From Novosphingobium sp. SG707 (GTDB taxonomy: Bacteria > Pseudomonadota > Alphaproteobacteria > Sphingomonadales > Sphingomonadaceae): DNA of 64,000 nt. The notes under the pieces were generated by a model, which did no database searches, was not told the DNA's origin, and worked only from the letters and a program-made list of their open reading frames with translations. A program made the position numbers and the translations under genes. Shown here piece after piece: positions 1 to 64,000 of the stretch; position 1 is the first letter of the stretch; each line of letters opens with the position of its first letter. Where the stretch lies: the NCBI RefSeq assembly GCF_012275515.1, contig NZ_JAAZQL010000013.1:1-64000 (forward strand), read 5' to 3'.

Positions 1-171
1 GGGGTCTATGAGTTCGTCGATGTTCCGGGCGGCGAGGGCGATGCCAAACGCCTCCAGATCAACGCCCAGAACTGCGTCCACTGCAAGACCTGCGATATCA
101 AGGACCCGACGCAGAACATCACCTGGGTCGCGCCCGAAGGGGGAGGCGGGCCCAATTATCCGAATATGTGA
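1..171 (+). CDS. Electron transfer flavoprotein-ubiquinone oxidoreductase, C-terminal end (partial)
   Basis: Frame 1 is open from the window edge to a TGA at 169-171 and gives the last 56 residues. They contain the iron-sulfur signature [13 protein letters not shown] and the family's usual ending [12 protein letters not shown]. In this family the C-terminal domain carries a 4Fe-4S cluster and passes electrons from ETF, which is reduced by acyl-CoA dehydrogenases, to membrane ubiquinone. The FAD and membrane parts lie outside the window. It is a fitting neighbour for the several acyl-CoA dehydrogenases downstream, although this is normally a housekeeping gene. Confidence 0.93.
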
Positions 172-234
172 AGAAGAAGGAGGAAATGCGAGGGACGTGT
201 TTAAAAGGCCGATTTGTCCAGACACATCGGTTGG

Positions 235-1457
<1,223 letters not shown>

Positions 1458-1484
1458 AACGCCCCATTGACCTTCTGATAAAAA

Positions 1485-1498
1485 TGCACAATGGTGCA
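1485..1498 (+). promoter_or_regulatory. TGCAC-N4-GTGCA operator upstream of PQQ dehydrogenase 1
   Basis: TGCACAATGGTGCA has perfect 5-bp inverted arms around AATG, 22 bases before the ATG at 1521. A TTGACC hexamer at 1467-1472 lies exactly 12 bases upstream, the same geometry as at 45648-45679. It is one of two perfect consensus members of the recurrent motif in this window, and is probably a repressor site over the transcription start. Confidence 0.6.
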
Positions 1499-1520
1499 GA
1501 AAATATCAGGAGAGAATGCC

Positions 1521-3590
1521 ATGAAACCGACGGGGCGACCGATGGGTTTGAAGCGCTCGGCTGCGTTGATGCTGGGCGCGGCCTGCGCGATCTCAACGCT
1601 GCAAGGGGTTGGCTGGGCTGGAAAAACCGCCCCTGCAGTTCGCACCGACTGGCACAGTTTCGGCGGCGACAGTGACGAACAGCATTACAGCCCGCTTGAC
1701 CAGATCAATCAGGGCAATGTCAAGCAACTGGGCCTTGCGTGGTCCTATGACGTGGACACATTCGACAGCTATACCCAGCCGATTGAAGTGGGCGGGGTGG
1801 TCTATTTTGCGGCGGGCCTGAGCGTTATTCATGCGCTGGATGCGCGCACGGGGCGGTTGCTTTGGAAATATGATCCCGATGTGGCCGGGCAGCCCGAGGC
1901 CAAGACCCGGATGCGCGCAGGCTGGGGCACGCGCGGCATTGCGTACAAGGATGGCATGGTGTTCACCGCCACGCGTGAAGGGCGACTGGTGGCGGTCGAT
2001 GCCAAGACGGGCAAGCTGCGCTGGCAGGTCAAGACGCTGGACGAGGCGGAGAACGGTTATATCACCGGGCCGCCATGGGTGGCGGGCGATGTGGTGGTTA
2101 CCGGCTTTGGCGGGGCCGATTACAGCCCGACGCGCGGCTATGTCACGGCCTATGACATCAAGACCGGCAAGAAGCGCTGGCGGTTTTACACCGTGCCGGG
2201 CGACCCGGCCAAGGGTTTTGAAAACAAGGCCATGGAGATGGCCGCCAAGACCTGGACCGGCGAATGGTGGAAGTTTGGCGGCGGCGGCACCGTGTGGCAC
2301 GCGATGGCCTATGACGCCAAATATGATCGCATTTATCTTGGCACCGGCAATGGCTGGCCGTGGAATGAAAAGATCCGCAGCCCCGGCGGCGGCGACAATC
2401 TGTATCTCGGCTCCATCGTGGCGCTTAACGCGAAAACCGGCGAATATGTCTGGCATTATCAGACCAACCCGGAAAACAGCTATGATTTCAACAATGCGAT
2501 GGACATTGAGCTCGCCGATGTGACCATCAACGGCAAATTGCGCCATGTGTTGATCCATGCGCCCAAGAATGGCTTTTTCTACGCGCTGGACCGGGAAACC
2601 GGCAAATTCATCTCGGCGGGCGAATTTGCCAAGCAGAATTGGGCCAAGAGCATCGACCCGGTGACGGGCAAGCCGGAGATCAACCCGGATTCGCTCTATC
2701 AGGATGGCAAGGCCTTTGTCATTTTCCCCTTCCCCAATGGCGCGCATGGCGTTCAGGCCATGTCTTACAGCCCCAAGACGGGCCTCAGCTATATTCCGGT
2801 GATGGATGGCGGGCGCGTGGTGGTCGATCCGCCCAATGTGAAGGACTGGACCTATCGTTCGGGTATGTTCGTCAACACCGGATTGGGCGCGCCGCCGCCG
2901 GGCGTGACGGCGCCTGCGGCAGTGTCGAAACTGGTGGCGTGGGATGTGGCGAAGAACCGCGCGGCGTGGTCGATCCCGCAGCCGGGCGTGTTCAACGGCG
3001 GCACGATGGCCACGGGCGGCAATCTGGTGTTTCAGGGGCTCAATGACGGCACGTTCAACGCCTATTCGGCGCAGGATGGGCGCAATCTGTGGTCCTATCC
3101 GATGCAGAACGGGATGCTCGCCGCGCCCATCTCCTATTCGATCGGCGGGCGGCAATATGTCACGATCATCACCGGTTTCCGCTCCAGCTATGCCAATACG
3201 CCCAACTGGGATTATCGCCAGCAACAGCGCCGGGTGCTGACCTTTGCGCTGGGGGCCACGCGCAAATTGCCCAAATTTACGCCGGTGGATGCGCCGATTA
3301 TGGATGATCCGGCTTTCACGGTGGATGTGGCCAAGGCCAAGGTGGGGTCAGGCATCTACAACACGTCCTGCGTGATCTGTCACGGCGTGGGCATGGCGGC
3401 GGGCGGGGCGGCGCCGGATCTGCGCAAGGCGCCGATCCCGATGGATGCCAATGCTTTCAACGCGGTGGTGCATGACGGGGCGCTGATGGCGCGCGGCATG
3501 CCCGGTTTCGGAAACCTCAGCGCCGATGAGATCGAGGGCCTGCGTCACTATATCCGCCAGCGTGCGCGAGAGACGATGGCTGCAAAATGA
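1521..3590 (+). CDS. PQQ-dependent alcohol dehydrogenase with C-terminal cytochrome c domain (quinohemoprotein) 1
   Basis: A 689-residue periplasmic type II quinohemoprotein alcohol dehydrogenase. It starts with a signal peptide (KRSAALMLGAACAISTLQG), followed by an eight-bladed propeller with W-motif repeats and a C-terminal heme c domain with C617-V-I-C620-H621. Calcium-site residues are recognisable in GTGNGWPWN and in the Asp of SYDFN. The residue two after that Asp is Asn, so the extra Asp of lanthanide-dependent XoxF types is absent. The vicinal Cys-Cys ring typical of the family is missing: that region reads RAGWGTRGIAY. It would oxidise an alcohol and pass electrons to cytochromes. 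ATG 1521 is preceded by AGGAGA. A paralogue lies at 15324-17381. No PQQ synthesis genes are visible. Confidence 0.93.
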   Translation: MKPTGRPMGLKRSAALMLGAACAISTLQGVGWAGKTAPAVRTDWHSFGGDSDEQHYSPLDQINQGNVKQLGLAWSYDVDTFDSYTQPIEVGGVVYFAAGLSVIHALDARTGRLLWKYDPDVAGQPEAKTRMRAGWGTRGIAYKDGMVFTATREGRLVAVDAKTGKLRWQVKTLDEAENGYITGPPWVAGDVVVTGFGGADYSPTRGYVTAYDIKTGKKRWRFYTVPGDPAKGFENKAMEMAAKTWTGEWWKFGGGGTVWHAMAYDAKYDRIYLGTGNGWPWNEKIRSPGGGDNLYLGSIVALNAKTGEYVWHYQTNPENSYDFNNAMDIELADVTINGKLRHVLIHAPKNGFFYALDRETGKFISAGEFAKQNWAKSIDPVTGKPEINPDSLYQDGKAFVIFPFPNGAHGVQAMSYSPKTGLSYIPVMDGGRVVVDPPNVKDWTYRSGMFVNTGLGAPPPGVTAPAAVSKLVAWDVAKNRAAWSIPQPGVFNGGTMATGGNLVFQGLNDGTFNAYSAQDGRNLWSYPMQNGMLAAPISYSIGGRQYVTIITGFRSSYANTPNWDYRQQQRRVLTFALGATRKLPKFTPVDAPIMDDPAFTVDVAKAKVGSGIYNTSCVICHGVGMAAGGAAPDLRKAPIPMDANAFNAVVHDGALMARGMPGFGNLSADEIEGLRHYIRQRARETMAAK

Positions 3591-3600
3591 ACGGTTCTGT

Positions 3601-3630
3601 CGGCGGCCCATCCGGGGCAATGGGCCGCCG
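3601..3630 (+). terminator. Hairpin after PQQ dehydrogenase 1
   Basis: CGGCGGCCCAT at 3601-3611 pairs perfectly with 3620-3630 around an 8-base loop, 11 bases after the stop codon. There is no clear T-run, so it is either a weak intrinsic terminator or an mRNA 3' stabiliser. It separates the dehydrogenase from the TetR gene. Confidence 0.6.
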
Positions 3631-3687
3631 ATGGTTGACCGTTTCTGATCTCATGTGCATGAAAGCCAGATGACAGGTGATCGTGAC

Positions 3688-4410
3688 ATGAACGCAACGA
3701 ATGAGGGTAATGAGCGCCCCCAGACCTATGCCAGCCCCGCGATCATTGAGCGGCGGCGGCGAATTCTGGAGGAAACGCGGCAGGTGATTGCCGAGCAGGG
3801 CATCACCGCGCTCAACATGAACGACATCGGGCGGCGCGCGGGCGTGGCCAAGCGCACGCTGTACAATGCGTTTCAGACGCGCGAGCGGATGATTGCGGCC
3901 GCCATTCAGGAATATTTCGAGGAATACGTCAGCCGCATCACCTTTACCCAGCCTTCGGGCACGCTGCAGCACAATCTGGAGCGCATGATCTCGGTGGTGC
4001 AGCGCAACCGGCGCATCCCCAATTACATCCGCGCGATCATGGCGCTCTATTTCAGCCCCGAGGTGGACGAGGACATCTGGCTGGCCATGCATTCGATCGC
4101 CACGCGGCAAAACCGGGCGTGGATCGAAAATCTGGCCGCAGGCAAGCAGTTGCAGGCATGGGTCGAGGTCGATACGCTGGTCGATGATCTGGTGCGGCTG
4201 GAATATGCGATGATCAACGATTGGGCGCGCGGGCGGATTCCCGATGATGCGATCATCGTACGGCTGATCACCTCCTATCTGACGCTGATCCTTGGCGCGG
4301 TGCGCGGGGCGGCGCGCAAGGAGGTCGAGGCGATGCTGAAGGATATTGCCGAGCGCGGATCCGAGGCATTGCCGATGCGCAAACGGGCCAAGGCGGAGGC
4401 GGCGGAGTAA
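3688..4410 (+). CDS. TetR/AcrR-family transcriptional regulator
   Basis: A 240-residue regulator with an N-terminal helix-turn-helix of TetR type (GITALNMNDIGRRAGVAKRTLYNAFQTRERM) and a C-terminal ligand-binding/dimer domain ending in a basic tail (MRKRAKAEAAE). In-frame ATGs exist at 3655, 3670 and 3688. I prefer 3688 because AGGTGATC precedes it and the longer forms add nothing conserved. It is co-directional with the PQQ gene before it and the crotonase after it. Its recognition helix (AKRTLYNAF) differs from those of the regulators at 23418 and 52670, so it may read a different operator. Confidence 0.85.
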   Translation: MNATNEGNERPQTYASPAIIERRRRILEETRQVIAEQGITALNMNDIGRRAGVAKRTLYNAFQTRERMIAAAIQEYFEEYVSRITFTQPSGTLQHNLERMISVVQRNRRIPNYIRAIMALYFSPEVDEDIWLAMHSIATRQNRAWIENLAAGKQLQAWVEVDTLVDDLVRLEYAMINDWARGRIPDDAIIVRLITSYLTLILGAVRGAARKEVEAMLKDIAERGSEALPMRKRAKAEAAE

Positions 4411-4423
4411 TTCCGGTTAAAAA

Positions 4424-4437
4424 TACACCATGATGCA
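4424..4437 (+). promoter_or_regulatory. Operator-like palindrome upstream of the PaaG-like gene
   Basis: TACACCATGATGCA differs from TGCAC-N4-GTGCA at two arm positions. It follows an A/T-rich GGTTAAAAA that could be a -10 region, and lies 91 bases before ATG 4529. It is weaker than the best family members but in the same context. Confidence 0.4.
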
Positions 4438-4528
4438 AAATTCCTTGCCACCCCGGCACGACCTGTCATAAGGTGCCGGGAACAGGCCGCCCGGACAGAG
4501 GCGCGCAAGAGGCAAGGAGATGTGAGCC

Positions 4529-5332
4529 ATGAGCGAGGCGCAAGCCCCTGAAATCCTGTGCGAGAAGCGTGAGGACGGGGTGGTTCTGCTCACGCTCAAC
4601 CGGCCTCATGCGCGCAACACCGTGTCCTTTGCCATGTGGGAGCAATTTTCCGCCGCGCTCGACGGGCTGGAGAATGGCACGCCCGCGCGCGCCTTGGTGC
4701 TGTGCGGGGCGGGCGACTATTTTTCCAGCGGCGGTGACGTAAAGATTGGCCCCGCGCGCGGCGATGGCGCGATCCGTTTGGCTGCGCGGCTGGAGATGGG
4801 GCAGCGGATCATCAACCGCCTGCGCGCTTTGCCGATCCCCACCATCGCGGCGGTGGAGGGCGGGGCCTATGGCATTGCCTGGAGCATCGCCATGGCTTGC
4901 GACATGCTGTTTGCCGCCGACAATGCCAAATTCGGCGCACCTTTCCTTGATTACGGGCTCGTGCCCGATGGCGGCGCGGCTTGGTTTTTGACTCAGCGGC
5001 TGGGCCGGGCGCGGGCGGCGGAGATCCTATTTTCGGGCCGCACGCTGGCGGTGGAGGAGGCGCGCGATCTGGGGCTGGTCAGCCGGGTTCTGCCTGCGGG
5101 CGCGGTGGTGGCCGGGGTGCTGGAGTTTGGTGCGGCGATTGGGGCGGGCAATCCCCATGCGGTCGAACTGACCAAGCGCCTGCTGCATATGGGCGAGACG
5201 GGCGATCTGGCGGCCACGCAGGCGCTTGAACTGATCTATTGCCACACCTGTCAGGCGGGCGAGGAAGTGCACCGCGCCCGCGAAGCATTCAAGGCCCGCG
5301 CCGCCGCGCGCAAGGCCCAGAAGGAGGCCTGA
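4529..5332 (+). CDS. Enoyl-CoA hydratase/isomerase family protein, PaaG-like
   Basis: A 267-residue crotonase-fold protein. The oxyanion-hole segments are present (FSSGGDVK and GGAYGIAW). Both glutamates of true enoyl-CoA hydratases are replaced: the first is Ser in GIAWSIAMACD, and the second falls in FGAPFLDYG. An Asp stands in GLVPDGG (D147), as in PaaG-type isomerases, which shift double bonds or open epoxides. I therefore favour an isomerase over a hydratase. AAGGAG lies before ATG 4529. The flavin reductase follows after four bases, so the two form an operon. It is presumably cytosolic and acts on a CoA thioester. Confidence 0.82.
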   Translation: MSEAQAPEILCEKREDGVVLLTLNRPHARNTVSFAMWEQFSAALDGLENGTPARALVLCGAGDYFSSGGDVKIGPARGDGAIRLAARLEMGQRIINRLRALPIPTIAAVEGGAYGIAWSIAMACDMLFAADNAKFGAPFLDYGLVPDGGAAWFLTQRLGRARAAEILFSGRTLAVEEARDLGLVSRVLPAGAVVAGVLEFGAAIGAGNPHAVELTKRLLHMGETGDLAATQALELIYCHTCQAGEEVHRAREAFKARAAARKAQKEA

Positions 5333-5336
5333 TCCG

Positions 5337-5978
5337 ATGCAATTCGATATGCGCGAACTGCCGATGGTCACGCGGTACAAGATCATCAATTCGACGATCA
5401 CCCCGCGCCCCATCGCGTGGATCACCACGCTTTCGCCCGATGGCGTGGTGAATGCCGCGCCCTACAGCTTCTTCAACGCGGTGGGGACCGAGCCGCCGCT
5501 GGTGGTGCTAGGCCTGCTGAAGGAACCGCGCAGCCGGACCTTGAAGCACACCGCCACCAACATCATCGCCAATGGCGAATTTGTGGTGAACCTTGTGTGC
5601 GAGGCCGACGCGCAGAAGATGAACGAATGCTCGGTTGATGCCCCGGTCGAGGTGTCCGAAGTGGACTATGCCGGGATCGAAACCACCCCCAGCGTGCTCG
5701 TCGCCCCGCCGCGCATCGCCACCAGCCCGGTCAGCTTTGAATGCCGCAAGGTGGCTGCTCTCGACATCGGCACGCAGCAGACCGTGGTGATCGGGGAAGT
5801 GTTGATGGCGCATATCCGCGATGAATTCATCACCGACCGCGAAAGGGTCTATTTCGACACGCCTGCGATGAAGCTGATCGGGCGCACCCATGGCAGCGGC
5901 TGGTATGTCCGCAATGGCGATGCGTTTCAGATGGACCGCCCGGCCTTTGATCCCACGCGGCTGAACTCGACAGATTAA
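5337..5978 (+). CDS. Flavin reductase-like FMN-binding protein (DIM6/NTAB family)
   Basis: A 213-residue protein of the flavin reductase-like split-barrel family. Recognisable segments are the start region with PRPIAWITTLSPDGVVNAAPYSFFNAVG and the central GEFVVNLVCEADAQKMN. Family members bind FMN and reduce it with NAD(P)H, or act as oxidoreductases themselves. Here it may supply reduced flavin to the LLM oxidoreductase at 8567, or it may be an independent reductase; sequence alone does not decide. It starts four bases after the PaaG-like gene and its stop is followed at once by an operator-like site for the next unit. Confidence 0.82.
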   Translation: MQFDMRELPMVTRYKIINSTITPRPIAWITTLSPDGVVNAAPYSFFNAVGTEPPLVVLGLLKEPRSRTLKHTATNIIANGEFVVNLVCEADAQKMNECSVDAPVEVSEVDYAGIETTPSVLVAPPRIATSPVSFECRKVAALDIGTQQTVVIGEVLMAHIRDEFITDRERVYFDTPAMKLIGRTHGSGWYVRNGDAFQMDRPAFDPTRLNSTD

Positions 5979-5981
5979 ATT

Positions 5982-5995
5982 GAACCCCAAGTGCA
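5982..5995 (+). promoter_or_regulatory. Operator-like site upstream of the double CoA-transferase
   Basis: GAACCCCAAGTGCA has a full GTGCA right arm and a degenerate left arm, directly after an A/T-rich GATTAAATT that could be the -10 region. The overlapping GCAATATTGC (5993-6002) is a separate 10-bp palindrome. The site lies about 145 bases before ATG 6140. Confidence 0.35.
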
Positions 5996-6139
5996 ATATT
6001 GCTTGCGTTGGCGCGCGAAGTGGTGTCACTCTGCACGCCAACGGACAGAGCGGGCGGCGGCGATGATTCCCTAGCCTTGTCAGCCTGAAAACACGCCCAA
6101 AAGAATAAGCGGGGCGCAAGACCGCGAGAGGAGATTGCG

Positions 6140-8539
6140 ATGCCAGGGCCACTGGATCATCTTGTTGTTGTCGAACTGGCGCAGTCGATGCCCGCCGCGA
6201 TTGCCGCCATGCTGCTGTGCGATCATGGCGCCGATGTGGTCAAGGTCGAGCCGCGCGGCGGCAATTTCTTCGCCCATGACCTGACTCGCAAGAGCTGGGA
6301 CCGGTCCAAGCGCAGCGTGGAACTGGACATTGAACTGGCGGCGGATCGCAAGGCTTTGCGCGGGCTGCTGGCGGGTGCGGATATTCTGATCCATGCGATG
6401 GAGGAGGATGAGGCGGTCAAGCTGGGGCTGGACGAGGCCAGCCTCAAGCGCGATTTTCCCGCGCTGGTCTCGGTGGCGATGACGGCTTACGGCGCCGACA
6501 CGCCGTTTGCCGGACGCCCCCATGGCGAGGCGCTGGCCGCCGCGCTGCTGGGCACGATGGTGGATCGCTCCAGCCCGTTTCGCCCCGGCCCGGTCTATCT
6601 CGGCCATCCCGCGCTGCATTACGGGCAAGCGTTTCTGGCCTCGATCGGCGCGCTGGCGGCGGTGCGGGCGCGGCGCGAAATCGGCCATGGGCAAAGGGTT
6701 GAGGCATCGCTGCTCGACGCAATGATCGCCCAATCGCCGATGAACGACTGGTGGCAGGAAGATGGCATCAGCTATATCAAGAAGGGCGATGCCGGAGCGA
6801 TGGACCGCTTTGGCAAGACGCGCCTCATCACCGGCATGTTTGAGTGCGGCGATGGGCAATTTCTGCAATTCCACACCGGCGGGCCGGGCGGTTTCAAGGC
6901 GGCGATGGATGTGCTGGGCTTTGGCGACCGGGTGCAGACCATCGGGGGCGCGGAAATGCGCGTGCCATTGACCGATGACGAATATCACATCGCCCGCGTC
7001 GAGGTGTTTGACGCCTTCAAGCTGAAACCGCGCGACGAATGGATCCGCCTGCTTCATGCCGCCGATGTGGCCGCCCTGCCGGTGCTGCATCCGGCCGAGG
7101 TGCTGCTGGACGATCAGGTCGAATTCGTGGGCCAGCGCATCAGCCTGCCCGACCCGGATTTCGGCACGATCTATCAATCGGCCCCGGCGGTGATCTTTAA
7201 GGGCACCCCTTGCGCCGCGCCGATCCCCGCGCCCGCGATCGGCGCGGATAATGGCGATCTGGCGGCTCTGACTGCGCGGCCTGCGCCGAAAATCGCCGCC
7301 AGCGGTCGCGCGATCAAGCGCCCGCTTGAAGGCATCCGCGTGGTCGATTTCTCCTCCTTCTTTGCCGTTGGTTTTGGCGGGCGGCTGCTCTCGGATCTGG
7401 GCGCCGATGTCATCAAGGTGGAAACGCCGGGCGGCGATCAGATGCGTCCCTTGCCCGACTGCTTCGACGCGGCCCAGCGCGGCAAGCGCGCGATGGTGCT
7501 CGACCTGAAAACGCCCGAGGCGCTGGAGGCGGCGTATAAATTGGTCGCCACCGCCGATGTCGTCACGCACAATCTGCGCCCCGGCAAGGCGGACAAGTTG
7601 GGCATCGGGTTTGAGAAACTGCTGAGCATCAATCCACGCCTGATCTATGCCTATATGCCCGGCTATGGCTCGCGCGGGCCCAAATCGCTGCTGAAAAGCT
7701 TTGCCCCGCTGGTGTCGGGCTGGACCGGCCTGCTGCGCGAGGGCGGGGGCGAGGGCAATCCGCCGACCCGCTCGGTCTTCGGCAATGAGGATTACAACAA
7801 CGGCTTCCTTGCCGCCGCCGGTATCCTGATGGCGCTGGAGCGGCGGGCGGTATCAGGCCTGGGCGATTATATGGAATGCCCGCAATTGCATTCCAGCCTG
7901 TGGACGACCTCGGAACATTTCCTCAATGCCGACAAGCAGGTGGTCTATGGCTTCCGGCTGGACAAGGATCAGGCGGGCTTCAATGCGCTCGACCGGATCT
8001 ATCGCACGACGGATGGCTGGCTGTGCATTTCCTGCCGTCAGGATGAGCGCTTTGCTGCGCTGGCCTTTGCGGTGGGGATGCCGGAACTGGTGGATGATCC
8101 GCGTTTTGCGAACCCGCGCGCGCGCAGCGCCCATGATGGCGCGTTGCAGGCGCTGCTCACTCCGTTCTTTGCCGCGCGGTCCGGCGTTGATGCCTGGGCC
8201 GCACTGGATGCGGCGGGCGCGCCCTGCGAAATCGTGCGCGAAACAAGCTGGGTGCGCGAGGCGTTGATGGAGGATTGGGCGCAGGCGAGCAACCGCGTGG
8301 TCGAGGATCTGGACTCGATGTATGGCCATGTCCGCACCTTCGGCAGCTTCATCCATTTGAGCGAAACGCCCGGTTTTGCCGTGGGCACCGCGCCGCGCCT
8401 TGGCCATCATACGCGCCAGATTCTGGGCGAGGTGGGCTATTCCGAGGCGGAAATCGACGCCTTGATCGCCAGTGGCAAGGCGATGCAGGCCGAGCGGACC
8501 ACGGGCCGGATCGGCGGACCGCGCGTGTCCGCCGCGTAA
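6140..8539 (+). CDS. Tandem-fused CaiB/BaiF family CoA-transferase (two domains)
   Basis: 799 residues, twice the usual family length. Residues 1 to about 390 and about 394 to 799 are two complete class III CoA-transferase domains, starting PLDHLVVVELAQ and PLEGIRVVDFSS. The catalytic Asp is present in the first half (D193 in EASLLDAM). At the exactly equivalent offset (189 residues after the domain-start Pro) the second half has His584 (ECPQLHSSL), so it may be inactive or divergent. The enzyme would move CoA between carboxylic acids. GAGAGGAG precedes ATG 6140. It heads a run with the LLM oxidoreductase, SnoaL-like protein and esterase. Confidence 0.9.
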   Translation: MPGPLDHLVVVELAQSMPAAIAAMLLCDHGADVVKVEPRGGNFFAHDLTRKSWDRSKRSVELDIELAADRKALRGLLAGADILIHAMEEDEAVKLGLDEASLKRDFPALVSVAMTAYGADTPFAGRPHGEALAAALLGTMVDRSSPFRPGPVYLGHPALHYGQAFLASIGALAAVRARREIGHGQRVEASLLDAMIAQSPMNDWWQEDGISYIKKGDAGAMDRFGKTRLITGMFECGDGQFLQFHTGGPGGFKAAMDVLGFGDRVQTIGGAEMRVPLTDDEYHIARVEVFDAFKLKPRDEWIRLLHAADVAALPVLHPAEVLLDDQVEFVGQRISLPDPDFGTIYQSAPAVIFKGTPCAAPIPAPAIGADNGDLAALTARPAPKIAASGRAIKRPLEGIRVVDFSSFFAVGFGGRLLSDLGADVIKVETPGGDQMRPLPDCFDAAQRGKRAMVLDLKTPEALEAAYKLVATADVVTHNLRPGKADKLGIGFEKLLSINPRLIYAYMPGYGSRGPKSLLKSFAPLVSGWTGLLREGGGEGNPPTRSVFGNEDYNNGFLAAAGILMALERRAVSGLGDYMECPQLHSSLWTTSEHFLNADKQVVYGFRLDKDQAGFNALDRIYRTTDGWLCISCRQDERFAALAFAVGMPELVDDPRFANPRARSAHDGALQALLTPFFAARSGVDAWAALDAAGAPCEIVRETSWVREALMEDWAQASNRVVEDLDSMYGHVRTFGSFIHLSETPGFAVGTAPRLGHHTRQILGEVGYSEAEIDALIASGKAMQAERTTGRIGGPRVSAA

Positions 8540-8566
8540 GAACAAAATCAACAGGAGAGAAGAGCC

Positions 8567-9571
8567 GTGCAGCTCAACCTACGCTATGACATGAACCGCC
8601 CGGAATTCGGCGCTTCGCATCCTGCGCTCTATCGCGCCGCCATCGAACAGGCGGTCTGGGCCGATGGGCTTGGCTTCACGCAGGTGTTCCTGGCCGAACA
8701 TCATGGGGCCGAGGGCGGCTATTGCCCCTCGTCCATGGTGCAGGCGGCCTCGATCCTGGGCGCGACGAAGAACATCGCCACCCATCTCTCGGCGCTGGTG
8801 GTGACGATGCATGATCCGCTGCGTCTGGCCGAGGATCTGGCGGTGCTGGACAATATCGGGCCGGGGCGGGTCTGGCTGACGGCGGGCATGGGCTATCGCC
8901 CGCATGAGTTCGAAATGTTCGGCAAGGATATCACCAAGCGCCTCGGCATCATGAATGAGGCGATGGCGACGCTGAAGGCGGCATGGACGGGCGAGCCGTT
9001 CACCTTTCGCGACCGCACCGTGCGCGTCACGCCCACGCCCGCCACGCCGGGCGGTCCCAAGATCTATATGGGCGGATCGACCGACAAATCGGCCATCCGC
9101 GCGGCCAAGGCGGGCTATCAATATTTCCCCGGCCACCCGGACCTGTTCGTGCTCTACAAGGAAGAGCGCGCCAAGGCCGGTTTCCCCGCGCCCGAGGAAT
9201 ATCGCCAGCCCGCCGCCAGCTTCCTCCATGTGAGCGAAGATCCCGAGCGCGACTGGCCGATTGTCGCGCCCCATGTCGCCTATGCCACCAATGCCTATGC
9301 CGAATGGGCCAAGGAGCGCGGCGAGGGGCAGACCCGCTATACGCCCGCTCAGACGGTCGAGGGCCTCAAAGCCATGCCCAATATCAAGGTGGTCACGCCC
9401 GATGAGTGCTTCGACTATCTGGTCGGGCTTGGTCGCGGCACGGCGGTGACGTTCCATGCGCTGCTGGGCGGGCTCGATCCCGAGGTTTCGTGGCGCAGCC
9501 TGCGCCTGTTTGAAAGCGCGGTGCTGCCCCGGTTGAAGGCGGTGCCGGGCTTGCTCGAAATGTGCGATTAA
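8567..9571 (+). CDS. LLM-class (luciferase-like) flavin/F420-dependent oxidoreductase
   Basis: A 334-residue bacterial luciferase-like TIM barrel. It shows VFLAEHHGAEGGYCPSS, the core LAEDLAVLDNIGPGRVWLTAGMGYRPHEFEMFG, and the PKIYMGGSTDKSAIRAAKAG segment of the family. Members use either FMN(H2), as monooxygenases, or F420(H2), as hydride-transfer enzymes. A full F420 pathway 15 kb away, under a matching operator type, makes F420 plausible, while the flavin reductase at 5337 argues for FMN. It sits 27 bases after the double CoA-transferase with AGGAGA before its GTG start at 8567. It is the best candidate for an F420-consuming step in the window. Confidence 0.87.
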   Translation: MQLNLRYDMNRPEFGASHPALYRAAIEQAVWADGLGFTQVFLAEHHGAEGGYCPSSMVQAASILGATKNIATHLSALVVTMHDPLRLAEDLAVLDNIGPGRVWLTAGMGYRPHEFEMFGKDITKRLGIMNEAMATLKAAWTGEPFTFRDRTVRVTPTPATPGGPKIYMGGSTDKSAIRAAKAGYQYFPGHPDLFVLYKEERAKAGFPAPEEYRQPAASFLHVSEDPERDWPIVAPHVAYATNAYAEWAKERGEGQTRYTPAQTVEGLKAMPNIKVVTPDECFDYLVGLGRGTAVTFHALLGGLDPEVSWRSLRLFESAVLPRLKAVPGLLEMCD

Positions 9572-9583
9572 GGGGAGGCGGCG

Positions 9584-10234
9584 ATGGAAGAACAGAACCG
9601 GCGGCGTATGCTCGGCACTTTGCTGGGCACGCCCTTTGCCATGGCGGCGGTGGGGGCGGCGGGCAATGCCATGGCCGCGCCCGGTGTGAAACCCGCAGCC
9701 AAATTGAGCCTTGCCGAACGCCTCGACGTGCTTGAATCGAAAGAGGCGATTGCCTCGCTGCTCAACGCCTATGCCCGCGCCAATGACCGCGCGGACGAGG
9801 CGCTGCTGCGCAGCCTGTTCTGGCCCGAATCGACGCATAAGCATGGGCGTTTCGAAGGCAAATCGAGCGATTTCGTCGGCTTTGCTTTCAAGATCGTCTC
9901 GGCCCTCAAATATGCCTGCCACCATATCAGCAATATCAGCGTTGAGGTGAAGGGCGACCGGGCTTTCTCCGAATGCTACTACTTCGCCCAGCACCGCCGC
10001 GACCGCAATGATGGCAGCGGCGAGGAGGATGTGTTCTTTCAGGGCCGCTATCTGGACGATCTGGAGCGCCGCCATGGCGAGTGGAAGATCATCCGCCGCC
10101 GGGGCCTGTCGGATTACACTTCGCCCGCCTTCCCGCCCGAAACGCTGCAATCGTCATGGCCCGCAGGCCAGCATAGCGAGAAGGCGCCCAGCGACGACTA
10201 TTACAAGATGCTGGCCGAGTTCCGGGCGCGCTGA
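9584..10234 (+). CDS. SnoaL/NTF2-like protein with Tat-like leader
   Basis: 216 residues. The N-terminus (NRRRMLGTLLGTPFAMAAVGAAGNAMAAP) looks like a twin-arginine export signal. The rest is an NTF2/SnoaL-like cone (ESKEAIASLLNAYARANDRADEALLRSLFWPE and later FFQGRYLDDLERRHGEWKIIRRRG), a fold used by scytalone dehydratase-, ketosteroid isomerase- and hydroxylase-type enzymes. Function cannot be assigned more closely. It starts 12 bases after the LLM oxidoreductase and ends two bases before the esterase, so it belongs to the same transcript. Export would place it in the periplasm with the esterase. Confidence 0.75.
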   Translation: MEEQNRRRMLGTLLGTPFAMAAVGAAGNAMAAPGVKPAAKLSLAERLDVLESKEAIASLLNAYARANDRADEALLRSLFWPESTHKHGRFEGKSSDFVGFAFKIVSALKYACHHISNISVEVKGDRAFSECYYFAQHRRDRNDGSGEEDVFFQGRYLDDLERRHGEWKIIRRRGLSDYTSPAFPPETLQSSWPAGQHSEKAPSDDYYKMLAEFRAR

Positions 10235-10236
10235 CC

Positions 10237-11703
10237 ATGCGTTTCTGGCCCCTGATCGCCGCCGCGCCGCTGATTTTGGGCAATGCCGATCCGGTTGTGC
10301 GGACCGACCATGGCGCAGTGCGCGGGCAGGCCATTGAACAGGGCGCGGCGTTTCGGGGCATCCCCTTTGCCGCGCCCCCGGTCGGGCCTTTGCGCTGGCG
10401 TGAGGCGCGGCCTGCGCGGGGCTGGCGCGGCATCCGTGATGCGCGTTCCTTTGGCGCGGCCTGTATTCAGCCCGCGCGGGCCGAAGCCTTGCCCCAGAGC
10501 GAAGATTGCCTGACGCTCAATGTCGTCACGCCGGATCGCCATGCAAAGGGCCTGCCCGTGCTGGTGTCGATCCATGGCGGGGCCTTTGCCTTTGGTTCGG
10601 GGCGCTATATTGCCGATCATGACCTTTCGCCCATCGTGCGGCGCGGGGTGGTGCTGGTTTCGCCCAATTACCGGGTGGGCCGCATGGGCTTCTTTGCCCA
10701 TCGCGCGCTGAGGGCCGAGAATGGCCGCGCCACGGGCAATTTCTGGCTTTCCGATCAGATCGCGGCGCTGCGCTGGGTGCGGGATAATATCGCGCGCTTT
10801 GGCGGCGATCCGGCACGAGTGACGGTGCTGGGGTGCTCGGCGGGCGGGTCTTCGGTCAATGCGTTGATGGCGGCGCCTGCGGCCAGGGGCTTGTTCGCAC
10901 GGGCCTCGGTCCATTCGGGCGGGGGCTTTTTCAACGCCAGTCGGCCCATGGCTCTGGCCGAGGCGCAGGGATTGGCCTTCGCGCAAAGGGCAGGGGCCAA
11001 GACGCTGGCGCAATTGCGTGCACTCTCCCCGGCGCAGGTGCTGGCCGCCGATCCCGGCCCGCCCGACTATGGCGCGATGGAGGATGGGCGGCTGGTGCCG
11101 ATGGGCGTCTCGCGGATCTTTGCGGCGGGGCGTCAGGCGCCTGTGCCGCTGATCGTGGGATCGACCAGCAATGAGGCCAGTGTGTTCGGCCTGATGGGCT
11201 TTGACGCGAAGGTCTTGCGTGAACGTTTCGGAATTGATGTGGCGGCTTTGCGCCCGATGTACGAACGCAATGGGCCTCTGGCTGATGCGGAATTGCTGCG
11301 CCGGATTCAAACCGATTTCATCTTCACCAGCGCCGCGCAGGGCATGGCCGGATTGGCCGCCCGCGCCGCGCCGACATGGTCCTATCACTTCGCCTTTGTG
11401 CCGCAGGCCGAGCGCGCCACCAGCCCCGGCGCGCCGCATTGCGCGGATATGCCCTATCTCTTCGGCCTGAAATCCGCACTCGATCCAGAGGAAGCCAGAC
11501 TATCTCAGGCGATGCAGGATTACTGGTACAATTTCATCGCCACCGGCAATCCCGGCGCTTCGTGGCCCGCGATCCGCCCCGGCCATCCCGCGCCGATGGT
11601 CTTCAACACCGCCTCGCGGATCGAACCTGATTTCCAGCGCGAAAGGCTCGATTATTGGTGGAGCCGCTGGATGCGTGAGAGCGGCTCCACCACAGCGCCT
11701 TAG
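10237..11703 (+). CDS. Type B carboxylesterase, exported
   Basis: A 488-residue carboxylesterase/lipase type B. It has a short signal peptide (MRFWPLIAAAPLILGNA), an oxyanion segment SIHGGAFAFGSG, and the nucleophile Ser201 in VLGCSAGGSS. The family domain runs through nearly the whole length to EPDFQRERLDYWW. It hydrolyses carboxylic esters, and in this setting may open an ester or lactone before the alcohol is oxidised by the periplasmic PQQ enzymes (inference). It is the last gene of the rightward operon. Its stop codon overlaps by four bases the stop of the convergent DUF35 gene. Confidence 0.88.
   Translation: MRFWPLIAAAPLILGNADPVVRTDHGAVRGQAIEQGAAFRGIPFAAPPVGPLRWREARPARGWRGIRDARSFGAACIQPARAEALPQSEDCLTLNVVTPDRHAKGLPVLVSIHGGAFAFGSGRYIADHDLSPIVRRGVVLVSPNYRVGRMGFFAHRALRAENGRATGNFWLSDQIAALRWVRDNIARFGGDPARVTVLGCSAGGSSVNALMAAPAARGLFARASVHSGGGFFNASRPMALAEAQGLAFAQRAGAKTLAQLRALSPAQVLAADPGPPDYGAMEDGRLVPMGVSRIFAAGRQAPVPLIVGSTSNEASVFGLMGFDAKVLRERFGIDVAALRPMYERNGPLADAELLRRIQTDFIFTSAAQGMAGLAARAAPTWSYHFAFVPQAERATSPGAPHCADMPYLFGLKSALDPEEARLSQAMQDYWYNFIATGNPGASWPAIRPGHPAPMVFNTASRIEPDFQRERLDYWWSRWMRESGSTTAP
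11657..11691. terminator. Bidirectional hairpin between convergent operons
   Basis: GGTGGAGCCGCT at 11657-11668 pairs perfectly with 11680-11691 (12 bp, 11-base loop). It lies inside the last codons of the esterase, just before the two overlapping stop codons at 11700-11703, where a terminator serving both operons would be expected. Confidence 0.6.
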
Positions 11704-12113
11704 GCCGGAGCGAAACCGGCGATCTTGTGGTCGCCCACCTCGACCGGGCGAAACTTCAGCCGCATCCCGCAGGCGGGCGTCACGCCATCATCATCGACCA
11801 GCACGCCCGCGATCCGCACGCCCGGCGCATCGTCCGGCTCGAACAGGATGACGGTATAGGGCACCTCATCCTTGTGATCGCCCGGCAGCAGGCTGCGCAT
11901 CACGGTGGTGAACGTGTAGGCATGGCCCAGCGGCGAGACCGCCCGCCATTCCAGCCGCGCATCGGGCCGCCCCGGCACCACCTCGGGCGGATACCAGTGA
12001 AACTCGCCCGTTTCCGCGTCCACCGTCACGCGCAATTCGCCCGCGTCCAGCCCATCGTAAAAGCCCTGAAACGAGGGGTCTTCCAGATGGACGGGATAGT
12101 TTGGAATGCCCAT
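11700..12113 (-). CDS. DUF35 OB-fold protein, partner of the adjacent thiolase-fold protein
   Basis: A 137-residue protein with the OB-fold part of DUF35 (YTFTTVMRSLLPG, TVILFEPDDAPGVRIAGVLVD, GMRLKFRPVEVGDHKIAGF). The cysteines of the usual N-terminal zinc ribbon are missing: the region after EFHWYPPEVVPG has none. DUF35 proteins bind and activate thiolase-fold partners; in actinobacterial steroid side-chain breakdown a DUF35 domain pairs with the aldolase Ltp2. It is the last gene of the nine-gene operon, three bases after the thiolase-fold gene, which supports a complex of the two. Confidence 0.82.
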   Translation of the reverse strand: MGIPNYPVHLEDPSFQGFYDGLDAGELRVTVDAETGEFHWYPPEVVPGRPDARLEWRAVSPLGHAYTFTTVMRSLLPGDHKDEVPYTVILFEPDDAPGVRIAGVLVDDDGVTPACGMRLKFRPVEVGDHKIAGFAPA

Positions 12114-12116
12114 GTT

Positions 12117-13268
12117 TTACATCCTTGCCAGAATGGTGGTGGAATGGTTGTTGCCGCCAAGGCCCGCAATCGCGCAGAGCTTTGCCTCCGGCACCTGCCG
12201 CGCGCCTTCACCCCCGCGCAATTGGCGCACCGCCTCGATCAGCAGGTTGATGCCCGGCACATAGCCGCCCGACATATGCCCGCCGCTGGTGTTGATCGGC
12301 ATCTTGCCCCCCGGCATGGCATGGCCCGCGGCATAGAAACGCGGCGCCTCGCCCACATCGCACAGGCCCAGCATTTCGGTCTGGACCAGAGCGGAGATGG
12401 TGAAGCCATCATAGACCTGCGCCAGATCGAGATCGGCAGGGCTGATCCCCGCCATCGCATAGGCCATGGCCGCCGATTCCCGCCCCGGAAATTCAAACGT
12501 GCAGGGCTTCTGGCTGAAGAGCACGCCATGGGGATAATTGTTATAGCCCAGCCCCAGCCCCTGCACCGCCACAACGGGATGGGCCAGATCGCGGGCATAT
12601 TCCACCGAGGACACCACATAGGCCCCGCCGCCATCGGTGGTCAGGCAACAATCGGCCACGCGCAGGGGCGTCGAGATCATCGGGCTGGCGCGATAGGCGG
12701 CAAGGTCCATCGGATCGCGCCGCTGGGCCGATGGGGTGATCGCCGCCCATGCGCGATAGGTCATGGGCAGGGCGGCCTGTTCTTCCTCGGTCATGCCATA
12801 TTCGTGAGCATAGCGGTTGGCCATGCTGGCGAAATAGGTCGGCTGGCCAAAGAAACCGGCGGGCATTTCCAGCCCCGCCTTTTGCGGTTCGCGCGCGTGG
12901 AAAGCGTAAACGCCCCCCGGCTTGGTCGAGCGGATCGCGTAAGGCACCAGCACATGCTTGCACAGGCCTGCCTCGATGGCGAGTTGGGCGAGGCGCAGCG
13001 CATCGCCCGAGGTTGCCGTGCCGCCCGCGCTGTCGGTGACGGCGGAAAAGCGCTTTTGCCCCGCGCCGATGGCATGGGCGATTTCCTCGGAAGGGTGGCC
13101 CGCATATTTGTTGATGATATAGCCGTCGATGTCGGTGGGCTTCAGCCCTGCATCCGCAATGGCGGCAAGGCTGGCGCGGGTCATCATCGCCATGACATGT
13201 TCCTCGCCCTTGCGCAGGAACGGGGTTTCGCCAACGCCGGTGATGGCGATTTTGCCGGATTGCATCAT
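12117..13268 (-). CDS. Thiolase-fold protein of SCP-x/Ltp2 type, probable retro-aldolase
   Basis: A 383-residue lipid-transfer/thiolase-like protein. At the position of the nucleophilic Cys the sequence is VTDSAGGTATSG (Ser80), and where thiolases have the HPxG histidine it reads GGHMSGGYVPG (Tyr336). The family segment QVYDGFT is present. A Cys-less thiolase fold with an active-site Tyr and a DUF35 partner matches the pattern described for the steroid aldolase Ltp2, so carbon-carbon cleavage by retro-aldol is more likely than thiolysis (inference). ATG 13268 overlaps the TGA of the FadB-type gene, and AGGAAAGGGG precedes it. A second ATG follows immediately. Confidence 0.83.
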   Translation of the reverse strand: MMQSGKIAITGVGETPFLRKGEEHVMAMMTRASLAAIADAGLKPTDIDGYIINKYAGHPSEEIAHAIGAGQKRFSAVTDSAGGTATSGDALRLAQLAIEAGLCKHVLVPYAIRSTKPGGVYAFHAREPQKAGLEMPAGFFGQPTYFASMANRYAHEYGMTEEEQAALPMTYRAWAAITPSAQRRDPMDLAAYRASPMISTPLRVADCCLTTDGGGAYVVSSVEYARDLAHPVVAVQGLGLGYNNYPHGVLFSQKPCTFEFPGRESAAMAYAMAGISPADLDLAQVYDGFTISALVQTEMLGLCDVGEAPRFYAAGHAMPGGKMPINTSGGHMSGGYVPGINLLIEAVRQLRGGEGARQVPEAKLCAIAGLGGNNHSTTILARM

Positions 13269-15337
13269 GCGTTGAACCCCTTTCCTGCGGCCACCAGCCG
13301 TTCGATCAAGGGCGAAGGCGCAAAGCCTGCCCCATGCGCGGCCTCCAGCGCGCGCAGCTTTTCGAGCACATTGGGCAGCCCTTGCAGATCGGCCCAGAAC
13401 ATCGGCCCGCCGCGATATTTGGGCCAGCCATAGCCGGTGATCCACACGATATCGACATCGCTGGCCCGCGCGGCGATGGCCTCGTCCAGGATCCTGGCGC
13501 CTTCATTGACCATGGCGAAGAGGATGCGGTCGTGGATTTCCTCTTCGGAAATCTCGCGCCTTGTGATGCCCTGCTTGGCCGCAAAGCCCTCGATCACCTC
13601 CATGGCGATGGGCGAAGGCGTGGCATTGCGCTTTTCGTCATAATCGTAATAGCCGCCGCGCGTTTTCTGCCCATGGCGGCCCATTTCGTTCAGGATCTCG
13701 CGCACATTGGCCGAGGCGGTCGTCGCCCGGTTCCAGCCCACGTCGAGGCCCACCAGATCGCGCATCTGGAAATGGCCCATCGCAAAGCCGAAATCATACA
13801 GCACCTTGTCGATGGCCCATGGCGTCGCGCCCTCCAGCGCCAGCGCGTCGGCCTGCACATTGCGCGCGGCTAGAATGCGATTGCCGACAAAGCCAAAGCC
13901 ATTGCCGCAAAGCACGCCGATCTTGCCGATGGTTTTGGCCAGCTTCATCGCTGTCGCATAGACAGCGGGCAGCGTGTGTTTGGTGCGCACCACCTCCAGC
14001 AATTTCATGACATTGGCGGGCGAGAAGAAATGCAGGCCCAGCACATATTCGGGCCGCCCCGTCACACCGGCAATGTCGTCAATATCCAGATAGGACGTGT
14101 TGGTGGCCAGCATCGCGCCCGGCTTGGCAATCGCATCCAGACGGCGGAAAATCTCCTGCTTCACATCAAGCTGTTCAAACACCGCCTCGATCACCAGATC
14201 GACCTCCGCGAGATCCTCCAGCGCCAGAGTCCCGTGGATCAGGCCCATGCGCGTCTCGACATCCTCCGCCTTCATCTTGCCCTTGGCGGCGGTCGTCTCG
14301 TAATTCTTGCGGATTATGCCAAGGCCCCGGTCCAGCGCCTCCTGCGTGGTTTCGACCAAAGTGACGGGGATGCCGACATTGGCGAAATTCATTGCAATGC
14401 CGCCGCCCATCGTGCCCGCCCCGATCACGCCCACGCGCGCGACGGGCAGGGTGGACGTATCGGCGGGCACATCGACCTTGGCGGCCTGACGCTCGGCAAA
14501 GAAAACGTGGCGCTGGGCAGCGGACTGGCTGTCGGCCATCAACTGGTCAAACAGCGAGCGTTCGTATTTCAGCGCCTCGTCAAAGGGCAGATCCGAAAGG
14601 GTCGCCTCGATGCAGCGGATGTTATACTCGGGCGCCAGAAAACCGCGGAACTTCTTGGCATTGGCGCGGCGGAAATCGTCAAAGATCGCCGGATTGGCGC
14701 GGGCCTCCTCCAGCTTGTCCGCCTTGTCGCGCACCTTCACCAAGGGGCGATTTTCATCCAGCACCCGGTTCGCAAAAGCCAGCGCATCGGAGCGCAGATT
14801 GCCTTCGCTGGCCAGCTCATCAACCAGCCCCATCGCCAGCGCCGCCTTGGCCGAAACCGGCTCGCCGCTCGTCACCATCTCCAGCGCCTTGGCCACGCCC
14901 ACCACGCGGGGCAGGCGCTGTGTGCCGCCGGCACCCGGCAGCAGGCCCAGCTTAACCTCCGGCAATCCGCATTTGGCCGAGGGCACCGCGATCCGGTAAT
15001 GCGCCACCAGCGCCAGTTCCAGCCCGCCGCCCAGCGCCGTGCCATGGATCGCGGCGATTACCGGCTTGGGGCTGTTCTCCAGCAGTTTTTGCAGATCGCG
15101 CAGCGAGGGTTCCCACTGCGGCTTGCCAAATTCGGAAATGTCGGCCCCGGCAAAGAAGGTGCGTCCTTCGCAGATCACCAGCACCGCGCCCACGGCATCA
15201 TCGGCAATCGCGGCCTCAAACGCATGGGCCACGCCCTGACGCACCGCATTGGACAGCGCATTGACCGGCGGCGAGTTGACCGTGATGATTCCAATCCGCC
15301 CTTCGACCGTCAAAGTCGTGACATCATTGACCTTCAT
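13265..15337 (-). CDS. Bifunctional enoyl-CoA hydratase / 3-hydroxyacyl-CoA dehydrogenase
   Basis: A 690-residue fusion. Residues about 1-190 are a crotonase with both catalytic glutamates in place ([10 protein letters not shown] and [16 protein letters not shown]). From about 295 comes an NAD-binding 3-hydroxyacyl-CoA dehydrogenase ([21 protein letters not shown]), with its C-terminal domains to the end. The length and order match the shorter multifunctional type rather than the 715-residue FadB. It hydrates a 2-enoyl-CoA and oxidises the product to 3-ketoacyl-CoA. The start overlaps the end of PQQ dehydrogenase 2 by 14 bases, and the end overlaps the thiolase-fold gene start, so all are translated from one message. 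Confidence 0.93.
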
Positions 15338-17381
15338 GCAAACCTCTGTTCACTTGCTGGCCCGGCTTGGCGGAAAGCCGCTCGCGGGCGCGTTGACGGA
15401 TGTAGTGGCGCAGATCCTCGATCTCGCCATCGCTCAATTCTTCAAATTGCGGCATGCCCCGTTCGCGCAGCAGCCCGTCATGCAGCACCGCGCGGAACGA
15501 GGCTGCGTCCATGGCAATCGGTGATTGGGCCAGATCGGGGGCCGTGCCGCCTGAAACCGTGGCTGCGCCGTGACAGATCGAGCAGCGCTGGGCAAAAGCG
15601 CCATTGCCCGCCGAAACGCGCGAGGCCACGGGCGCAAAACCCGGATCGTCCAGCACCGGCGTTTCCACCTGTGCCGCGCGGGGCAGGCGCGCCCGCCCGC
15701 CAAGGGCAAAGGTCAAGAGGCGCCATTGTTGCGTCCGGTAATTCCATTCGCGCGGCAGGCCGGTGGCGCTGGAAAAACGCGCGCCTGCGATCACGCTGAC
15801 ATATTGGCGGCCATGCGCGCGATAGGTGATCGGCTGGGCCATCACCGCCGTTTGCGCGTTGAAGGACCATAATTTCTTGCCCGTTGCTGCGGCATAGGCA
15901 TCAAACGTGCCCCCCGCATTGCCCGCAAACAGCAATCCGCCCGCCGTGCTGGCCGTGCCGCCCCCGCCGCGAATGCCGGGCATGGGGATGCGCCAGGCCT
16001 CGCTCTGCGTTGCCGGGTTCCATGCCAGCAGGAAGCTGGTGGCCGCGCGATCAGGCGCCACGCCGGGCGGCGGCGCGCCCGTGCCGGTGGACAGGCGTTG
16101 CCCATCCAGATGCCGCCAGCCTGCCAGCCCGCTTTCCGGATCGACGTAAACCCGCCCCTGATCCATCGTCGGGATATAGAGCAGCCCGGTGGCCGGGTTA
16201 TAGCTCATCGCCTCGATATTATGCGCGCCAAAGGGGGAGGGATAGACCACAGCAGGCCGTCCATCGGGATAGCGCGCCTCGGGGTTTTCGATCGGGCGGC
16301 CCGATGGAATGTCGATCCCCTTGGCCCAATTGACCGGAACGATATTCTTGGCCGAGATCAGCTTGCCGCTTTCCCGGTCGATCACATAGACAAAGCCGTT
16401 CTTGGGGGCGTGCATCAATACCGGGCGCTTCCGCCCACCCACCACCATGTCGGTGAGTTCGATGTCCATCGCGGAATTGAAATCCCACGTCTCGCCCGGA
16501 TTGGTCTGATAGTGCCAGACATATTCGCCCGTATCGGCATCCAGCGCGACGATGGAGCAGAGGAACAGATTGTCGCCCCCGCCGGGCGAGCGGATCTTGC
16601 GGTTCCATGGGCTGCCATTGCCGATGCCGATATAGATCCGGTTGAAACGCGGATCATAGGCCATCGCGTTCCACACCGTGCCGCCGCCGCCATAGCGCCA
16701 CCATTCGCCGTTCCACGTCTTGGCCGCCATTTCCATGGCCTTGTTTTCAAAGCCCTTCGCCGGATCGCCGGGGACGGTGTAGAAACGCCAGAGCTGCTTG
16801 CCGGTCTTTTGATCATAGGCCGTCACATAGCCGCGGATGGGCGCGAAATCGGCCCCGCCATGGCCGATGATGACCTTGCCGCGAAACACCCATGGCGGGC
16901 CGGAGATATAGCGTTCATCGTCGGGCTGGATGGTCATGCTCTGCCATGCCGGATGCCCGGTTTTGGCATTGAGCGCGATCAGGCGGCCATCCATCGTGCC
17001 GAAGAAGATCTGGCCCTTGTCATAGGCCAACCCGCGAATGCCCCATGCCCCGCGCATCTTGTGGCCGGCCACTTTCCAAGTCTGCGCATCGTAATGCCAC
17101 AGTTCCCGGCCCGTTGCGGCATCGACCGCGCGGATATGGCTGAGGCCCGAGGCGTAATAGACCACACCATCGACGGCGATGGGGGCCGACAGCGCGCTGC
17201 CCCCGTCATTGATGTCCTTGTACCATGCCAGGCCAAGCTGTTTGACATTGCCCGCGTTGATCTGGGCCAGCGGGCTGTAGTGGTTTTCATCCGGCCCGCC
17301 ATAAGAGGCCCAATTCACATCGGGCGCAGAGGGCGCGGCGGCCAGCAGGGCGAGCGGCGCAAGAGCGGCGAAACGACGCAT
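15324..17381 (-). CDS. PQQ-dependent alcohol dehydrogenase with cytochrome c domain 2
   Basis: 685 residues, a close paralogue of the protein at 1521-3590: same NHYSPLAQINAGNVKQLGLAW opening, propeller and C-terminal heme site (C600-S-I-C603-H604). It has a signal peptide (RRFAALAPLALLAAAPS), so it is periplasmic. Calcium-type metal residues are visible (GIGNGSPWN and TWDFN). As in paralogue 1, the lanthanide-type extra Asp and the vicinal Cys pair are absent (RGAWGIRGLAY). GGAGG precedes ATG 17381. It lies between acyl-CoA synthetase and FadB-type genes, so its alcohol product probably continues to an acid that is then CoA-activated inside the cell. Confidence 0.93.
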   Translation of the reverse strand: MRRFAALAPLALLAAAPSAPDVNWASYGGPDENHYSPLAQINAGNVKQLGLAWYKDINDGGSALSAPIAVDGVVYYASGLSHIRAVDAATGRELWHYDAQTWKVAGHKMRGAWGIRGLAYDKGQIFFGTMDGRLIALNAKTGHPAWQSMTIQPDDERYISGPPWVFRGKVIIGHGGADFAPIRGYVTAYDQKTGKQLWRFYTVPGDPAKGFENKAMEMAAKTWNGEWWRYGGGGTVWNAMAYDPRFNRIYIGIGNGSPWNRKIRSPGGGDNLFLCSIVALDADTGEYVWHYQTNPGETWDFNSAMDIELTDMVVGGRKRPVLMHAPKNGFVYVIDRESGKLISAKNIVPVNWAKGIDIPSGRPIENPEARYPDGRPAVVYPSPFGAHNIEAMSYNPATGLLYIPTMDQGRVYVDPESGLAGWRHLDGQRLSTGTGAPPPGVAPDRAATSFLLAWNPATQSEAWRIPMPGIRGGGGTASTAGGLLFAGNAGGTFDAYAAATGKKLWSFNAQTAVMAQPITYRAHGRQYVSVIAGARFSSATGLPREWNYRTQQWRLLTFALGGRARLPRAAQVETPVLDDPGFAPVASRVSAGNGAFAQRCSICHGAATVSGGTAPDLAQSPIAMDAASFRAVLHDGLLRERGMPQFEELSDGEIEDLRHYIRQRARERLSAKPGQQVNRGLHEGQ

Positions 17382-17386
17382 GGGGA

Positions 17387-18925
17387 TCAGCCTCCGATGG
17401 TGCGGTCTGTGGGCCAGAAGCGGGCGCGCAGGGCTTTCTTGTTGACCTTGCCCATGGCGGTGCGGCCGATGTCATCGACCATCTCGTATCCTCGCGGGCA
17501 TTTGTATCCGGCCAAGGAGGCGCGGCAGAAGGTGTTGAGTTCCTCCGCGCTTGGCGGATCGGCGGGATCGGCGGGGATGACCAGCGCGCGCGCCTCCTCG
17601 CCCATTTCCGCATTGGGGGCCGAAACCACCGCGACATCGCCCACCTTGGGGTGGGTAAGGAGGACATGCTCGGCCTCGGCGGGATAGATGTTGACCCCGC
17701 CCGAGACGATCATGTCGGAAACCCGGTCGGTGATGAAAAGATAGCCTTCCTCATCGACATAGCCCATCTCGCCCAGTGTAAAGACGCCCGGCGCGATATG
17801 GGCGGCGGCGGTCTTTTCCGGGTCGCCGCGATAGATGATGCCATGGCCCGATGTGTCGCGGAAATAGACCTGCCCGACCTGATGCGGGGGGAGAGGCGCG
17901 CCATCATCGCCTACGATCACCGTTTCAAACGGAGCCAGCGCGCGGCCCACCGATCCGGGGCGCGCCAGCCATTCGGGCGAGGTGATGAAGGTGGTCGATC
18001 CCGCCTCTGTCCCGCCATAGGCTTCGACCAGCACAGGGCCAAACCAGTCGATCATCGCCTTCTTCACATCGCGCGGACAGGCAGCACCCGTGTGGGCCAG
18101 ACGCTTCATGCTCGACACATCATAGCGCGCGCGGACCTCTGCGGGCAGGGCCAGCATCCGCTGGAAATGGGTTGGCACCATCACCGAACCGGCGATGCGG
18201 TGCTGTTCGATCAGGGCCAAGGCGCGCTCGGCGTCGAAATGGCCCATGACGATCACACTGCCCCCGGCAAAGACGTTGCGCGCCATGCCCAGAGGCCCGG
18301 TGTGATAAAGCGGCCCCACCACCAGCCCCGGCGAGGGCGTGACCCGCGCGCGCAAAGTTTCGGCCAGCGCCTGAAGTGTGGGCACGCGGGGGAAATATTG
18401 CGGCGGTGTCTCGGTGGCCTTGGGGCGGCCCGTGGTGCCCGATGTGTAATGCAGATGGGGCAGGGGCGCGCGGCTGGCGTCGGGCTCGGTGCCGGGCGCG
18501 GCGGCGATCCAGTCCTCCCATGCGATCAAACCGGGGCGCGGGGCGCAGCGCCATCCGATCACGGTGTCGATCCCCGCTTCGGCGGCGGCGGCCATCCCGG
18601 CCTCCACCGTTTCGGGGCCGACCAGCACGGCAATCGCGCCGGAATCCTTGAAAATATAGGCCGCCTCTGCCGCCGTCAGGTGAAAGCTCACTGGAACGCT
18701 GGAAATGCCTGCCTCGATACAGGCGACATAGGCGATCGCCACTTCGGCGGCGTTCTGGGCAAAGACCGCCACGCGGCGTTCGCCGGTAAACGGCAGGCCA
18801 TCAAGCGCATTCGCCGCATGGTTCAAAACCGGATCAAGCGCATTCCAGCTATAGGCTACGCGTTCATCGGCCAGCGCGAGTTCCTCGCGTTTGTCCGCCG
18901 CAATGGCGGCAAGGGTCAGCGACAT
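17387..18925 (-). CDS. AMP-dependent acyl-CoA synthetase/ligase
   Basis: A 512-residue ANL-family enzyme. The P-loop-like A3 motif is LHYTSGTTGRPKAT, the A5 region is VEAYGGTEAGS, and the hinge and core A8 region is YLFITDRVSDMIVSGGVNIYPAEAEH. The C-terminal catalytic Lys is in GKVNKKALR. It activates a carboxylic acid to its CoA ester through an acyl-adenylate; chain type is not readable. It is cytosolic. AAAGGA precedes ATG 18925. It ends five bases before PQQ dehydrogenase 2. It is the only adenylate-forming CoA ligase in the window, the other CoA-loading enzymes being CaiB-type transferases. Confidence 0.92.
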   Translation of the reverse strand: MSLTLAAIAADKREELALADERVAYSWNALDPVLNHAANALDGLPFTGERRVAVFAQNAAEVAIAYVACIEAGISSVPVSFHLTAAEAAYIFKDSGAIAVLVGPETVEAGMAAAAEAGIDTVIGWRCAPRPGLIAWEDWIAAAPGTEPDASRAPLPHLHYTSGTTGRPKATETPPQYFPRVPTLQALAETLRARVTPSPGLVVGPLYHTGPLGMARNVFAGGSVIVMGHFDAERALALIEQHRIAGSVMVPTHFQRMLALPAEVRARYDVSSMKRLAHTGAACPRDVKKAMIDWFGPVLVEAYGGTEAGSTTFITSPEWLARPGSVGRALAPFETVIVGDDGAPLPPHQVGQVYFRDTSGHGIIYRGDPEKTAAAHIAPGVFTLGEMGYVDEEGYLFITDRVSDMIVSGGVNIYPAEAEHVLLTHPKVGDVAVVSAPNAEMGEEARALVIPADPADPPSAEELNTFCRASLAGYKCPRGYEMVDDIGRTAMGKVNKKALRARFWPTDRTIGG

Positions 18926-18955
18926 GGAGCGTCCTTTCGGATAATGGATCGCGCG

Positions 18956-20272
18956 TCAGCCATGGGGCCCCTCACGCGCGGCAATGGCACCCGCGAGATA
19001 GCGCAGCGCCAGTCGGAAAGCGGCCCATGCCAGCACCGTGCCGCCAATCACGACCACCGCCAGCGAGGAACCAAGGGCTGCTTCGGAGCCGAACACATAT
19101 TGCGTGAGCGCGGCGACAATCGCCGGACCCGCGCCCAGCCCGAGCAGGGTGAAAACAAAGAGGAAGAAGGCCAGCAACCGCGCGCGCACCTGCGCCGGGG
19201 CGATCATCGCCATCACCGAGGAGACATAGACCATAAAGGGCACGGTGATGAATTGCGCCACGCAATAACAGGCGAGGAACACCCAGACATTGGCCGCAAA
19301 GAACATATAGGCGATGACCGGAAACAGGCCCAGGATCAGCCAGCCATAGAAGCGCAGATGCGCATCCTTCATGCCGCGTGCGAACAATTTGTCCACGATC
19401 CAGCCGTTCAGCACGAGGCTGACCGCCGAGATGATGTTCATGATCGACAGGGCGGGGCCATATTGCACCGGCTTCCACCCGAAATGGCGCTCGATATAGG
19501 TGGGCACCCAATTGGTCATCGAATAGCCGCAGATCGCCAACGCCGAGGTGCCGATCAACATCAGCCCCAGTAGGCGCCAGTTGCCGCGCATAAAGTCCAT
19601 CGTGACGGCGCGGGCATTGGCCTGGTCGTTTTCCCCGGCCAGACGGCGGCGCGGCGGATCGGGAAAGGTGAATACCAGCAGGCCCAGCAAGAGTCCGGGC
19701 AGGCCCACCATCATCATCACCAATTGCCACGGCTGGCTGGCCGCGTGAAAGGGCAGGGTCATGCCCTTATGCGCGGTGGCCCATGCAATCGCGATGCCGC
19801 CAAGGCCAAAGGCCGTGGCCGAACCGACCTTGCCCGCCATCTGAAAGGTCGATGTGGCCCGCGTCAGCAGATGGGGCGGGAAAGCGTCCGCAATCAGCGA
19901 ATAGGCGGCGGGCAGCAAAGCCGCCTCGCCCGCGCCCACCAGAATGCGCGCGGCCAGCAATCCCTCATAGCTTTGCGCATAGCCGCAGGCGATGGTGGCG
20001 CAGGCCCAGACCATCACCCCGCCGCAAATGATCCACCGCCGCGAATAACGATCCGAGGCCCAGCCCAAGGGCAGGCCAAACACCGCATAGAAAATCGCAA
20101 AGGAGGTGGAGGTCACCATGCTGACCTGAACATCGGTGAGCAGCAGGTGCTTCTTGATCGGGCTGACCAGCATGGACAGGATCAGCCGGTCCACCCAGCT
20201 TTGCACATAGAGCAGGAACAGCACCGCGACCATCCACCAACTGCGGCTCAGGTTTTGAGGTTGATTTTCCAT
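18956..20272 (-). CDS. Major facilitator superfamily transporter
   Basis: A 438-residue inner-membrane transporter with about 12 hydrophobic segments. The MFS loop motif between helices 2 and 3 is seen as GLPLGWASDRYSRRW, and VGAGEAALLPAAYSLIADAFP marks helices 4-5. It resembles the MFS protein at 45719-47044 (similar SWVDRLILSMLVSPIKKHL / SLADRYLMALMVEPIKQGL opening), so the two probably take up related organic acids. It lies between acyl-CoA dehydrogenase and acyl-CoA synthetase genes in the nine-gene operon, so import of the acid to be activated is likely (inference). Confidence 0.9.
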   Translation of the reverse strand: MENQPQNLSRSWWMVAVLFLLYVQSWVDRLILSMLVSPIKKHLLLTDVQVSMVTSTSFAIFYAVFGLPLGWASDRYSRRWIICGGVMVWACATIACGYAQSYEGLLAARILVGAGEAALLPAAYSLIADAFPPHLLTRATSTFQMAGKVGSATAFGLGGIAIAWATAHKGMTLPFHAASQPWQLVMMMVGLPGLLLGLLVFTFPDPPRRRLAGENDQANARAVTMDFMRGNWRLLGLMLIGTSALAICGYSMTNWVPTYIERHFGWKPVQYGPALSIMNIISAVSLVLNGWIVDKLFARGMKDAHLRFYGWLILGLFPVIAYMFFAANVWVFLACYCVAQFITVPFMVYVSSVMAMIAPAQVRARLLAFFLFVFTLLGLGAGPAIVAALTQYVFGSEAALGSSLAVVVIGGTVLAWAAFRLALRYLAGAIAAREGPHG

Positions 20273-20288
20273 CGCGGTGTGCTCCGGC

Positions 20289-21518
20289 TTATCGGACAGG
20301 AAGGGCGGACAGTTGGGCTATTTTCAATTTGCCCAATTGGGCCAGATGCACCTCGTCCGGGCCGTCGGTCAGGCGGACATAGCGCGCGTTGATAAAGGCG
20401 CTGGCCACCGGAAAGTCCTTGGACAGGCCGATGCCGCCATGGACCTGTATCGCGCGGTCGGTCACGGTTTGCGCCATGCGCGGGGCAACGATCTTGATCG
20501 CGGCGATCAGATCCTTGGCCGCCTTGTTGCCATAGCGGTCCATCGCATCGGCGGCCTTGAGCGTAAGCAGCCGCGCCTGTTCGACCTCGCAGAAGGAGAG
20601 GGCGACTTCCTGACGGATGCTGCCCTGATCGGCCAGCTTGCGGCCAAAGGCGACGCGTTCATTCACGCGGCGTGCCATATATTCCAGCGCGCGCTGGGCC
20701 TGTCCGATCACGCGCATGCAATGGTGGATGCGGCCCGGCCCGAGGCGGCCCTGCGCGATCTCGAACCCGCGCCCCTCGCCCAGCACCATATTGGCGGCCG
20801 GAACGCGGACATTGGTAAAGCTGACCTCGGCATGGCCGGTGGGCGAATGATAGGTGCCCAGCACGTCCAGAGGGCGCACGATCTCGATGCCGGGCGTGTC
20901 GCGCGGTACAAGGATCATTGAATGCTGCTGATGCTTGCTGCGGCTCTCGTCAGGCGTGCGGCCCAGCACGATGAACAGCTTGGTGTTGGGATCGCAGGCG
21001 CTGGAGATCCACCACTTGCGACCATTGATGACATATTCATCGCCATCGCGGACAATCGAGGTTTCGATATTGGTGGCGTCCGAGGATGCCACCGCCGGTT
21101 CGGTCATCACATAGGAAGAGCGGATCTCGCCCGCCATCAGGGGCGTCAGCCATTGTTCCTGCTGCTCGGGCGTGCCGTAGCGGGCGAGCACTTCCATATT
21201 GCCCGAATCCGGCGCGGCGCAGTTGAAATATTCCGAAGCGCCGATCACGCGCCCCATGATCTCGGCCAGCGGGGCATATTCCAGATTGGTCAGGCCCGGG
21301 CTGAAGGCGCCATATTCATGGGGCAGGAACAGGTTCCACAAGCCCGCATCCCTGGCCTTGGCCTTGATGCCCTCGGTGCCGTGCCAGCGTTTCCACGCAT
21401 TGGCCGGATCGGCGTGAAAGCGGTCGCGCTCCTTTTCGATGGGGTAGACATAGGCGTCCATGAAGGTGGTCAATTGCGCGGACAGCGCCTTCACCTTGTC
21501 GGAATATTCAAAATCCAT
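20289..21518 (-). CDS. Acyl-CoA dehydrogenase, ACAD10/11- or LvaC-like
   Basis: A 409-residue flavoprotein of the acyl-CoA dehydrogenase fold. It shows [20 protein letters not shown] (FAD/substrate loop), the arginine-rich [17 protein letters not shown], and the C-terminal base in [15 protein letters not shown], a form typical of the ACAD10/11 branch. In that branch, and in bacterial LvaC, the enzyme works with an aminoglycoside-phosphotransferase-like kinase to convert 4-hydroxyacyl-CoA through a phosphorylated intermediate into an enoyl-CoA. Such a kinase homologue is two genes upstream at 22300. Plain alpha-beta dehydrogenation remains possible. Confidence 0.88.
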
Positions 21519-21547
21519 CGGGGTGAACCCTTTGCGAAGTGAGGATT

Positions 21548-22282
21548 TTAGAGGGTAAGGCCGCCATCGACGATGATGGTCTGGCCGCAGATGTAGCCGG
21601 CCAGCGGCGAGGCGAGGAACAGGGCGACGCCCGCCATTTCCTCGACCGTGCCAAACCGGCGCAGGGGGATCTTGGCCAAGGCGCGCTCGCGGCGCTCGTC
21701 ATTGTCCATCGTCACCTTGGTCATCTTGGTGTCGACCAGACTGGGCGCGATGCCGTTGACGCGGATGCCGTCGCCCGCCCATGCCTGGGCCAGCGTGCGC
21801 ACCAGATTGACCGCGCCCGCCTTGGATGCGGCATAGGCCGGATTGCCCATCGTCGCGCGAAAGGCGCCGATGGAGCTGACGACGATGACGCTGCCCTTGG
21901 CGGCGGAGAGTTCGGCGTGGAAGCGCTGCGAAATATGCATCACGCTGCCCAGATTGACCGCCATCACCTTGTCCCAGCCTTCGGGGGTGAATTCCTGACG
22001 GCGGTAAAGCACCGCGCCCTGCGAATGGATCAGGATATCGATGGTATCAAAGGGCGCGGGGGCGGCGGCAATCGCGGCCGGATCGCTGACATCGACCTGC
22101 GTATAGCCGAGGCCCGACAGGTCCGATCCTTCCTCGCCCGCATAATCGGTCGCGGCGGCACGCGTGCCCCAGACATGGACATGGGCGCCCGCGTCAAACA
22201 GCGCGCGGGCAATGCCATTGCCGATCCCGCTGGAGCCGCCAATGACCAGCGCGTTTTTGCCGGTGAAATCGAGTGGGTTCAT
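21548..22282 (-). CDS. Short-chain dehydrogenase/reductase
   Basis: A 244-residue classical SDR. The cofactor motif is [11 protein letters not shown] (12-22), the catalytic Ser is in VVSSIG, and the Tyr-Lys pair is in YAASKAG. The usual NNAG is changed to HSQGA. The C-terminal [12 protein letters not shown] is typical. The residues after the second beta strand (WGTRAAATD) include an Arg, which suggests NADP but does not prove it. It would interconvert a hydroxyl and a ketone on the substrate. It lies between the kinase-like and the ACAD11-like genes, so it may make or use the 4-hydroxy group handled by those proteins. Confidence 0.9.
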
Positions 22283-22299
22283 CGGGCGGAAAACTCCCT

Positions 22300-23331
22300 T
22301 TAGCGGATGAGGCGCGCGGCGCGCTCGAACAGGTGGATGGCGCGGCCATGCAGGCGGTCGCCGACATCGCGCGGCGCCTTTCCGGCGCAGGCGCGGGCAA
22401 AGGTGCCTTCAAGCAGGATGCCCAGCTTGTAACAGGCCAGAACGTGATACCAGTCGACGGCCGACAGATTGCGGGCCGACCCTTCGACATAGCGAGCGAT
22501 CAGCTCAGCAGGCGTGGGAAAGCCGTCCCATGGCGTGACCGACACCGTGCTCGCGCCGTCTCCATCGGGCCATGTCGCCAGCACCCAGCCCAGATCGAGC
22601 AGCGGGTCGCCAATCGTGGCCAGTTCCCAATCGACAATCGCGGCCAGATCGGCGCTGTCGCGGCGGTACATGACATTGGCCAGATGATAGTCGCCATGCA
22701 TGATGCCGGGGATGAACGCGCCCGGACGATGCGCATCGAGCCAGGCGCCCACCGCCCCCACATCGGGCAGCGCGCTCGCGCCGGGCCATTCGACAAAATC
22801 GGCATAGGAGGCCAGTTGATCGCGCCAGCGCGACACTTGCCGATCAAGGAAACCTTCGGGTCGCCCGAAACCTTCAAGGCCCACGGCGCGGTAATTGACC
22901 CGCCCCAGCGCGGCAATGCCATCGACCAGCGCCAGACCCATCGCATGGCGCATGGCGGGCGAGGAGGCATGAGGCTCCGGCAATTGTCCGATGGGGTTGA
23001 AGCCATCGACCGGCTCCATCAGATAGAAGGCACAGCCCAGTACTTCCTCATCATCACAGGCCGCGATCAACGCCGGATGGGGCACCTCGCTGCCCGCCAA
23101 TGCGCGCAGCACGCGGGCCTCGCGGCGCATCGTCTCGTTCGAATTGGCGCGCGGGTGCAAAGGGGGGCGGCGAAACACGAAGGTCCGCCCGTCCATGGCA
23201 AAGCGCAACAGGATATTCTGCGTGCCTCCCGCCAGCGTGCTGACGTCCTCGATCACGCCGCCGCCCAGCCCTTGAGCACGCATCCAAGCGCCCAGCGAAT
23301 CGGTGTTTACGCCCAAATTCACAAGAGACAT
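22300..23331 (-). CDS. Phosphotransferase family protein (LvaA / ACAD10-kinase-like)
   Basis: A 343-residue aminoglycoside-phosphotransferase/choline-kinase fold protein. The catalytic loop is GIMHGDYHLANVMYRR and the metal-binding Asp follows in AAIVDWELATIGDPLLDLGW. The N-terminal lobe includes GGTQNILLRFAMDGRTFVFRRPP. In the levulinate pathway a member (LvaA) phosphorylates 4-hydroxyacyl-CoA, which an ACAD-fold enzyme then converts; ACAD10/11 carry the same two activities fused. The ACAD11-like gene is in this operon, so I infer that role. ATG 23331 is used; GAGG touches it, so GTG 23322 is an alternative start. It is the first gene of the nine-gene operon. Confidence 0.87.
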   Translation of the reverse strand: MSLVNLGVNTDSLGAWMRAQGLGGGVIEDVSTLAGGTQNILLRFAMDGRTFVFRRPPLHPRANSNETMRREARVLRALAGSEVPHPALIAACDDEEVLGCAFYLMEPVDGFNPIGQLPEPHASSPAMRHAMGLALVDGIAALGRVNYRAVGLEGFGRPEGFLDRQVSRWRDQLASYADFVEWPGASALPDVGAVGAWLDAHRPGAFIPGIMHGDYHLANVMYRRDSADLAAIVDWELATIGDPLLDLGWVLATWPDGDGASTVSVTPWDGFPTPAELIARYVEGSARNLSAVDWYHVLACYKLGILLEGTFARACAGKAPRDVGDRLHGRAIHLFERAARLIR

Positions 23332-23382
23332 CCTCAACTTATGCGATGTGCAACCATCGTCTAATGCAAATGGATAATGCAC

Positions 23383-23424
23383 TTGACGAAGGCGCTTGGC
23401 AATGAGATTTTGCACTCATGGTCA
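23383..23424 (+). promoter_or_regulatory. Promoter and operator of the F420 operon regulator, overlapping its start codon
   Basis: TTGACG (23383-23388), a 17-base spacer and GATTTT (23406-23411) form a promoter. The operator-like TGCACTCATGGTCA (23411-23424) begins at the -10 box and contains ATG 23418. The transcript would begin at or next to the ATG, so the message may be leaderless. Between 23332 and 23382 are further TGCA half-sites, which may serve the divergent nine-gene operon. Confidence 0.5.
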
Positions 23425-24134
23425 GACTTCAGAAACCACGGGCAGAGGAAAACGGGACGGGCGGCGCTGAGCAGATCAAGCGCATCGCGCTGCGTCTGTT
23501 TGCCGAACGCGGGGTCGATGGCGTGACGGTGCGCGAGATTGCGGCTGCGGCAGGACAGAAGAATCACGGCGCGGTGGGCTATCATTTCGGGTCCAAGGAA
23601 ACGCTGGTGCGCGCGATCATTAAGGATGGCGCGGTGGAGCTGGACCGGCTGCGCAACAGCGCGCTCGATGCGGTGGAGGCGGACGGCGGCCCGCGCCATC
23701 TGCGCGATGTGGTCGATGTGCTGATCGGTTCGGTCACGGCGCTGTCGGATGATGATTATGTGCGCTTCATCACGCTGTTCGGCATGACGCATCGCGATCT
23801 GATGATCGAGGCGATCGAGCCGGAATGGAACCATGCCTATGGCCGGTGTCTGGCGCATCTGCGCCGCCTGATGCCGGTGATGAGCGCGCAGATGCGCAAC
23901 CAGCGTTTCGTTTTCATGGGCGCGCTGCTCAGCGCGGTGCTCTCGGCGCGGGCGCGGGCCTTGGCCGATCCCACGCGGACCCATCCGATGTGGGCGGGCG
24001 ACATCGGCCTTGAACATTTCGCGCAGGTGATGACCGCGATGCTGGCGGCCCCGGTCGATTTGCCGGATAGTGAATTGCAAATGGCTGATTCGAAAAGGCT
24101 TGCCGATCATGGGCCGCTTGGCCCGGTCGGATAG
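23418..24134 (+). CDS. TetR-family regulator heading the F420 operon
   Basis: A 238-residue regulator. The N-terminal helix-turn-helix is VDGVTVREIAAAAGQKNHGAVGYHFGSKETLVRAII; the remainder is an alpha-helical effector domain. Its recognition region (QKNHGAVGYHF) closely resembles that of the regulator at 52670 (SRNNNAVQYHF), and both genes have a TGCAC-N4-GGTCA site at their 5' ends. It is therefore a candidate for the protein that binds the window-wide palindrome. It is divergent from the nine-gene catabolic operon and 17 bases upstream of cofGH, so it probably controls both sides. No ribosome-binding site is seen. Confidence 0.87.
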   Translation: MVRLQKPRAEENGTGGAEQIKRIALRLFAERGVDGVTVREIAAAAGQKNHGAVGYHFGSKETLVRAIIKDGAVELDRLRNSALDAVEADGGPRHLRDVVDVLIGSVTALSDDDYVRFITLFGMTHRDLMIEAIEPEWNHAYGRCLAHLRRLMPVMSAQMRNQRFVFMGALLSAVLSARARALADPTRTHPMWAGDIGLEHFAQVMTAMLAAPVDLPDSELQMADSKRLADHGPLGPVG

Positions 24135-24151
24135 AATACGGGAGAGAGACA

Positions 24152-26542
24152 GTGGAAAGCGCGACCAAAACTGGCGCCTTTGATGCGGATATGCCGCTTG
24201 ATGCCATGATGGCGGCGGCCTGCGCCCTGCGCGATGCGGGGCATGGGCGGGTGCAGACATGGTCGCGCAAAGTGTTCATCCCGCTCACGCAATTGTGCCG
24301 GGACCGGTGCCATTACTGCACCTTTGCCCAGCCGCCCCAGCCGGGCGAATCGCCCTATATGAGCCGCGAGGATGTGCTGGCCGTGGCGCGGGCCGGGGCG
24401 GCGGCGGGTTGCACCGAGGCCCTGTTCACCTTGGGCGACAAGCCGGAACTGCGTTACAGCGCGGCGCGTGAGGCGCTGGCCAGGATGGGCTATGCCACCA
24501 CGATTGATTACCTGATCGCGATGTGCGCGGCGGTGCGTGATGAAACGGGCCTGCTGCCCCATGTGAATGCGGGCGTGATGAGCCGCGAGGATATGGCGGC
24601 CCTGCGCGAGGTGTCCGTTTCGCAGGGGCTGATGCTCGAATCGCTCAGCCTGCGCCTGTGCGCCAAGGGCGGCCCGCATTACCGATCCCCGGACAAGGAG
24701 CCCGAGGCGCGGCTGGCCATGCTGCGTCAGGCGGGCGAATTGCGCGTGCCTTTCACCACCGGCATCCTGATCGGCATTGGCGAAACGCGCGAGGAACGGA
24801 TTGAGGCGCTGGAGGCCATTGCCGCCGAGCACCGCCGTTACGGCCATGTGCAGGAAGTCATCGTCCAGAATTTCCGCGCCAAAGCCCGCACCCCCATGGC
24901 CGATGCGCCCGAACCGGATCTGGATGATCTGCTCTGGACCATCGCGGCGGCGCGGCTGATTCTGGGGCCGGATATGAACATTCAGGCCCCGCCCAACCTG
25001 TCGGCGGATGATTTTCCGCGCCTGATCGCGGCGGGGATCAATGATTGGGGCGGGGTTTCGCCCGTCACCATCGACCATGTGAACCCCGAAGCGCCATGGC
25101 CCGAAGTCACTCGCCTGCGCGCCGGGACCGAGCATGCCGGGCGCAGCCTTGTCGCGCGCCTGCCCGCCTATCCGGCATGGCTGGGCGCCGATTGGCAGGC
25201 GCCCGCGATGCGCCGCGCGATTATGGCGGCGGGCGATGCGCAAGGATACGCGCGCGATGACATGTGGTCGCCGGGCGTGGCGCTGCCCAAGCGGGACGTG
25301 GTGGCCTCCGCCCTATCGGTTTCCCCCGAAATTGCCGATGCGGTGCAATCGGCGCTGGCGGGCGACGCGCTGGATGAGGAGGCCATCGTCACGCTCTTTT
25401 CCGCGCGTGATGCCGATCTCGAGCATGTCTGCGCGGCGGCCGACAATCTGCGGCGGGAGAAGAAGGGGGACGCCATCACCTATGTCGTCAACCGCAACAT
25501 CAATTACACCAATATCTGCACCTTCAAATGCGGCTTCTGCGCCTTTTCCAAGGGCGATATGGCCGAGGCTTTGCGCGGTCGCCCCTATGACCTGTCGATG
25601 GACGAGGTGATCCGCCGCACCGCCGAGGCATGGGCGCGCGGGGCCACTGAGGTCTGTCTGCAAGGCGGTATCCATCCGCATTACACCGGCGAGACCTATA
25701 TCAATCTGGCCAAGGCGGTCCGCGCGGCGGTGCCGGAAATGCATATCCATGCCTTTTCCCCGCTGGAGGTGTCGCAGGGGGCCAAGGCGTCGAACCTGTC
25801 GCTCGAAGGCTATCTGCGCGCGCTGAAAGAGGCTGGCCTCGATACCCTGCCGGGCACGGCGGCCGAGATTCTCGACGATGAGGTGCGCGATGTTATCTGC
25901 CCCGACAAGCTGACCACCGACGAATGGCTGGAGGTGATCGAGACGGCGCATCGCGTGGGCTTCAAGACCACCGCGACGATCATGTTCGGCCATGTCGAAA
26001 CCCCGCATCACTGGGCGCGCCACCTGATCCGCATCCGCGATCTTCAGGAGCGTACCGGGGGCTTTACCGAATTCGTGCCTCTGCCCTTCATCCATATGGA
26101 GGCGCCGATGGCGATCAAGGGACAGGCCCGCCATGGCCCGACCTTCCGCGAGGTGCGCCTGATGCATGCCGTGGCGCGATTGGTGTTCAACGGCCGCATC
26201 GATTCGATCCAGACCAGTTGGGTGAAACTGGGCGAGGAGGGGGTGAAGGCCTGCCTCAATTCGGGCGCCAATGATCTGGGCGGCACGTTGATGAATGAAA
26301 GCATCAGCCGCGCGGCGGGCGCCGCCCATGGGCAGGAAATGCCGCCCGAGGCGATGGAAGCCTTGATTCGCAGTATCGGGCGCGTGCCGGTGCAGCGCAG
26401 CACCGCCTATGGCGCGGTGGCGCAGGAAACTCACCAGCGCGGGCTGAACGCCGAGGCGCTGACCCCGATGATCCAGACCCCGCCGCGCAAGAAGCGCGAG
26501 GGGGCCAATGATAAAACAGAGAGGTTTGAACATGCAGGATAA
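24152..26542 (+). CDS. fbiC: FO synthase, CofG-CofH fusion (FbiC type)
   Basis: A 796-residue double radical-SAM enzyme that makes 7,8-didemethyl-8-hydroxy-5-deazariboflavin, the chromophore of F420, from tyrosine and the flavin precursor 5-amino-6-ribitylaminouracil. The CofG half has C49-RDR-C53-HY-C56, and the CofH half has C456-TFK-C460-GF-C463. Both are CxxxCxxC clusters binding 4Fe-4S and SAM. Fused forms are typical of actinobacteria and also occur in some proteobacteria. The GTG start at 24152 follows GGGAGAGAGA. Its last codons overlap the next gene by 11 bases. This enzyme is the diagnostic step of F420 synthesis. Confidence 0.96.
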   Translation: MESATKTGAFDADMPLDAMMAAACALRDAGHGRVQTWSRKVFIPLTQLCRDRCHYCTFAQPPQPGESPYMSREDVLAVARAGAAAGCTEALFTLGDKPELRYSAAREALARMGYATTIDYLIAMCAAVRDETGLLPHVNAGVMSREDMAALREVSVSQGLMLESLSLRLCAKGGPHYRSPDKEPEARLAMLRQAGELRVPFTTGILIGIGETREERIEALEAIAAEHRRYGHVQEVIVQNFRAKARTPMADAPEPDLDDLLWTIAAARLILGPDMNIQAPPNLSADDFPRLIAAGINDWGGVSPVTIDHVNPEAPWPEVTRLRAGTEHAGRSLVARLPAYPAWLGADWQAPAMRRAIMAAGDAQGYARDDMWSPGVALPKRDVVASALSVSPEIADAVQSALAGDALDEEAIVTLFSARDADLEHVCAAADNLRREKKGDAITYVVNRNINYTNICTFKCGFCAFSKGDMAEALRGRPYDLSMDEVIRRTAEAWARGATEVCLQGGIHPHYTGETYINLAKAVRAAVPEMHIHAFSPLEVSQGAKASNLSLEGYLRALKEAGLDTLPGTAAEILDDEVRDVICPDKLTTDEWLEVIETAHRVGFKTTATIMFGHVETPHHWARHLIRIRDLQERTGGFTEFVPLPFIHMEAPMAIKGQARHGPTFREVRLMHAVARLVFNGRIDSIQTSWVKLGEEGVKACLNSGANDLGGTLMNESISRAAGAAHGQEMPPEAMEALIRSIGRVPVQRSTAYGAVAQETHQRGLNAEALTPMIQTPPRKKREGANDKTERFEHAG

Positions 26543-27191
26543 GGCAACCATCGCCGTTCTGGGCGGCACGGGTAAGGAAGGCGGCGGGCTGGCGCTGCGC
26601 TGGGCGCACAAGGGGCACCGCGTCATCATCGGCGGCCGCAGCGCCGAGCGCGCGGGCGAGAGTGCGGCGGCGATGAATGCCACGCTGGGCGGTGAGAATG
26701 TGTCGGGCATGGCCAATGTCGATGCCGCCGCTGCGGCCGATATTGTGGTGCTGGCGGTGCCCTATGCCGCGCAGCAGGCCACGGTGCAGGAGGTTGCCGC
26801 TGGCCTTGCGGGCAAGATCCTGATCGACGTGACCGTGCCGCTGGTCCCGCCCAAGGTCAGCCGGGTGCATATTCCCGAGGGCGGATCGGCGGTCGAGGCG
26901 GTGCAGAAGATGCTGGGCGAGGGCGTCCGGGTGGTTTCGGCCTTCCAGAACATTTCGGCCCATCACCTGACCAAGCTGGACGAAGAGATCGAATGCGACG
27001 TTCTGGTCTGCGCCGATGATGGCGCGGCGGGCGATGAGGTGGTGGCGCTGGCGCAGGAAATCGGCCTGCGCGCATGGTATGCCGGCCCCCTGTGCAATTC
27101 GATTGTTGCCGAGGGGCTGACCTCGGTGCTGATCGCGCTCAACCGGCGGTATAAGGTGCCGGGCGCGGGCATCCGGATTACGGGTGTATAA
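26532..27191 (+). CDS. npdG: NADPH:F420 oxidoreductase-like protein (NpdG/Fno family)
   Basis: 219 residues with an N-terminal Rossmann motif AVLGGTGKEGGGLALRWAHKGHRVIIGGRS, in which the Arg-Ser after the strand fits NADP. The F420-dependent NADP reductase fold follows, with VLAVPYAAQQ, ISAHHLTKLDEEIECDVLVC and LNRRYKVPGAGIRITGV. It transfers hydride between F420 and NADP and so links the deazaflavin pool to NADPH. ATG 26532 is preceded by AGAGAGG and lies within the end of cofGH, implying coupled translation. Its place inside the biosynthetic operon suggests the cell makes F420H2 from NADPH for a specific enzyme. Confidence 0.92.
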   Translation: MQDKATIAVLGGTGKEGGGLALRWAHKGHRVIIGGRSAERAGESAAAMNATLGGENVSGMANVDAAAAADIVVLAVPYAAQQATVQEVAAGLAGKILIDVTVPLVPPKVSRVHIPEGGSAVEAVQKMLGEGVRVVSAFQNISAHHLTKLDEEIECDVLVCADDGAAGDEVVALAQEIGLRAWYAGPLCNSIVAEGLTSVLIALNRRYKVPGAGIRITGV

Positions 27192-27197
27192 GATCCC

Positions 27198-27965
27198 ATG
27201 GGCGCACCTACTCTCTCGATCCATGCCTTGCCCGGCGTGCCGCTGGTCGCGCCGGGCGACGATCTGGGGCGGGTGATCCTTGATGCGCTGGGCGCAGGCG
27301 GGCTGGCCTTGCGCGATGGCGACATCATCGTGCTGGCGCAAAAGATCGTGTCCAAGGCCGAGGGGCGTGCGATCCCGTTATCAGGGGTCCGGCCCTCGTT
27401 TGCGGCGCAGGATCTGGCCACCCGCTGCGACAAGGATGCGCGGCTGGTCGAACTGATCCTGTCGGAAACCGACCGGGTGATGCGGGTGCGGCGCGGGGTG
27501 CTGATCGTGCGGCATCGGCTGGGTTTTGTGCTGGCCAATGCCGGGATCGATCAATCCAATGTCGATCAGGGCGAGGAGCCTGTGGCGCTGCTGCTCCCGC
27601 TGGACCCCGACGCGAGCGCGGCGGCGATCCGTGGCGCATTGCGGCATGCGACCGGCGCCGATGTGGCGGTGGTCATCATCGACAGTTTCGGCCGGGCGTG
27701 GCGCAATGGCACATGCGGGGTGGCCATCGGCTGCGCTGGCATGGCGGGGCTGCTCGACCTGCGCGGCACGCCCGATCTCTATGGTCGCGAACTGGCGACC
27801 AGCGAGTTGGGCCTTGCCGATGAGGTGGCGGCGGCGGCTTCGCTTGCCATGGGGCAGGCGGCGGAAGGATCGCCCATCGTGCTGCTGCGCGGGGTGGCCT
27901 ATGGTCGGCGTGAAGGCAAGGCGGCGGAGCTGATCCGCACGCCGGAAATGGATCTGTTCCCATGA
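27198..27965 (+). CDS. cofE: Coenzyme F420-0:L-glutamate ligase (CofE)
   Basis: A 255-residue stand-alone CofE, which adds glutamates to F420-0 using GTP. The N-terminal DGDIIVLAQKIVSKAEGR segment is a strong family signature; VVIIDSFGRAWRNGTCGVAIGCAG and later LRGTPDLYGREL are also typical. Mycobacterial FbiB carries an extra C-terminal nitroreductase-like domain that reduces dehydro-F420-0. It is absent here and is not found elsewhere in the operon. It starts six bases after npdG and overlaps cofD by four bases. Confidence 0.94.
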   Translation: MGAPTLSIHALPGVPLVAPGDDLGRVILDALGAGGLALRDGDIIVLAQKIVSKAEGRAIPLSGVRPSFAAQDLATRCDKDARLVELILSETDRVMRVRRGVLIVRHRLGFVLANAGIDQSNVDQGEEPVALLLPLDPDASAAAIRGALRHATGADVAVVIIDSFGRAWRNGTCGVAIGCAGMAGLLDLRGTPDLYGRELATSELGLADEVAAAASLAMGQAAEGSPIVLLRGVAYGRREGKAAELIRTPEMDLFP

Positions 27966-28891
27966 GCATATTGGCAATAGCGGGCGGGGTCGGCGGGGCC
28001 AAACTGGCGGCGGGGCTAGCGGCGGTCTTGCCTGCGGGCGAATTGACCATCGCGGTCAACACCGGCGATGATTTTGAACATATGGGCCTGACCATCTGCC
28101 CCGATATCGATTCGGTCACCTATGCCTTGGCGGGGATGAACAACCGCGAAAAGGGCTGGGGCGTCACCGGCGAGACATGGGCCTTTATGGACATGGCGGG
28201 CAAGCTGGGCGGAGAGACATGGTTTGCGCTGGGCGATCGCGATCTGGCCACGCATGTTTTGCGCACGCAGGCTTTGCGCGGGGGGCAAAGCCTCTCGGCG
28301 GTGGTGGCGCGGATGACGGCGGCGCTGGGCATTGGCCAAAGGCTCGTGCCGATGAGCGATGATCCGGTGCGCACGATTATCTCGACTGACGAGGGCGATC
28401 TGGCCTTTCAGGATTATTTCGTGCGGCGGCAATGCGCGCCGGTGTTCCGCGCGATCCGTTTCGACGGGGCGGAGCGGGCGCAGATGGCGCAGGGTTTTGC
28501 CGCCGCTCTGGCCGATCCGGGGCTGGAGGCGATTGTCTTTTGCCCTTCCAACCCGATCCTTTCGATTGCGCCGATCCTGTCGGTGCCGGGGGTGCGCGAT
28601 GCGTTGATGGGGCGGCGGGTGCCTGCCGTGGCGCTCTCGCCCTTTATTGCGGGGCAAGCGATCAAGGGGCCGGCGGCCAAGATCATGGGCGAACTGGGCC
28701 TTGGCACGACACCCGGCGCGGTGGCGGATCAATATGCCGGGCTGATCGACGGGTTGATGGTGGACAGCGCGGATGCCGGGGCGCTTGATGGCGTGGTGGT
28801 CTGCGCGACCGACACGTTGATGCGCGACCCGGCGGATCAGGCAAGGCTGGCGCGTGAAGTGCTGGGCTTTGCCCGCAAGCTGGCGGATTGA
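27962..28891 (+). CDS. cofD: 2-phospho-L-lactate transferase (CofD)
   Basis: A 309-residue enzyme that joins the guanylyl-activated three-carbon phosphoacid to FO, giving F420-0 or its dehydro form. The N-terminal AIAGGVGGAKLAAGLAAVLP and the following TIAVNTGDDFEHMGLTICPD are family signatures; DQYAGLIDGLMVDSAD is seen near the end. Length is normal. Its ATGA start overlaps the cofE stop. With cofC four bases downstream, the two successive steps are translated together. The actual donor acid (phospholactate, phosphoenolpyruvate or phosphoglycerate) cannot be told from sequence. Confidence 0.94.
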   Translation: MSILAIAGGVGGAKLAAGLAAVLPAGELTIAVNTGDDFEHMGLTICPDIDSVTYALAGMNNREKGWGVTGETWAFMDMAGKLGGETWFALGDRDLATHVLRTQALRGGQSLSAVVARMTAALGIGQRLVPMSDDPVRTIISTDEGDLAFQDYFVRRQCAPVFRAIRFDGAERAQMAQGFAAALADPGLEAIVFCPSNPILSIAPILSVPGVRDALMGRRVPAVALSPFIAGQAIKGPAAKIMGELGLGTTPGAVADQYAGLIDGLMVDSADAGALDGVVVCATDTLMRDPADQARLAREVLGFARKLAD

Positions 28892-28895
28892 GGCG

Positions 28896-29480
28896 ATGGC
28901 GCGGCCGGTCATCCTGATCCCGGTCAAACCCTTTGCGCAGGGTAAGTCGCGGCTGGCGGGCGTGATGGATGAGGCCGCGCGCGAGGCTTTGGCGCGGCGG
29001 CTGTTTGCCCATGTTCTGGGGCAGGCGAAGCAGGTTGCCGATGTGCTGGTGGTCAGCCGCGACGAGGATGCGCTGGCGCAGGCGCGCGGCGCGGGCGCGA
29101 TGGCGCTGCGCGAGACATGGGCGGGGCATAATCCGGCGCTGGCGCAGGCCTTGCTGGAACTGGACCGGATGGCGCGCGCGCCGGTGCTGATCGTCAGTTC
29201 GGATCTGCCCTTGCTGGACGCGCAGGATTTGCGTGTGATGCTGGCGCCGCCGATGGGTGTCTCGGTGATGATCGCCACCGACACGGCGGGGCAGGGGACC
29301 AATGCGCTCTATCTGGCCCATCCCGCGATCCTTGCCCTGCGCTTTGGACCGGGCAGCCGCGCCGCGCATGAGCGCGAGGCGGCGCGCGCCGGGCTGGGCT
29401 GCCGGGTGATCCGGCGCGAGGGGCTGGCGCGCGATCTGGATGTGCCGGAGGATCTTCCTATTTTGCTCTCAAGGGCATAA
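28896..29480 (+). CDS. cofC: 2-phospho-L-lactate guanylyltransferase (CofC/FbiD)
   Basis: A 194-residue nucleotidyltransferase that activates the three-carbon phosphoacid with GTP. The N-terminal ILIPVKPFAQGKSRLAG, the central VLIVSSDLPLLDAQDL, and GTNALYL, FGPGSRAAHEREA and DLDVPEDL are all conserved family segments. ATG 28896 is chosen because the protein then begins MARPVILIPVK, as in homologues; an upstream in-frame ATG would overlap cofD. It is the last gene of the F420 operon. Substrate choice among phospholactate, phosphoenolpyruvate and 3-phosphoglycerate depends on pocket residues that I cannot judge by eye. Confidence 0.92.
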   Translation: MARPVILIPVKPFAQGKSRLAGVMDEAAREALARRLFAHVLGQAKQVADVLVVSRDEDALAQARGAGAMALRETWAGHNPALAQALLELDRMARAPVLIVSSDLPLLDAQDLRVMLAPPMGVSVMIATDTAGQGTNALYLAHPAILALRFGPGSRAAHEREAARAGLGCRVIRREGLARDLDVPEDLPILLSRA

Positions 29481-29509
29481 TTGGCTTGTGTGATCCGGGC
29501 TGGAATGCC

Positions 29510-29531
29510 TATAATTCTGCATCACAGTATA
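29510..29531 (+). promoter_or_regulatory. Promoter with operator-like site for the thiolase gene
   Basis: A consensus -10 TATAAT (29510-29515) is followed two bases later by TGCATCACAGTATA (29518-29531), a degenerate member of the TGCAC-N4-GTGCA family with three arm mismatches. TTGTGT at 29486-29491 could be a -35 with an 18-base spacer. GAGAGGATGAGGC precedes ATG 29555. Confidence 0.5.
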
Positions 29532-29554
29532 GATTCATAAAGAGAGGATGAGGC

Positions 29555-30727
29555 ATGGCGGAAGCCTATATCGTGGCCGTGGCGCGTTCGGCCGGGGGCA
29601 AGCGCGGCGGGCGGCTGGCCGGGGTGCATCCGGCGGATCTGGCCGGGCGGGTGTTGGCCGGTTTGATCGACCGGGCGGGGGTTGATCCCGCGCTGGTCGA
29701 GGATGTCATCATGGGCTGCGCCTGCCCTGGCGGTGAGCAGGGCGCCAATATCGCCCGCAACGCGGTGCTGGCGGGCGGATTGCCCGAATCGGTGCCCGGC
29801 ACGCATGTTGACCGCCAATGCGGATCGAGCCAGCAGGCCGTCCACTTTGCCGCCGCCACGGTCATGGCGGGGGTGATGGACGTGGTGATCGCGGCGGGCG
29901 TCGAGAGCATGACCCGCGTGCCGATGGGCCTGCCCTGGACGCTGGCGGCCAAGCATGGTTTCGGCACATACCGCAGCCCCGGCATCGAGGCGCGCTATCC
30001 CGACACGCCCTTCAGCCAGTTTGGCGGGGCCGAAATGCTGGCCAAGAAATATGGCCTGACGCGCGATGTGCTGGATGCCTATGCGCTGGAAAGTCATCGC
30101 CGCGCCGCCGCCGCGACAGCAGAGGGCAAGTTTGACGCCGAAATCATCCCGCTGGAAGTGGTCACGCCCGAAGGTGAGACGGTGATCCACAAGACCGACG
30201 AAGGCATCCGCGCCGATGCCAGCCTCGAAAAGATCAGCAGCGTCAAATTGCTGACCGAGGGCGGCGTCATCAGCGCGGCCAATGCCAGCCAGATCTGCGA
30301 CGGCGCGGCAGCGGTGCTGGTGGTCAACGAACGGGGGCTGAAGGCTTTGGGGTTGAAGCCCTTGGCCCGCATCCATCAGATGACCGTCCTTGGCCATGAT
30401 CCCGTCATCATGCTCGAAGCCCCGATCCCGGCCACCCAGCGCGCTCTGGCCAAGGCGGGTATGGGGATCGGAGACATCGACCTCTATGAAGTCAACGAGG
30501 CCTTTGCCCCGGTGCCTTTGGCTTGGGCGCAGGCGCTGGGTGCCGATACGGCGCGGATGAATGTGCATGGCGGGGCGATCGCGCTGGGGCATCCTTTGGG
30601 CGGGTCGGGTGCGAAGTTGATGGCGACCCTTGTCAGTGCCCTGCATTCGACCGGGGGGCGTTATGGCTTGCAGACCATGTGTGAGGCGGGCGGGATGGCC
30701 AATGTGACGATTGTGGAGAGGTTGTAA
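29555..30727 (+). CDS. Acetyl-CoA C-acyltransferase (thiolase) 1
   Basis: A 390-residue canonical thiolase. The nucleophile is C89 in DRQCGSSQQAV, the conserved NEAFA and GGAIALGHPLGGSG loops are present, and the second Cys is in GLQTMCEAGG. It cleaves 3-ketoacyl-CoA with CoA, closing a beta-oxidation round. It has its own promoter 24 bases upstream and is followed by a strong terminator. It differs from the thiolase at 36714 (C88), so two branches or chain lengths may be served. Confidence 0.93.
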   Translation: MAEAYIVAVARSAGGKRGGRLAGVHPADLAGRVLAGLIDRAGVDPALVEDVIMGCACPGGEQGANIARNAVLAGGLPESVPGTHVDRQCGSSQQAVHFAAATVMAGVMDVVIAAGVESMTRVPMGLPWTLAAKHGFGTYRSPGIEARYPDTPFSQFGGAEMLAKKYGLTRDVLDAYALESHRRAAAATAEGKFDAEIIPLEVVTPEGETVIHKTDEGIRADASLEKISSVKLLTEGGVISAANASQICDGAAAVLVVNERGLKALGLKPLARIHQMTVLGHDPVIMLEAPIPATQRALAKAGMGIGDIDLYEVNEAFAPVPLAWAQALGADTARMNVHGGAIALGHPLGGSGAKLMATLVSALHSTGGRYGLQTMCEAGGMANVTIVERL

Positions 30728-30736
30728 GAAGGGGAG

Positions 30737-30953
30737 TTTGCCTCCGGCGGGCAAAGGGGCTTGGCCCCTTTGCAATCCCGTTAATGGGTGAAATGGCCGC
30801 CTTGGTGGGTGGAATAATGAAAGCCTGCGGCGCGGTAAGGGCACCCCTCTCCGCGCCGCAGGCTTTATCATTTCAACGCCGCGTCCGACACAAAACGCTG
30901 AACACAACACGCAACGCAGACAGTAACGGGAGCGCGAGGGTCTAGACCCTCGC
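30737..30953 (-). repeat. Dispersed intergenic repeat, copy B, inverted relative to copy A
   Basis: The gene-free stretch 30728-30969 carries the three blocks of copy A in inverted orientation: 30737-30758 (22 bp) with 30766-30780 (15 bp), the hairpin AAAGCCTGCGGCGCGG at 30820-30835 with its perfect complement at 30851-30866, and 30919-30940 (22 bp). The last block runs into a perfect 20-bp palindrome, GCGAGGGTCTAGACCCTCGC, at 30934-30953. Sequence between the blocks is not conserved. No ORF is supported here. Confidence 0.8.
30751..30773 (+). terminator. Strong hairpin after thiolase 1
   Basis: GCAAAGGGGC (30751-30760) pairs with GCCCCTTTGC (30764-30773) around a 3-base loop, 24 bases after the thiolase stop. 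It is also block 3 of the dispersed repeat (copy B). Confidence 0.65.
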
Positions 30954-30969
30954 ACCTAAAACCCTTTCT

Positions 30970-32625
30970 TCAATTCCCGCCATCCAGCAACCGCCGCGCA
31001 ATCACCTGCGCCTGAATCTCGCCCGCGCCTTCAAAGATGTTCAAAATCCGCGCATCGGCCAGCAGGCGGCTGACGACATATTCCATGGCGAAACCGTTGC
31101 CGCCGTGGATCTGCAAGGCATTGTCCGCCGCCGCCCAAGCCACGCGCGCACCGATCAGCTTGGCCATGCCGGCTTCAAGGTCGCATCGCTTGCCTTCGTC
31201 CTTGCGGCGGGCGGCGAAATAGGTGAGCTGGCGCGCGCCCATGATTTCCGCCGCCATCATCGCCAGCTTGTTGGCCACGCGGGGGAATTCGATGATCGGG
31301 CGCCCGAATTGCTTGCGGTCCATCGCATAGGCAAGGCCCACGTCGAGCGAGGCCTGCGCCACGCCGATGGCGCGCGCGGCGGTCTGGATGCGCGCGCTTT
31401 CAAACGTGGCCATCAATTGCTTGAAGCCTTGCCCCTCGACCCCGCCCAGCAGGTTTTCGGCGGGGACGCGGAAATCGTCGAAGCCGATTTCGTATTCCTT
31501 CATGCCGCGATAGCCGATCACGCCGATCTCGCCCCCGCTCATGCCGGGGCTGGGGAAGGGGTTGGCCTCATCGCCGCGCATTTTAGGCGCGATCAGCATC
31601 GACAGACCGCTGTGGTTGCGCGTTTCCGGATTGGTGCGCACCAGCAGCGTCATCACATCGGCGCGGGCGGCATGGGTGATCCATGTCTTGTTGCCGCTGA
31701 TGCTGTATTCCTCGCCGTTCAGCGTGGCGCGGGTCCGCAAAGAACCCAGATCCGAACCCGTGTCCGGCTCGGTAAACACGGCGGTGGGCAGGATCGCCGC
31801 GCTGGCGATTTGCGGCAACCAATGCTGCTTCTGCTCCAACGTGCCGCCGGTCAGGATCAGTTCGGCGGCGATTTCGGACCGCGTGGCCAGCGAGCCGACC
31901 CCGATCCACCCGCGCGACAATTCTTCGGACACCACGCACATCGCGGTCTTGCCCATGCCCAGCCCGCCGAATTCCTCAGGGATGGTCATGGCGAACACGC
32001 CCATCTCGCCCAGTTCGTCGACCAGTTCGATGGGGATCAATTCGTCCTTCAAATGCCATTCGTGAGCATGGGGCGCGACCTTGTCATTCGAGAGGGCAAA
32101 GAATTGATCGCGGATCAGGGTGAGCGTTTCATCGAGCCCGCAATTTTCCAAAGTCACCCGCCCGCGCGCATCCATTAGGTGGCGCGCGATGGCGGTTTTG
32201 ACCTCTTGCGTCCCGCCCTCGCGGATCAGGCGGGTCAGGGCGGGGGCGTCGAGCGCATCGGCATGATCGCAGAGGTCAGCAGGGCGGATCACCTCGCCCT
32301 GATTCATCGCGATGCCGCCGCGCATCTGCGCGCCATATTCGGCAAACAGCAATTGGGCGAGCAGGGCCTCGACCTCGGTAAATTCCCCGGCCTGCTCCAG
32401 CGCGGCGGCCCATGTGGAAACCTCGCGCAGCAATTCGGCATAGGAGGCATACCAGCCAAAGCCATGGACGATATGCTGCTCTACATCGGCGGCAACACGG
32501 TCCACCTTGCCCTCGGGCGTGGCGATGCGGGCCTTCACCTGCGGCTGGGCATGGGCGACAAAAGCCGCTGCCGCATCCGCCGCCTGGGAAAGCAGGGCGG
32601 TCAGCCCCGGCAGAATAAGCGTCAT
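30970..32625 (-). CDS. Acyl-CoA dehydrogenase with N-terminal extension
   Basis: 551 residues, about 150 longer than a typical acyl-CoA dehydrogenase. The first ~150 residues are an all-helical extension (MTLILPGLTALLSQAADAAA and following) as in a recognised long subgroup. The dehydrogenase proper has TAVFTEPDTGSDLGSLRTRA, RKQFGRPIIEFPRVANKLA, and the catalytic Glu in NIFEGAGEIQ. It introduces a double bond into an acyl-CoA and passes electrons to ETF. Its ATG overlaps the TGA of the crotonase upstream (ATGA). It is the last gene of the four-gene minus operon starting at 35526. Confidence 0.9.
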   Translation of the reverse strand: MTLILPGLTALLSQAADAAAAFVAHAQPQVKARIATPEGKVDRVAADVEQHIVHGFGWYASYAELLREVSTWAAALEQAGEFTEVEALLAQLLFAEYGAQMRGGIAMNQGEVIRPADLCDHADALDAPALTRLIREGGTQEVKTAIARHLMDARGRVTLENCGLDETLTLIRDQFFALSNDKVAPHAHEWHLKDELIPIELVDELGEMGVFAMTIPEEFGGLGMGKTAMCVVSEELSRGWIGVGSLATRSEIAAELILTGGTLEQKQHWLPQIASAAILPTAVFTEPDTGSDLGSLRTRATLNGEEYSISGNKTWITHAARADVMTLLVRTNPETRNHSGLSMLIAPKMRGDEANPFPSPGMSGGEIGVIGYRGMKEYEIGFDDFRVPAENLLGGVEGQGFKQLMATFESARIQTAARAIGVAQASLDVGLAYAMDRKQFGRPIIEFPRVANKLAMMAAEIMGARQLTYFAARRKDEGKRCDLEAGMAKLIGARVAWAAADNALQIHGGNGFAMEYVVSRLLADARILNIFEGAGEIQAQVIARRLLDGGN

Positions 32626-33485
32626 TCCTTATCCCCCGCCTGCTTCTTGTTGGCCGCCGCCATCGCCTTGGAGTCAAGCCCGCCGACAAGATGGCCCGTC
32701 ATCAATTGATTATGCGCATGGGCCAGATGGTGCATGTGGAACACGCCATCCATCGCCTGACGCTTGCCGCGCAGATCCTCTACGAAATTGAACGCCTGCT
32801 TGGTCAGCGCCATGCCGAAACGGTCGCGTTCGACCAGTTCGGCGGCGATCTTGGCGACTTCCTCGCGCAGGGTTTCGCGCGGGTGGATTTCGTTGACCAT
32901 GCCGAACTGATAGGCGCGCGCGGCCGGCATCCGGCGGCCCAGCAGGAGCAATTCACGCGCCACGCGGGGCGGCAATTCAAACGCATGGGCGAAATATTCC
33001 ACGCCCGGCTGCGCCATGCGCAACACCGGGTCCTGAAAGAACGCATCCTCCGACGCGATGATCAGGTCGCACACCCACGCCAGCATCAGCCCGCCCGCAA
33101 TGCACGCGCCCTGCACCATGGCGATCATCGGTTTGGGAATCTCCTGCCAGCGGCGGCACAGGCCCAGATAGCCGTCCTGCTCCAGCACATATTGCCGCTC
33201 GGCCCCTCCCTTGTTGGTGTGGTCCCACCACATCGTCGTGCGGTGGCGCGGCATGTGGCTGTCCTTGTCGGGAGTGCCGATGTCGTGGCCTGCGGAAAAA
33301 TGCTTCCCCTCGCCGCCCAGCACGATGACCTTGACCTCATCATCCTCGACCGCGCGTTTGAACGCATCGTCCAGTTGGCCCAGCAGGCGATAGTTCTGCG
33401 CATTGGAATATTGCGGGCGGTTCAGCATCACCCATGCCACGCCATCGGTGACGTTATAGGTGACGAATTCGGGTTCCTCGCTCAT
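32622..33485 (-). CDS. Enoyl-CoA hydratase/isomerase family protein (divergent)
   Basis: A 287-residue crotonase-fold protein: FSAGHDIG forms the first oxyanion segment and GACIAGGLMLAWVCD the second. The two hydratase glutamates are missing (Met in GGLMLAW; the later site reads FFQDPVLRMAQPG), so simple hydration is doubtful. ATG 33485 is chosen (MSEEPEFVTYNV) over an upstream reading that would overlap the SDR gene. It is in an operon with an SDR and a CaiB transferase upstream and a dehydrogenase downstream, and is probably an isomerase, hydrolase or specialised lyase on a CoA ester. Confidence 0.83.
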   Translation of the reverse strand: MSEEPEFVTYNVTDGVAWVMLNRPQYSNAQNYRLLGQLDDAFKRAVEDDEVKVIVLGGEGKHFSAGHDIGTPDKDSHMPRHRTTMWWDHTNKGGAERQYVLEQDGYLGLCRRWQEIPKPMIAMVQGACIAGGLMLAWVCDLIIASEDAFFQDPVLRMAQPGVEYFAHAFELPPRVARELLLLGRRMPAARAYQFGMVNEIHPRETLREEVAKIAAELVERDRFGMALTKQAFNFVEDLRGKRQAMDGVFHMHHLAHAHNQLMTGHLVGGLDSKAMAAANKKQAGDKE

Positions 33486-33499
33486 CGGCTCTATCCCCC

Positions 33500-34282
33500 T
33501 CAACGCGGCGCCATGCGGATGCCGCCGTCCAGCCGGACATCCTCGCCGTTCCAATAATCGTTCTCGATCATGGCCAGCGCCATGGCGGCAAATTCGGGCG
33601 GGCGGCCAAAACGCTTGGGGAAGGGCACGCTGGCGGCCAGCGATTGCTTCACCGCATCGGCCGCGCGCGCCATCAAGGGCGTGTCGAAAATGCCCGGCAG
33701 GATGCAGTTCACCCGGATGCCATCGTTCATCAGATCGCGCGCCATCGGTAGCGTCAGGCTGACGATCCCGCCCTTGGAGGCGGCATAGGCGGCCTGGCCG
33801 ATCTGACCATCCTCTGCGGCCACGCTGCCGGTGTTGATGATGACGCCGCGCGCGCCATCCTCCAGCGGCGAGAGATCCAGCATACCGCGCGCCGATTTGG
33901 CGCAGCAGCGGAAGGTGCCGATCAGGTTGATCTGGATGATCCGCTCGAACTGGTCGGTGGGGAAGGCTTTGGTTTCGCCGGTCGCCTTGTCACGCGAGGC
34001 GGTTTTGATGACATTGCCGGTGCCCGCGCAATTCACAAGGATGCGCTCCTGCCCATGGGCCTCGCGCGCCTTGGCGAAACCTGCATCCACGCTGGCCTCG
34101 TCGATCACATCCACCTTGCAGAACAGGCCGCCGATGTCGGCCGCGACTTTTTCGCCGGTTTCCTCGTTGAAATCGAACAGGGCGACCTTGACCCCTTTGG
34201 CCGCCAAGGCGCGCGCCGTGGCCTCGCCAAGGCCCGAGGCGCCGCCGGTGACAATGGCCGAAACGCTGGTGTCGAGTTGCAT
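33500..34282 (-). CDS. SDR-family dehydrogenase, 3-hydroxyacyl-CoA dehydrogenase type 2-like
   Basis: 260 residues. The cofactor motif is TGGASGLGEATARAL, Asp41 in ALFDFNEETG indicates NAD(H), the catalytic Ser is in NTGSVAA, and Tyr-Lys is in YAASKGG. The overall pattern, with DLSPLEDGARGVIINTGSVAA and MARDLMNDGIRVNCILPG, resembles the HSD10 type, which oxidises 3-hydroxyacyl-CoAs, often branched ones, and hydroxysteroids. ATG 34282 follows GAGGAGAG. It lies between the CoA-transferase and crotonase genes of the four-gene operon. Confidence 0.9.
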   Translation of the reverse strand: MQLDTSVSAIVTGGASGLGEATARALAAKGVKVALFDFNEETGEKVAADIGGLFCKVDVIDEASVDAGFAKAREAHGQERILVNCAGTGNVIKTASRDKATGETKAFPTDQFERIIQINLIGTFRCCAKSARGMLDLSPLEDGARGVIINTGSVAAEDGQIGQAAYAASKGGIVSLTLPMARDLMNDGIRVNCILPGIFDTPLMARAADAVKQSLAASVPFPKRFGRPPEFAAMALAMIENDYWNGEDVRLDGGIRMAPR

Positions 34283-34293
34283 CAATTCTCTCC

Positions 34294-35526
34294 TCAAGCC
34301 TTGCGCTGGGCAATGACGCCATCGGCGGACAGCGCATCAAGCGCCTCCTCCGTCATGGGCAGCCAGTCCCGCAGGATCTCGTTGGTATGCTCGCCCACGC
34401 GGGGGGGCTGGCGGCGGTAATCGGCGGGCGTGGCGGACAGCTTGCCCGGATAGGTGACAGTGGGGATTTCCACCCCATCCTCGCGCGTGAAGCGGTGGAC
34501 GGTGCCGCGCGCTTCGATAAAGGGGTCTTCGAACACGTCCTTGATGGTGTTGACCGGGCCGGAGGGCACGCCACAGGCCTCGAAACGGTCGATCAGGCTG
34601 TTGCGCGTGTGGGGACGGACCAGATCCTGCACGATGGCCTCAATCGCATCGCGGTTGATCAGGCGCGCGCGGCTGGTGGCGAAACGCGGATCATCGGCCA
34701 GATGGGCGGCGTCCATTTCGACGCAGAGCGCGCGGAACTGTCGGTCATTGCCCACCGCGATAATCATCACGCCATCGGCCACTTCAAAGGTCTTGTACGG
34801 CACCACCGTGGGATGGCGATTGCCCAGCCGCCCCGGAACGACCCCGCCCACCAGCCAGTTCGAACCCTGATTGGCCAGCATGGCGATTTGCGTGTCGAGC
34901 AGGGAAATGTCGATCTGCTGCCCTTCGCCGGTGCGTTCGGCATGGCGCAGCGCGGCCAGGATCGAGACGGTGGCATACATGCCGGTGGACAGGTCCGCCA
35001 TGGCCACGCCCGCGCGCAGCGGTCCGCCATCCTCTTCGCCGGTGATCGACATGAAGCCGCCCATGCCCTGCGCGATGAAATCATAGCCGCCGCGTTTGGT
35101 ATAGGGCCCGGTCTGGCCAAAGCCGGTGATCGAGCAATAGACCGCGCGCGGGTTGATCGCCTTCAGGCTTTCATAATCCAGCCCGTATTTCTTCAGCCCG
35201 CCGACCTTGAAATTTTCCACGATAATGTCGGCCCGCGCCGCCAGATCGCGGATCAGCGCCGCGCCATCGGGATGGGCCAGATTGATTGCGGCCGACCTCT
35301 TGTTGCGATTGGCGCAGAGGTAATAGGCGCTCTCGCCCAGTTCGGGCGCGCCATCGGGGCCGATCAGATTGGGCGGGCCCCAAGCGCGCGTATCGTCGCC
35401 CGCGCCGGGCAATTCGATCTTGATCACATCGGCGCCGAAATCGGCCAGAATCTGCGTTGACCACGGCCCGGCCAGCACGCGCGACAGGTCCAGCACCCGC
35501 ACGCCATCAAGCGCGCGCGCGCTCAT
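34294..35526 (-). CDS. CaiB/BaiF family CoA-transferase
   Basis: A 410-residue class III CoA-transferase. The N-terminus is VRVLDLSRVLAGPWSTQILADFGADVIKIE, the body has NRNKRSAAINL and GFGQTGPYTKRGGYDF, and the catalytic Asp is in DISLLDTQIAM. The C-terminal PRVGEHTNEIL is typical. It resembles the succinyl-CoA-dependent carboxylate CoA-transferases more than the racemases. It would activate or exchange an acid without ATP. It is the first gene of the minus operon 35526-30970, with a readable promoter/operator at 35646-35691. Confidence 0.92.
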   Translation of the reverse strand: MSARALDGVRVLDLSRVLAGPWSTQILADFGADVIKIELPGAGDDTRAWGPPNLIGPDGAPELGESAYYLCANRNKRSAAINLAHPDGAALIRDLAARADIIVENFKVGGLKKYGLDYESLKAINPRAVYCSITGFGQTGPYTKRGGYDFIAQGMGGFMSITGEEDGGPLRAGVAMADLSTGMYATVSILAALRHAERTGEGQQIDISLLDTQIAMLANQGSNWLVGGVVPGRLGNRHPTVVPYKTFEVADGVMIIAVGNDRQFRALCVEMDAAHLADDPRFATSRARLINRDAIEAIVQDLVRPHTRNSLIDRFEACGVPSGPVNTIKDVFEDPFIEARGTVHRFTREDGVEIPTVTYPGKLSATPADYRRQPPRVGEHTNEILRDWLPMTEEALDALSADGVIAQRKA

Positions 35527-35645
35527 GCGGGATGTCCGTTATATGTGGTGATAAGGGGCACGCGCCTGTCTCTCCCGTCCTGATTCTGATCTGTGGACTT
35601 GTTGTTCCTGCGATAGACTCTGGCGCGCGCGAGGGCAAGATATTT

Positions 35646-35691
35646 TGCACTAAGGGTTACTTTTGATTTTGGCCGATGGGCGTTGGCGCAA
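35646..35691 (-). promoter_or_regulatory. Minus-strand promoter and operator for the CoA-transferase operon
   Basis: On the minus strand, TTGCGC (35691-35686), a 17-base spacer and AATCAA (35668-35663) form a promoter. Three bases further is TAACCCTTAGTGCA (35659-35646), a member of the recurrent palindrome. The spacing from -10 to operator equals that at the TonB receptor gene. Confidence 0.5.
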
Positions 35692-35744
35692 CAGGATTTG
35701 CGATGAAAACACTGGAATTCCGGCTTACTTATGGGCAAGATTCC

Positions 35745-35758
35745 TGTACTCTTGTGCA
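35745..35758 (+). promoter_or_regulatory. Operator upstream of the DMT transporter
   Basis: TGTACTCTTGTGCA matches the TGCAC-N4-GTGCA form with one arm change, 22 bases before ATG 35781 and directly after AAGATTCC (possible -10). The region 35527-35780 contains this and the divergent site, and no gene. Confidence 0.5.
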
Positions 35759-35780
35759 AATATCATAAAGGGATGGGATC

Positions 35781-36647
35781 ATGGAGCAGCAGCACCCGCA
35801 TATGGGCGCATCGGGATTGGCGGTGGCGCTGCTGGTCAATGTGCTGTTTGCGGCCAATGTCATCGCGATGAAGGTGGTGGTCGATGCCACCTCGCCGCTG
35901 TGGTCGATTGCGGCGCGCATGGGGGTGGTGGCGCTGGTCTGTGCGCCGTGGTTTCGTCTGCCGCGCGGGCGGGTGAAGGTGATTGCGGCCTATGGCGTGC
36001 TCAATGGCGGGCTGTTCCTGCTTTTGATGAATCTGGCGCTGCATTTGGCCACCAACGTCGGTGCGCTGGCGATTGTGGGACAGCTCAGCGTGCCTTTCTC
36101 GCTTTTGCTGGGCGCGATTGTGCTCAAGGAAAGGCTCTCGCCCGCGCGCGGGGTTGGGGTGGCGCTGGCGATTATCGGCGTGCTGGTGCTGGGCTTTGAT
36201 CCGCGCATTGCCGGGGAATTGCCCGCCGTGCTGGTAATGGCGGGGGCGGCGATGGTTTGGGGCGGGGCGGCGCTGATCCAGCGGCGGCTGGGCGGGATCG
36301 GGGTGATGACCATTCAGGCGTGGAACGGGCTGATGGGGCTGGTCATGCTGGCGCCCTTTGCCGCGATGTTTGAGGCGGATAAATTCGGCCGCCTGTTCGC
36401 CATGCCCATGCCTGCTATGGGCTGGTTCGCCTTTACCAGCCTCGGTTCGACCGTGCTGGGGCAGGGGGCGCTGGCATGGCTGCTGCAACGCCATCCGATC
36501 AATGCGGTGATGCCGCTGATGCTGGCGGCGCCGGTGCTGGCGACCTGTTTTTCCGCGCTCTATTTCCATTCGCCGATCACGGCGATGATGGCGCTGGGCG
36601 GGGGGATCACGCTGGTGGGTGTGGCGATCATCGCCAAGGTAAAGTGA
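35781..36647 (+). CDS. EamA/DMT-family transporter
   Basis: A 288-residue inner-membrane protein with about ten hydrophobic helices in two EamA repeats. The first repeat begins at GLAVALLVNVLFAANVIAMKV and the second near LPAVLVMAGAAMVWGGAALIQRR. Transporters of this type export or exchange metabolites such as amino acids or organic acids; the substrate is not inferable. It stands alone between the divergent CoA-transferase operon and a terminator, and has its own copy of the shared operator, which places it in the presumed regulon. Confidence 0.9.
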   Translation: MEQQHPHMGASGLAVALLVNVLFAANVIAMKVVVDATSPLWSIAARMGVVALVCAPWFRLPRGRVKVIAAYGVLNGGLFLLLMNLALHLATNVGALAIVGQLSVPFSLLLGAIVLKERLSPARGVGVALAIIGVLVLGFDPRIAGELPAVLVMAGAAMVWGGAALIQRRLGGIGVMTIQAWNGLMGLVMLAPFAAMFEADKFGRLFAMPMPAMGWFAFTSLGSTVLGQGALAWLLQRHPINAVMPLMLAAPVLATCFSALYFHSPITAMMALGGGITLVGVAIIAKVK

Positions 36648-36662
36648 AATGGGGCAAAATGA

Positions 36663-36697
36663 AACCGGCCATCACGGGGAGAGCGTGATGGCCGGTT
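36663..36697. terminator. Bidirectional terminator hairpin
   Basis: AACCGGCCATCACG (36663-36676) pairs perfectly with 36684-36697, a 14-bp stem with a 7-base loop and A-rich (left) and T-rich (right) flanks. It lies between the convergent DMT transporter and thiolase genes. Confidence 0.8.
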
Positions 36698-36713
36698 CGT
36701 TAAAGCGCGTTGT

Positions 36714-37922
36714 TCAGGCGCGCTCGAAAATGGCGGCAAGACCCTGACCGCCGCCGATGCACATGGTTTCGATGCCATAGCGGCCATTGCGCCGGTGCAG
36801 TTCGCGCATCAGATTGGCCAGAATGCGGCCCCCCGTGGCGCCGATCGGGTGGCCCAGCGAAATGCCCGAACCATTGACGTTGAGCATCTCGTTGCGGCTG
36901 TCATCCGCGCTCCAGCCCCAGCCTTTGAGACAGGCCAGAACCTGCGGGGCAAAGGCCTCGTTCAGCTCGACCAGATCGATATCGTTCCAGCCCATGCCGT
37001 TGCGGGCAAACAATTTCTCCACCGCCGGCACCGGCCCGATGCCCATGCGCGAAGGATCGCAGCCCGCTGCCGCCCAGCTATGGAACCAGCCGATAGGCTC
37101 CAGCCCCAGCTCGGCCAGCTTGTCCTCGGCCACGACCAGACAGGCCGCGCCCGCATCGTTCTGCTGGCTGGCATTGCCCGCCGTGACCACGCCATCCTTT
37201 TCGATCAGCGGCAGCTTGGCGAGCGATTCCGCCGTGGCGTCCTCGCGAATGCCCTCGTCGCGGGCAAAGATGATGGGATCGGCCCGGCGCTGGGGCACGG
37301 CGACGGGCACAAGCTCATCGTCGAACTTGCCCGCCGCCCATGCGGCCGTGGCGCGCTGATGGCTGAGCGCGGCATAGGCGTCGCATTCCTGACGGGTGAT
37401 GCCATAGTCGCGGGCCAGATTGTTAGCCGTCTCGATCATGCCCGAGATCACGCCATAGCGCGCAATCGGCTGCGACATCACGCGCCCGCGCGTCAGACGG
37501 TCATGCATGGTGGTCGAGCCCGAACGCGCCCCCCAGCGATGGTCCATCGAGTAATATTCGACGTTGGACATGCTTTCCACGCCGCCCGCGATCACCACAT
37601 CAGCCGCGCCCGTCTGGATACGCATCGCGGCATCAATCACAGCCTGAAGCCCCGAACCGCAGCGGCGATCCAGTTGCACGCCCGGAATGCTTTCCGGCAA
37701 TCCGGCGGCCAGCGCCGACCAGCGCCCGATGCAGGGCGCCTCGCCATTGCCATAGCCTTGGGAAAAGACCACATCGTCGATGCGTTCGGGATCGAGTTTG
37801 GTGCGCTCCATCAACGCCTTGATGACAATGGCGCCCAGATCGCCCGCTGAGATGGATTTCAGCGACCCGCCATATTTGCCGACGGCGGTGCGGATGGGGG
37901 CGACAATCGCGGCTCTGCGCAT
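36714..37922 (-). CDS. Acetyl-CoA C-acyltransferase (thiolase) 2
   Basis: A 402-residue canonical thiolase with C88 in DRRCGSGLQAV, NEAFAPQV, GSGISLGHPIGATGGR and C-terminal GIETMCIGGGQG. It performs thiolytic cleavage of a 3-ketoacyl-CoA. It is the last of the seven genes transcribed leftwards from about 44.6 kb, 19 bases after an acyl-CoA dehydrogenase. All active-site residues are intact, in contrast to the thiolase-fold protein at 12117. Confidence 0.94.
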   Translation of the reverse strand: MRRAAIVAPIRTAVGKYGGSLKSISAGDLGAIVIKALMERTKLDPERIDDVVFSQGYGNGEAPCIGRWSALAAGLPESIPGVQLDRRCGSGLQAVIDAAMRIQTGAADVVIAGGVESMSNVEYYSMDHRWGARSGSTTMHDRLTRGRVMSQPIARYGVISGMIETANNLARDYGITRQECDAYAALSHQRATAAWAAGKFDDELVPVAVPQRRADPIIFARDEGIREDATAESLAKLPLIEKDGVVTAGNASQQNDAGAACLVVAEDKLAELGLEPIGWFHSWAAAGCDPSRMGIGPVPAVEKLFARNGMGWNDIDLVELNEAFAPQVLACLKGWGWSADDSRNEMLNVNGSGISLGHPIGATGGRILANLMRELHRRNGRYGIETMCIGGGQGLAAIFERA

Positions 37923-37941
37923 GGTAAACTCTCCCTCCCGC

Positions 37942-39093
37942 TCAGGCCTGTTCGGCCTGACGGATCATCGCCTTGGCGATGATGGTTTGCTGGATCTGGC
38001 TGGTGCCTTCGTAAATGCGCAGCAGGCGCACATCGCGATAGAAGCGTTCGACCTTGTACTCGGCCATATAGCCCGCGCCGCCAAAGATCTGCACTGCGCG
38101 GTCGGCCACCCGGCCCACCGCTTCGCTGGCGTGATATTTGAGGGCGGAGCATTCAAGGCTGACCTTCTCGCCCGCATCGAACCGCGCCGCGACCGAATTC
38201 ATCAGCGCCTCGGTGGTCAGCATATCGACCTTCATATCGGCCAGCAGCGCCTGCATCAGCTGGAAATTGGCGATGCGCTGGCCAAATTGCTTGCGCTCCA
38301 TCGCATATTGCAAGGCCATGCCGATCAGCCGGTCGCACATGCCCAGCGCCACGGCGGCAATATGGATGCGGCCCCGGTCCAGCACCTTCATCGCGGTTTT
38401 AAAACCCATGCCCGGCACGCCGCCGATGATGGCGCTGGCGGGCACGATCACATCCTCAAGGATGACATCGGTGGTGACCGCGCCCTTCTGGCCCATCTTC
38501 TTGTCCGGCTTGCCCAGCGAAATGCCCGGCGTGTTGGCGGGCAGGATGAAGGCGGAAATGCCGCCTGCGCCCTTATTGTCCGGATCGGTGCGCGCCATCA
38601 GGGTAAAGACCGAGGCGCGCGGGGCGTTGGTGATATAGCGCTTGGTGCCGTTGATGCGGTAATGGTCGCCCTCGCGGATGGCGATGGTGCGCAAGGATGC
38701 CGCATCCGATCCGGCATCCGGCTCGGTCAGGCCAAAGCTGGCGATGGCCTCGCCGGTGGCGAATTTGGGCAGCCATTCGGCTTTCTGCTCGGGCGTTCCG
38801 TCCATGACGATGCCCTGGCTGCCGATGCCCACGGTCGTGCCGATCACGCTGCGAAACACGATCGAGGCGCGGGTCAGCTCGCGGATCAGGCCCGCTTCCT
38901 CGGCCATGGTGCAGCCAAGACCGCCAAATTCCTCGGGCACGGAAATGCCGAAAAGACCCATTTCGCGCATCTGGTCGATGATTTCGGCGGGGACAGCATC
39001 GGCCTCTTCCACCGCGTCTTCGGCCGGGATCAACCGTTCGTCGACAAAGCGGCGGACGGTGTCGCGCAGCATTTCAAAGGTTTCTGCGTCCAC
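37942..39093 (-). CDS. Acyl-CoA dehydrogenase (canonical)
   Basis: 383 residues, the usual length. It shows ASFGLTEPDAGSDAASLRTIA, RKQFGQRIANFQLMQALLADM, QIFGGAGYMAEYKVER, and the catalytic Glu in RIYEGTSQIQQTIIAK. It is a standard FAD enzyme that makes a 2-enoyl-CoA and feeds ETF and ETF-QO. Its presence beside two other acyl-CoA dehydrogenases in the same operon implies successive, structurally different substrates. Confidence 0.94.
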   Translation of the reverse strand: MDAETFEMLRDTVRRFVDERLIPAEDAVEEADAVPAEIIDQMREMGLFGISVPEEFGGLGCTMAEEAGLIRELTRASIVFRSVIGTTVGIGSQGIVMDGTPEQKAEWLPKFATGEAIASFGLTEPDAGSDAASLRTIAIREGDHYRINGTKRYITNAPRASVFTLMARTDPDNKGAGGISAFILPANTPGISLGKPDKKMGQKGAVTTDVILEDVIVPASAIIGGVPGMGFKTAMKVLDRGRIHIAAVALGMCDRLIGMALQYAMERKQFGQRIANFQLMQALLADMKVDMLTTEALMNSVAARFDAGEKVSLECSALKYHASEAVGRVADRAVQIFGGAGYMAEYKVERFYRDVRLLRIYEGTSQIQQTIIAKAMIRQAEQA

Positions 39094-39125
39094 GGGTGAA
39101 ACTCCTCATGGGTTGAAAGGGAAGC

Positions 39126-39950
39126 TCAATATTCGACGCCGGCCAGCATCGCGTCGGCCCCGTCCGCGCGGATTGCGGCCAGTTGGCCCGGCGCGGCCTC
39201 ACGCAGGATGATGGGCGCGCCGCAGAACATCGGCGCCACCGCGCGAAAGGCATAGGCGTGCGGGCGCGGGCCATGGCGACAGGCATGGGCAAACAGGCGC
39301 GTGGCGGTAAACGGCCCATGCACGACAAGGCCCGGATAACCTTCCTCGCCCTGCGCATAGGGCAGGTCGTAATGGATGCGGTGGCTGTTGAAGGTGACGG
39401 CGGAAAAACGGAAGAGATCGACGCTGGTGGGGTTCCAGATCGCGTCCTCGGCAGCGGGCGGCACGTCGGTGGGGACCACCGCGGGCGTGGCCGCGCCCGC
39501 ATCGCGATAGACGATGGTTTGCCGCTCGGTAACGCGGATCTGGCCCGCCTGTTCGATGGTGTGCTCGACCTGCAGCAGGATCAGGTCGCCGCTGCGCCCG
39601 GATTTGTATTGCAGGTCGCGGATGGTCGAGCGGCGGGTGGCGGGCTGGCCCAAGGTCAGCGCTGCGCCAAATTCCATCCGCCCCGCCGCGAACATGCGCC
39701 GGGGCAGGGAAATCGGCGGCATGAAGCCCCCGCGCTTGGGATGGCCATCCGGGCCGATCTGATCGGCCGCCGCGATGGGCAGGAAAAAGGCCCAATGGGC
39801 GAGCGAGGGCTGATGCGCCTCGACATCAAGGCTCTCGCCAATCGCGGCGGCAAAGCGGCGCAGCGCTTGCGGGTCCAGCACCTCATGGCGGACTTCCTCG
39901 CGCCCGATCCATGTGCGCCAATGCGCCAGATCGTCTTCGGCAATGCTCAT
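39126..39950 (-). CDS. MaoC-family dehydratase, mesaconyl-C4-CoA hydratase-like
   Basis: A 274-residue double hot-dog protein. The N-terminal half has the FAS1-type dehydratase region (HWAFFLPIAAADQIGPDGHPKRGGFMPPISLPRRMFAAG), and the C-terminal half carries the active fold with FRFSAVTFNSHRIHYDLPYAQGEEGYPGLVVHGPFTA. The latter contains the hydratase Asn-Ser-His pattern and the HGP loop. This architecture matches mesaconyl-C4-CoA hydratase and fungal HTD2 types. It hydrates an enoyl-CoA. It overlaps by four bases the CoA-transferase that resembles the mesaconyl-CoA transferase, as expected if they act in sequence. Confidence 0.85.
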   Translation of the reverse strand: MSIAEDDLAHWRTWIGREEVRHEVLDPQALRRFAAAIGESLDVEAHQPSLAHWAFFLPIAAADQIGPDGHPKRGGFMPPISLPRRMFAAGRMEFGAALTLGQPATRRSTIRDLQYKSGRSGDLILLQVEHTIEQAGQIRVTERQTIVYRDAGAATPAVVPTDVPPAAEDAIWNPTSVDLFRFSAVTFNSHRIHYDLPYAQGEEGYPGLVVHGPFTATRLFAHACRHGPRPHAYAFRAVAPMFCGAPIILREAAPGQLAAIRADGADAMLAGVEY

Positions 39951-41155
39951 GCCACCAGTCCTTCATCATGCAGCCGCCCGATGGCGCCGCCATCCAGCCC
40001 CAGAACCTGCGCCAAAACCTCATCGGTATGCTGGCCAAGTCGGGGTGCAGGGGCGAGGGGGCCGCGCGCTTCATCGGCCAATGTCGCGGCGGGGCCGGAG
40101 GCGGGATAGGTCAGGCCGCTGGGGTGGGTTAGCGATTGGAACAGCGGATTGGTGGTGAACAGGCGCGGGTCTTGGGTCACGGCCTGATGCAGGCTTTGAT
40201 ATTGGCCCCATGTCACGCCGCCCGCGTCAAAGGCGGGCTTCAACGCTTGCGCATCGCGCCGGGCAAAGGCGGCCTCGAACAGGGGGAAAAGCGCGGCGCG
40301 ATGGGTGAAACGCGCGCCCTCGTCGCGGGCAAAGCTGACGCCCAGCGCGGCCTCAATGGCGCCCACCGCCTCGGACAGGTCCAGCACTTTGAGCAGGCCC
40401 GTCCATTGGCGCGGGGTAATGGCCACCACGATCAGGCGCTGTCCATCGGCGGTGACGAAATCGCGGCCAAAGGCGCCGAACAGATCATTGCCCATCCGGG
40501 GCCGGTCGCCGCCGGCCAGCACCTCGGCCACCTGGCCCAGATGCGAGAGGCTGCTGGCGGCAAGGTCGGACAAAGGCACGCGGATTTCCGCGCCCACGCC
40601 CGAAGCGCGCCGCCGCAACAGGGCCGAGGCCGCCGCAAAGGCCGCATAGGCCCCGCCCAGCAGATCCCATGCGGGCAGGACATGATTGACCGGACGGTCA
40701 TCGTCCGCTGGCCCCGTCATCTGCGGCACGCCCACGGCGGCGTTGATCGTGTAATCCACCGCAGGCGAGCCATCGGCCCAGCCCATCACGCGCACGGTGA
40801 TGATATCCTCGCGCCGGATCTTCAGCGCCTCGTGGCTCAGGAAACCCTTCACCGGATAATTGGTCAGGAACACGCCGCCCTGATCCCCCGGCGCGGTGGC
40901 CAGCGCCACAGCCAGTTCGCGCCCTTCCGGGCGGCCAAGGTCGAGCGCGATGCTCTTCTTGCCCTTGTTGAGGCCCTCCCAATAGAGGCTGGAGCCATCG
41001 GGGGCGAGCGGCCAGCGGCGATAGTCCGGCCCGCCGCCGATGGCGTCGAAACGGATCACTTCCGCGCCCATCTGCGCCATATGCAGCCCGGCGGAAGGCC
41101 CGGCGATAAAGGCCGCGCCCTCGACCACGCGCAGGCCTTTCAGCAGATCATACAT
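39947..41155 (-). CDS. CaiB/BaiF transferase resembling mesaconyl-CoA C1-C4 transferase (Mct)
   Basis: A 402-residue class III CoA-transferase. The start, GLRVVEGAAFIAGPSAGLHMAQMGAEVIRFDAIGGGPDYRRWP, and the inner segments VNHVLPAWDLLGG, NDLFGAFGRDFVTADG and GVTWGQYQSLHQAV are the ones I associate with 2-methylfumaryl-CoA isomerase (Mct) of the 3-hydroxypropionate bicycle. The catalytic Asp is in VPLSDLAASS. Mct moves CoA within a dicarboxylate from one carboxyl to the other. With the MaoC hydratase next to it and a CitE-type lyase at 50213, a mesaconyl- or citramalyl-CoA-like route is possible. Similarity is judged by memory, not by search. Confidence 0.83.
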   Translation of the reverse strand: MYDLLKGLRVVEGAAFIAGPSAGLHMAQMGAEVIRFDAIGGGPDYRRWPLAPDGSSLYWEGLNKGKKSIALDLGRPEGRELAVALATAPGDQGGVFLTNYPVKGFLSHEALKIRREDIITVRVMGWADGSPAVDYTINAAVGVPQMTGPADDDRPVNHVLPAWDLLGGAYAAFAAASALLRRRASGVGAEIRVPLSDLAASSLSHLGQVAEVLAGGDRPRMGNDLFGAFGRDFVTADGQRLIVVAITPRQWTGLLKVLDLSEAVGAIEAALGVSFARDEGARFTHRAALFPLFEAAFARRDAQALKPAFDAGGVTWGQYQSLHQAVTQDPRLFTTNPLFQSLTHPSGLTYPASGPAATLADEARGPLAPAPRLGQHTDEVLAQVLGLDGGAIGRLHDEGLVA

Positions 41156-42176
41156 GGGCCGGTTCCCCCAGCTTGACCAACGTGCGGCCCAGATTGTCGC
41201 CGCTGAAGAGACCGTTGAAGGCGGTCAGCGCGTTTTCGATGCCTTCATGCACCGTCTCGGCCTGACGGATCAGGCCCGCCTTGTGCCAGGCGATCATGTC
41301 GGACAGGAATTGCGGCTCCAGATCCTTGTGATCCAGCACGATGAAGCCCTCCATGCGGATGCTCTTGGTCATCAGCATGGTCAGGTTTTTGGGCACCGTG
41401 GGCGCATCGGTGACATTATATTGCGAGATCATGCCGCAGATAGCGAAGCGCGCATGCTTATTGGCCAGAGCTAGCGCAGCCTGAAGGTGATCGCCGCCGA
41501 CATTCTCGAAATTGACGTCGATGCCCTTGGCGCCCAAGGCTTTCACCTCGCGAGCCAGCGCCTTGGTCAGGTTGGGTTCGGCCTTGTAATCAATCGCCGC
41601 ATCGACGCCCACCGTGTCGAGCAGGAAGGCTTTTTTGCGCGCTCCGCCCGCTGCGCCAATGACCTTGCAGCCCTTGATCCGCGCGATCTGGCAGGCGATT
41701 GAACCCACCGCGCCCGATGCCGCCGAAACAAACACCACATCGCCTTCGCGCAAGGCGGCAATGCGGATCAGCCCGGCATAGGCGGTCAGGCCCGTCGATC
41801 CGGCAAAGCCCAGATAGGCGGAAGGGGGCAGGGCATGGCGGTCACGATGCTCCAGCACGGCGGCGGGGGCGTTTAACACCTCGCGCCAGCCAAGGCGGGA
41901 GAAGACCAGATCGCCGGGTTTGAAATCCGCGTGGTTCGAGGCGATAACCTCGCCAATCGCTGGCCCCTCCATCGGCGCGTCCAGCGCGAAGGGCGGGACG
42001 TAACTGCGCGCATCGCTCATCCGCCCGCGCATGGCCGGATCGACCGCCATGAACAGGTTGCGCACCTGCACCTCGCCGGGGGCGGGGGGCGGCACGTCGC
42101 GCGCGACAAGCGCAAAATCCTGGGCCACCGGCGCTCCAACGGGTCGGCGGATGAGGTGAATCTCTCGCGATTGCAT
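41148..42176 (-). CDS. Zinc-independent MDR-family NADP-dependent oxidoreductase (enone reductase-like)
   Basis: A 342-residue medium-chain reductase. The N-terminal part has EVQVRNLFMAVDPAMRGRM, the cofactor site is GDVVFVSAASGAVGSIACQIARIKGCKVIGAAGG, and NFENVGGDHLQAAL and ICGMISQYN follow. These are typical of the prostaglandin reductase / 2-alkenal reductase / CurA group, which saturates the double bond of conjugated ketones or aldehydes with NADPH. No structural zinc cysteines are seen. It overlaps the CoA-transferase gene by eight bases and follows the ACAD pair by three bases, so it is in the seven-gene operon. Confidence 0.9.
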   Translation of the reverse strand: MQSREIHLIRRPVGAPVAQDFALVARDVPPPAPGEVQVRNLFMAVDPAMRGRMSDARSYVPPFALDAPMEGPAIGEVIASNHADFKPGDLVFSRLGWREVLNAPAAVLEHRDRHALPPSAYLGFAGSTGLTAYAGLIRIAALREGDVVFVSAASGAVGSIACQIARIKGCKVIGAAGGARKKAFLLDTVGVDAAIDYKAEPNLTKALAREVKALGAKGIDVNFENVGGDHLQAALALANKHARFAICGMISQYNVTDAPTVPKNLTMLMTKSIRMEGFIVLDHKDLEPQFLSDMIAWHKAGLIRQAETVHEGIENALTAFNGLFSGDNLGRTLVKLGEPAHV

Positions 42177-42179
42177 CGT

Positions 42180-43307
42180 TCAATATCCGTTGAGGCGCGC
42201 CCAGCGTTCGCGGTGGAAAGAGGAGGAACCATAGGCCTGTTCGGCCACGCGGGACCGTTTGAGATAGAGGCCCGCGTCATGCTCATGTGTCATGCCGATG
42301 CCGCCGTGCAACTGCACCATTTCGCATGTGATGCGATGGGCGGTTTCATTGGCCATCGCCTTGGCCAGCGAGGCGAGCGAGGACAATTGCGGATCATCGG
42401 CGTCAATCGCGGCCAGCGCAGCCTCAACCGCCGAACGGGTCAATTGCAATTCCCCGAACATCTCCGAGGCGCGATGCTGCAGCGCCTGAAACGATCCGAT
42501 CAATTGTCCGAACTGGACGCGGGTTTTGAGATAATCCAGCGTGGTTTCAAACGCCTGCGTGGCAAGGCCGAGCAATTCGGCAGCCTGTCCCACATAGGCG
42601 CGGTCGAGGATGGCGGACAGGAGGGCATTGCCATAGCCCAGAACCGCATCATCGGCCAGCACTACGCCGTCAAAGCGCAGCAAGGCCGGGCGGCGCGCGT
42701 CGATCTGGTCGAGCGGTTCGCGGGTCAAACCGGCGGCATCGGCGGGGGCGAGGAACAGCATGGTGCCGTCCTCCCCGCAGGCGGCCGCGATGAACAGGTC
42801 CGCCCCCATGCCATCGGCCACCGGGCGTTTGACGCCATCGAGACGCCAGCCATTCGCAACCCGCGTGGCGGTCAGTGCGAGGGCCTCCGGCGCATGATGC
42901 GCCCCTTCGTCCACCGCCAGCGCGCCGATAATCGAACCATCGGCCAGACCCGGCAGCCATGCGCTTTGCTGCGCAGCATTTCCGCCAAGGCGCAAAGCGC
43001 TGACCGCAATCATCGCGCTGCTGAGCAAAGGCAGGGGCGAGAGCGTGCGCGCCAATTCCTCCAGCACGAAGCCGAGGCTGAAAGCGCCGAAATCGCTGCC
43101 GCCATGCGCCTCGGGGACGAGGATGCCGCTCCAGCCCATGGCCGCCGCTTCGCCATAGGCGTCGGCGTCAAAGCCGGTGGTGGCGTCCTTGCGTCCGCCG
43201 CCGCTGTGGTCATACAGGCCCCGCGCCACGCTCACCGGCATCCGGTCGCGGACCCATTGCGACACCATGTCTTTGAGCATGGTCTGTTCTTCGTTCAACA
43301 CGGCCAT
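42180..43307 (-). CDS. Acyl-CoA dehydrogenase, likely partner subunit of a heteromeric enzyme
   Basis: A 375-residue ACAD-fold protein with weak motifs. It lacks the canonical TEPDxGSD loop: that region reads GALAVDEGAHHAPEALALT. It has RVQFGQLIGSFQALQHRASEM and VQLHGGIGMTHEHDAGLYLKRSRV near the C-terminus. The usual catalytic Glu position near the end is not recognisable. Such divergent subunits occur with a complete partner in alpha2beta2 dehydrogenases of steroid side-chain catabolism. The gene upstream (43322) is the expected partner, 14 bases away. ATG 43307 follows GGGGACG. Confidence 0.85.
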   Translation of the reverse strand: MAVLNEEQTMLKDMVSQWVRDRMPVSVARGLYDHSGGGRKDATTGFDADAYGEAAAMGWSGILVPEAHGGSDFGAFSLGFVLEELARTLSPLPLLSSAMIAVSALRLGGNAAQQSAWLPGLADGSIIGALAVDEGAHHAPEALALTATRVANGWRLDGVKRPVADGMGADLFIAAACGEDGTMLFLAPADAAGLTREPLDQIDARRPALLRFDGVVLADDAVLGYGNALLSAILDRAYVGQAAELLGLATQAFETTLDYLKTRVQFGQLIGSFQALQHRASEMFGELQLTRSAVEAALAAIDADDPQLSSLASLAKAMANETAHRITCEMVQLHGGIGMTHEHDAGLYLKRSRVAEQAYGSSSFHRERWARLNGY

Positions 43308-43321
43308 CGCGCGCGTCCCCC

Positions 43322-44491
43322 TCAGCGATCCGGCAGGCCGAGCGAGCGCTTGGCCGTGATGTTGTTCTGGATTTCGTAGCTGCCGCCATAGATCGAGAAG
43401 GCTTTGGAATGCAGCAGCGCGCGGGTGGCCTCGCGCGCATCGGCCGGATAGGCATCGCCCGACCAGCCAAGGCCATCGGCCCCCAGCACCTCGACCAGCA
43501 ATTCGGCGCGGCGCTGGACAATGCCCGACCACAGGTTTTTCAGCGTCGAGACGCCATTGCCGGGGCCGCCGTTGCGCGCCTCCTCGTTAAACCTGCGCAC
43601 GGTTTGCAGATAGGCCGTATGGCGCATGGCATTATGGACAATGCGCGCGCGCGCATCCACATCCGCAATCCGCCCCTCCTCATCCGTACCCAGCATCGCA
43701 TGGGCGATGGGGGCCAGCGGGGTCACATCGGTCTTGACCTCGGACAGGCTGGAGCGTTCAAATTGCAGCAGGCGCTTGGCGATGTTCCAGCCCTGATTGA
43801 CCGCGCCGACCAGATTGCCCTTGGGCACTTTCACATCGTTGAAGAAAACTTCGCAGAAATGGGTCGATCCGCTGATGAGGACAATCGGACGCGCCTCGAC
43901 GCCGGGCGATTTCATGTCGATCAACAGGAAGCTGATGCCGCCATGTTTGACGCTGGTGTCGGTGCGCACAAGGGCAAAGCACCAGTCGGCCTGATCGGCG
44001 CCCGAGGTCCAGATCTTCTGGCCCGACACCACCCAATGGTCGCCCGCATCGACGCATTTCATTTGCAGCGAGGCAAGGTCGGATCCCGCGCCCGGCTCGG
44101 AAAAACCCTGACACCAGCGCAGTTCATGGGTGGAAATGCGGGGCAGATGTTGCAGCCGTTGCTCCTCCGTCCCGAATTCCAGCAGCGTCGGGCCCAGCAT
44201 CATCGTGCCATAGGAACGGATCGGGTTGAACGCGCCGATGGCGGACAATTCCTGCGCGATGATCTTGGCCTGCGCGGGTGAAAGTCCGGCCCCGCCATAG
44301 GCTTTATCCCATGTCGGCGTGCCCCAGCCTTTGTCGGCCATCGCTTTGCGCCAGGCCTGAAAATCCTTGCTGGCGGCGGCGGCATGGGCATCACCCTGAA
44401 AGATCAGCCCGTTCACGCCTGTCAGTGCCGGCGGGAAGTTGGCGGATAGCCAATCGCGGACCTCCTGTCTGAATTGCTGGTCTTCCATCAT
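43322..44491 (-). CDS. Acyl-CoA dehydrogenase, large-type subunit of a heteromeric pair
   Basis: A 389-residue ACAD. It has WCQGFSEPGAGSDLASLQMKC (FAD/substrate loop), GQKIWTSGADQADWCFALVRTD, and near the C-terminus KAFSIYGGSYEIQNNITAKRSLGLPDR. In the last segment the common YEG form of the base region is YGG, as in the FadE proteins that pair with a second subunit. Together with the gene at 42180 it probably forms an alpha2beta2 enzyme acting on a bulky acyl-CoA. It is the first gene of the seven-gene operon. Two adjacent ATGs (44491, 44488) follow GGGCGGG; the second has better spacing. Confidence 0.87.
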   Translation of the reverse strand: MMEDQQFRQEVRDWLSANFPPALTGVNGLIFQGDAHAAAASKDFQAWRKAMADKGWGTPTWDKAYGGAGLSPAQAKIIAQELSAIGAFNPIRSYGTMMLGPTLLEFGTEEQRLQHLPRISTHELRWCQGFSEPGAGSDLASLQMKCVDAGDHWVVSGQKIWTSGADQADWCFALVRTDTSVKHGGISFLLIDMKSPGVEARPIVLISGSTHFCEVFFNDVKVPKGNLVGAVNQGWNIAKRLLQFERSSLSEVKTDVTPLAPIAHAMLGTDEEGRIADVDARARIVHNAMRHTAYLQTVRRFNEEARNGGPGNGVSTLKNLWSGIVQRRAELLVEVLGADGLGWSGDAYPADAREATRALLHSKAFSIYGGSYEIQNNITAKRSLGLPDR

Positions 44492-44594
44492 CCCGCCCGG
44501 TTTTTGTTGTGAATCTGTTTCGGGGCCGGTCGCGGCCGGCTCTGCTTCGATGTTGATCTGTAAGCGATGCGGAGACGCTAGGCTAGTGATATTT

Positions 44595-44608
44595 TGCATT
44601 GCAGGGCA
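44595..44608 (-). promoter_or_regulatory. Operator-like site for the seven-gene acyl-CoA operon
   Basis: On the minus strand TGCCCTGCAATGCA follows TTATCTCAATTC, where CTCAAT could be the -10. It is 104 bases upstream of the first ATG. The gene-free stretch 44492-44839 (348 bases) holds this site, an A/T-rich middle (about 44690-44730) and the divergent promoter at 44745-44784. No ORF is supported. Confidence 0.45.
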
Positions 44609-44744
44609 GAATTGAGATAAAATTTTCATTCATCGCCGGGGCGAAATCTGCGCCTTTGGTAAGGTTTCAGGGCGGGAGCTTTTGGATTCTAGTGTCATAA
44701 AATAATGAAATATAGTCATATAATTGATATGCGAATGCCGCCGA

Positions 44745-44784
44745 TTGACAGCTTCATGGAATAACGTAACTGTACCGTAGTGCA
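44745..44784 (+). promoter_or_regulatory. Promoter and operator for the PaaG-like isomerase gene
   Basis: TTGACA (44745-44750) is a consensus -35. TGTACCGTAGTGCA (44771-44784), a near-perfect TGCAC-N4-GTGCA member, lies where the -10/start region would be, after the A/T-rich ATAACGTAAC. ATG 44840 is 55 bases downstream. Confidence 0.55.
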
Positions 44785-44839
44785 ATTTTGATGGGGCGCA
44801 CACAAAGTGGCGCGCCCGATTCCAAAGAGGCTGCCTTTC

Positions 44840-45634
44840 ATGAGCGATTCCCAAACCTGCGTCCTCTTTGCCCTGGAGGATGGCATCGCACGCATCGTCC
44901 TCAACCGCCCGGATCAGTTGAATGCGATTACGGTGGGGATGCATCAAAGGCTGGCCGAAATTCTCGACGAGATCGAGGCCTGCGCGGATCTCCGGGTGGT
45001 TCTGCTGACCGGGGCGGGGCGCGGCTTTTGCGCGGGGCAGGATCTGGGTGAAAGGCCGGTCGAACAGGAAGGGCCGCTTGATCTGGGTGAGAGCATCGAG
45101 CAGCGCTATAATCCGTTGATCCGGCGTCTGGCGCGTTTGCCGGTGCCGCTCGTCTGCGCGGTCAATGGTGTGGCGGCGGGGGCGGGGGCGGCGCTGGCGT
45201 TGATGGGCGATATGGTGATCGCCGCGCAATCGGCCAGCTTTATCCTTTCCTTCGCCAGGATCGGTCTGATGCCTGATTGCGGAATGAGCTGGCTGCTGCC
45301 CCGCCTGATCGGCCAGCCTCGCGCGCTGGGCATGGCGATGACGGGCGAGCGCATCACCGCCGCCCGCGCGCAGGAATGGGGCATGATCTGGCAATGCGCG
45401 CCCGACGAGGATTTTATCGAGCATGTCGACGCGCTGGTCTCCTCGCTGGCCGCCGCGCCGACGCAGGGGATCATGGCCGCGCGTGATGCGATTCGGCAAA
45501 GCTGGGCCCGCGATTTCGACGCCCAGCTCGACATTGAGCGCGATGGCCAGCGCCGCCTTGGCCATACCCAGGACTACCGCGAGGGCGTCAGCGCCTTTCG
45601 CCAAAAACGCCGCCCACAGTTTCGCGGCTGTTGA
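44840..45634 (+). CDS. PaaG-like enoyl-CoA isomerase (crotonase family)
   Basis: A 264-residue protein close to PaaG: VCAVNGVAAGAGAALALMGDMVIAAQSASFILSFARIGLMPDCGMSWLLPRLIG. It has D146 in the PaaG-type GLMPDCG position and no hydratase glutamates (Ala in GAGAALAL). PaaG converts a ring 1,2-epoxyacyl-CoA to an oxepin and also shifts beta,gamma to alpha,beta double bonds. ATG 44840 follows AGAGG; an earlier in-frame ATG has no ribosome-binding site. It is transcribed alone, divergent from the seven-gene operon, and ends before the MFS gene, which has its own operator. Confidence 0.88.
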   Translation: MSDSQTCVLFALEDGIARIVLNRPDQLNAITVGMHQRLAEILDEIEACADLRVVLLTGAGRGFCAGQDLGERPVEQEGPLDLGESIEQRYNPLIRRLARLPVPLVCAVNGVAAGAGAALALMGDMVIAAQSASFILSFARIGLMPDCGMSWLLPRLIGQPRALGMAMTGERITAARAQEWGMIWQCAPDEDFIEHVDALVSSLAAAPTQGIMAARDAIRQSWARDFDAQLDIERDGQRRLGHTQDYREGVSAFRQKRRPQFRGC

Positions 45635-45647
45635 TCTGCGTTAAACG

Positions 45648-45679
45648 TTGACCTGATTTAAAAATTGCACGAAGGTGCA
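45648..45679 (+). promoter_or_regulatory. TTGACC box and perfect TGCAC-N4-GTGCA operator before the MFS gene
   Basis: TTGACC (45648-45653), 12 bases, then TGCACGAAGGTGCA (45666-45679): both arms perfect and the same geometry as 1467-1498. This argues for starting the MFS protein at GTG 45719, downstream of the site. Confidence 0.6.
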
Positions 45680-45718
45680 TTTATTGTGCCGTCCATAAGG
45701 CCTCATGGGAGAGTTTTC

Positions 45719-47044
45719 GTGTCTGACGCAAATGTGGCCGAAGGCCCGATCTATCCGCGCGCGCCCATGGCATGGTTGACGGTGGCGATCCTTTTCGTGC
45801 TGTATATCCGCTCGCTGGCGGACCGCTATCTGATGGCGCTGATGGTCGAACCGATCAAGCAGGGTCTCCACCTTTCCGACACGCAATTCAGCCTGCTGCA
45901 GGGTCCGGCCTTCGCGGTTTTCTACTGCCTCTGCGCCATTCCGGTGGGGCTGATGCTGGATCGTTACAGCCGCCGCTGGGTGCTGTTCTTCTGCATCCTG
46001 CTGTGGAGCGCGGGGGCGGGGGCTTGCGGCTTTGCCGGGGCCTTTGGCCTATTGATGGCCTCGCGGGCGCTCGTCGGCGCGGGTGAGGCGGGCTATACCA
46101 CCGGCGCCTATTCGATCATCGGCGACAGTTTCCCGCCCTCGCGCTTGTCGCTGGCCATGGCGGTGTTTGTCATGGGCGGGGTGATGGGGGCGGGCATCGT
46201 CTTTCTGTTGGGCGGGCCGCTGGTCGGCTTTGTGCTGGAAGGCGGCATTTCGCACTGGCCGATGATGGGTCATTTCGCTCCTTGGCAGCAGGCCTTTGTC
46301 ATCACCGGCATTCCGGGCATGGCCTTCGCCTTCCTCGTCTTCCTTTTCCCCGAACCGCCCCGCCGCCAGCAGGCCGCCGTCTCCGCGCTCGAAGGCTATC
46401 GCGAGGCTTGGCGCTTCATCATGACCTATCCGCGCTGTTTCAGCGGCATCATCTTCGGCATCGGCTTCGTCTATACCGTCACCATCGCGCTGCAGATCTG
46501 GAGCCCGACCTTCCTCACCCGAGTCCATGGCTGGAAACCGGGCCAGATCGGACTGGCGATGGGCGTGGCGCAATTGCTCGCCGCGCTCAGCCTGCCGGTG
46601 CATGGTTGGGTGGTGGATCGGTTGTATAATGCTGGCTATCGCGATGCGCATCTGCGCTGGTGCCTGATCACGCTGGTGCTGGCTGGGCCGCTGGCAGTGG
46701 CGGCCTATCTGGTCAGCAATCCCTATGCCACGGTTGTGCTGTTCGGCCTTTATATGACCTGCATTCATTCGACCTCGTCGATGGGCCCCGCCTCGGTGCA
46801 ACTTGTCACGCCTACTGCCTTGCGCGGCCGGGTGACGGCGATTTTCGTGCTGATGACCGGGTTGATCGGCATGGCGCTGGGCACGTTCCTTGTCGGCTTT
46901 GTTACCGACAAAGTGTTGGGCGACCCGGCCAAAGTCGGGCTTTCGATGGTGGCTCTGGTGGTGTCCGGCCTGATTCTCGCAGCGGGATTTTTTGCCCATG
47001 GCTGTGCAGGCGTGCGCCGTTTGCTGGCCGCGCGGGCGGAGTAA
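45719..47044 (+). CDS. Major facilitator superfamily transporter 2
   Basis: A 441-residue membrane protein with about 12 helices. It has CAIPVGLMLDRYSRRWVLF (MFS loop 2-3 motif) and SRALVGAGEAGYTTGAYSIIGDSFP (helices 4-5), much like the transporter at 18956. The GTG at 45719 (VSDANVAEG) follows GGGAGAG, and the shared operator lies upstream, so the longer upstream reading is rejected. It probably imports a pathway intermediate or the organic acid substrate. It precedes the TonB receptor, giving adjacent outer- and inner-membrane transport genes. Confidence 0.9.
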   Translation: MSDANVAEGPIYPRAPMAWLTVAILFVLYIRSLADRYLMALMVEPIKQGLHLSDTQFSLLQGPAFAVFYCLCAIPVGLMLDRYSRRWVLFFCILLWSAGAGACGFAGAFGLLMASRALVGAGEAGYTTGAYSIIGDSFPPSRLSLAMAVFVMGGVMGAGIVFLLGGPLVGFVLEGGISHWPMMGHFAPWQQAFVITGIPGMAFAFLVFLFPEPPRRQQAAVSALEGYREAWRFIMTYPRCFSGIIFGIGFVYTVTIALQIWSPTFLTRVHGWKPGQIGLAMGVAQLLAALSLPVHGWVVDRLYNAGYRDAHLRWCLITLVLAGPLAVAAYLVSNPYATVVLFGLYMTCIHSTSSMGPASVQLVTPTALRGRVTAIFVLMTGLIGMALGTFLVGFVTDKVLGDPAKVGLSMVALVVSGLILAAGFFAHGCAGVRRLLAARAE

Positions 47045-47124
47045 ACCGGGGGGCTGTGTAAATATCTCCCGATTTCATGGGGCTGGCGCGCGTTGTGATA
47101 TTTATCCGTCAGCCTCGATGATTG

Positions 47125-47192
47125 TGCATAGGGATGCAAATTTGCATTGACTGGCAAAATTCTCCGGCCTACAAATTCTGCAACATAGGGCA
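47125..47192 (+). promoter_or_regulatory. Promoter with two operators before the TonB receptor
   Basis: TTGACT (47147-47152), a 17-base spacer and TACAAA (47170-47175) form a good promoter. TGCAACATAGGGCA (47179-47192) starts three bases after the -10 and covers the expected start. A second site with perfect arms, TGCATAGGGATGCA (47125-47138), overlaps the palindrome ATGCAAATTTGCAT (47134-47147) just upstream of the -35. ATG 47237 follows GGGAGG. Confidence 0.6.
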
Positions 47193-47236
47193 AAAAGCGA
47201 GGCGTTGGACTTCGCGGGCTTTTATGGGAGGTTGGG

Positions 47237-50137
47237 ATGCGAATTCATACCATGTCCGTATTGTTGGCCGGGACGGCGCTGGCCGCCGCGTTTCCGGGGG
47301 CCGCCAGCGCCGCCGATGAACCCAAAGCCGCCGACATCATCGTCACCGCCACGCGCATCGTGCGCGACGGCTATACCGCGCCCACGCCGGTGACGGTCGC
47401 CTCGGCCGAAGAACTGGCCAAGGCCACGCCGACCAATATTCCCGATGCGCTCAACAAACTGCCCAATTTCCAGAACTCGTTGGGGCCGGGCAAGTCGGCG
47501 AACAATTTCTCGGCCATTCCGATCCATGGCAATATCCTCAACCTGCGCGGTCTGGGCACGCCCACGGCCAACCCCAAGGGGCCGCTGCGTACCCTTATCA
47601 TGGTCGATGGCGTGCGCGTGGCGCCCACCGAATATATCGGCACCATCGACACCAACGTCATCCCCAACCTGCTGGTTCAGCGCGTGGACGTGGTGACGGG
47701 CGGCGCTTCGGCGGCGTGGGGTTCGGACGCGGTGGCGGGCGTCGTCAACTTCGTGCTCGACAAGAAGTTCGTGGGCCTGAAGGGCAATCTTCAGGCGGGC
47801 ACATCACAGCGCGGCGACAATAACAACCAGCGCATCGGTCTGGCCTTTGGCACCAAATTCGCGGGCGACCGCGGCCATCTGCTGCTCTCGGCTGAATATT
47901 ACAACAATGACGGCATGCTGCGCGATGCGCGCAAGGCGGGCCAGAACGGCTATGCCTGGGTCGGATCGACGCCGGGCTGCGTCAACACCACGTCTGATGC
48001 CACCGCCTGTTCGCCGGGCGGCTCGCTCAACCCGTACAAGCAGGCCGGCAATGTACTGATTTCCTCGGCCTCGACCTATGGCAAGCTCTATAATGGCGCT
48101 ACGCCGCTGGGCACCAAGCTGAATGCCGACGGCACGGTCTCACCCTTCAACACCGGCACGGCCACGGGCAGCGCGGGCATCCAGATCGGCGGGGATGGCT
48201 ATACGATCCCGGCGCATACCACCGCGATCGCGCCCTCCAAGACCTATCAGAACTTTGGCCGCCTCAGCTTCGATTTCAGCGACAATTTCAGCGCCTTCAC
48301 GCAGATGATCTATTCGCGCACCGAAATTGCCTATGACGCAATGGCCAACACGCTGGTCCAGGGCAGCCCGACCGCGACGATCTATGCGGGCAATCCCTAT
48401 ATTCCTGCCTCGCTGGCCTCGACGGTGGCGACCAACGGTTCGGTGGGCATTGCGGCCTATTATTCGGACAATCAGACCAGGGTGCGCGAAACCACCGATT
48501 TCATCCAGTCGACCTCGGGCATCGAGGGCAAGTTTGGCGGGTGGAAGGTCAAGGCCGATTACACCCATTCGGAATCGACCCATAACATGACCCAGTCGGG
48601 TCTGTGGGACTGGAAGAAGTTCTTTGCTGGAGTCGATGTCGTCTCGGTGGGCGGTACGCCCACTTGCCGCGTGCTGACCGATCCGACGGTCGCCGCGCAA
48701 TATGCCGGGTGTCAACCGATCAACCTGTTTGCAGGCAATCCGGCCGTGTCCAGCCCGGCGGGCTATGCCTATGCCACGGGCACCTCGCAATATCGCGCGC
48801 GCTTCAAGCATGACTCGATCACCGCCAGCATCAGCGGCAGCCCCTTCAGCCTGCCCGCAGGCCCGGTCGACATCGTGGTGGGCGGCGAATATCGCAAACA
48901 GAGCATGACGCTGACCAGCAATGCCGATCCGGCCAATCTGGACACGGCGGCCAAGAAGGCGGCCTATTTCGCAGGGCTGCGCGGGGTGCAATCGGCCTCG
49001 CTCTATTACTGGCTGACCAATGTGGGCACGGCCAATGGCTCGATGGATGTCAAGGAAGCCTTTGGCGAAATCGCGGTGCCGCTGCTGAAAGACGCGCCGC
49101 TGGCCCAGCAGCTCAGCCTGAACGGCGCGGTGCGTGTGACCGATTATTCGACCTCGGGCACGGTGACGACATGGAAGGCGGGCGGCACCTGGAAGCCGGT
49201 CAGCGACTTCCTGCTGCGCGCCACCTATTCGCGCGATATCCGCGCGCCCAACCTTTATGAACTCTATCGCGGCGACACCAGCGGCATCGGCATCGTGCTC
49301 GACCCGGTCACGGGGCTGAACCAGAACGCATCGACCGTATCGGGCGGTAACCCCAAGCTGAAGCCCGAAGTGGCCAAGACGCTGACCATCGGCGGCGTGT
49401 TCACCCCCAGCTTCCTGCCGGGCTTCAGCATGTCGGTCGACTTTTACAAGATCGACATGACCGGCGCCATCGACGCGCTGACCGCGCAGCAGATCCTCAA
49501 TATCTGCGGCACGGCGGGCACGGCGCCGGAATGTTCGCTGATCTCGCGGCCCAATTCGACCTCGTTCCCCTCGATGGTGCGGATCACGGAATCGAACATC
49601 TCTTTCCTGAAGACGCAGGGCGTGGATATTGACGCCAGCTATCGCCGTCAGGTCGGCAAGGGCGCGCTGGGTATCCGCCTCTATGCCAACTATCTGGGCC
49701 AGTTCGACACCCAGCTCTATGCCGGACAGCCGGTGGTGCATTATGCCGGGGCCAATGTGGTGGGTTCTAACCCCGTGTCCTATCCGCGCTGGCGCGGGTC
49801 GCTCTCGGTCGATTACACGGTCGGGCCGATCGGCATCAACATTGCCGAACAGTATATCGGCTCGATGAACCGCTTCCTCAATGCGTCAGCGCCCAATCTG
49901 TCGAACTTTGTCGGTGGTTCGGTGCCCGCCTATATGTACACCGACCTTTCGGTGCGGGCGCGCATTCCCCATGGTGCGGGCGGCTATTTCGAAGTGTTCG
50001 GCACGGTCAACAACCTGTTCGACACCGATCCGCCGATTATTCCGGGCATCACGCCGGGCGTCAATCTGGCTACCAATATCTCGACCTATGACATGATCGG
50101 CCGCGCCTTTACGGCGGGGGTCCGCTTCAAGTTCTAA
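47237..50137 (+). CDS. TonB-dependent outer-membrane receptor
   Basis: A 966-residue receptor. It has a signal peptide (MSVLLAGTALAAAFPGAASA), a Ton-box-like DIIVTATRI, a plug domain (IPDALNKLPNFQNSLGP, NILNLRGLGTPTANPKGPLRTLIMVDGVRVAP, and RVDVVTGGASAAWGSDAVAGVVNFVLDKKF), and a 22-strand barrel. It ends in the aromatic C-terminus RFKF of outer-membrane proteins. It imports a ligand with TonB/ExbB energy. Its place among catabolic genes, under two copies of the shared operator, suggests the pathway substrate rather than iron (inference). Sphingomonads use such receptors for hydrophobic compounds and glycans. Confidence 0.95.
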   Translation: MRIHTMSVLLAGTALAAAFPGAASAADEPKAADIIVTATRIVRDGYTAPTPVTVASAEELAKATPTNIPDALNKLPNFQNSLGPGKSANNFSAIPIHGNILNLRGLGTPTANPKGPLRTLIMVDGVRVAPTEYIGTIDTNVIPNLLVQRVDVVTGGASAAWGSDAVAGVVNFVLDKKFVGLKGNLQAGTSQRGDNNNQRIGLAFGTKFAGDRGHLLLSAEYYNNDGMLRDARKAGQNGYAWVGSTPGCVNTTSDATACSPGGSLNPYKQAGNVLISSASTYGKLYNGATPLGTKLNADGTVSPFNTGTATGSAGIQIGGDGYTIPAHTTAIAPSKTYQNFGRLSFDFSDNFSAFTQMIYSRTEIAYDAMANTLVQGSPTATIYAGNPYIPASLASTVATNGSVGIAAYYSDNQTRVRETTDFIQSTSGIEGKFGGWKVKADYTHSESTHNMTQSGLWDWKKFFAGVDVVSVGGTPTCRVLTDPTVAAQYAGCQPINLFAGNPAVSSPAGYAYATGTSQYRARFKHDSITASISGSPFSLPAGPVDIVVGGEYRKQSMTLTSNADPANLDTAAKKAAYFAGLRGVQSASLYYWLTNVGTANGSMDVKEAFGEIAVPLLKDAPLAQQLSLNGAVRVTDYSTSGTVTTWKAGGTWKPVSDFLLRATYSRDIRAPNLYELYRGDTSGIGIVLDPVTGLNQNASTVSGGNPKLKPEVAKTLTIGGVFTPSFLPGFSMSVDFYKIDMTGAIDALTAQQILNICGTAGTAPECSLISRPNSTSFPSMVRITESNISFLKTQGVDIDASYRRQVGKGALGIRLYANYLGQFDTQLYAGQPVVHYAGANVVGSNPVSYPRWRGSLSVDYTVGPIGINIAEQYIGSMNRFLNASAPNLSNFVGGSVPAYMYTDLSVRARIPHGAGGYFEVFGTVNNLFDTDPPIIPGITPGVNLATNISTYDMIGRAFTAGVRFKF

Positions 50138-50212
50138 GGTCTGCCTGAAGGAAACTGTCCGGCCGCGTTCATCATCGGATGGCGTGGCCGGATCTGTATG
50201 AGGGACATGTCC

Positions 50213-51043
50213 ATGCTGCGCTGGCGTTCGATGCTGTTTGCCCCTGCCGACAATGCGGAGCGCTGCGCCAAGGCGGCGCGGGCGGGGGCCGATGCGGTGA
50301 TCCTCGATCTGGAGGATGCGGTGGCGCCCGGCGCCAAGCCTGCGGCGCGCGCGGCATTGGCCGGGGCGGTGGCGGATGTGCGGGCGCAGGGCGTGGCGGC
50401 CACGGTGCGGATCAACGCGCCATGGATGATGGCGGTGGAGGACATTCGCGCGGCGGTGAGCGCCGGGGGTGATGCGATCATGGTGCCCAAGGCGGAATGT
50501 CCGCATGACCTTGGTGTGATCGCCGCGATGGCGGCCGAATTGCGGGGTGAGGCTTTGCCCATCATCGCGCTGATTGAAAGCCCGCTGGGCGTTGCGCGGG
50601 CGCAGGCGATGGCCGATGTGCCCTGCGTGGCCGGTCTGGCGCTGGGGACCGAGGATTTCTCTTTGGCGATGGGGGTGGAGCCGTCCACCGCCGTGCTCGA
50701 CCTGCCCGCGCGGCAATTGGCTATGGCGGCGGCGGGGCGGGAGCTGATGGCGCTGGCGGTGCCTTTCTCCATCGCGCGTTTCCGCGAGGAGGAAGCCTAT
50801 CGCACCGTCGCGGGCGAGGCGGCGGCTTACGGCGTCAATGGCGCGATCTGTATCCATCCCAAGCAGGTGGCGGTGGCCAATGCGGTCTTTGGCCTTTCCC
50901 CCGCCGCGCGCGAGGAAGCGCAGCGCATCTGGGCGGCTTGGGAGGAGGCGCGGGCGCAAGGTCTGTCGGTGGTCACGCTCGACGGGCGGATGATCGACCT
51001 GCCCGTGGCGGAACGGGCCAGAAAGGCTCTGGCCCGTCCGTAA
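50213..51043 (+). CDS. HpcH/HpaI-CitE family CoA-lyase (citramalyl/malyl-CoA lyase-like)
   Basis: A 276-residue CitE-like TIM barrel. It shows RSMLFAPADNAERCAKAARAGADAVILDLEDAVAPGAK (CoA/oxyanion Arg and metal region), the Mg ligands Glu in ALIESPLGV and Glu-Asp in LGTEDFSLAMG, and INGAICIHPKQVAVAN. Relatives cleave beta-hydroxyacyl-CoAs such as citramalyl-CoA or malyl-CoA to acetyl-CoA and an oxo acid. Of the ATGs at 50198, 50207 and 50213, the last has GAGGGA at the right distance. It is co-directional with the TonB receptor and convergent with the aldehyde dehydrogenase. Confidence 0.87.
   Translation: MLRWRSMLFAPADNAERCAKAARAGADAVILDLEDAVAPGAKPAARAALAGAVADVRAQGVAATVRINAPWMMAVEDIRAAVSAGGDAIMVPKAECPHDLGVIAAMAAELRGEALPIIALIESPLGVARAQAMADVPCVAGLALGTEDFSLAMGVEPSTAVLDLPARQLAMAAAGRELMALAVPFSIARFREEEAYRTVAGEAAAYGVNGAICIHPKQVAVANAVFGLSPAAREEAQRIWAAWEEARAQGLSVVTLDGRMIDLPVAERARKALARP
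51013..51037. terminator. Hairpin at the end of the CitE-like gene
   Basis: ACGGGCCAGA (51013-51022) pairs with 51028-51037 around a 5-base loop. It overlaps the last codons of the lyase gene and faces the end of the convergent aldehyde dehydrogenase gene (stop at 51045), so it may act in both directions. Confidence 0.6.
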
Positions 51044-51044
51044 G

Positions 51045-52538
51045 TCAGTTCGTTTTGATCCACACGCCCTTGGTCTGCAGATAGGCGTCAATATGCTCAT
51101 GGCCGCCCTCGCGGCCAAATCCGCTCATCTTGTAGCCGCCAAAGGGCACGGCCGGGTCCATCGCGAAATAGTGGTTGACCCAGACCGACCCGGCCCGGAT
51201 GCGTTTCACCGCCGACATGGCCTTGTCGATGTCCTTGGTCCACACCCCGCCCGCAAGGCCGAAACGCGTAGCATTGGCCCGCGCGATCACCTCGTCAAAC
51301 GTGTCGAAAGGCATGATCGAGGCGACGGGGCCGAAGATTTCCTCACACGCAATCCGCATATCGTCGCGGACATCGGCAAAGACCGTGGGGGCCACCCAAT
51401 ATCCCTTGTCCAGCCCGCCCGCCGTCACACGCCCGCCGCCGGTGATCAGCCTTGCGCCTTGCTGCGCGCCCAGCGCAAGGTAATCGGAAACGCGGTCGAA
51501 TTGCTTGCCCGACACGATGGGGCCGATCTGCGTGGCCGGATCGAGGCTGAGGCCGACCTTCAGCCCATCGGCGAAGGCGGCGAAGCGGCCGACGAATTCC
51601 TCATAGACCGGACGCTCGACATAGATGCGCGTGCCCGCCGCGCAGACCTGCCCGCTATTGTTGAACACGCCCATGGCCGAGGCGGGGATGGCAGCATCGA
51701 GATTGGCGTCGGCAAAGATGATATTGGGCGATTTGCCGCCCAGTTCCATCGTCACCTTTTTAAACGTCCGCGCCGAGGCTTCGACGATCCGCGCGCCGGT
51801 GGGGCCTGATCCGGTAAAGGCCACCTTGTCCACATCCGGGTGGGCCGAGAGCGCCGCCCCAGTCGCCCCCGCGCCGGTCACCACATTGACCACGCCCTGC
51901 GGTACGCCCGCCTCGTGGCAGAGTTCGGCAAAGCGCAGGGCGGACAGGCCCGCATCCTCGGCAGGCTTCAAGACGATGGTGCAGCCCGTCGCCAGCACCG
52001 GCCCGATCTTCCACGCGGCGCTGAACAAAGGCCCATTCCAAGGGATGATCGCACCCACCACACCGATGGGTTCGCGCAGAGTATAGGAGAGCAGATCGAC
52101 CGGGAAGGAATTGCCCAGTGTCTGGCCATAAATTGCCGTGGCCGCCCCTGCGAAATGGTGGAGAGAACGCTTCAACATGCCGCGAAGCCCGCGCGATGCC
52201 GTGATCGGGCGGCCCATCTCCAGCGTGTCGAGCATGGCCAGATCATCGCATTCGGCATCGACCAGTTCGGCCAGTTTGAGGATCACCGCCTGCCGCTCGG
52301 CCGGTTTGAAGCGGCTCCACGGGCCTTCAAAGGCGGCGCGGGCGGCGCGCACCGCGCGGTCCACATCTTCCTCTCCGGCCAGCGCCAGTTGCGCCACCAG
52401 CTCGCCGGTCGAGGCGCTGATGCTGTTGAACGTCTCGCCCGAAAGCGCGTCCACCGCTTCGCCATTGATCAGCAGTTTTTTGCGCCCATCGCCCAGCCAC
52501 GCGGGGCGGAAAGCGCTGATGCTGCTATAATCGGTCAT
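51045..52538 (-). CDS. NAD(P)-dependent aldehyde dehydrogenase
   Basis: A 497-residue ALDH with general base E265 in MELGGKSPNIIF, nucleophile C299 in NNSGQVCAAGTR, the cofactor segment FTGSGPTGARI, and IIPWNGPLFSAAWKIGPVLATGC. It oxidises an aldehyde to a carboxylic acid, the natural next step after the PQQ alcohol dehydrogenases, though those are periplasmic and this enzyme is cytosolic. ATG 52538 (MTDYSS) has AGAGG nine bases upstream; ATG 52547 is an alternative. It is transcribed divergently from the TetR gene at 52670, with a shared operator between them. Confidence 0.94.
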   Translation of the reverse strand: MTDYSSISAFRPAWLGDGRKKLLINGEAVDALSGETFNSISASTGELVAQLALAGEEDVDRAVRAARAAFEGPWSRFKPAERQAVILKLAELVDAECDDLAMLDTLEMGRPITASRGLRGMLKRSLHHFAGAATAIYGQTLGNSFPVDLLSYTLREPIGVVGAIIPWNGPLFSAAWKIGPVLATGCTIVLKPAEDAGLSALRFAELCHEAGVPQGVVNVVTGAGATGAALSAHPDVDKVAFTGSGPTGARIVEASARTFKKVTMELGGKSPNIIFADANLDAAIPASAMGVFNNSGQVCAAGTRIYVERPVYEEFVGRFAAFADGLKVGLSLDPATQIGPIVSGKQFDRVSDYLALGAQQGARLITGGGRVTAGGLDKGYWVAPTVFADVRDDMRIACEEIFGPVASIMPFDTFDEVIARANATRFGLAGGVWTKDIDKAMSAVKRIRAGSVWVNHYFAMDPAVPFGGYKMSGFGREGGHEHIDAYLQTKGVWIKTN

Positions 52539-52582
52539 GTCTGGCATCCTCTTGGATCTTTGGCGGATCATAGGCACATTTC

Positions 52583-52596
52583 TGCACATGAGGTCA
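52583..52596. promoter_or_regulatory. Operator between the aldehyde dehydrogenase and TetR genes
   Basis: TGCACATGAGGTCA is a TGCAC-N4-GGTCA member, the same arms as the site on the F420 regulator at 23411. On the minus strand it directly follows TATTAT (52602-52597), a good -10 for the aldehyde dehydrogenase gene. Confidence 0.55.
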
Positions 52597-52669
52597 ATAA
52601 TAAAACGTGGCAGGCGGTTTGCGCCCCGCCGCGCCCTATGGCATGGCGGGATCGGAAAAGAGAGGAACC

Positions 52670-53338
52670 ATGGCCGACCCAGCGCCCCTGTTCAATGCGG
52701 CCAAACGCCACCTGCTGCTGACCGCCGAGCGGCTGTTTGCCCAGCGCGGATGCGAGGGCGTGTCGCTGCGCGAGATTGCGCAAGCGGCCGGATCGCGCAA
52801 CAACAATGCCGTGCAATATCACTTCGGATCGCGTGAGGGGCTGATGGCCGCGATCCATGTCTGCCGCGTGGGCGATATGGAGGCGATGCGCGAGGCGATG
52901 CTGGCGCGGGCCGGGGCGGAAGGGCTGCTGGGCGACTCGCTGACCTTGCTGCAAATCCTGTGCCTGCCGCATCTGGCGCTGAAAGATGAGGATGGCAGCC
53001 ATCCCTATGCCGGGTTTCTGGTGCATTATGTGATGCGCCACTGGCGCGCGCCCGATGCCGATTCCGCGGTGGGGGCGGGCGGCGTGGCCCCGGCGCAAAG
53101 GCGGGTGGTCGAGCTGATCGCGGCGACTTTGGGCGATCTGTCCCCCGCCTTCATCCGTTCGCGCAGTATGTTGGCGCTGATGCTTTTCCTCAACGCTTTG
53201 CTGCGCCACGATCATGTCGATCGGCAATTGGGCGGCCCGGCCCTGCTGGAGGACGCCTTGCGCAGCGCCCATGCCGCCCTGTGTCAGAGCGCGGGCGGAC
53301 AGGGGTCTTTGCTCTTTGCCGATATGCTGGCGCTCTAA
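52670..53338 (+). CDS. TetR-family regulator
   Basis: A 222-residue regulator. The helix-turn-helix is CEGVSLREIAQAAGSRNNNAVQYHFGSREGLMAAI, closely related in the recognition region to the F420-operon regulator at 23418. The C-terminal domain is all-helical (RSRSMLALMLFLNALLRHDHVDRQL). ATG 52670 follows AGAGGA. It is divergent from the aldehyde dehydrogenase with a TGCAC-N4-GGTCA operator between, so autoregulation and control of that gene are likely. It is the second candidate for the protein reading the recurrent palindrome. Its stop codon overlaps the sulfatase stop by four bases. Confidence 0.87.
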   Translation: MADPAPLFNAAKRHLLLTAERLFAQRGCEGVSLREIAQAAGSRNNNAVQYHFGSREGLMAAIHVCRVGDMEAMREAMLARAGAEGLLGDSLTLLQILCLPHLALKDEDGSHPYAGFLVHYVMRHWRAPDADSAVGAGGVAPAQRRVVELIAATLGDLSPAFIRSRSMLALMLFLNALLRHDHVDRQLGGPALLEDALRSAHAALCQSAGGQGSLLFADMLAL

Positions 53339-55635
53339 CCCCCGATCTTCACCGTCACCGCGCGCAGGGTTCCGGTAAAGCGGCTGCTGGCCACACTATA
53401 GGACGGATCGACCGGTGAGATCGTGTCCTGTCCTATGTCAAAGCCCTCGGTATGCGAGATCACCTGCGCAAAAGTGCGGGGGATGCGCCCGCCGCCCACC
53501 GGTGCGCCATCGAGGAACAGCGTGACATTGCCGCCGCTGGTCGCGGCCTCCTTGTCGAGGGTAAAGCGCATTTCCAGCCGATGCGCACCCGCGCCGATGG
53601 TCTTGGTGGCGGCGATGCGGGTCATATTGGCCGGGGTCAGATTATAGGTGAACACCGGGCGGCCATGGTCGAGATAGAGGCTGTATCCGCCAAAGCGCCC
53701 GCCTTGCGCCGCGATCACGCCCCCAAGGACGCCATCGCCGGTGGTCAGGTCCGCGCTGATGGTGAAGGAGTGGCCGACGGTAGGCGGGGCGGCGCTTTCG
53801 GCAATATCGGTAATCGGCATCGTATAGGTGAAACTGGTGCGGCCCGCGCTGGGGTCGGGGCGGCCTTTCTGCCCTCCATCAGGGCTGTGGATCGGCAGGA
53901 TCTTGGCCTTTGCCGCCTCGGCCCAGAATGTCGCCTTCATCCGCTCCAGCCGCGCCGGTTCGGCAGCGGCAAGATCATGGGCCTCGCTGAAATCCTTGTC
54001 GATATTGTAGAGTTCCCATTGCCGGTTTTCGACCGCGATGCGGGGCGGGGGCGTGCGCTCCCATGGCGTCACCATCGGCTTGGTCGCAGCAACCCAGCCG
54101 TCCTTATAGAGGCTGAGGTTTTCCGCCATGGCAAAGACCTGTATGGTGCGGCGCGAAGGGGCGGCGGGCTGGTCCAGCGTATAGCGCGCGCTGATGCCGG
54201 TGATCGGTTGCTGGGGCACGCCGTTGAACACATCGGGGGCGGCGATCCCGGCCACGTCCAGCAAGGTCGGCATGATGTCGCTGACATGCAGAAACTGGGA
54301 CCGGATCGCGCCCGCATCGGCAATATGATGCGGCCATGAAACGACCATCCCGTTGCGCAGACCGCCGAAATGCGAGCCATAGCGCTTTGACCACTGAAAC
54401 GGCGCATTGAGCGCCCAGCCCCAGCCGCCGGGATAGAGATTATAGGCATTGCGCCCGCCGATATCGCCCATATGCGCGATGGAGCGGGCCAGATCCTCCT
54501 TCACGCCCGAGAGCGGCGATTGTTCGTAAAGCTTGCCGTCGAAACTGCCCTCGGCGCTGGCGCCATTGTCGCCCTGGATATAGATGATCAGCGTGTTGTC
54601 ATAGGTGCCGCTGTCCTTCAGGCTCTGGATCACGCGTCCCACCTGATCGTCGGCATAGGCGAGCGATGCGGCATAGGCCTCCATATAGCGGGCATAGAGG
54701 CGCTGCTGATCGGGCTTCAGGCTGTCCCATGCGGGCAAGGTGGCGGGGCGAGGCGGGGCCTGCGTATCGGCGGGAATGGTGCCCAGCGCCTTTTCGCGGG
54801 CGAAGATCTCATCGCGCAGCGCGTCCCAACCCTTGTCGAACCGGCCCTTGAATTTGGCCAGCCATGGGGCGGGCGCATGGTTGGGCGCATGGGCCGCGCT
54901 GGTGGCATAATAGGCGAAGAAAGGGCGGTCGGGCGTGTTGGCCTTTTGCTCGGCAATCCAACGGATCGCGTGATCGGCCAGATCGCTTTCCAGATGGTAT
55001 CCGGGGCGGTTCATATCGGGATGGGCGGGGCGGGTGTTTTCCACCAGCGAGGGTTCGAACCCCGAGGAATCCGCGCCGAGGAAGCCGTAGAAATAGTCAA
55101 ACCCCAGCCCGGTCGGCCAGCGGTCGAAGGGGCCTGAGGCGCTCATTTCCCATTCGGGCGTGATATGCGATTTGCCGAACATCGCCGTTGAATAGCCCCC
55201 TGCGCGCAGCAGGGCGGGCAGGGCGGCGGCGCTTTTGGGAATGACGCTGTTATAGCCTTCATAGCCGGTCGCCCAATTGGCGACATAGCCCATGCCGACC
55301 GCCTGCGGATTGCGCCCGGTCAGCAGCGCGGCGCGGGTGGGCGAGCAAATGGCGGTGGTGTGAAAGCGGTTATAGCGCAGCCCTTCGCGCGCCAGAGCGT
55401 CGAAAGTGACGGTGGGGATCGGGCCGCCAAAGGCGCTTGAGGCGCCAAAGCCGACGTCATCGGTCATGATAAGCAGGATATTAGGCGCCGTTTTCGCCGC
55501 GCGCACCGACTGCGGCCAGACGGGGGCCGAGGATTCCGCCGCCGAGATGCCATAGGTGGGTGCTTGCGCCAGAGCGCAGGCGGGCGTCAGAAGCGATGCG
55601 GTCAGCAGGGCGGATTGGAGGCGGAGGCCGCGCAT
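53335..55635 (-). CDS. Arylsulfatase-type sulfatase, exported
   Basis: A 766-residue sulfatase. It has a signal peptide (GLRLQSALLTASLLTPACALAQ) and metal-binding Asp pair in ILLIMTDDVGFG. The formylglycine signature is C97-SPT-R101-AALLTG, so a Cys-type formylglycine-generating enzyme is required (not in the window). KSHITPEWEM and the GDNGAS segment supply further ligands. The ~200 C-terminal residues form a jelly-roll-like extension. It removes sulfate from a sulfate ester in the periplasm. ATG 55635 follows GGGAGAAG. It is convergent with the TetR gene. It has a distinct palindrome upstream (55714), so it may be controlled separately. Confidence 0.93.
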   Translation of the reverse strand: MRGLRLQSALLTASLLTPACALAQAPTYGISAAESSAPVWPQSVRAAKTAPNILLIMTDDVGFGASSAFGGPIPTVTFDALAREGLRYNRFHTTAICSPTRAALLTGRNPQAVGMGYVANWATGYEGYNSVIPKSAAALPALLRAGGYSTAMFGKSHITPEWEMSASGPFDRWPTGLGFDYFYGFLGADSSGFEPSLVENTRPAHPDMNRPGYHLESDLADHAIRWIAEQKANTPDRPFFAYYATSAAHAPNHAPAPWLAKFKGRFDKGWDALRDEIFAREKALGTIPADTQAPPRPATLPAWDSLKPDQQRLYARYMEAYAASLAYADDQVGRVIQSLKDSGTYDNTLIIYIQGDNGASAEGSFDGKLYEQSPLSGVKEDLARSIAHMGDIGGRNAYNLYPGGWGWALNAPFQWSKRYGSHFGGLRNGMVVSWPHHIADAGAIRSQFLHVSDIMPTLLDVAGIAAPDVFNGVPQQPITGISARYTLDQPAAPSRRTIQVFAMAENLSLYKDGWVAATKPMVTPWERTPPPRIAVENRQWELYNIDKDFSEAHDLAAAEPARLERMKATFWAEAAKAKILPIHSPDGGQKGRPDPSAGRTSFTYTMPITDIAESAAPPTVGHSFTISADLTTGDGVLGGVIAAQGGRFGGYSLYLDHGRPVFTYNLTPANMTRIAATKTIGAGAHRLEMRFTLDKEAATSGGNVTLFLDGAPVGGGRIPRTFAQVISHTEGFDIGQDTISPVDPSYSVASSRFTGTLRAVTVKIGG

Positions 55636-55697
55636 GATCTTCTCCCGAACCGGGGTCTGATGCGCCGGTTTCGGGGGGAGATTATGCCTGTCAATTT

Positions 55698-55731
55698 TGC
55701 ACGTCAATATAAATTAAGTCGTATGACTTAA
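55698..55731 (-). promoter_or_regulatory. Promoter/operator region of the sulfatase gene
   Basis: A symmetric element TTAAGTCGTATGACTTAA (55714-55731, 7-bp arms) lies next to a weak copy of the recurrent site, TGCACGTCAATATA (55698-55711). On the minus strand TTGACG (55706-55701) and TAATCT 17 bases further (55683-55678) may be the promoter. The GT-N6-AC core would suit a GntR-type repressor. Confidence 0.4.
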
Positions 55732-55780
55732 AGAGAGGTTCCATCGGCTCCATCCCCTCAACCCCGCCGGGCAGATTGTA

Positions 55781-56104
55781 TCATATCAGTTGGGTCTTGG
55801 GCAGTTGCACGACCATCCCATCCATCGCCTCGGTCACGGGGATCTGGCACGAGAGGCGGCTGCCGGATTGCGGTTCGGCGGCAAATTCCATCATCGCCTC
55901 CTCCTCCTCGCTGGCGGGGTTCAGGTGGGCGATCCAGTCATGGGGGATCACCACCTGGCAGGTGGCGCAACTGCAAGCCCCGCCGCAATCGGCCAGAATG
56001 CCGCGTAGGCCATTCTTGACCGCGCCCTCCATCAGGCTCCAGCCCGAGGGCACATCGACCACCTGATCGGTGCCATCGGCAAGGCGATAGTTTATCTTCG
56101 CCAT
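55781..56104 (-). CDS. 2Fe-2S ferredoxin (adrenodoxin/putidaredoxin type)
   Basis: A 107-residue ferredoxin with the C-x5-C-x2-C pattern in DCGGACSCATCQVVIP and the fourth Cys in SRLSCQIPVTEAMDGMVV. The acidic segment ASEEEEAMMEF is typical of P450 partners. It carries single electrons from a flavoprotein reductase to a P450. Its ATG overlaps the stop of the small ferredoxin gene, and both follow the P450 gene, so the three form one operon. No reductase gene is next to them; one must be supplied from elsewhere. Confidence 0.93.
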   Translation of the reverse strand: MAKINYRLADGTDQVVDVPSGWSLMEGAVKNGLRGILADCGGACSCATCQVVIPHDWIAHLNPASEEEEAMMEFAAEPQSGSRLSCQIPVTEAMDGMVVQLPKTQLI

Positions 56105-56304
56105 CAATCCTCTCCGATGCTCAGCGCCCGTTCCGGGCAGGCGCGGGTGGCGCGGCCTGCCAGCGCTTCCTGCCCCGGCGGCACAAGGATGTCGCCGGGC
56201 AGGACATAGCCTTCGTCATCCAGTTCGAACAATTCGGGCGCCAGCGCCCAGCAGCGCGCGTGACCCGCACATTTCTCGCGGTCTACCTTGATAATCATCG
56301 CCAT
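56104..56304 (-). CDS. Small P450-associated ferredoxin (3Fe-4S/4Fe-4S type)
   Basis: A 66-residue protein with EKCAGHARCWALAPELFELDDEGYV and, near the end, RACPERALSI. The cluster ligands are C-AGHAR-C and the later CP. The His in place of the middle Cys is typical of 3Fe-4S ferredoxins encoded beside P450s. Its ATG shares a base with the P450 stop codon, so the two are translationally coupled. ATG 56298 is an alternative start. It is unusual that this ferredoxin and a 2Fe-2S ferredoxin are both encoded with a single P450. Confidence 0.93.
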   Translation of the reverse strand: MAMIIKVDREKCAGHARCWALAPELFELDDEGYVLPGDILVPPGQEALAGRATRACPERALSIGED

Positions 56305-57524
56305 CAACTCCAGTCGAGCACCAGATTTTCCACGCCAAAGACAAAGCCGCCGAAGGTGACGGGGGCCGTGCCTTCCTTGATGCGGAAGGGCGGGATGCGG
56401 GCGAACCATTCATTGAGCGCGATGATGATCTCGCGCCGCGCCAGATGCGAGCCGAGGCAGCGGTGCGGGCCATAGGAGAAGGCGGTGTGGCGATTGTCCT
56501 CGCGGTTGAAGTCGATCGTGTTGGGATCGGGAAATTCGGCCGGATCGCGGCTGGAGGCCATCGAGGGGCAGGAGACGAGATCACCCTTTTTGATCGGGCA
56601 TCCGCCCAGATCCATGTCGCGCGTGGCGGTGCGGATCGGGGTGACGCTGGGGAAGGCGCGCAGCATTTCTTCGACAGCGCTGGGCATGATCGCGGGATTG
56701 TCGCGCAATTCCTGTTGCCGGTCGGGGTTGCGGGCCAGAAAATAGAGGTCGAGGCCGATGGCAGTGGCCACCGTATCCAGCCCGCCGATGAAGAGCAGGA
56801 CGGCAATCGAGCGGATTTCCTGATCGGTCAGGGGGCGGCCTTCGACCTGCGCCTGCACCAGAAAGGTCATGAAATCCTCGGCTGGTTCTTCCTTGCGCTG
56901 GGCGATCATGCCTTCAAGGAAATTCAGCACCTTATGCGCGGCGGCTGTGCGTTCGGCGGGTCCCATATGCAGCAATTCATTGGCCCAGCCGACAAATTCC
57001 ATCAGCCGGTCATCGGGAATGCCAAGGAAGGCGAGGAACACACTGACCGCCAGCGGGAAGGCGAATTCGGTCATCACCTCGGCCGATGTGCCGCGCGCCT
57101 TGAGGCCCTCGATCAGTTCGACCGCCTTGGCCGTGACGAAGGGCTCCAGAGCCGCCACCCGCTTTGGCGAGAGCAGCGGGTTGAGCATCGAGCGATATTT
57201 GCCATGTTCGGGCGGGTCGAGTTCGAGGGGGATCACCGGCCAGTCCTCGCCGATGGCCGAGGAGAAGATGCGGCGAAAGGAGGAATAGCTCGCGCCGTCC
57301 TGAAGCACATTGCGCTGTTCTTCCGCCGTGGTGACGATCCATGCGCCTTGCCCGTCGCGGGTGGTTTCGGGCGAATAGAACACCGATGGCCCATCGAGCA
57401 ATTTGGCCACCGCGGCAAAGGGGTCGCCAAAGGGAGTGGGGCGCATTTCGGGCGATTTGTACAGGTTGAAGGCCCCCACGCAGTGCGCGGGGACGTGATC
57501 GGGAACCTTAGGCTGACTCGCCAT
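56304..57524 (-). CDS. Cytochrome P450
   Basis: A 406-residue soluble bacterial P450. The heme ligand is C356 in FSYGPHRCLGSHLARREI, the I-helix oxygen-activation site is LLFIGGLDTVATAI, and the ExxR region lies before RTATRDMDLGG. SMLNPLLSPKRVAALEP also fits. It uses electrons from a ferredoxin to hydroxylate an organic substrate. GGAGGATT precedes ATG 57524. The promoter reads on the minus strand as TTGTAC-N17-TATCTA (57610-57582), with the recurrent operator just downstream and a separate repeat in the spacer. It is likely an entry hydroxylation in the pathway. Confidence 0.95.
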   Translation of the reverse strand: MASQPKVPDHVPAHCVGAFNLYKSPEMRPTPFGDPFAAVAKLLDGPSVFYSPETTRDGQGAWIVTTAEEQRNVLQDGASYSSFRRIFSSAIGEDWPVIPLELDPPEHGKYRSMLNPLLSPKRVAALEPFVTAKAVELIEGLKARGTSAEVMTEFAFPLAVSVFLAFLGIPDDRLMEFVGWANELLHMGPAERTAAAHKVLNFLEGMIAQRKEEPAEDFMTFLVQAQVEGRPLTDQEIRSIAVLLFIGGLDTVATAIGLDLYFLARNPDRQQELRDNPAIMPSAVEEMLRAFPSVTPIRTATRDMDLGGCPIKKGDLVSCPSMASSRDPAEFPDPNTIDFNREDNRHTAFSYGPHRCLGSHLARREIIIALNEWFARIPPFRIKEGTAPVTFGGFVFGVENLVLDWS

Positions 57525-57568
57525 GGCAATCCTCCAATGTTCTGTTCTTTGGACAGGCTATAGAATCC

Positions 57569-57622
57569 TGCACCTGAGTGCTAGATACAACAGATGTTTT
57601 ATCTGTACAACGTCTGTTTTAT
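57569..57622. promoter_or_regulatory. P450/TetR control region with two kinds of operator
   Basis: TGCACCTGAGTGCT (57569-57582) is a near-perfect copy of the recurrent palindrome, abutting the minus-strand -10. A direct repeat, ACAACAGATGTTTTAT (57587-57602) and ACAACGTCTGTTTTAT (57607-57622), 13 of 16 identical and 20 bases apart, covers the spacer and -35 of the P450 promoter. It also contains the inverted ACAGAT/ATCTGT. The direct repeat is probably the site of the local TetR protein. Confidence 0.6.
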
Positions 57623-57641
57623 CGCGCAGTCCTGTCGCACC

Positions 57642-58247
57642 ATGAACGACCTTGCTCCACCTCCCACCGCCGCCGATCTGCGCCGTGCCGAAGTGATTGC
57701 CTGCGCGGCCCAATTGCTGGTCGAAGGGGGGCTGGGGGAAATCACTTTTCGCAATCTGGCGCGGCGGATGAATTGTTCGACCACCGTCATCAGCCACCAT
57801 TTCCGCAACAAGGATGAGGTGGTGCTGGAAACCTATCGCCATGTGAATGCGCGGGCGGCGGCGATGCGTGATGCGGCGCTGTCGGATCGGGCGCATGGGG
57901 CGGTGCGCGCCATCGAGGAACTCTTGCCCATCAGCCCGGCCCAGCGCGAAAATTGGGCGGCATGGCTGCATTTCTGGAGCGCGGCTTTGCACGATCCGGT
58001 GCTGGCCGCCGAACATGCGGTGGGCCTGTATCAGACGGTCGAGCGGGTGGCGGCCTATCTGCGCTCAACCGGCATGGAGGATGATGCGGCGCAAGGTGCG
58101 GCACAGGCGATCAGCAATGCGCTCTATGGCATCGCGATACAGGCGCTGTTCGACCGCGAGCATTGGGACGAGGCAAGGCTGCGACAGGAGTTTCGCCGCA
58201 CCACCGCCTATGCGCTGGGGCCGGACATGGCCGCCAGACAGGTTTAA
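57642..58247 (+). CDS. TetR-family regulator, divergent from P450
   Basis: A 201-residue regulator. The helix-turn-helix is GEITFRNLARRMNCSTTVISHHFRNKDEVVLETY, and the C-terminal domain is helical. ATG 57642 (MNDLAPPP) is chosen; the upstream in-frame ATG at 57594 lies within the direct-repeat operator. Its recognition helix (STTVISHHF) differs from the regulators at 23418 and 52670, fitting the distinct direct repeat found only here. It is likely the local repressor of the P450-ferredoxin operon and of itself. It ends with a four-base overlap with the convergent hydrolase stop. Confidence 0.85.
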   Translation: MNDLAPPPTAADLRRAEVIACAAQLLVEGGLGEITFRNLARRMNCSTTVISHHFRNKDEVVLETYRHVNARAAAMRDAALSDRAHGAVRAIEELLPISPAQRENWAAWLHFWSAALHDPVLAAEHAVGLYQTVERVAAYLRSTGMEDDAAQGAAQAISNALYGIAIQALFDREHWDEARLRQEFRRTTAYALGPDMAARQV

Positions 58248-59140
58248 CTTTCCGCCAGAAAGGCGCGAATATCCTCCAGCACCGTGGGGAAACGGTCATG
58301 GTGGAGCCAGTGGCTGGCATTGTCATATTCGATCAGGCGGGCATTGCGGAAATGGTTGATCCGCCCGTCCTTGCCCGGATTGGGCATGAAGGTGTTGCTG
58401 CCGTGCAGGAACAGCATCGGGCAGGTCACGGCCTGCCACATGGCGATCACTTCCTCCTCCGGGAAATCCAGCACCGGCCAGATGTTGAGCCGGGGATCGA
58501 ATTTCCAGCTGTAGGTGCCGTCATCATTGCTGCGCAGCGCATGATGGGTCAGATGGCGGACCTGATCGTCGGAGAGATAGGGGTTCTTTTCCCGCATCCG
58601 GGCAAAGGCGTCCTCCTCGGATGCATAGCGCTTGTGGTGGCGTTTGGCCGCTTCCTGATGCAGGCGGATCCAGTTGGCGACCCGCGCGGCAAAGGGCTGG
58701 ATCATCCGCTGCGAATTGCGCCCGCTCGACAGGGCCAGCCCCTCGATATTGACGAAGCGCGCGACGCGATCCGGGAAGATCCCTGCATAGCGCGTGGTCA
58801 CCATGGCGCCCAGCGAATGGGCGCAGATGGTCAGCTTTTCCTGCCCCAGCGCATCGGCCAGATTGGCGAAATCCATCAGGAACGCGGCCATCGTGTAATC
58901 GGCGTCAGGCGACCAAGCACTGTTGCCATGCCCGCGCAGATCGGGCGCGATCACCCGCCATTCCCCGGCCAATTCGCGCGCCAGCCAGTCCATCGAACGC
59001 GCATGGTCAAATCCGCCATGTTGCAGCACCAGCACCGGGGCATTGGGATCGCCCCATTCCAGATAATGCAGGCGCAGGGTCTGGCTGATGAAATAGTTCG
59101 ACCGGGGCCGGATGGAATCGGAGGATGACAGCTTGACCAT
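58244..59140 (-). CDS. Alpha/beta-hydrolase fold protein
   Basis: A 298-residue hydrolase. The oxyanion segment is VLQHGGFDHARSMDWLARELA, the strand before DLRGHGNS is present, and the nucleophile lies in CAHSLGAMVTT (A-H-S-L-G instead of GxSxG with Gly first). A C-terminal NASHWLHHDRF supplies the His. There is no signal peptide, so it is cytosolic. The substrate could be an ester, lactone or C-C bond. The start is uncertain: ATG 59140 and ATG 59170 lie in opposite arms of a perfect 14-bp inverted repeat and neither has a clear ribosome-binding site. Confidence 0.82.
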   Translation of the reverse strand: MVKLSSSDSIRPRSNYFISQTLRLHYLEWGDPNAPVLVLQHGGFDHARSMDWLARELAGEWRVIAPDLRGHGNSAWSPDADYTMAAFLMDFANLADALGQEKLTICAHSLGAMVTTRYAGIFPDRVARFVNIEGLALSSGRNSQRMIQPFAARVANWIRLHQEAAKRHHKRYASEEDAFARMREKNPYLSDDQVRHLTHHALRSNDDGTYSWKFDPRLNIWPVLDFPEEEVIAMWQAVTCPMLFLHGSNTFMPNPGKDGRINHFRNARLIEYDNASHWLHHDRFPTVLEDIRAFLAES

Positions 59141-59176
59141 GCGTGCAGGTTTGGATCGCCCCGCACGCATGGTCAA
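59133..59176. promoter_or_regulatory. 14-bp perfect inverted repeat over the hydrolase start
   Basis: TTGACCATGCGTGC (59133-59146) is repeated inverted at 59163-59176 with 16 bases between. Each arm contains one candidate ATG of the hydrolase. It may be an operator, a hairpin that hides the start, or, on the minus strand, a terminator for the GH30 side. Confidence 0.5.
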
Positions 59177-59191
59177 TGGCCTTATGGCGTC

Positions 59192-60673
59192 TTACCCCAG
59201 GGCGCCGGCGGGCAGGACGATCGTGTTGAGCGAGTCCGCGGCCAGTTCCAGCGTCAGCGCCTTGCCGCCCAGCGCATAACGCACCTTCTGCTTTTGCCCC
59301 AGTGCGTTATTGGCGATCAGCACCACGCTGCCATCGGGATTGCGGAAGGCGATATTGTCGTCAAAGCCAAGGAAGCTGTCGACCGAAAGCGCCCGCGCGC
59401 CCGGCTTCACATAGGAGGAGAGGTGGCGCATCAGCCAGTAATCGGGCGTCAGGCGCCATGATTTCGTGACCGGATCAACCACGATCAGACTGTTCTGCGG
59501 CCAGCCCCAGGGCGAGAGGCCCCCGGTCGGCAGCGCGGCGTTCCAGTAATCCCATGCGCTCGCGCCAAATTCGATATAGCGGCGCAGATTGGCCCAGCCA
59601 TAGCGCGCATAGTGCCAGTCATTGGCCGAGGTGCCGCATTCCCATTCGGTGGCCCAGATTTCCATCTGCGGATATTGCCGCGCGATCTGGGGCAGGGCGC
59701 GCTTGCCGTCCCATTGCACGCCGACGCCCTTGATGACCGAGGCCGCCTTAGGATCGGCCAGCACGGTGTCGAGCATCTCGACCTTGCCGCGCTCCAGCGT
59801 GCCGAAGAACACGCGCGCGCCCACCTTGTCCATCTCGCGGCCAAGGAAGGGCAGGAAACGCGCCAGTCCCTGCGGCGTCCATGTGCAGGAGGCATAGGGC
59901 TGGGCCGAGTTGAATTCATTCTGCGGCATCACCGTGCCGATGGTGATGCCCGCCTTGGCGTAATCCTCGACATAGCGGCGGAAATAGCGCGCATAGGCGT
60001 CGAAATAGCGGTCTTCCTGGATGAAGGAATCCTCGCCTTCCTTGCCGGTCTGATCGTCGCGGATGCCGGTTTCGGGCGTGCCGGGCCATGGTTTGGCCAT
60101 GGCGTAAAACCCGTTCTTCTTCATCCAGCTTGGCGGGCTCCACGGGCTGGCCCAGAGTTTCAGGCCGGGGTTAAAGCCCTGCGCCGCCTTGATATAGGGG
60201 ATCAGCGTCTGCTGGTCATTGGCGGTAGAGAAGCTCTTGAGATCAAAGTCGCCCGGCGTTTCGTCATAGGAATACCATTTGCGCGCAAAGTCATTGGCCC
60301 CCACCGGCGTGCGGCACAGGGTAAAGGCGGCCTGATCGGGCGCGAACAGCGTGGCCATCGCGGCATGGCGGTCGGCGGGCGAGAGATGCGAGAGCGCGAC
60401 CCAGCCAAGCTCGTTAAAGCAGGCGCCAAAGCCCGCCATCGTCTGGCGCGGATTGGCCAGATTGATCGTCGCATCGGTGCCGAACAGGCTGGCCCGGCTC
60501 ACTTCGGCCAGCGCGGGCACGCTCTGCTTTTGCCATGGCGCATCGGCTTGCGTCGAAAACCAGAGCGCGCCGGGCAGGGCGGGCGTTTCCACCGCGCGGG
60601 CGGCGACAGGGGCAACAGCCGTGGCCCCGATCAGGCCAAGCGCCGCGCGGCGGGAAACGGAAAGATCAGTCAT
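59192..60673 (-). CDS. GH30-family glycoside hydrolase, Tat-exported
   Basis: 493 residues. The leader SRRAALGLIGATAVAPVAARA is Tat-like. The catalytic domain has GFGACFNELGW, LKLWASPWSPPSWMKKNG, the acid/base E253 in MPQNEFNSAQPY, and the nucleophile E343 in IWATEWECG. A C-terminal beta domain follows (DNIAFRNPDGSVVLIANN). GH30 enzymes cleave beta-linked glucosyl, xylosyl or fucosyl groups (glucosylceramidase, xylanase and related); subfamily is not decided here. It overlaps DUF1593 by eight bases and is the last gene of the glycan operon. Confidence 0.9.
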   Translation of the reverse strand: MTDLSVSRRAALGLIGATAVAPVAARAVETPALPGALWFSTQADAPWQKQSVPALAEVSRASLFGTDATINLANPRQTMAGFGACFNELGWVALSHLSPADRHAAMATLFAPDQAAFTLCRTPVGANDFARKWYSYDETPGDFDLKSFSTANDQQTLIPYIKAAQGFNPGLKLWASPWSPPSWMKKNGFYAMAKPWPGTPETGIRDDQTGKEGEDSFIQEDRYFDAYARYFRRYVEDYAKAGITIGTVMPQNEFNSAQPYASCTWTPQGLARFLPFLGREMDKVGARVFFGTLERGKVEMLDTVLADPKAASVIKGVGVQWDGKRALPQIARQYPQMEIWATEWECGTSANDWHYARYGWANLRRYIEFGASAWDYWNAALPTGGLSPWGWPQNSLIVVDPVTKSWRLTPDYWLMRHLSSYVKPGARALSVDSFLGFDDNIAFRNPDGSVVLIANNALGQKQKVRYALGGKALTLELAADSLNTIVLPAGALG

Positions 60674-62132
60674 GGTCGGACACCTCGATCAGAATGCGGC
60701 GATAGCGGGTAAGGGCGGGCGTACCATTGTCGGTGACGGCAAGGATGACATGAGCCATGCGCACCGGCGGGCATTTCATTTGCGGGAAATCCAGCCAACT
60801 CTTGGCGCAGCGCGCGGCGACTTTCACCGTGGCGCGGGCCGTGTCGGCATCGGCGATTTCCAGCGCGGGATTGGGCGATGCGCCGTCAAACCCGGCCTCG
60901 TCATAGGCGAACCAGCGATAGGTCAGCTTGTTGCCATCAGGATCGCGGCTGGCGGCGGCGTCCAGCGTGATGGACTGGCCCACTTTGGCCTTGATGGCGA
61001 TGGGCGCAAGACCTGCGCTGCCGTTGACGACAGGCATTGGCGCATGGTTGGCCTTGGCGGGGAATTGGATGGTCCAGTCCATCCGCGCGGCGAAATCATT
61101 CTGAAACGCCTCGCGCCAGCGCCAGATCGTGGCCTGATCGCTGGTATGGTCGCCCACCGTGTCGGCGCTGGTCACGCGCATGAAGGCATCGCCCCCCTGC
61201 GTCCAGATCTTGTGGCTCTCGCCCGCTGGCTGGCGCAGCAGATAGCGTCCGCCCCAGCCGCCCCAGTTCGGCTTGTCCTGCGCGTTCAGCCCGTTGGTGA
61301 TGAGGCCAAGGAAGGAAGGCGTGTCGCCTTCCATGATGAACATATGGCGCGGATAGGCGGCGCCCAGCGGGCCTTTGGCGCGGATGTTCCGATCCAGCCA
61401 TTCGTTGGACACCGGCGTGAAATTGGCCCCTGCACCATTGCGGTAATATTTGTCGCCCGAAATGCCGGTCCATGTCGCGGCGGCATAATCACCGCTGTCG
61501 GGGGAAGAGGGCGTGCCGATCCAGAACAGGCCGGGATAGGTGCGACGAAGCTGCGCGCCCGCATCGTCCTGATCGCTGATGGCGTAAACGCGCAGGCGGG
61601 CGATCAGCGCGTCGAATTCCCCTGCGGGCAGGGTCTTTTGCGCATGGCCCAGCGCTTCAGCCAGCGTATTGCCGCCGCCCCACAGGCCCACCCAGAGCGG
61701 GCGCGGATCGGGCCGCCGCGCCGCCTCGATCAGGGCCAGCGCGGCGGGCGAGGGATGGTCCATATCCACCGCGGCCATGCCATAGCCCGCGCGCCCAGCG
61801 TAAACGCGCTGCGCCATCGCCTCGCCGGTGGGATAGGCCGGATCGTGCAGGCGCAGATTGCCCGCCACCTTGCCATAGGCGTCGATCACCTTGTGCATGA
61901 TCTCGGGGCTGACCTTTTCGCGCTGCCACACCGATGTGGTGGCGCCCAGGCCTTCGATGTCGATCTCGTTCGAATAGAGCAGCAGACGCACCAGCGACAT
62001 CTGGTCGTCCGGCTCATTGCCGATGTCGGACAGGACGAAGAGGCGAGGATGAGGTTCTGCCGGGGCGGCGGCCTGAACCGCAGGCGCGGCGGCCAGCAAA
62101 AGGGCGGCCGAGAGCATGGGCAGACGGGGCAT
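60666..62132 (-). CDS. DUF1593 nucleoside hydrolase-like glycan-associated protein
   Basis: A 488-residue exported protein with signal peptide PMLSAALLLAAAPAVQAAA. The N-terminal domain has the nucleoside-hydrolase-like DIGNEPDDQMSLVRLLLYSNEIDIEGLGATTS, and the C-terminal domain is a PKD/beta-sandwich type (SITLDAAASRDPDGNKLTYRWFAYDEA). Members lie in polysaccharide-use loci and one has been described as cellulose-binding; the reaction is not established. Its place between GH30 and GH51 suggests a role on plant cell-wall sugars. It ends overlapping the GH30 start, showing coupled translation. Confidence 0.88.
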   Translation of the reverse strand: MPRLPMLSAALLLAAAPAVQAAAPAEPHPRLFVLSDIGNEPDDQMSLVRLLLYSNEIDIEGLGATTSVWQREKVSPEIMHKVIDAYGKVAGNLRLHDPAYPTGEAMAQRVYAGRAGYGMAAVDMDHPSPAALALIEAARRPDPRPLWVGLWGGGNTLAEALGHAQKTLPAGEFDALIARLRVYAISDQDDAGAQLRRTYPGLFWIGTPSSPDSGDYAAATWTGISGDKYYRNGAGANFTPVSNEWLDRNIRAKGPLGAAYPRHMFIMEGDTPSFLGLITNGLNAQDKPNWGGWGGRYLLRQPAGESHKIWTQGGDAFMRVTSADTVGDHTSDQATIWRWREAFQNDFAARMDWTIQFPAKANHAPMPVVNGSAGLAPIAIKAKVGQSITLDAAASRDPDGNKLTYRWFAYDEAGFDGASPNPALEIADADTARATVKVAARCAKSWLDFPQMKCPPVRMAHVILAVTDNGTPALTRYRRILIEVSDHD

Positions 62133-62221
62133 CGCTTTCTCCTGTTTATGGCTGGCCCCGCCGGGATGAAGGGCGGGGCCAAGGCTCTTTCGGCCTTTGG
62201 GGGCATTACGGTTTCTTGCGA

Positions 62222-63796
62222 TTAGCCTTCGATTTTTACGACGACAACCGATTTTGCCGGAATATCGAGCAGCAATTTGCCGCCCCCGATCCGTCCGCCA
62301 TTAAAAGGCGCGGGCGCGATCTCTTCCTTCTGACCCGGCGTATTATGCGCGTCCAGCTTGGCCGCCGTCAGCACCTGTCCCGAAACCTTGCTGCCTTTCA
62401 GCCCGCCAAGGTCGAGTGCAAGCTTGTAGCCCTTGTCCTTGTCGGCATTGGCCACCGCCACATAGGTCTTGCCATCCTTGGCCTTGGCCGCGCTGACGGT
62501 AAAGGCGGGGAAAGATCCGCTCTCGGCCTTGAGCATGGGGGCTGGCGCATTGACCGGAATGAAGGTCGCGTCCTGAAACGGCGTGTACATGGCGAAAGTG
62601 TAATAGGTCGGCGTTTTGGCCAATTTATCGCCATCGGTCAGCAGCATGGCCTGAAGCACGTTCACCGCCTGGGCAATATTCGCCATCCGCACCCGGTCGG
62701 CATGGGCATGGAAGATATTCAGCGTGATCCCCGCCACCAGCGCGTCGCGCAACGTGTTCTGCTGATAGAGATGGCCCGGTTCCGTGCCGGGTTCGGTGCG
62801 ATACCATGTGCCCCATTCATCGACGAACAGGCCGATCCGCTTTTTCGGGTCCACCTTGTCCATCACCGCCTCATGCCCGCGCAGGATCTCTTCCATGCGC
62901 GAGGCCTGATAGAGGATCTCGTTCCAGTGCGAGGCGGGAAAACCGGTGGCCATGGCGCTGTCGCGTTGCGCCCAGTCGCCATGCCACACGGTGTAGTAGT
63001 GCAGCGAGATGGCATCCATTTGCTCGCCTGCATTTTTCAGGACGACTTCCATCCACTTGGTGTCGTCATTGTTCGGACCCGATGCGACCCGGAGAGCCGA
63101 ATTGTCATTATGCATATGGAAGGTTGCGCCGTTCTTGTGAAAGAAGGTTGCAAATTTCCGATATTCATTTGCGAAGTATTCCGGAGTCTGCGCGCCGCCG
63201 CATCCCCATGCCTCGTTGCCGATGCCCACGAAATCGACCTTGAAGGGCGCGGCATGGCCATTGGCGCGGCGCTCCTGTGCCAGCGTGTCCTCGCCCCTGG
63301 ATGTCAGATAATCCATCCATTCGCGCATGACGGCGGGCGTGGCGGTGGCCATGTTGATGGCGACATAGGTGTCGGTGTTGATCTGCTCGGCAAAGTCGAA
63401 GAACTCGTGGGTGCCAAAGGCGTTGGTTTCCAATCCGCCCCACCAGTCGTTCTTGCGCACCGGACGCTTGGCCGCCGGGCCAATGCCGTCGCGCCAGTTA
63501 TAGATATCGGCAAAGCACCCGCCCGGCCAGCGCACCACCGGCACCTTGATGGCTTTGAGCGCCTCGACCACGTCGCTGCGGATGCCGCGCGTGTTCGGGA
63601 TCGCGCTGTCCGGCCCGACCCAGATGCCATCATAAATATCGCGGCCCAGATGTTCGGCAAATTGCCCCTGAATATGGCGCGCAATGACCGGGCCGGGCTG
63701 GTCGGCCCGGATCGCCCCGTTGATGACGTCCTGCGCGGCGGCAGGGGTTGCAAAGGCCACCGCGGCGGTGGCCATCAGCGAGGCGATCCGGCGCAT
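62222..63796 (-). CDS. GH51 alpha-L-arabinofuranosidase, exported
   Basis: 524 residues with signal peptide RRIASLMATAAVAFATPAAAQ. The catalytic barrel shows VVRWPGGCFADIYNWRDGIGP, the acid/base E195 in VGIGNEAWGCGG, and the nucleophile E327 in GLFVDEWGTW. The C-terminal beta-sandwich closes the protein (LLLDIPAKSVVVVKIEG). It releases terminal arabinofuranose from arabinoxylan or arabinan. ATG 63796 is preceded by AAGGAATAAGG, which includes the stop codon of the upstream GH3 gene, so the genes are co-translated. Confidence 0.94.
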   Translation of the reverse strand: MRRIASLMATAAVAFATPAAAQDVINGAIRADQPGPVIARHIQGQFAEHLGRDIYDGIWVGPDSAIPNTRGIRSDVVEALKAIKVPVVRWPGGCFADIYNWRDGIGPAAKRPVRKNDWWGGLETNAFGTHEFFDFAEQINTDTYVAINMATATPAVMREWMDYLTSRGEDTLAQERRANGHAAPFKVDFVGIGNEAWGCGGAQTPEYFANEYRKFATFFHKNGATFHMHNDNSALRVASGPNNDDTKWMEVVLKNAGEQMDAISLHYYTVWHGDWAQRDSAMATGFPASHWNEILYQASRMEEILRGHEAVMDKVDPKKRIGLFVDEWGTWYRTEPGTEPGHLYQQNTLRDALVAGITLNIFHAHADRVRMANIAQAVNVLQAMLLTDGDKLAKTPTYYTFAMYTPFQDATFIPVNAPAPMLKAESGSFPAFTVSAAKAKDGKTYVAVANADKDKGYKLALDLGGLKGSKVSGQVLTAAKLDAHNTPGQKEEIAPAPFNGGRIGGGKLLLDIPAKSVVVVKIEG

Positions 63797-63801
63797 CGAC
63801 C

Positions 63802-64000
63802 TTATTCCTTCCAGCTCTTGGCGGGCAGGGTGATGCTCACCTTCTCGCCCAGATGTTCCGCATCCCGGCCCAGCGCAAAGCCATAGGCGCCCTTGGGCGT
63901 GACCCACTGGCCATCCTTCCAGTCGGCGAGCAGGCGCGGGTCGATGGTCAGCGTGACGGGCTTGGATTCCCCGGCTTTCAGCGAAACGCGGGCAAAGCCG
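63802..64000 (-). CDS. Probable GH3-family glycosidase, C-terminal end (partial)
   Basis: The minus strand is open from the window edge to a TAA at 63804-63802 and gives 65 residues. The segment FARVSLKAGESKPVTLTIDPRLLADW followed by GAYGFALGRDAEHL and EKVSITLPA matches the fibronectin type III-like domain that ends GH3 beta-glucosidases and beta-xylosidases. The catalytic domains lie beyond the window. It is the upstream gene of the GH51 operon; a beta-xylosidase would fit the arabinoxylan theme but cannot be shown. Confidence 0.75.
   Translation of the reverse strand, partial: GFARVSLKAGESKPVTLTIDPRLLADWKDGQWVTPKGAYGFALGRDAEHLGEKVSITLPAKSWKE

Follow-up and report, generated by a model that had tools for sequence, protein, structure and literature searches.

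A 22-bp palindrome at the promoters of a sphingomonad catabolic gene cluster and its candidate TetR-family repressor

The stretch of Novosphingobium sp. SG707 DNA analyzed here (64,000 nucleotides; hereafter, the window) carries a set of related palindromic sites that share the 22-bp pattern AWWyTGCAcNNNNgTGCArWWT. These sites are real, and we consider it probable, at roughly 80%, that the palindrome is the operator of a single TetR-family repressor encoded within the same cluster, TetR_A. The membership of the receptor, transporters, PQQ enzymes, P450, CoA enzymes and F420 genes in one regulon, put forward in the first-pass annotation of this DNA, is well supported by conservation of the sites across genomes.

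Sequence and distribution of the palindrome

All 15 positions listed in the first-pass annotation carry related sequences, including the perfect arms at 1485 and 45666 and the symmetric site at 47125 (TGCAT/ATGCA). The 14-bp length given there is too short: conserved A/T flanks beyond the core (position -3 in 30 of 30 half-sites, position -2 in 29 of 30) point to an operator of about 22 bp. The site at 55698, previously described as weak, is strong (23.7 bits, 22.9 in leave-one-out scoring), and two further strong sites, at 29464 and 47143, were absent from the earlier list. The sites and related features of the window are as follows.

1481..1502: operator before PQQ dehydrogenase 1 (PQQ1) and the downstream TetR_A gene; class C, 25.0 bits
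3642..3663: doubtful, half-conserved weak site directly before the TetR_A gene; only 12.9 bits
3655..4410, + strand: TetR_A, with TetR_N domain; candidate regulator for all of the sites
4420..4441: operator preceding the enoyl-CoA hydratase / flavin reductase genes; class B (before the -35 box), 25.6 bits
5978..5999: operator before double CoA-transferase / LLM / SnoaL / esterase; 18.3 bits, leave-one-out 16.0
23362..23377: separate palindrome TAATGCAAATGGATAA, proposed own operator of TetR_B
23407..23428: operator between the APH operon and the TetR_B / F420 operon; 20.3 bits
23418..24134, + strand: TetR_B, which probably regulates the APH-SDR-ACAD unit locally
29460..29481: operator on the upstream side of the thiolase promoter -35; 20.3 bits
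29486..29515, + strand: thiolase promoter TTGTGT-18-TATAAT, flanked by two operators and identified by eye
29514..29535: operator directly after the thiolase promoter -10; 23.8 bits
35642..35663: operator between the CoA-transferase operon and the EamA transporter, with a counterpart in G011; 21.5 bits
35741..35762: second operator before the EamA transporter; 21.3 bits
44591..44612: operator where the minus-strand acyl-CoA dehydrogenase / thiolase operon starts; 25.2 bits
44767..44788: operator before enoyl-CoA hydratase 44807; 23.8 bits
45662..45683: operator before the MFS transporter; class C, TTGACC 12 nt upstream, 22.4 bits
47121..47142: operator preceding the -35 of the TonB receptor promoter; 22.2 bits
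47139..47160: operator over the TonB receptor promoter -35; 20.7 bits
47147..47175, + strand: TonB receptor promoter TTGACT-17-TACAAA, identified by eye
47175..47196: operator directly after the TonB receptor promoter -10; 23.9 bits
52579..52600: operator between aldehyde dehydrogenase and TetR_C; 20.7 bits
55694..55715: operator at the sulfatase gene start; 23.7 bits
57565..57586: operator between the P450 and TetR_D genes; 18.3 bits, dropping to 13.4 in leave-one-out scoring, the lowest value

Seventeen positions in the window score at least 18 bits by the 22-bp matrix, compared with one in 340,000 bp of background from the same genome, taken as 17 stretches of 20 kb each. Five Markov resamplings yielded no position of at least 18 bits by the window matrix, and series of five runs each gave six matches at 16 bits and one at 22 bits. 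When each site was left out of the matrix in turn, 15 of the 17 were outscored by at most 15 of the approximately 64,000 window positions, with 16 positions ahead of site 5982 and 18 ahead of site 57569. When occurrences inside genes and upstream of them were compared, the outcome favoured a regulon: 16 of the 17 strong sites lie in non-coding DNA or no farther than 60 nt from a called gene start, where 1.4 would be expected (by our own gene calls, one open reading frame replaced). Position 20330 holds a borderline site (17.1 bits), intragenic and 58 bp upstream of an MFS gene (18956-20272).

Across the genome, 17 palindromic places have no more than two mismatches, and 9 of them fall inside the window, 1.1% of the genome, a count that is partly circular because the pattern was derived from the window's own sites; a tenth, C5:345611, is very probably part of this cluster. 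Beyond the cluster, 19.6 bits is reached at two more places in the stretches examined: one in L011, which is AT-rich, and C2:378072, which lies between LigB and LysR genes. Allowing up to two mismatches, the 14-bp core occurs 35 times in the window against 42.2 expected from shuffles, and so shows no enrichment; the core by itself could thus be chance, and we rejected it as support, for it does not discriminate. Whole-genome counts with three mismatches were likewise discarded, given that they do not separate TetR_A genomes from others.

Related clusters and placement at promoters

In TetR_A clusters from other sphingomonads (21 loci, 390,579 bp), the matrix built from the window alone detected 46 sites of at least 18 bits, and it detected none in 140,000 bp of flanking sequence (7 stretches), where cluster and flanking loci were assigned by gene content after the first scans (for instance, L116 in; L117 to L119 out) and G140, with a TetR_A of 38% identity and a best site of 17.6 bits, was excluded. 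Although gene order differs strongly between clusters, for example in G133, the sites are still found at promoters, and they are kept in related clusters despite the rearrangement. Four sites are present in N. rosa; that at 5978..5999, with TTG 7 nt past the core, is kept in both G011 and N. rosa. A 15-bit site occurs in 3 of 4 FadB loci inside TetR_A clusters and in 0 of 10 outside them. We considered G114 (FadB 70%, not among the TetR_A matches) as a possible cluster lacking TetR_A and rejected it: the 60 kb covered have FadB, one thiolase and weaker matches in common with the window, but not the cluster itself.

The sites prefer three positions, namely, just past the -10 box, just before the -35 box, and 12 nt after a TTGAC box, and both sides of the promoter are occupied at the TonB receptor and thiolase genes. 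TTG occurs 6-9 nt past the core in 34 of 89 oriented sides, against about 5 expected, and it is on such offset counts that the placement claim rests. A promoter rule assigned 45 of the 89 sides to class A, class B or both, and 44 to neither; with the anchor shifted, it gave 19 (-20), 18 (-30), 16 (+25), 11 (+30), 8 (+35) and 3 (+40), a control that is unclean because neighbouring promoter elements enter the shifted frames. By this rule, sites before the enoyl-CoA hydratase homologous to 4529 are class B in 5 of 10 cases across genomes, class A in one and neither in four; by eye, most of those outside class B also have TTG 7-8 nt past the core. The TTGACC box lies exactly 12 nt upstream of the sites at 1485 and 45666, as originally noted, and a site preceded by TTGAC at a distance of 12-13 nt is likewise present at the PQQ1 genes of G011, G133, G212, G084, G156 and N. 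rosa.

Two generalizations of the first-pass annotation survive only in part. A site at nearly every transcription unit was claimed; almost all promoters of the cluster have one, but no site of at least 15 bits precedes HpcH (50198) or occurs among the glycosidase genes beyond 58 kb. Similarly, the proposed location just past the -10 box applies to some sites, whereas others lie 6-9 nt before a -35-like box, flank the promoter on both sides, or follow a TTGAC box by 12 nt.

TetR_A as the candidate regulator

The regulators originally suggested, the TetR proteins at 23418 and 52670, are probably the wrong ones; it is the TetR at 3655-4410 that accompanies the sites. TetR_A contains the TetR_N helix-turn-helix domain (PF00440, E 3.6e-12, 46.3 bits, cutoff 24) and is present in all 14 site-bearing genomes compared, a co-occurrence that is partly built in, most of the comparison clusters having been retrieved with TetR_A as query. 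No homologous cluster without TetR_A was found among those compared. Of the 16 other genomes that encode a TetR_A orthologue at 45% or above (7-100 kb fetched per genome), 14 contain a site of at least 18 bits. In loci of 2.0-3.8 kb, an 18-bit site accompanies 12 of the 16 nearest homologues (47-100%, own included) and 0 of the 14 distant ones (33-45%). The TetR_A recognition helix, VAKRTLYNAFQTRE, is unchanged in all 15 homologues of 50% or more and has one change in N. rosa. No site of 15 bits was found within 60 kb in G266 (TetR_A 58%), and G372 (65%) has a sub-threshold site alone, TGCACtcgcATGCA, before its TetR_A. A structure model from three close sequences was too poor to use (mean pLDDT 40.6), and a plasmid search gave six records, 25.9-38.5% identical.

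At the promoter immediately before the TetR_A gene, only the 12.9-bit site is present in the window. The operator of its own unit is that at 1485, before PQQ1-TetR_A (co-transcription being assumed from the 64-bp gap), and the same arrangement is seen in G011, G212 and N. rosa.

It is quite improbable that TetR_B (23418), TetR_C (52607) or both bind the palindrome, with the TetRs of the cluster sharing one operator. Sites do lie at or over the starts of the TetR_B, TetR_C and TetR_D genes, as self-regulation predicts, and the one at 23411 is kept in G011, although it overlaps the TetR_B start codon. However, TetR_B is absent from 8 of the 14 site-bearing genomes, 10 of 17 TetR_A genomes have no TetR_B match at E<=1e-20 and 9 of 17 no TetR_C match, and G084, G189 and G237 have sites with neither protein. 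The other three window TetRs align to TetR_A with only 16-19% identity. TetR_B appears to have a palindrome of its own, TTATCCAnnTGGATAA, which is perfect in 5 of the 12 TetR_B loci examined and is matched at 12 of 14 positions by the window copy. Among eight genomes with TetR_B but no TetR_A match, five carry perfect TTATCCAnnTGGATAA instead and two a partial copy, and their TetR_B loci (217,203 bp, 11 loci) contain no site of at least 16 bits; the 22-bp palindrome is therefore not present wherever TetR_B is. We regard as similarly doubtful, and very unlikely, a regulator encoded elsewhere in the genome, for example, of the IclR family. PheR, an IclR repressor from Sphingobium, has a 44-bp footprint that contains the core-like sequence TGCAACGCGATGCA (PMC13273656), which scores 11.3 bits by the core but 7.9 bits by the 22-bp matrix. 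No IclR domain was found by Pfam in the 51 called window genes or in six further open reading frames of L103 (two enzymes, four without a family). A site also lies close to TetR_A in G296, with a P450 and a hydrolase, and, below threshold, in G372, with an F420 oxidoreductase, and little other cluster content was seen nearby in either genome.

A different reading keeps TetR_A as the regulator and makes it dual, a repressor downstream of or over promoters and an activator at the class B sites, whose centres lie about 50 bp before the start. The excess of TTG 6-9 nt past the core and the class B sites before the 4529-type enoyl-CoA hydratase speak for it; nevertheless, we find it unlikely. TetR proteins are mostly repressors, a 22-bp operator at the class B position almost touches the -35 box, and the class B-like sites of the thiolase and TonB genes are paired with sites past the -10 box, which fits occlusion. 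That the sites are chance or AT-rich promoter sequence chosen by eye is extremely improbable: the unenriched 14-bp core would agree with this, whereas the matrix transfers to independent genomes, controls and resamplings give 0-1 positions at 18 bits or more, and both the leave-one-out ranks and the conservation in rearranged clusters contradict it.

Predicted regulation and comparison with known systems

Under the preferred reading, with TetR_A as the single repressor, its dimers would occupy the 22-bp sites when substrate is absent and block RNA polymerase at the promoters of the receptor, transporters, PQQ dehydrogenases, P450 and CoA enzymes, and F420 synthesis would be repressed directly or via the TetR_B unit. 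The operator on the PQQ1-TetR_A unit would provide negative feedback, and an inducer, probably the pathway substrate or an acyl-CoA intermediate, would release TetR_A. About 56 kb of genes known by family alone would thereby become a single predicted regulon for which a regulator and an operator can be named, and an F420 synthesis operon would be placed within a proteobacterial catabolic regulon. The pathway substrate becomes findable as the inducer of TetR_A, which might also serve as a biosensor part, and the priority for purification among the four TetR proteins shifts.

Much more speculative, and a long shot, is the idea that the sphingomonads have a catabolic regulon of a kind not described before, with one TetR recognizing the same 22-bp operator in three preferred promoter registers; this would combine repression at or past the -10 box with possible activation from about 50 bp upstream and would tie F420 synthesis to the breakdown of one hydrophobic substrate. 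Among the literature matches listed, a coverage that takes in a minority of subscription journals, there was no report of the operator or of TetR_A.

Several characterized systems resemble the one predicted here. PheR is likewise a sphingomonad catabolic repressor, with TGCAACGCGATGCA in its footprint, but belongs to the IclR family and has flanks that do not fit the 22-bp matrix. The best PDB sequence match of TetR_A is Mce3R (9b7y; E 3.2e-10, residues 32-118), described in PMC11667970 as a double TetR protein on a non-palindromic sequence, unlike the palindromic sites here. The proteobacterial TetR regulons of FadP, PsrA and LiuQ, for fatty-acid or branched-chain catabolism, were inferred by comparative genomics (PMC5343134), as is the regulon here. 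EdcR of Caenibius tardaugens (PMC8700777) is the TetR repressor of an estrogen cluster, and its operator, TnnCnnTACnAnTnGTAnnGnnA, covers the -10 box of several promoters, its own included. EdcR thus shares with TetR_A the family, the sphingomonad catabolic cluster and a palindrome at promoters; we rejected orthology because the operators differ, a judgment made on the operators.

The closest parallel is mycobacterial KstR, a TetR repressor that controls (PMC1995591) a large lipid-degradation regulon, its own promoter included, through the 14-bp palindrome TnnAACnnGTTnnA, often located between divergent genes, with binding and derepression demonstrated. The match between TetR_A and KstR is confined to roughly residues 26-117 (E 2e-5), and the different operator led us to reject it as a KstR orthologue. 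The phylum is also different, and the system in the window is predicted from sequence. What the two would have in common is one TetR repressor, a palindrome at the promoters of a large degradation regulon and of the regulator's own unit, and a motif often located between divergent genes, and TetR_A is best read as a putative KstR-like local repressor.

The putative operator in the window

The core TGCAC-N4-GTGCA on its own is indistinguishable from chance: allowing at most two mismatches, these 14 bp match at 35 places in the window versus a mean of 42.2 in shuffled sequences. All 15 palindromes of the first-pass annotation (14 related copies and a weaker one, from 1485 to 57569) are nevertheless present where it had placed them, and they share flanks beyond the core, position -3 being A or T in all 30 half-sites and position -2 in 29 of them. 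A symmetric 22-bp matrix that includes these flanks reaches at least 18 bits at 17 positions in the window versus one in 340 kb of background from this genome (17 stretches). Two of the 17 (29464 and 47143) had been overlooked, and 55698, previously graded as weak, is among the sites of at least 18 bits. By our own gene calls, 16 of the 17 strong sites are non-coding or within the first 60 nt of a gene, versus 1.4 expected. Across the genome (5.64 Mb in 41 contigs), 17 palindromic places differ by two mismatches or fewer, and 9 of them fall in the window (C13:1-64000), the pattern itself being derived from the window sites.

A borderline site of 17.1 bits at 20330, in an acyl-CoA dehydrogenase gene and 58 bp ahead of the MFS gene at 18956-20272, may be an internal promoter.

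Conservation of the putative operator and the candidate regulator

The proposed regulator of all these sites is TetR_A, encoded immediately downstream of the gene for PQQ dehydrogenase 1 (PQQ1). The three other TetR proteins of the cluster are only 16-19% identical to it.

TetR genes of the window and the separate palindrome of TetR_B
3655-4410: TetR_A
23362-23377: palindrome of the TTATCCAnnTGGATAA type, adjoining the -35 box of TetR_B
23418-24134: TetR_B
52607-53338: TetR_C
57594-58247: TetR_D

Trained on the window's 17 sites only, the matrix detected 46 sites of at least 18 bits in 21 TetR_A cluster loci (390,579 bp) from other sphingomonad genomes, and their column counts yield the same consensus as the window. 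At this threshold, the 11 TetR_B loci (217,203 bp) from eight genomes outside the TetR_A matches contained no site, nor did 140,000 bp of flanking sequence (7 stretches) or five first-order Markov resamplings generated from the positive loci; further sets, each of five resamplings, yielded 6 matches at 16 bits, none at 20 and 1 at 22. Genome G133, with a thoroughly different gene order and identities of 47-86%, still carries 7 sites of 22-25.6 bits near gene starts. Loci with a homologue of the FadB-like cluster protein but without the cluster had no 15-bit site (10 of 10), and FadB loci within clusters had sites in three of four cases, a 7-kb piece of G206 being the one without. Whole-genome counts at three mismatches are swamped by background. 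Among the named relatives of the cluster, TetR_A is 98-100% identical in Novosphingobium sp. SCN 66-18, Novosphingobium sp. SG751A and N. sediminicola DSM 27057, which are too close to serve as a test, and 89% identical in N. rosa NBRC 15208.

A TetR_A search of 397 family genomes found 31 with a match at 1e-25, our own included. Where larger stretches were fetched around orthologues of at least 45% identity, a site of at least 18 bits is present in 14 of 16 other genomes (G011, G133, G143, G201, G212, G362, G320, G206, G156, G084, G189, G308, G296 and G237), a co-occurrence limited as an argument by most of the compared clusters having been located via TetR_A. The exceptions are G372, where the core TGCACtcgcATGCA with one poor flank precedes TetR_A, and G266, where 60 kb contained no 15-bit site. 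In small loci of equal size, an 18-bit site accompanies 12 of the 16 nearest TetR_A homologues (own included) versus 0 of 14 more distant ones; the TetR_A stretch VAKRTLYNAFQTRE is conserved in 15 of 15 homologues of at least 50% identity and altered in more distant homologues; the N. rosa copy carries one substitution. By sequence, the closest solved structure is Mce3R (residues 32-118). The sole candidate tested for a cluster lacking TetR_A, G114, proved not to be such a cluster.

Of 17 genomes (own included), TetR_B was detected in 7 and a TetR_C-like protein in 8; three genomes (G084, G189 and G237) have sites but neither protein, and TetR_D was found only in G212 among the loci compared. 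TetR_B most likely has an operator of its own, because a different palindrome, TTATCCAnnTGGATAA, precedes it in eight genomes without a TetR_A match (perfect in five, 11/14 and 10/14 in two, and 7/14 in G111). In four TetR_A genomes, including that of the window, this palindrome is degenerate (10-12 of 14), and it is perfect in 5 of 12 loci overall; matches of at least 10/14 number 48 in the 340 kb background, so that only better ones carry weight.

Promoter registers

Orienting 71 sites to the next gene gave 89 oriented sides for counting, and TTGAC was counted on 160. The register originally described, a site just past the -10 box, constitutes class A, as at 29518 after TATAAT (29510-29515) and 47179 after TACAAA (47170-47175). 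For this class, TTGAC lies 20-23 nt ahead of the core in 11 of 160 sides. In class B, where the site lies before the -35 box, TTG stands 6-9 nt past the core 34 times in 89 sides versus about 5 expected. Class C sites follow TTGAC, at a spacing of precisely 12 nt before the core in 10 of 160 sides and of 13 nt in 2; distances other than these and 20-23 nt account for 0-2 each. The TTGACC box that had been remarked on at 1485 and 45666 is thus a general feature (12 of 160), and 7 of the 12 cases precede PQQ1 genes. A combined -35/-10 rule assigns 25 sides to A, 17 to B, 3 to both and 44 to neither. There is also an extra TTG peak (20 of 89 sides) starting 3 nt after the core and overlapping the operator flank, with TTGAC there 4 times.

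The thiolase promoter (sites 29464 and 29518) is a normal promoter flanked on both sides by operators 54 bp apart, and the normal promoter of the TonB receptor (47125, 47143 and 47179) is likewise bracketed at 54 bp. This bracketing is consistent with a putative repressor that would shut out RNA polymerase.

Cluster contents and known regulons

Gene sets of the window
11700-13445: small OB-fold protein of the ChsH2 C-terminal type (E 1.1e-5, below the Pfam cutoff), beside a thiolase-like protein
20289-23415: APH kinase, SDR and acyl-CoA dehydrogenase (APH-SDR-ACAD) set
24152-29480: F420 operon (fused CofGH/FbiC, F420 oxidoreductase, CofE, CofD, CofC) within this sphingomonad catabolic cluster
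56104-56409, minus strand: short ORF with a CAGHARC motif, between P450 and 2Fe-2S ferredoxin

The cluster encodes a TonB receptor, transporters, two cytochrome-domain-containing PQQ alcohol dehydrogenases, P450 and ferredoxin genes, an aldehyde dehydrogenase, a CoA ligase, CoA-transferases, several acyl-CoA dehydrogenases and the FadB-like protein, together with the thiolase-like protein beside the ChsH2-type OB-fold protein, the APH-SDR-ACAD set and F420 synthesis. With low confidence, these gene families suggest degradation of a hydrophobic carboxylate, perhaps isoprenoid or sterol-like. The OB-fold and thiolase-like proteins are possibly a side-chain aldolase pair, and the short ORF, whose motif we take to be ferredoxin-like, is probably a P450 partner. 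Homologues of all five F420 genes occur in G143 and G201, and of some in G133, G084 and G212. F420 genes have a site upstream or alongside in G143, G084, G212 and G237 as well as in the window, where 23411 precedes TetR_B and the operon; directly upstream of fbiC, no 18-bit site was found in G133 and G201.

Of the places outside the window, the best (26.6 bits) is at position 345611 of contig C5, close to the contig end, with an alcohol dehydrogenase on one side and a thiolase-hydratase unit on the other. The N. rosa counterpart has a 27.2-bit site and stops 1.7 kb short of the genes for nitronate monooxygenase and PQQ1, so that, judging by this gene neighbourhood, the C5 unit very probably belongs to the same cluster, separated by an assembly gap. 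Among further stretches inspected in this genome, a place of 19.6 bits lies between a LigB and a LysR gene (C2:378072). Window segments 1-410 and 30728-30969 have two repeats in common: 23 bp from near 235 are found again in inverted orientation near 30,930, and 18 bp from near 308 in direct orientation near 30,818. The assembly may have been broken here by a repeat element.

The APH-SDR-ACAD set, which adjoins TetR_B in 7 of 8 TetR_B-only genomes, resembles the ACAD10/ACAD11 system for 4-hydroxyacyl-CoA as outlined in PMC11342911. Among the papers listed by our literature search, none described this operator, which does not prove its absence. Identity with KstR or EdcR was rejected, since the operators of both differ in sequence from that of the window. 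The architecture is nonetheless like that of the KstR regulon, where, according to PMC1995591, a single TetR repressor acts through a short palindrome in many promoters, its own included; here, the same arrangement is predicted from sequence.
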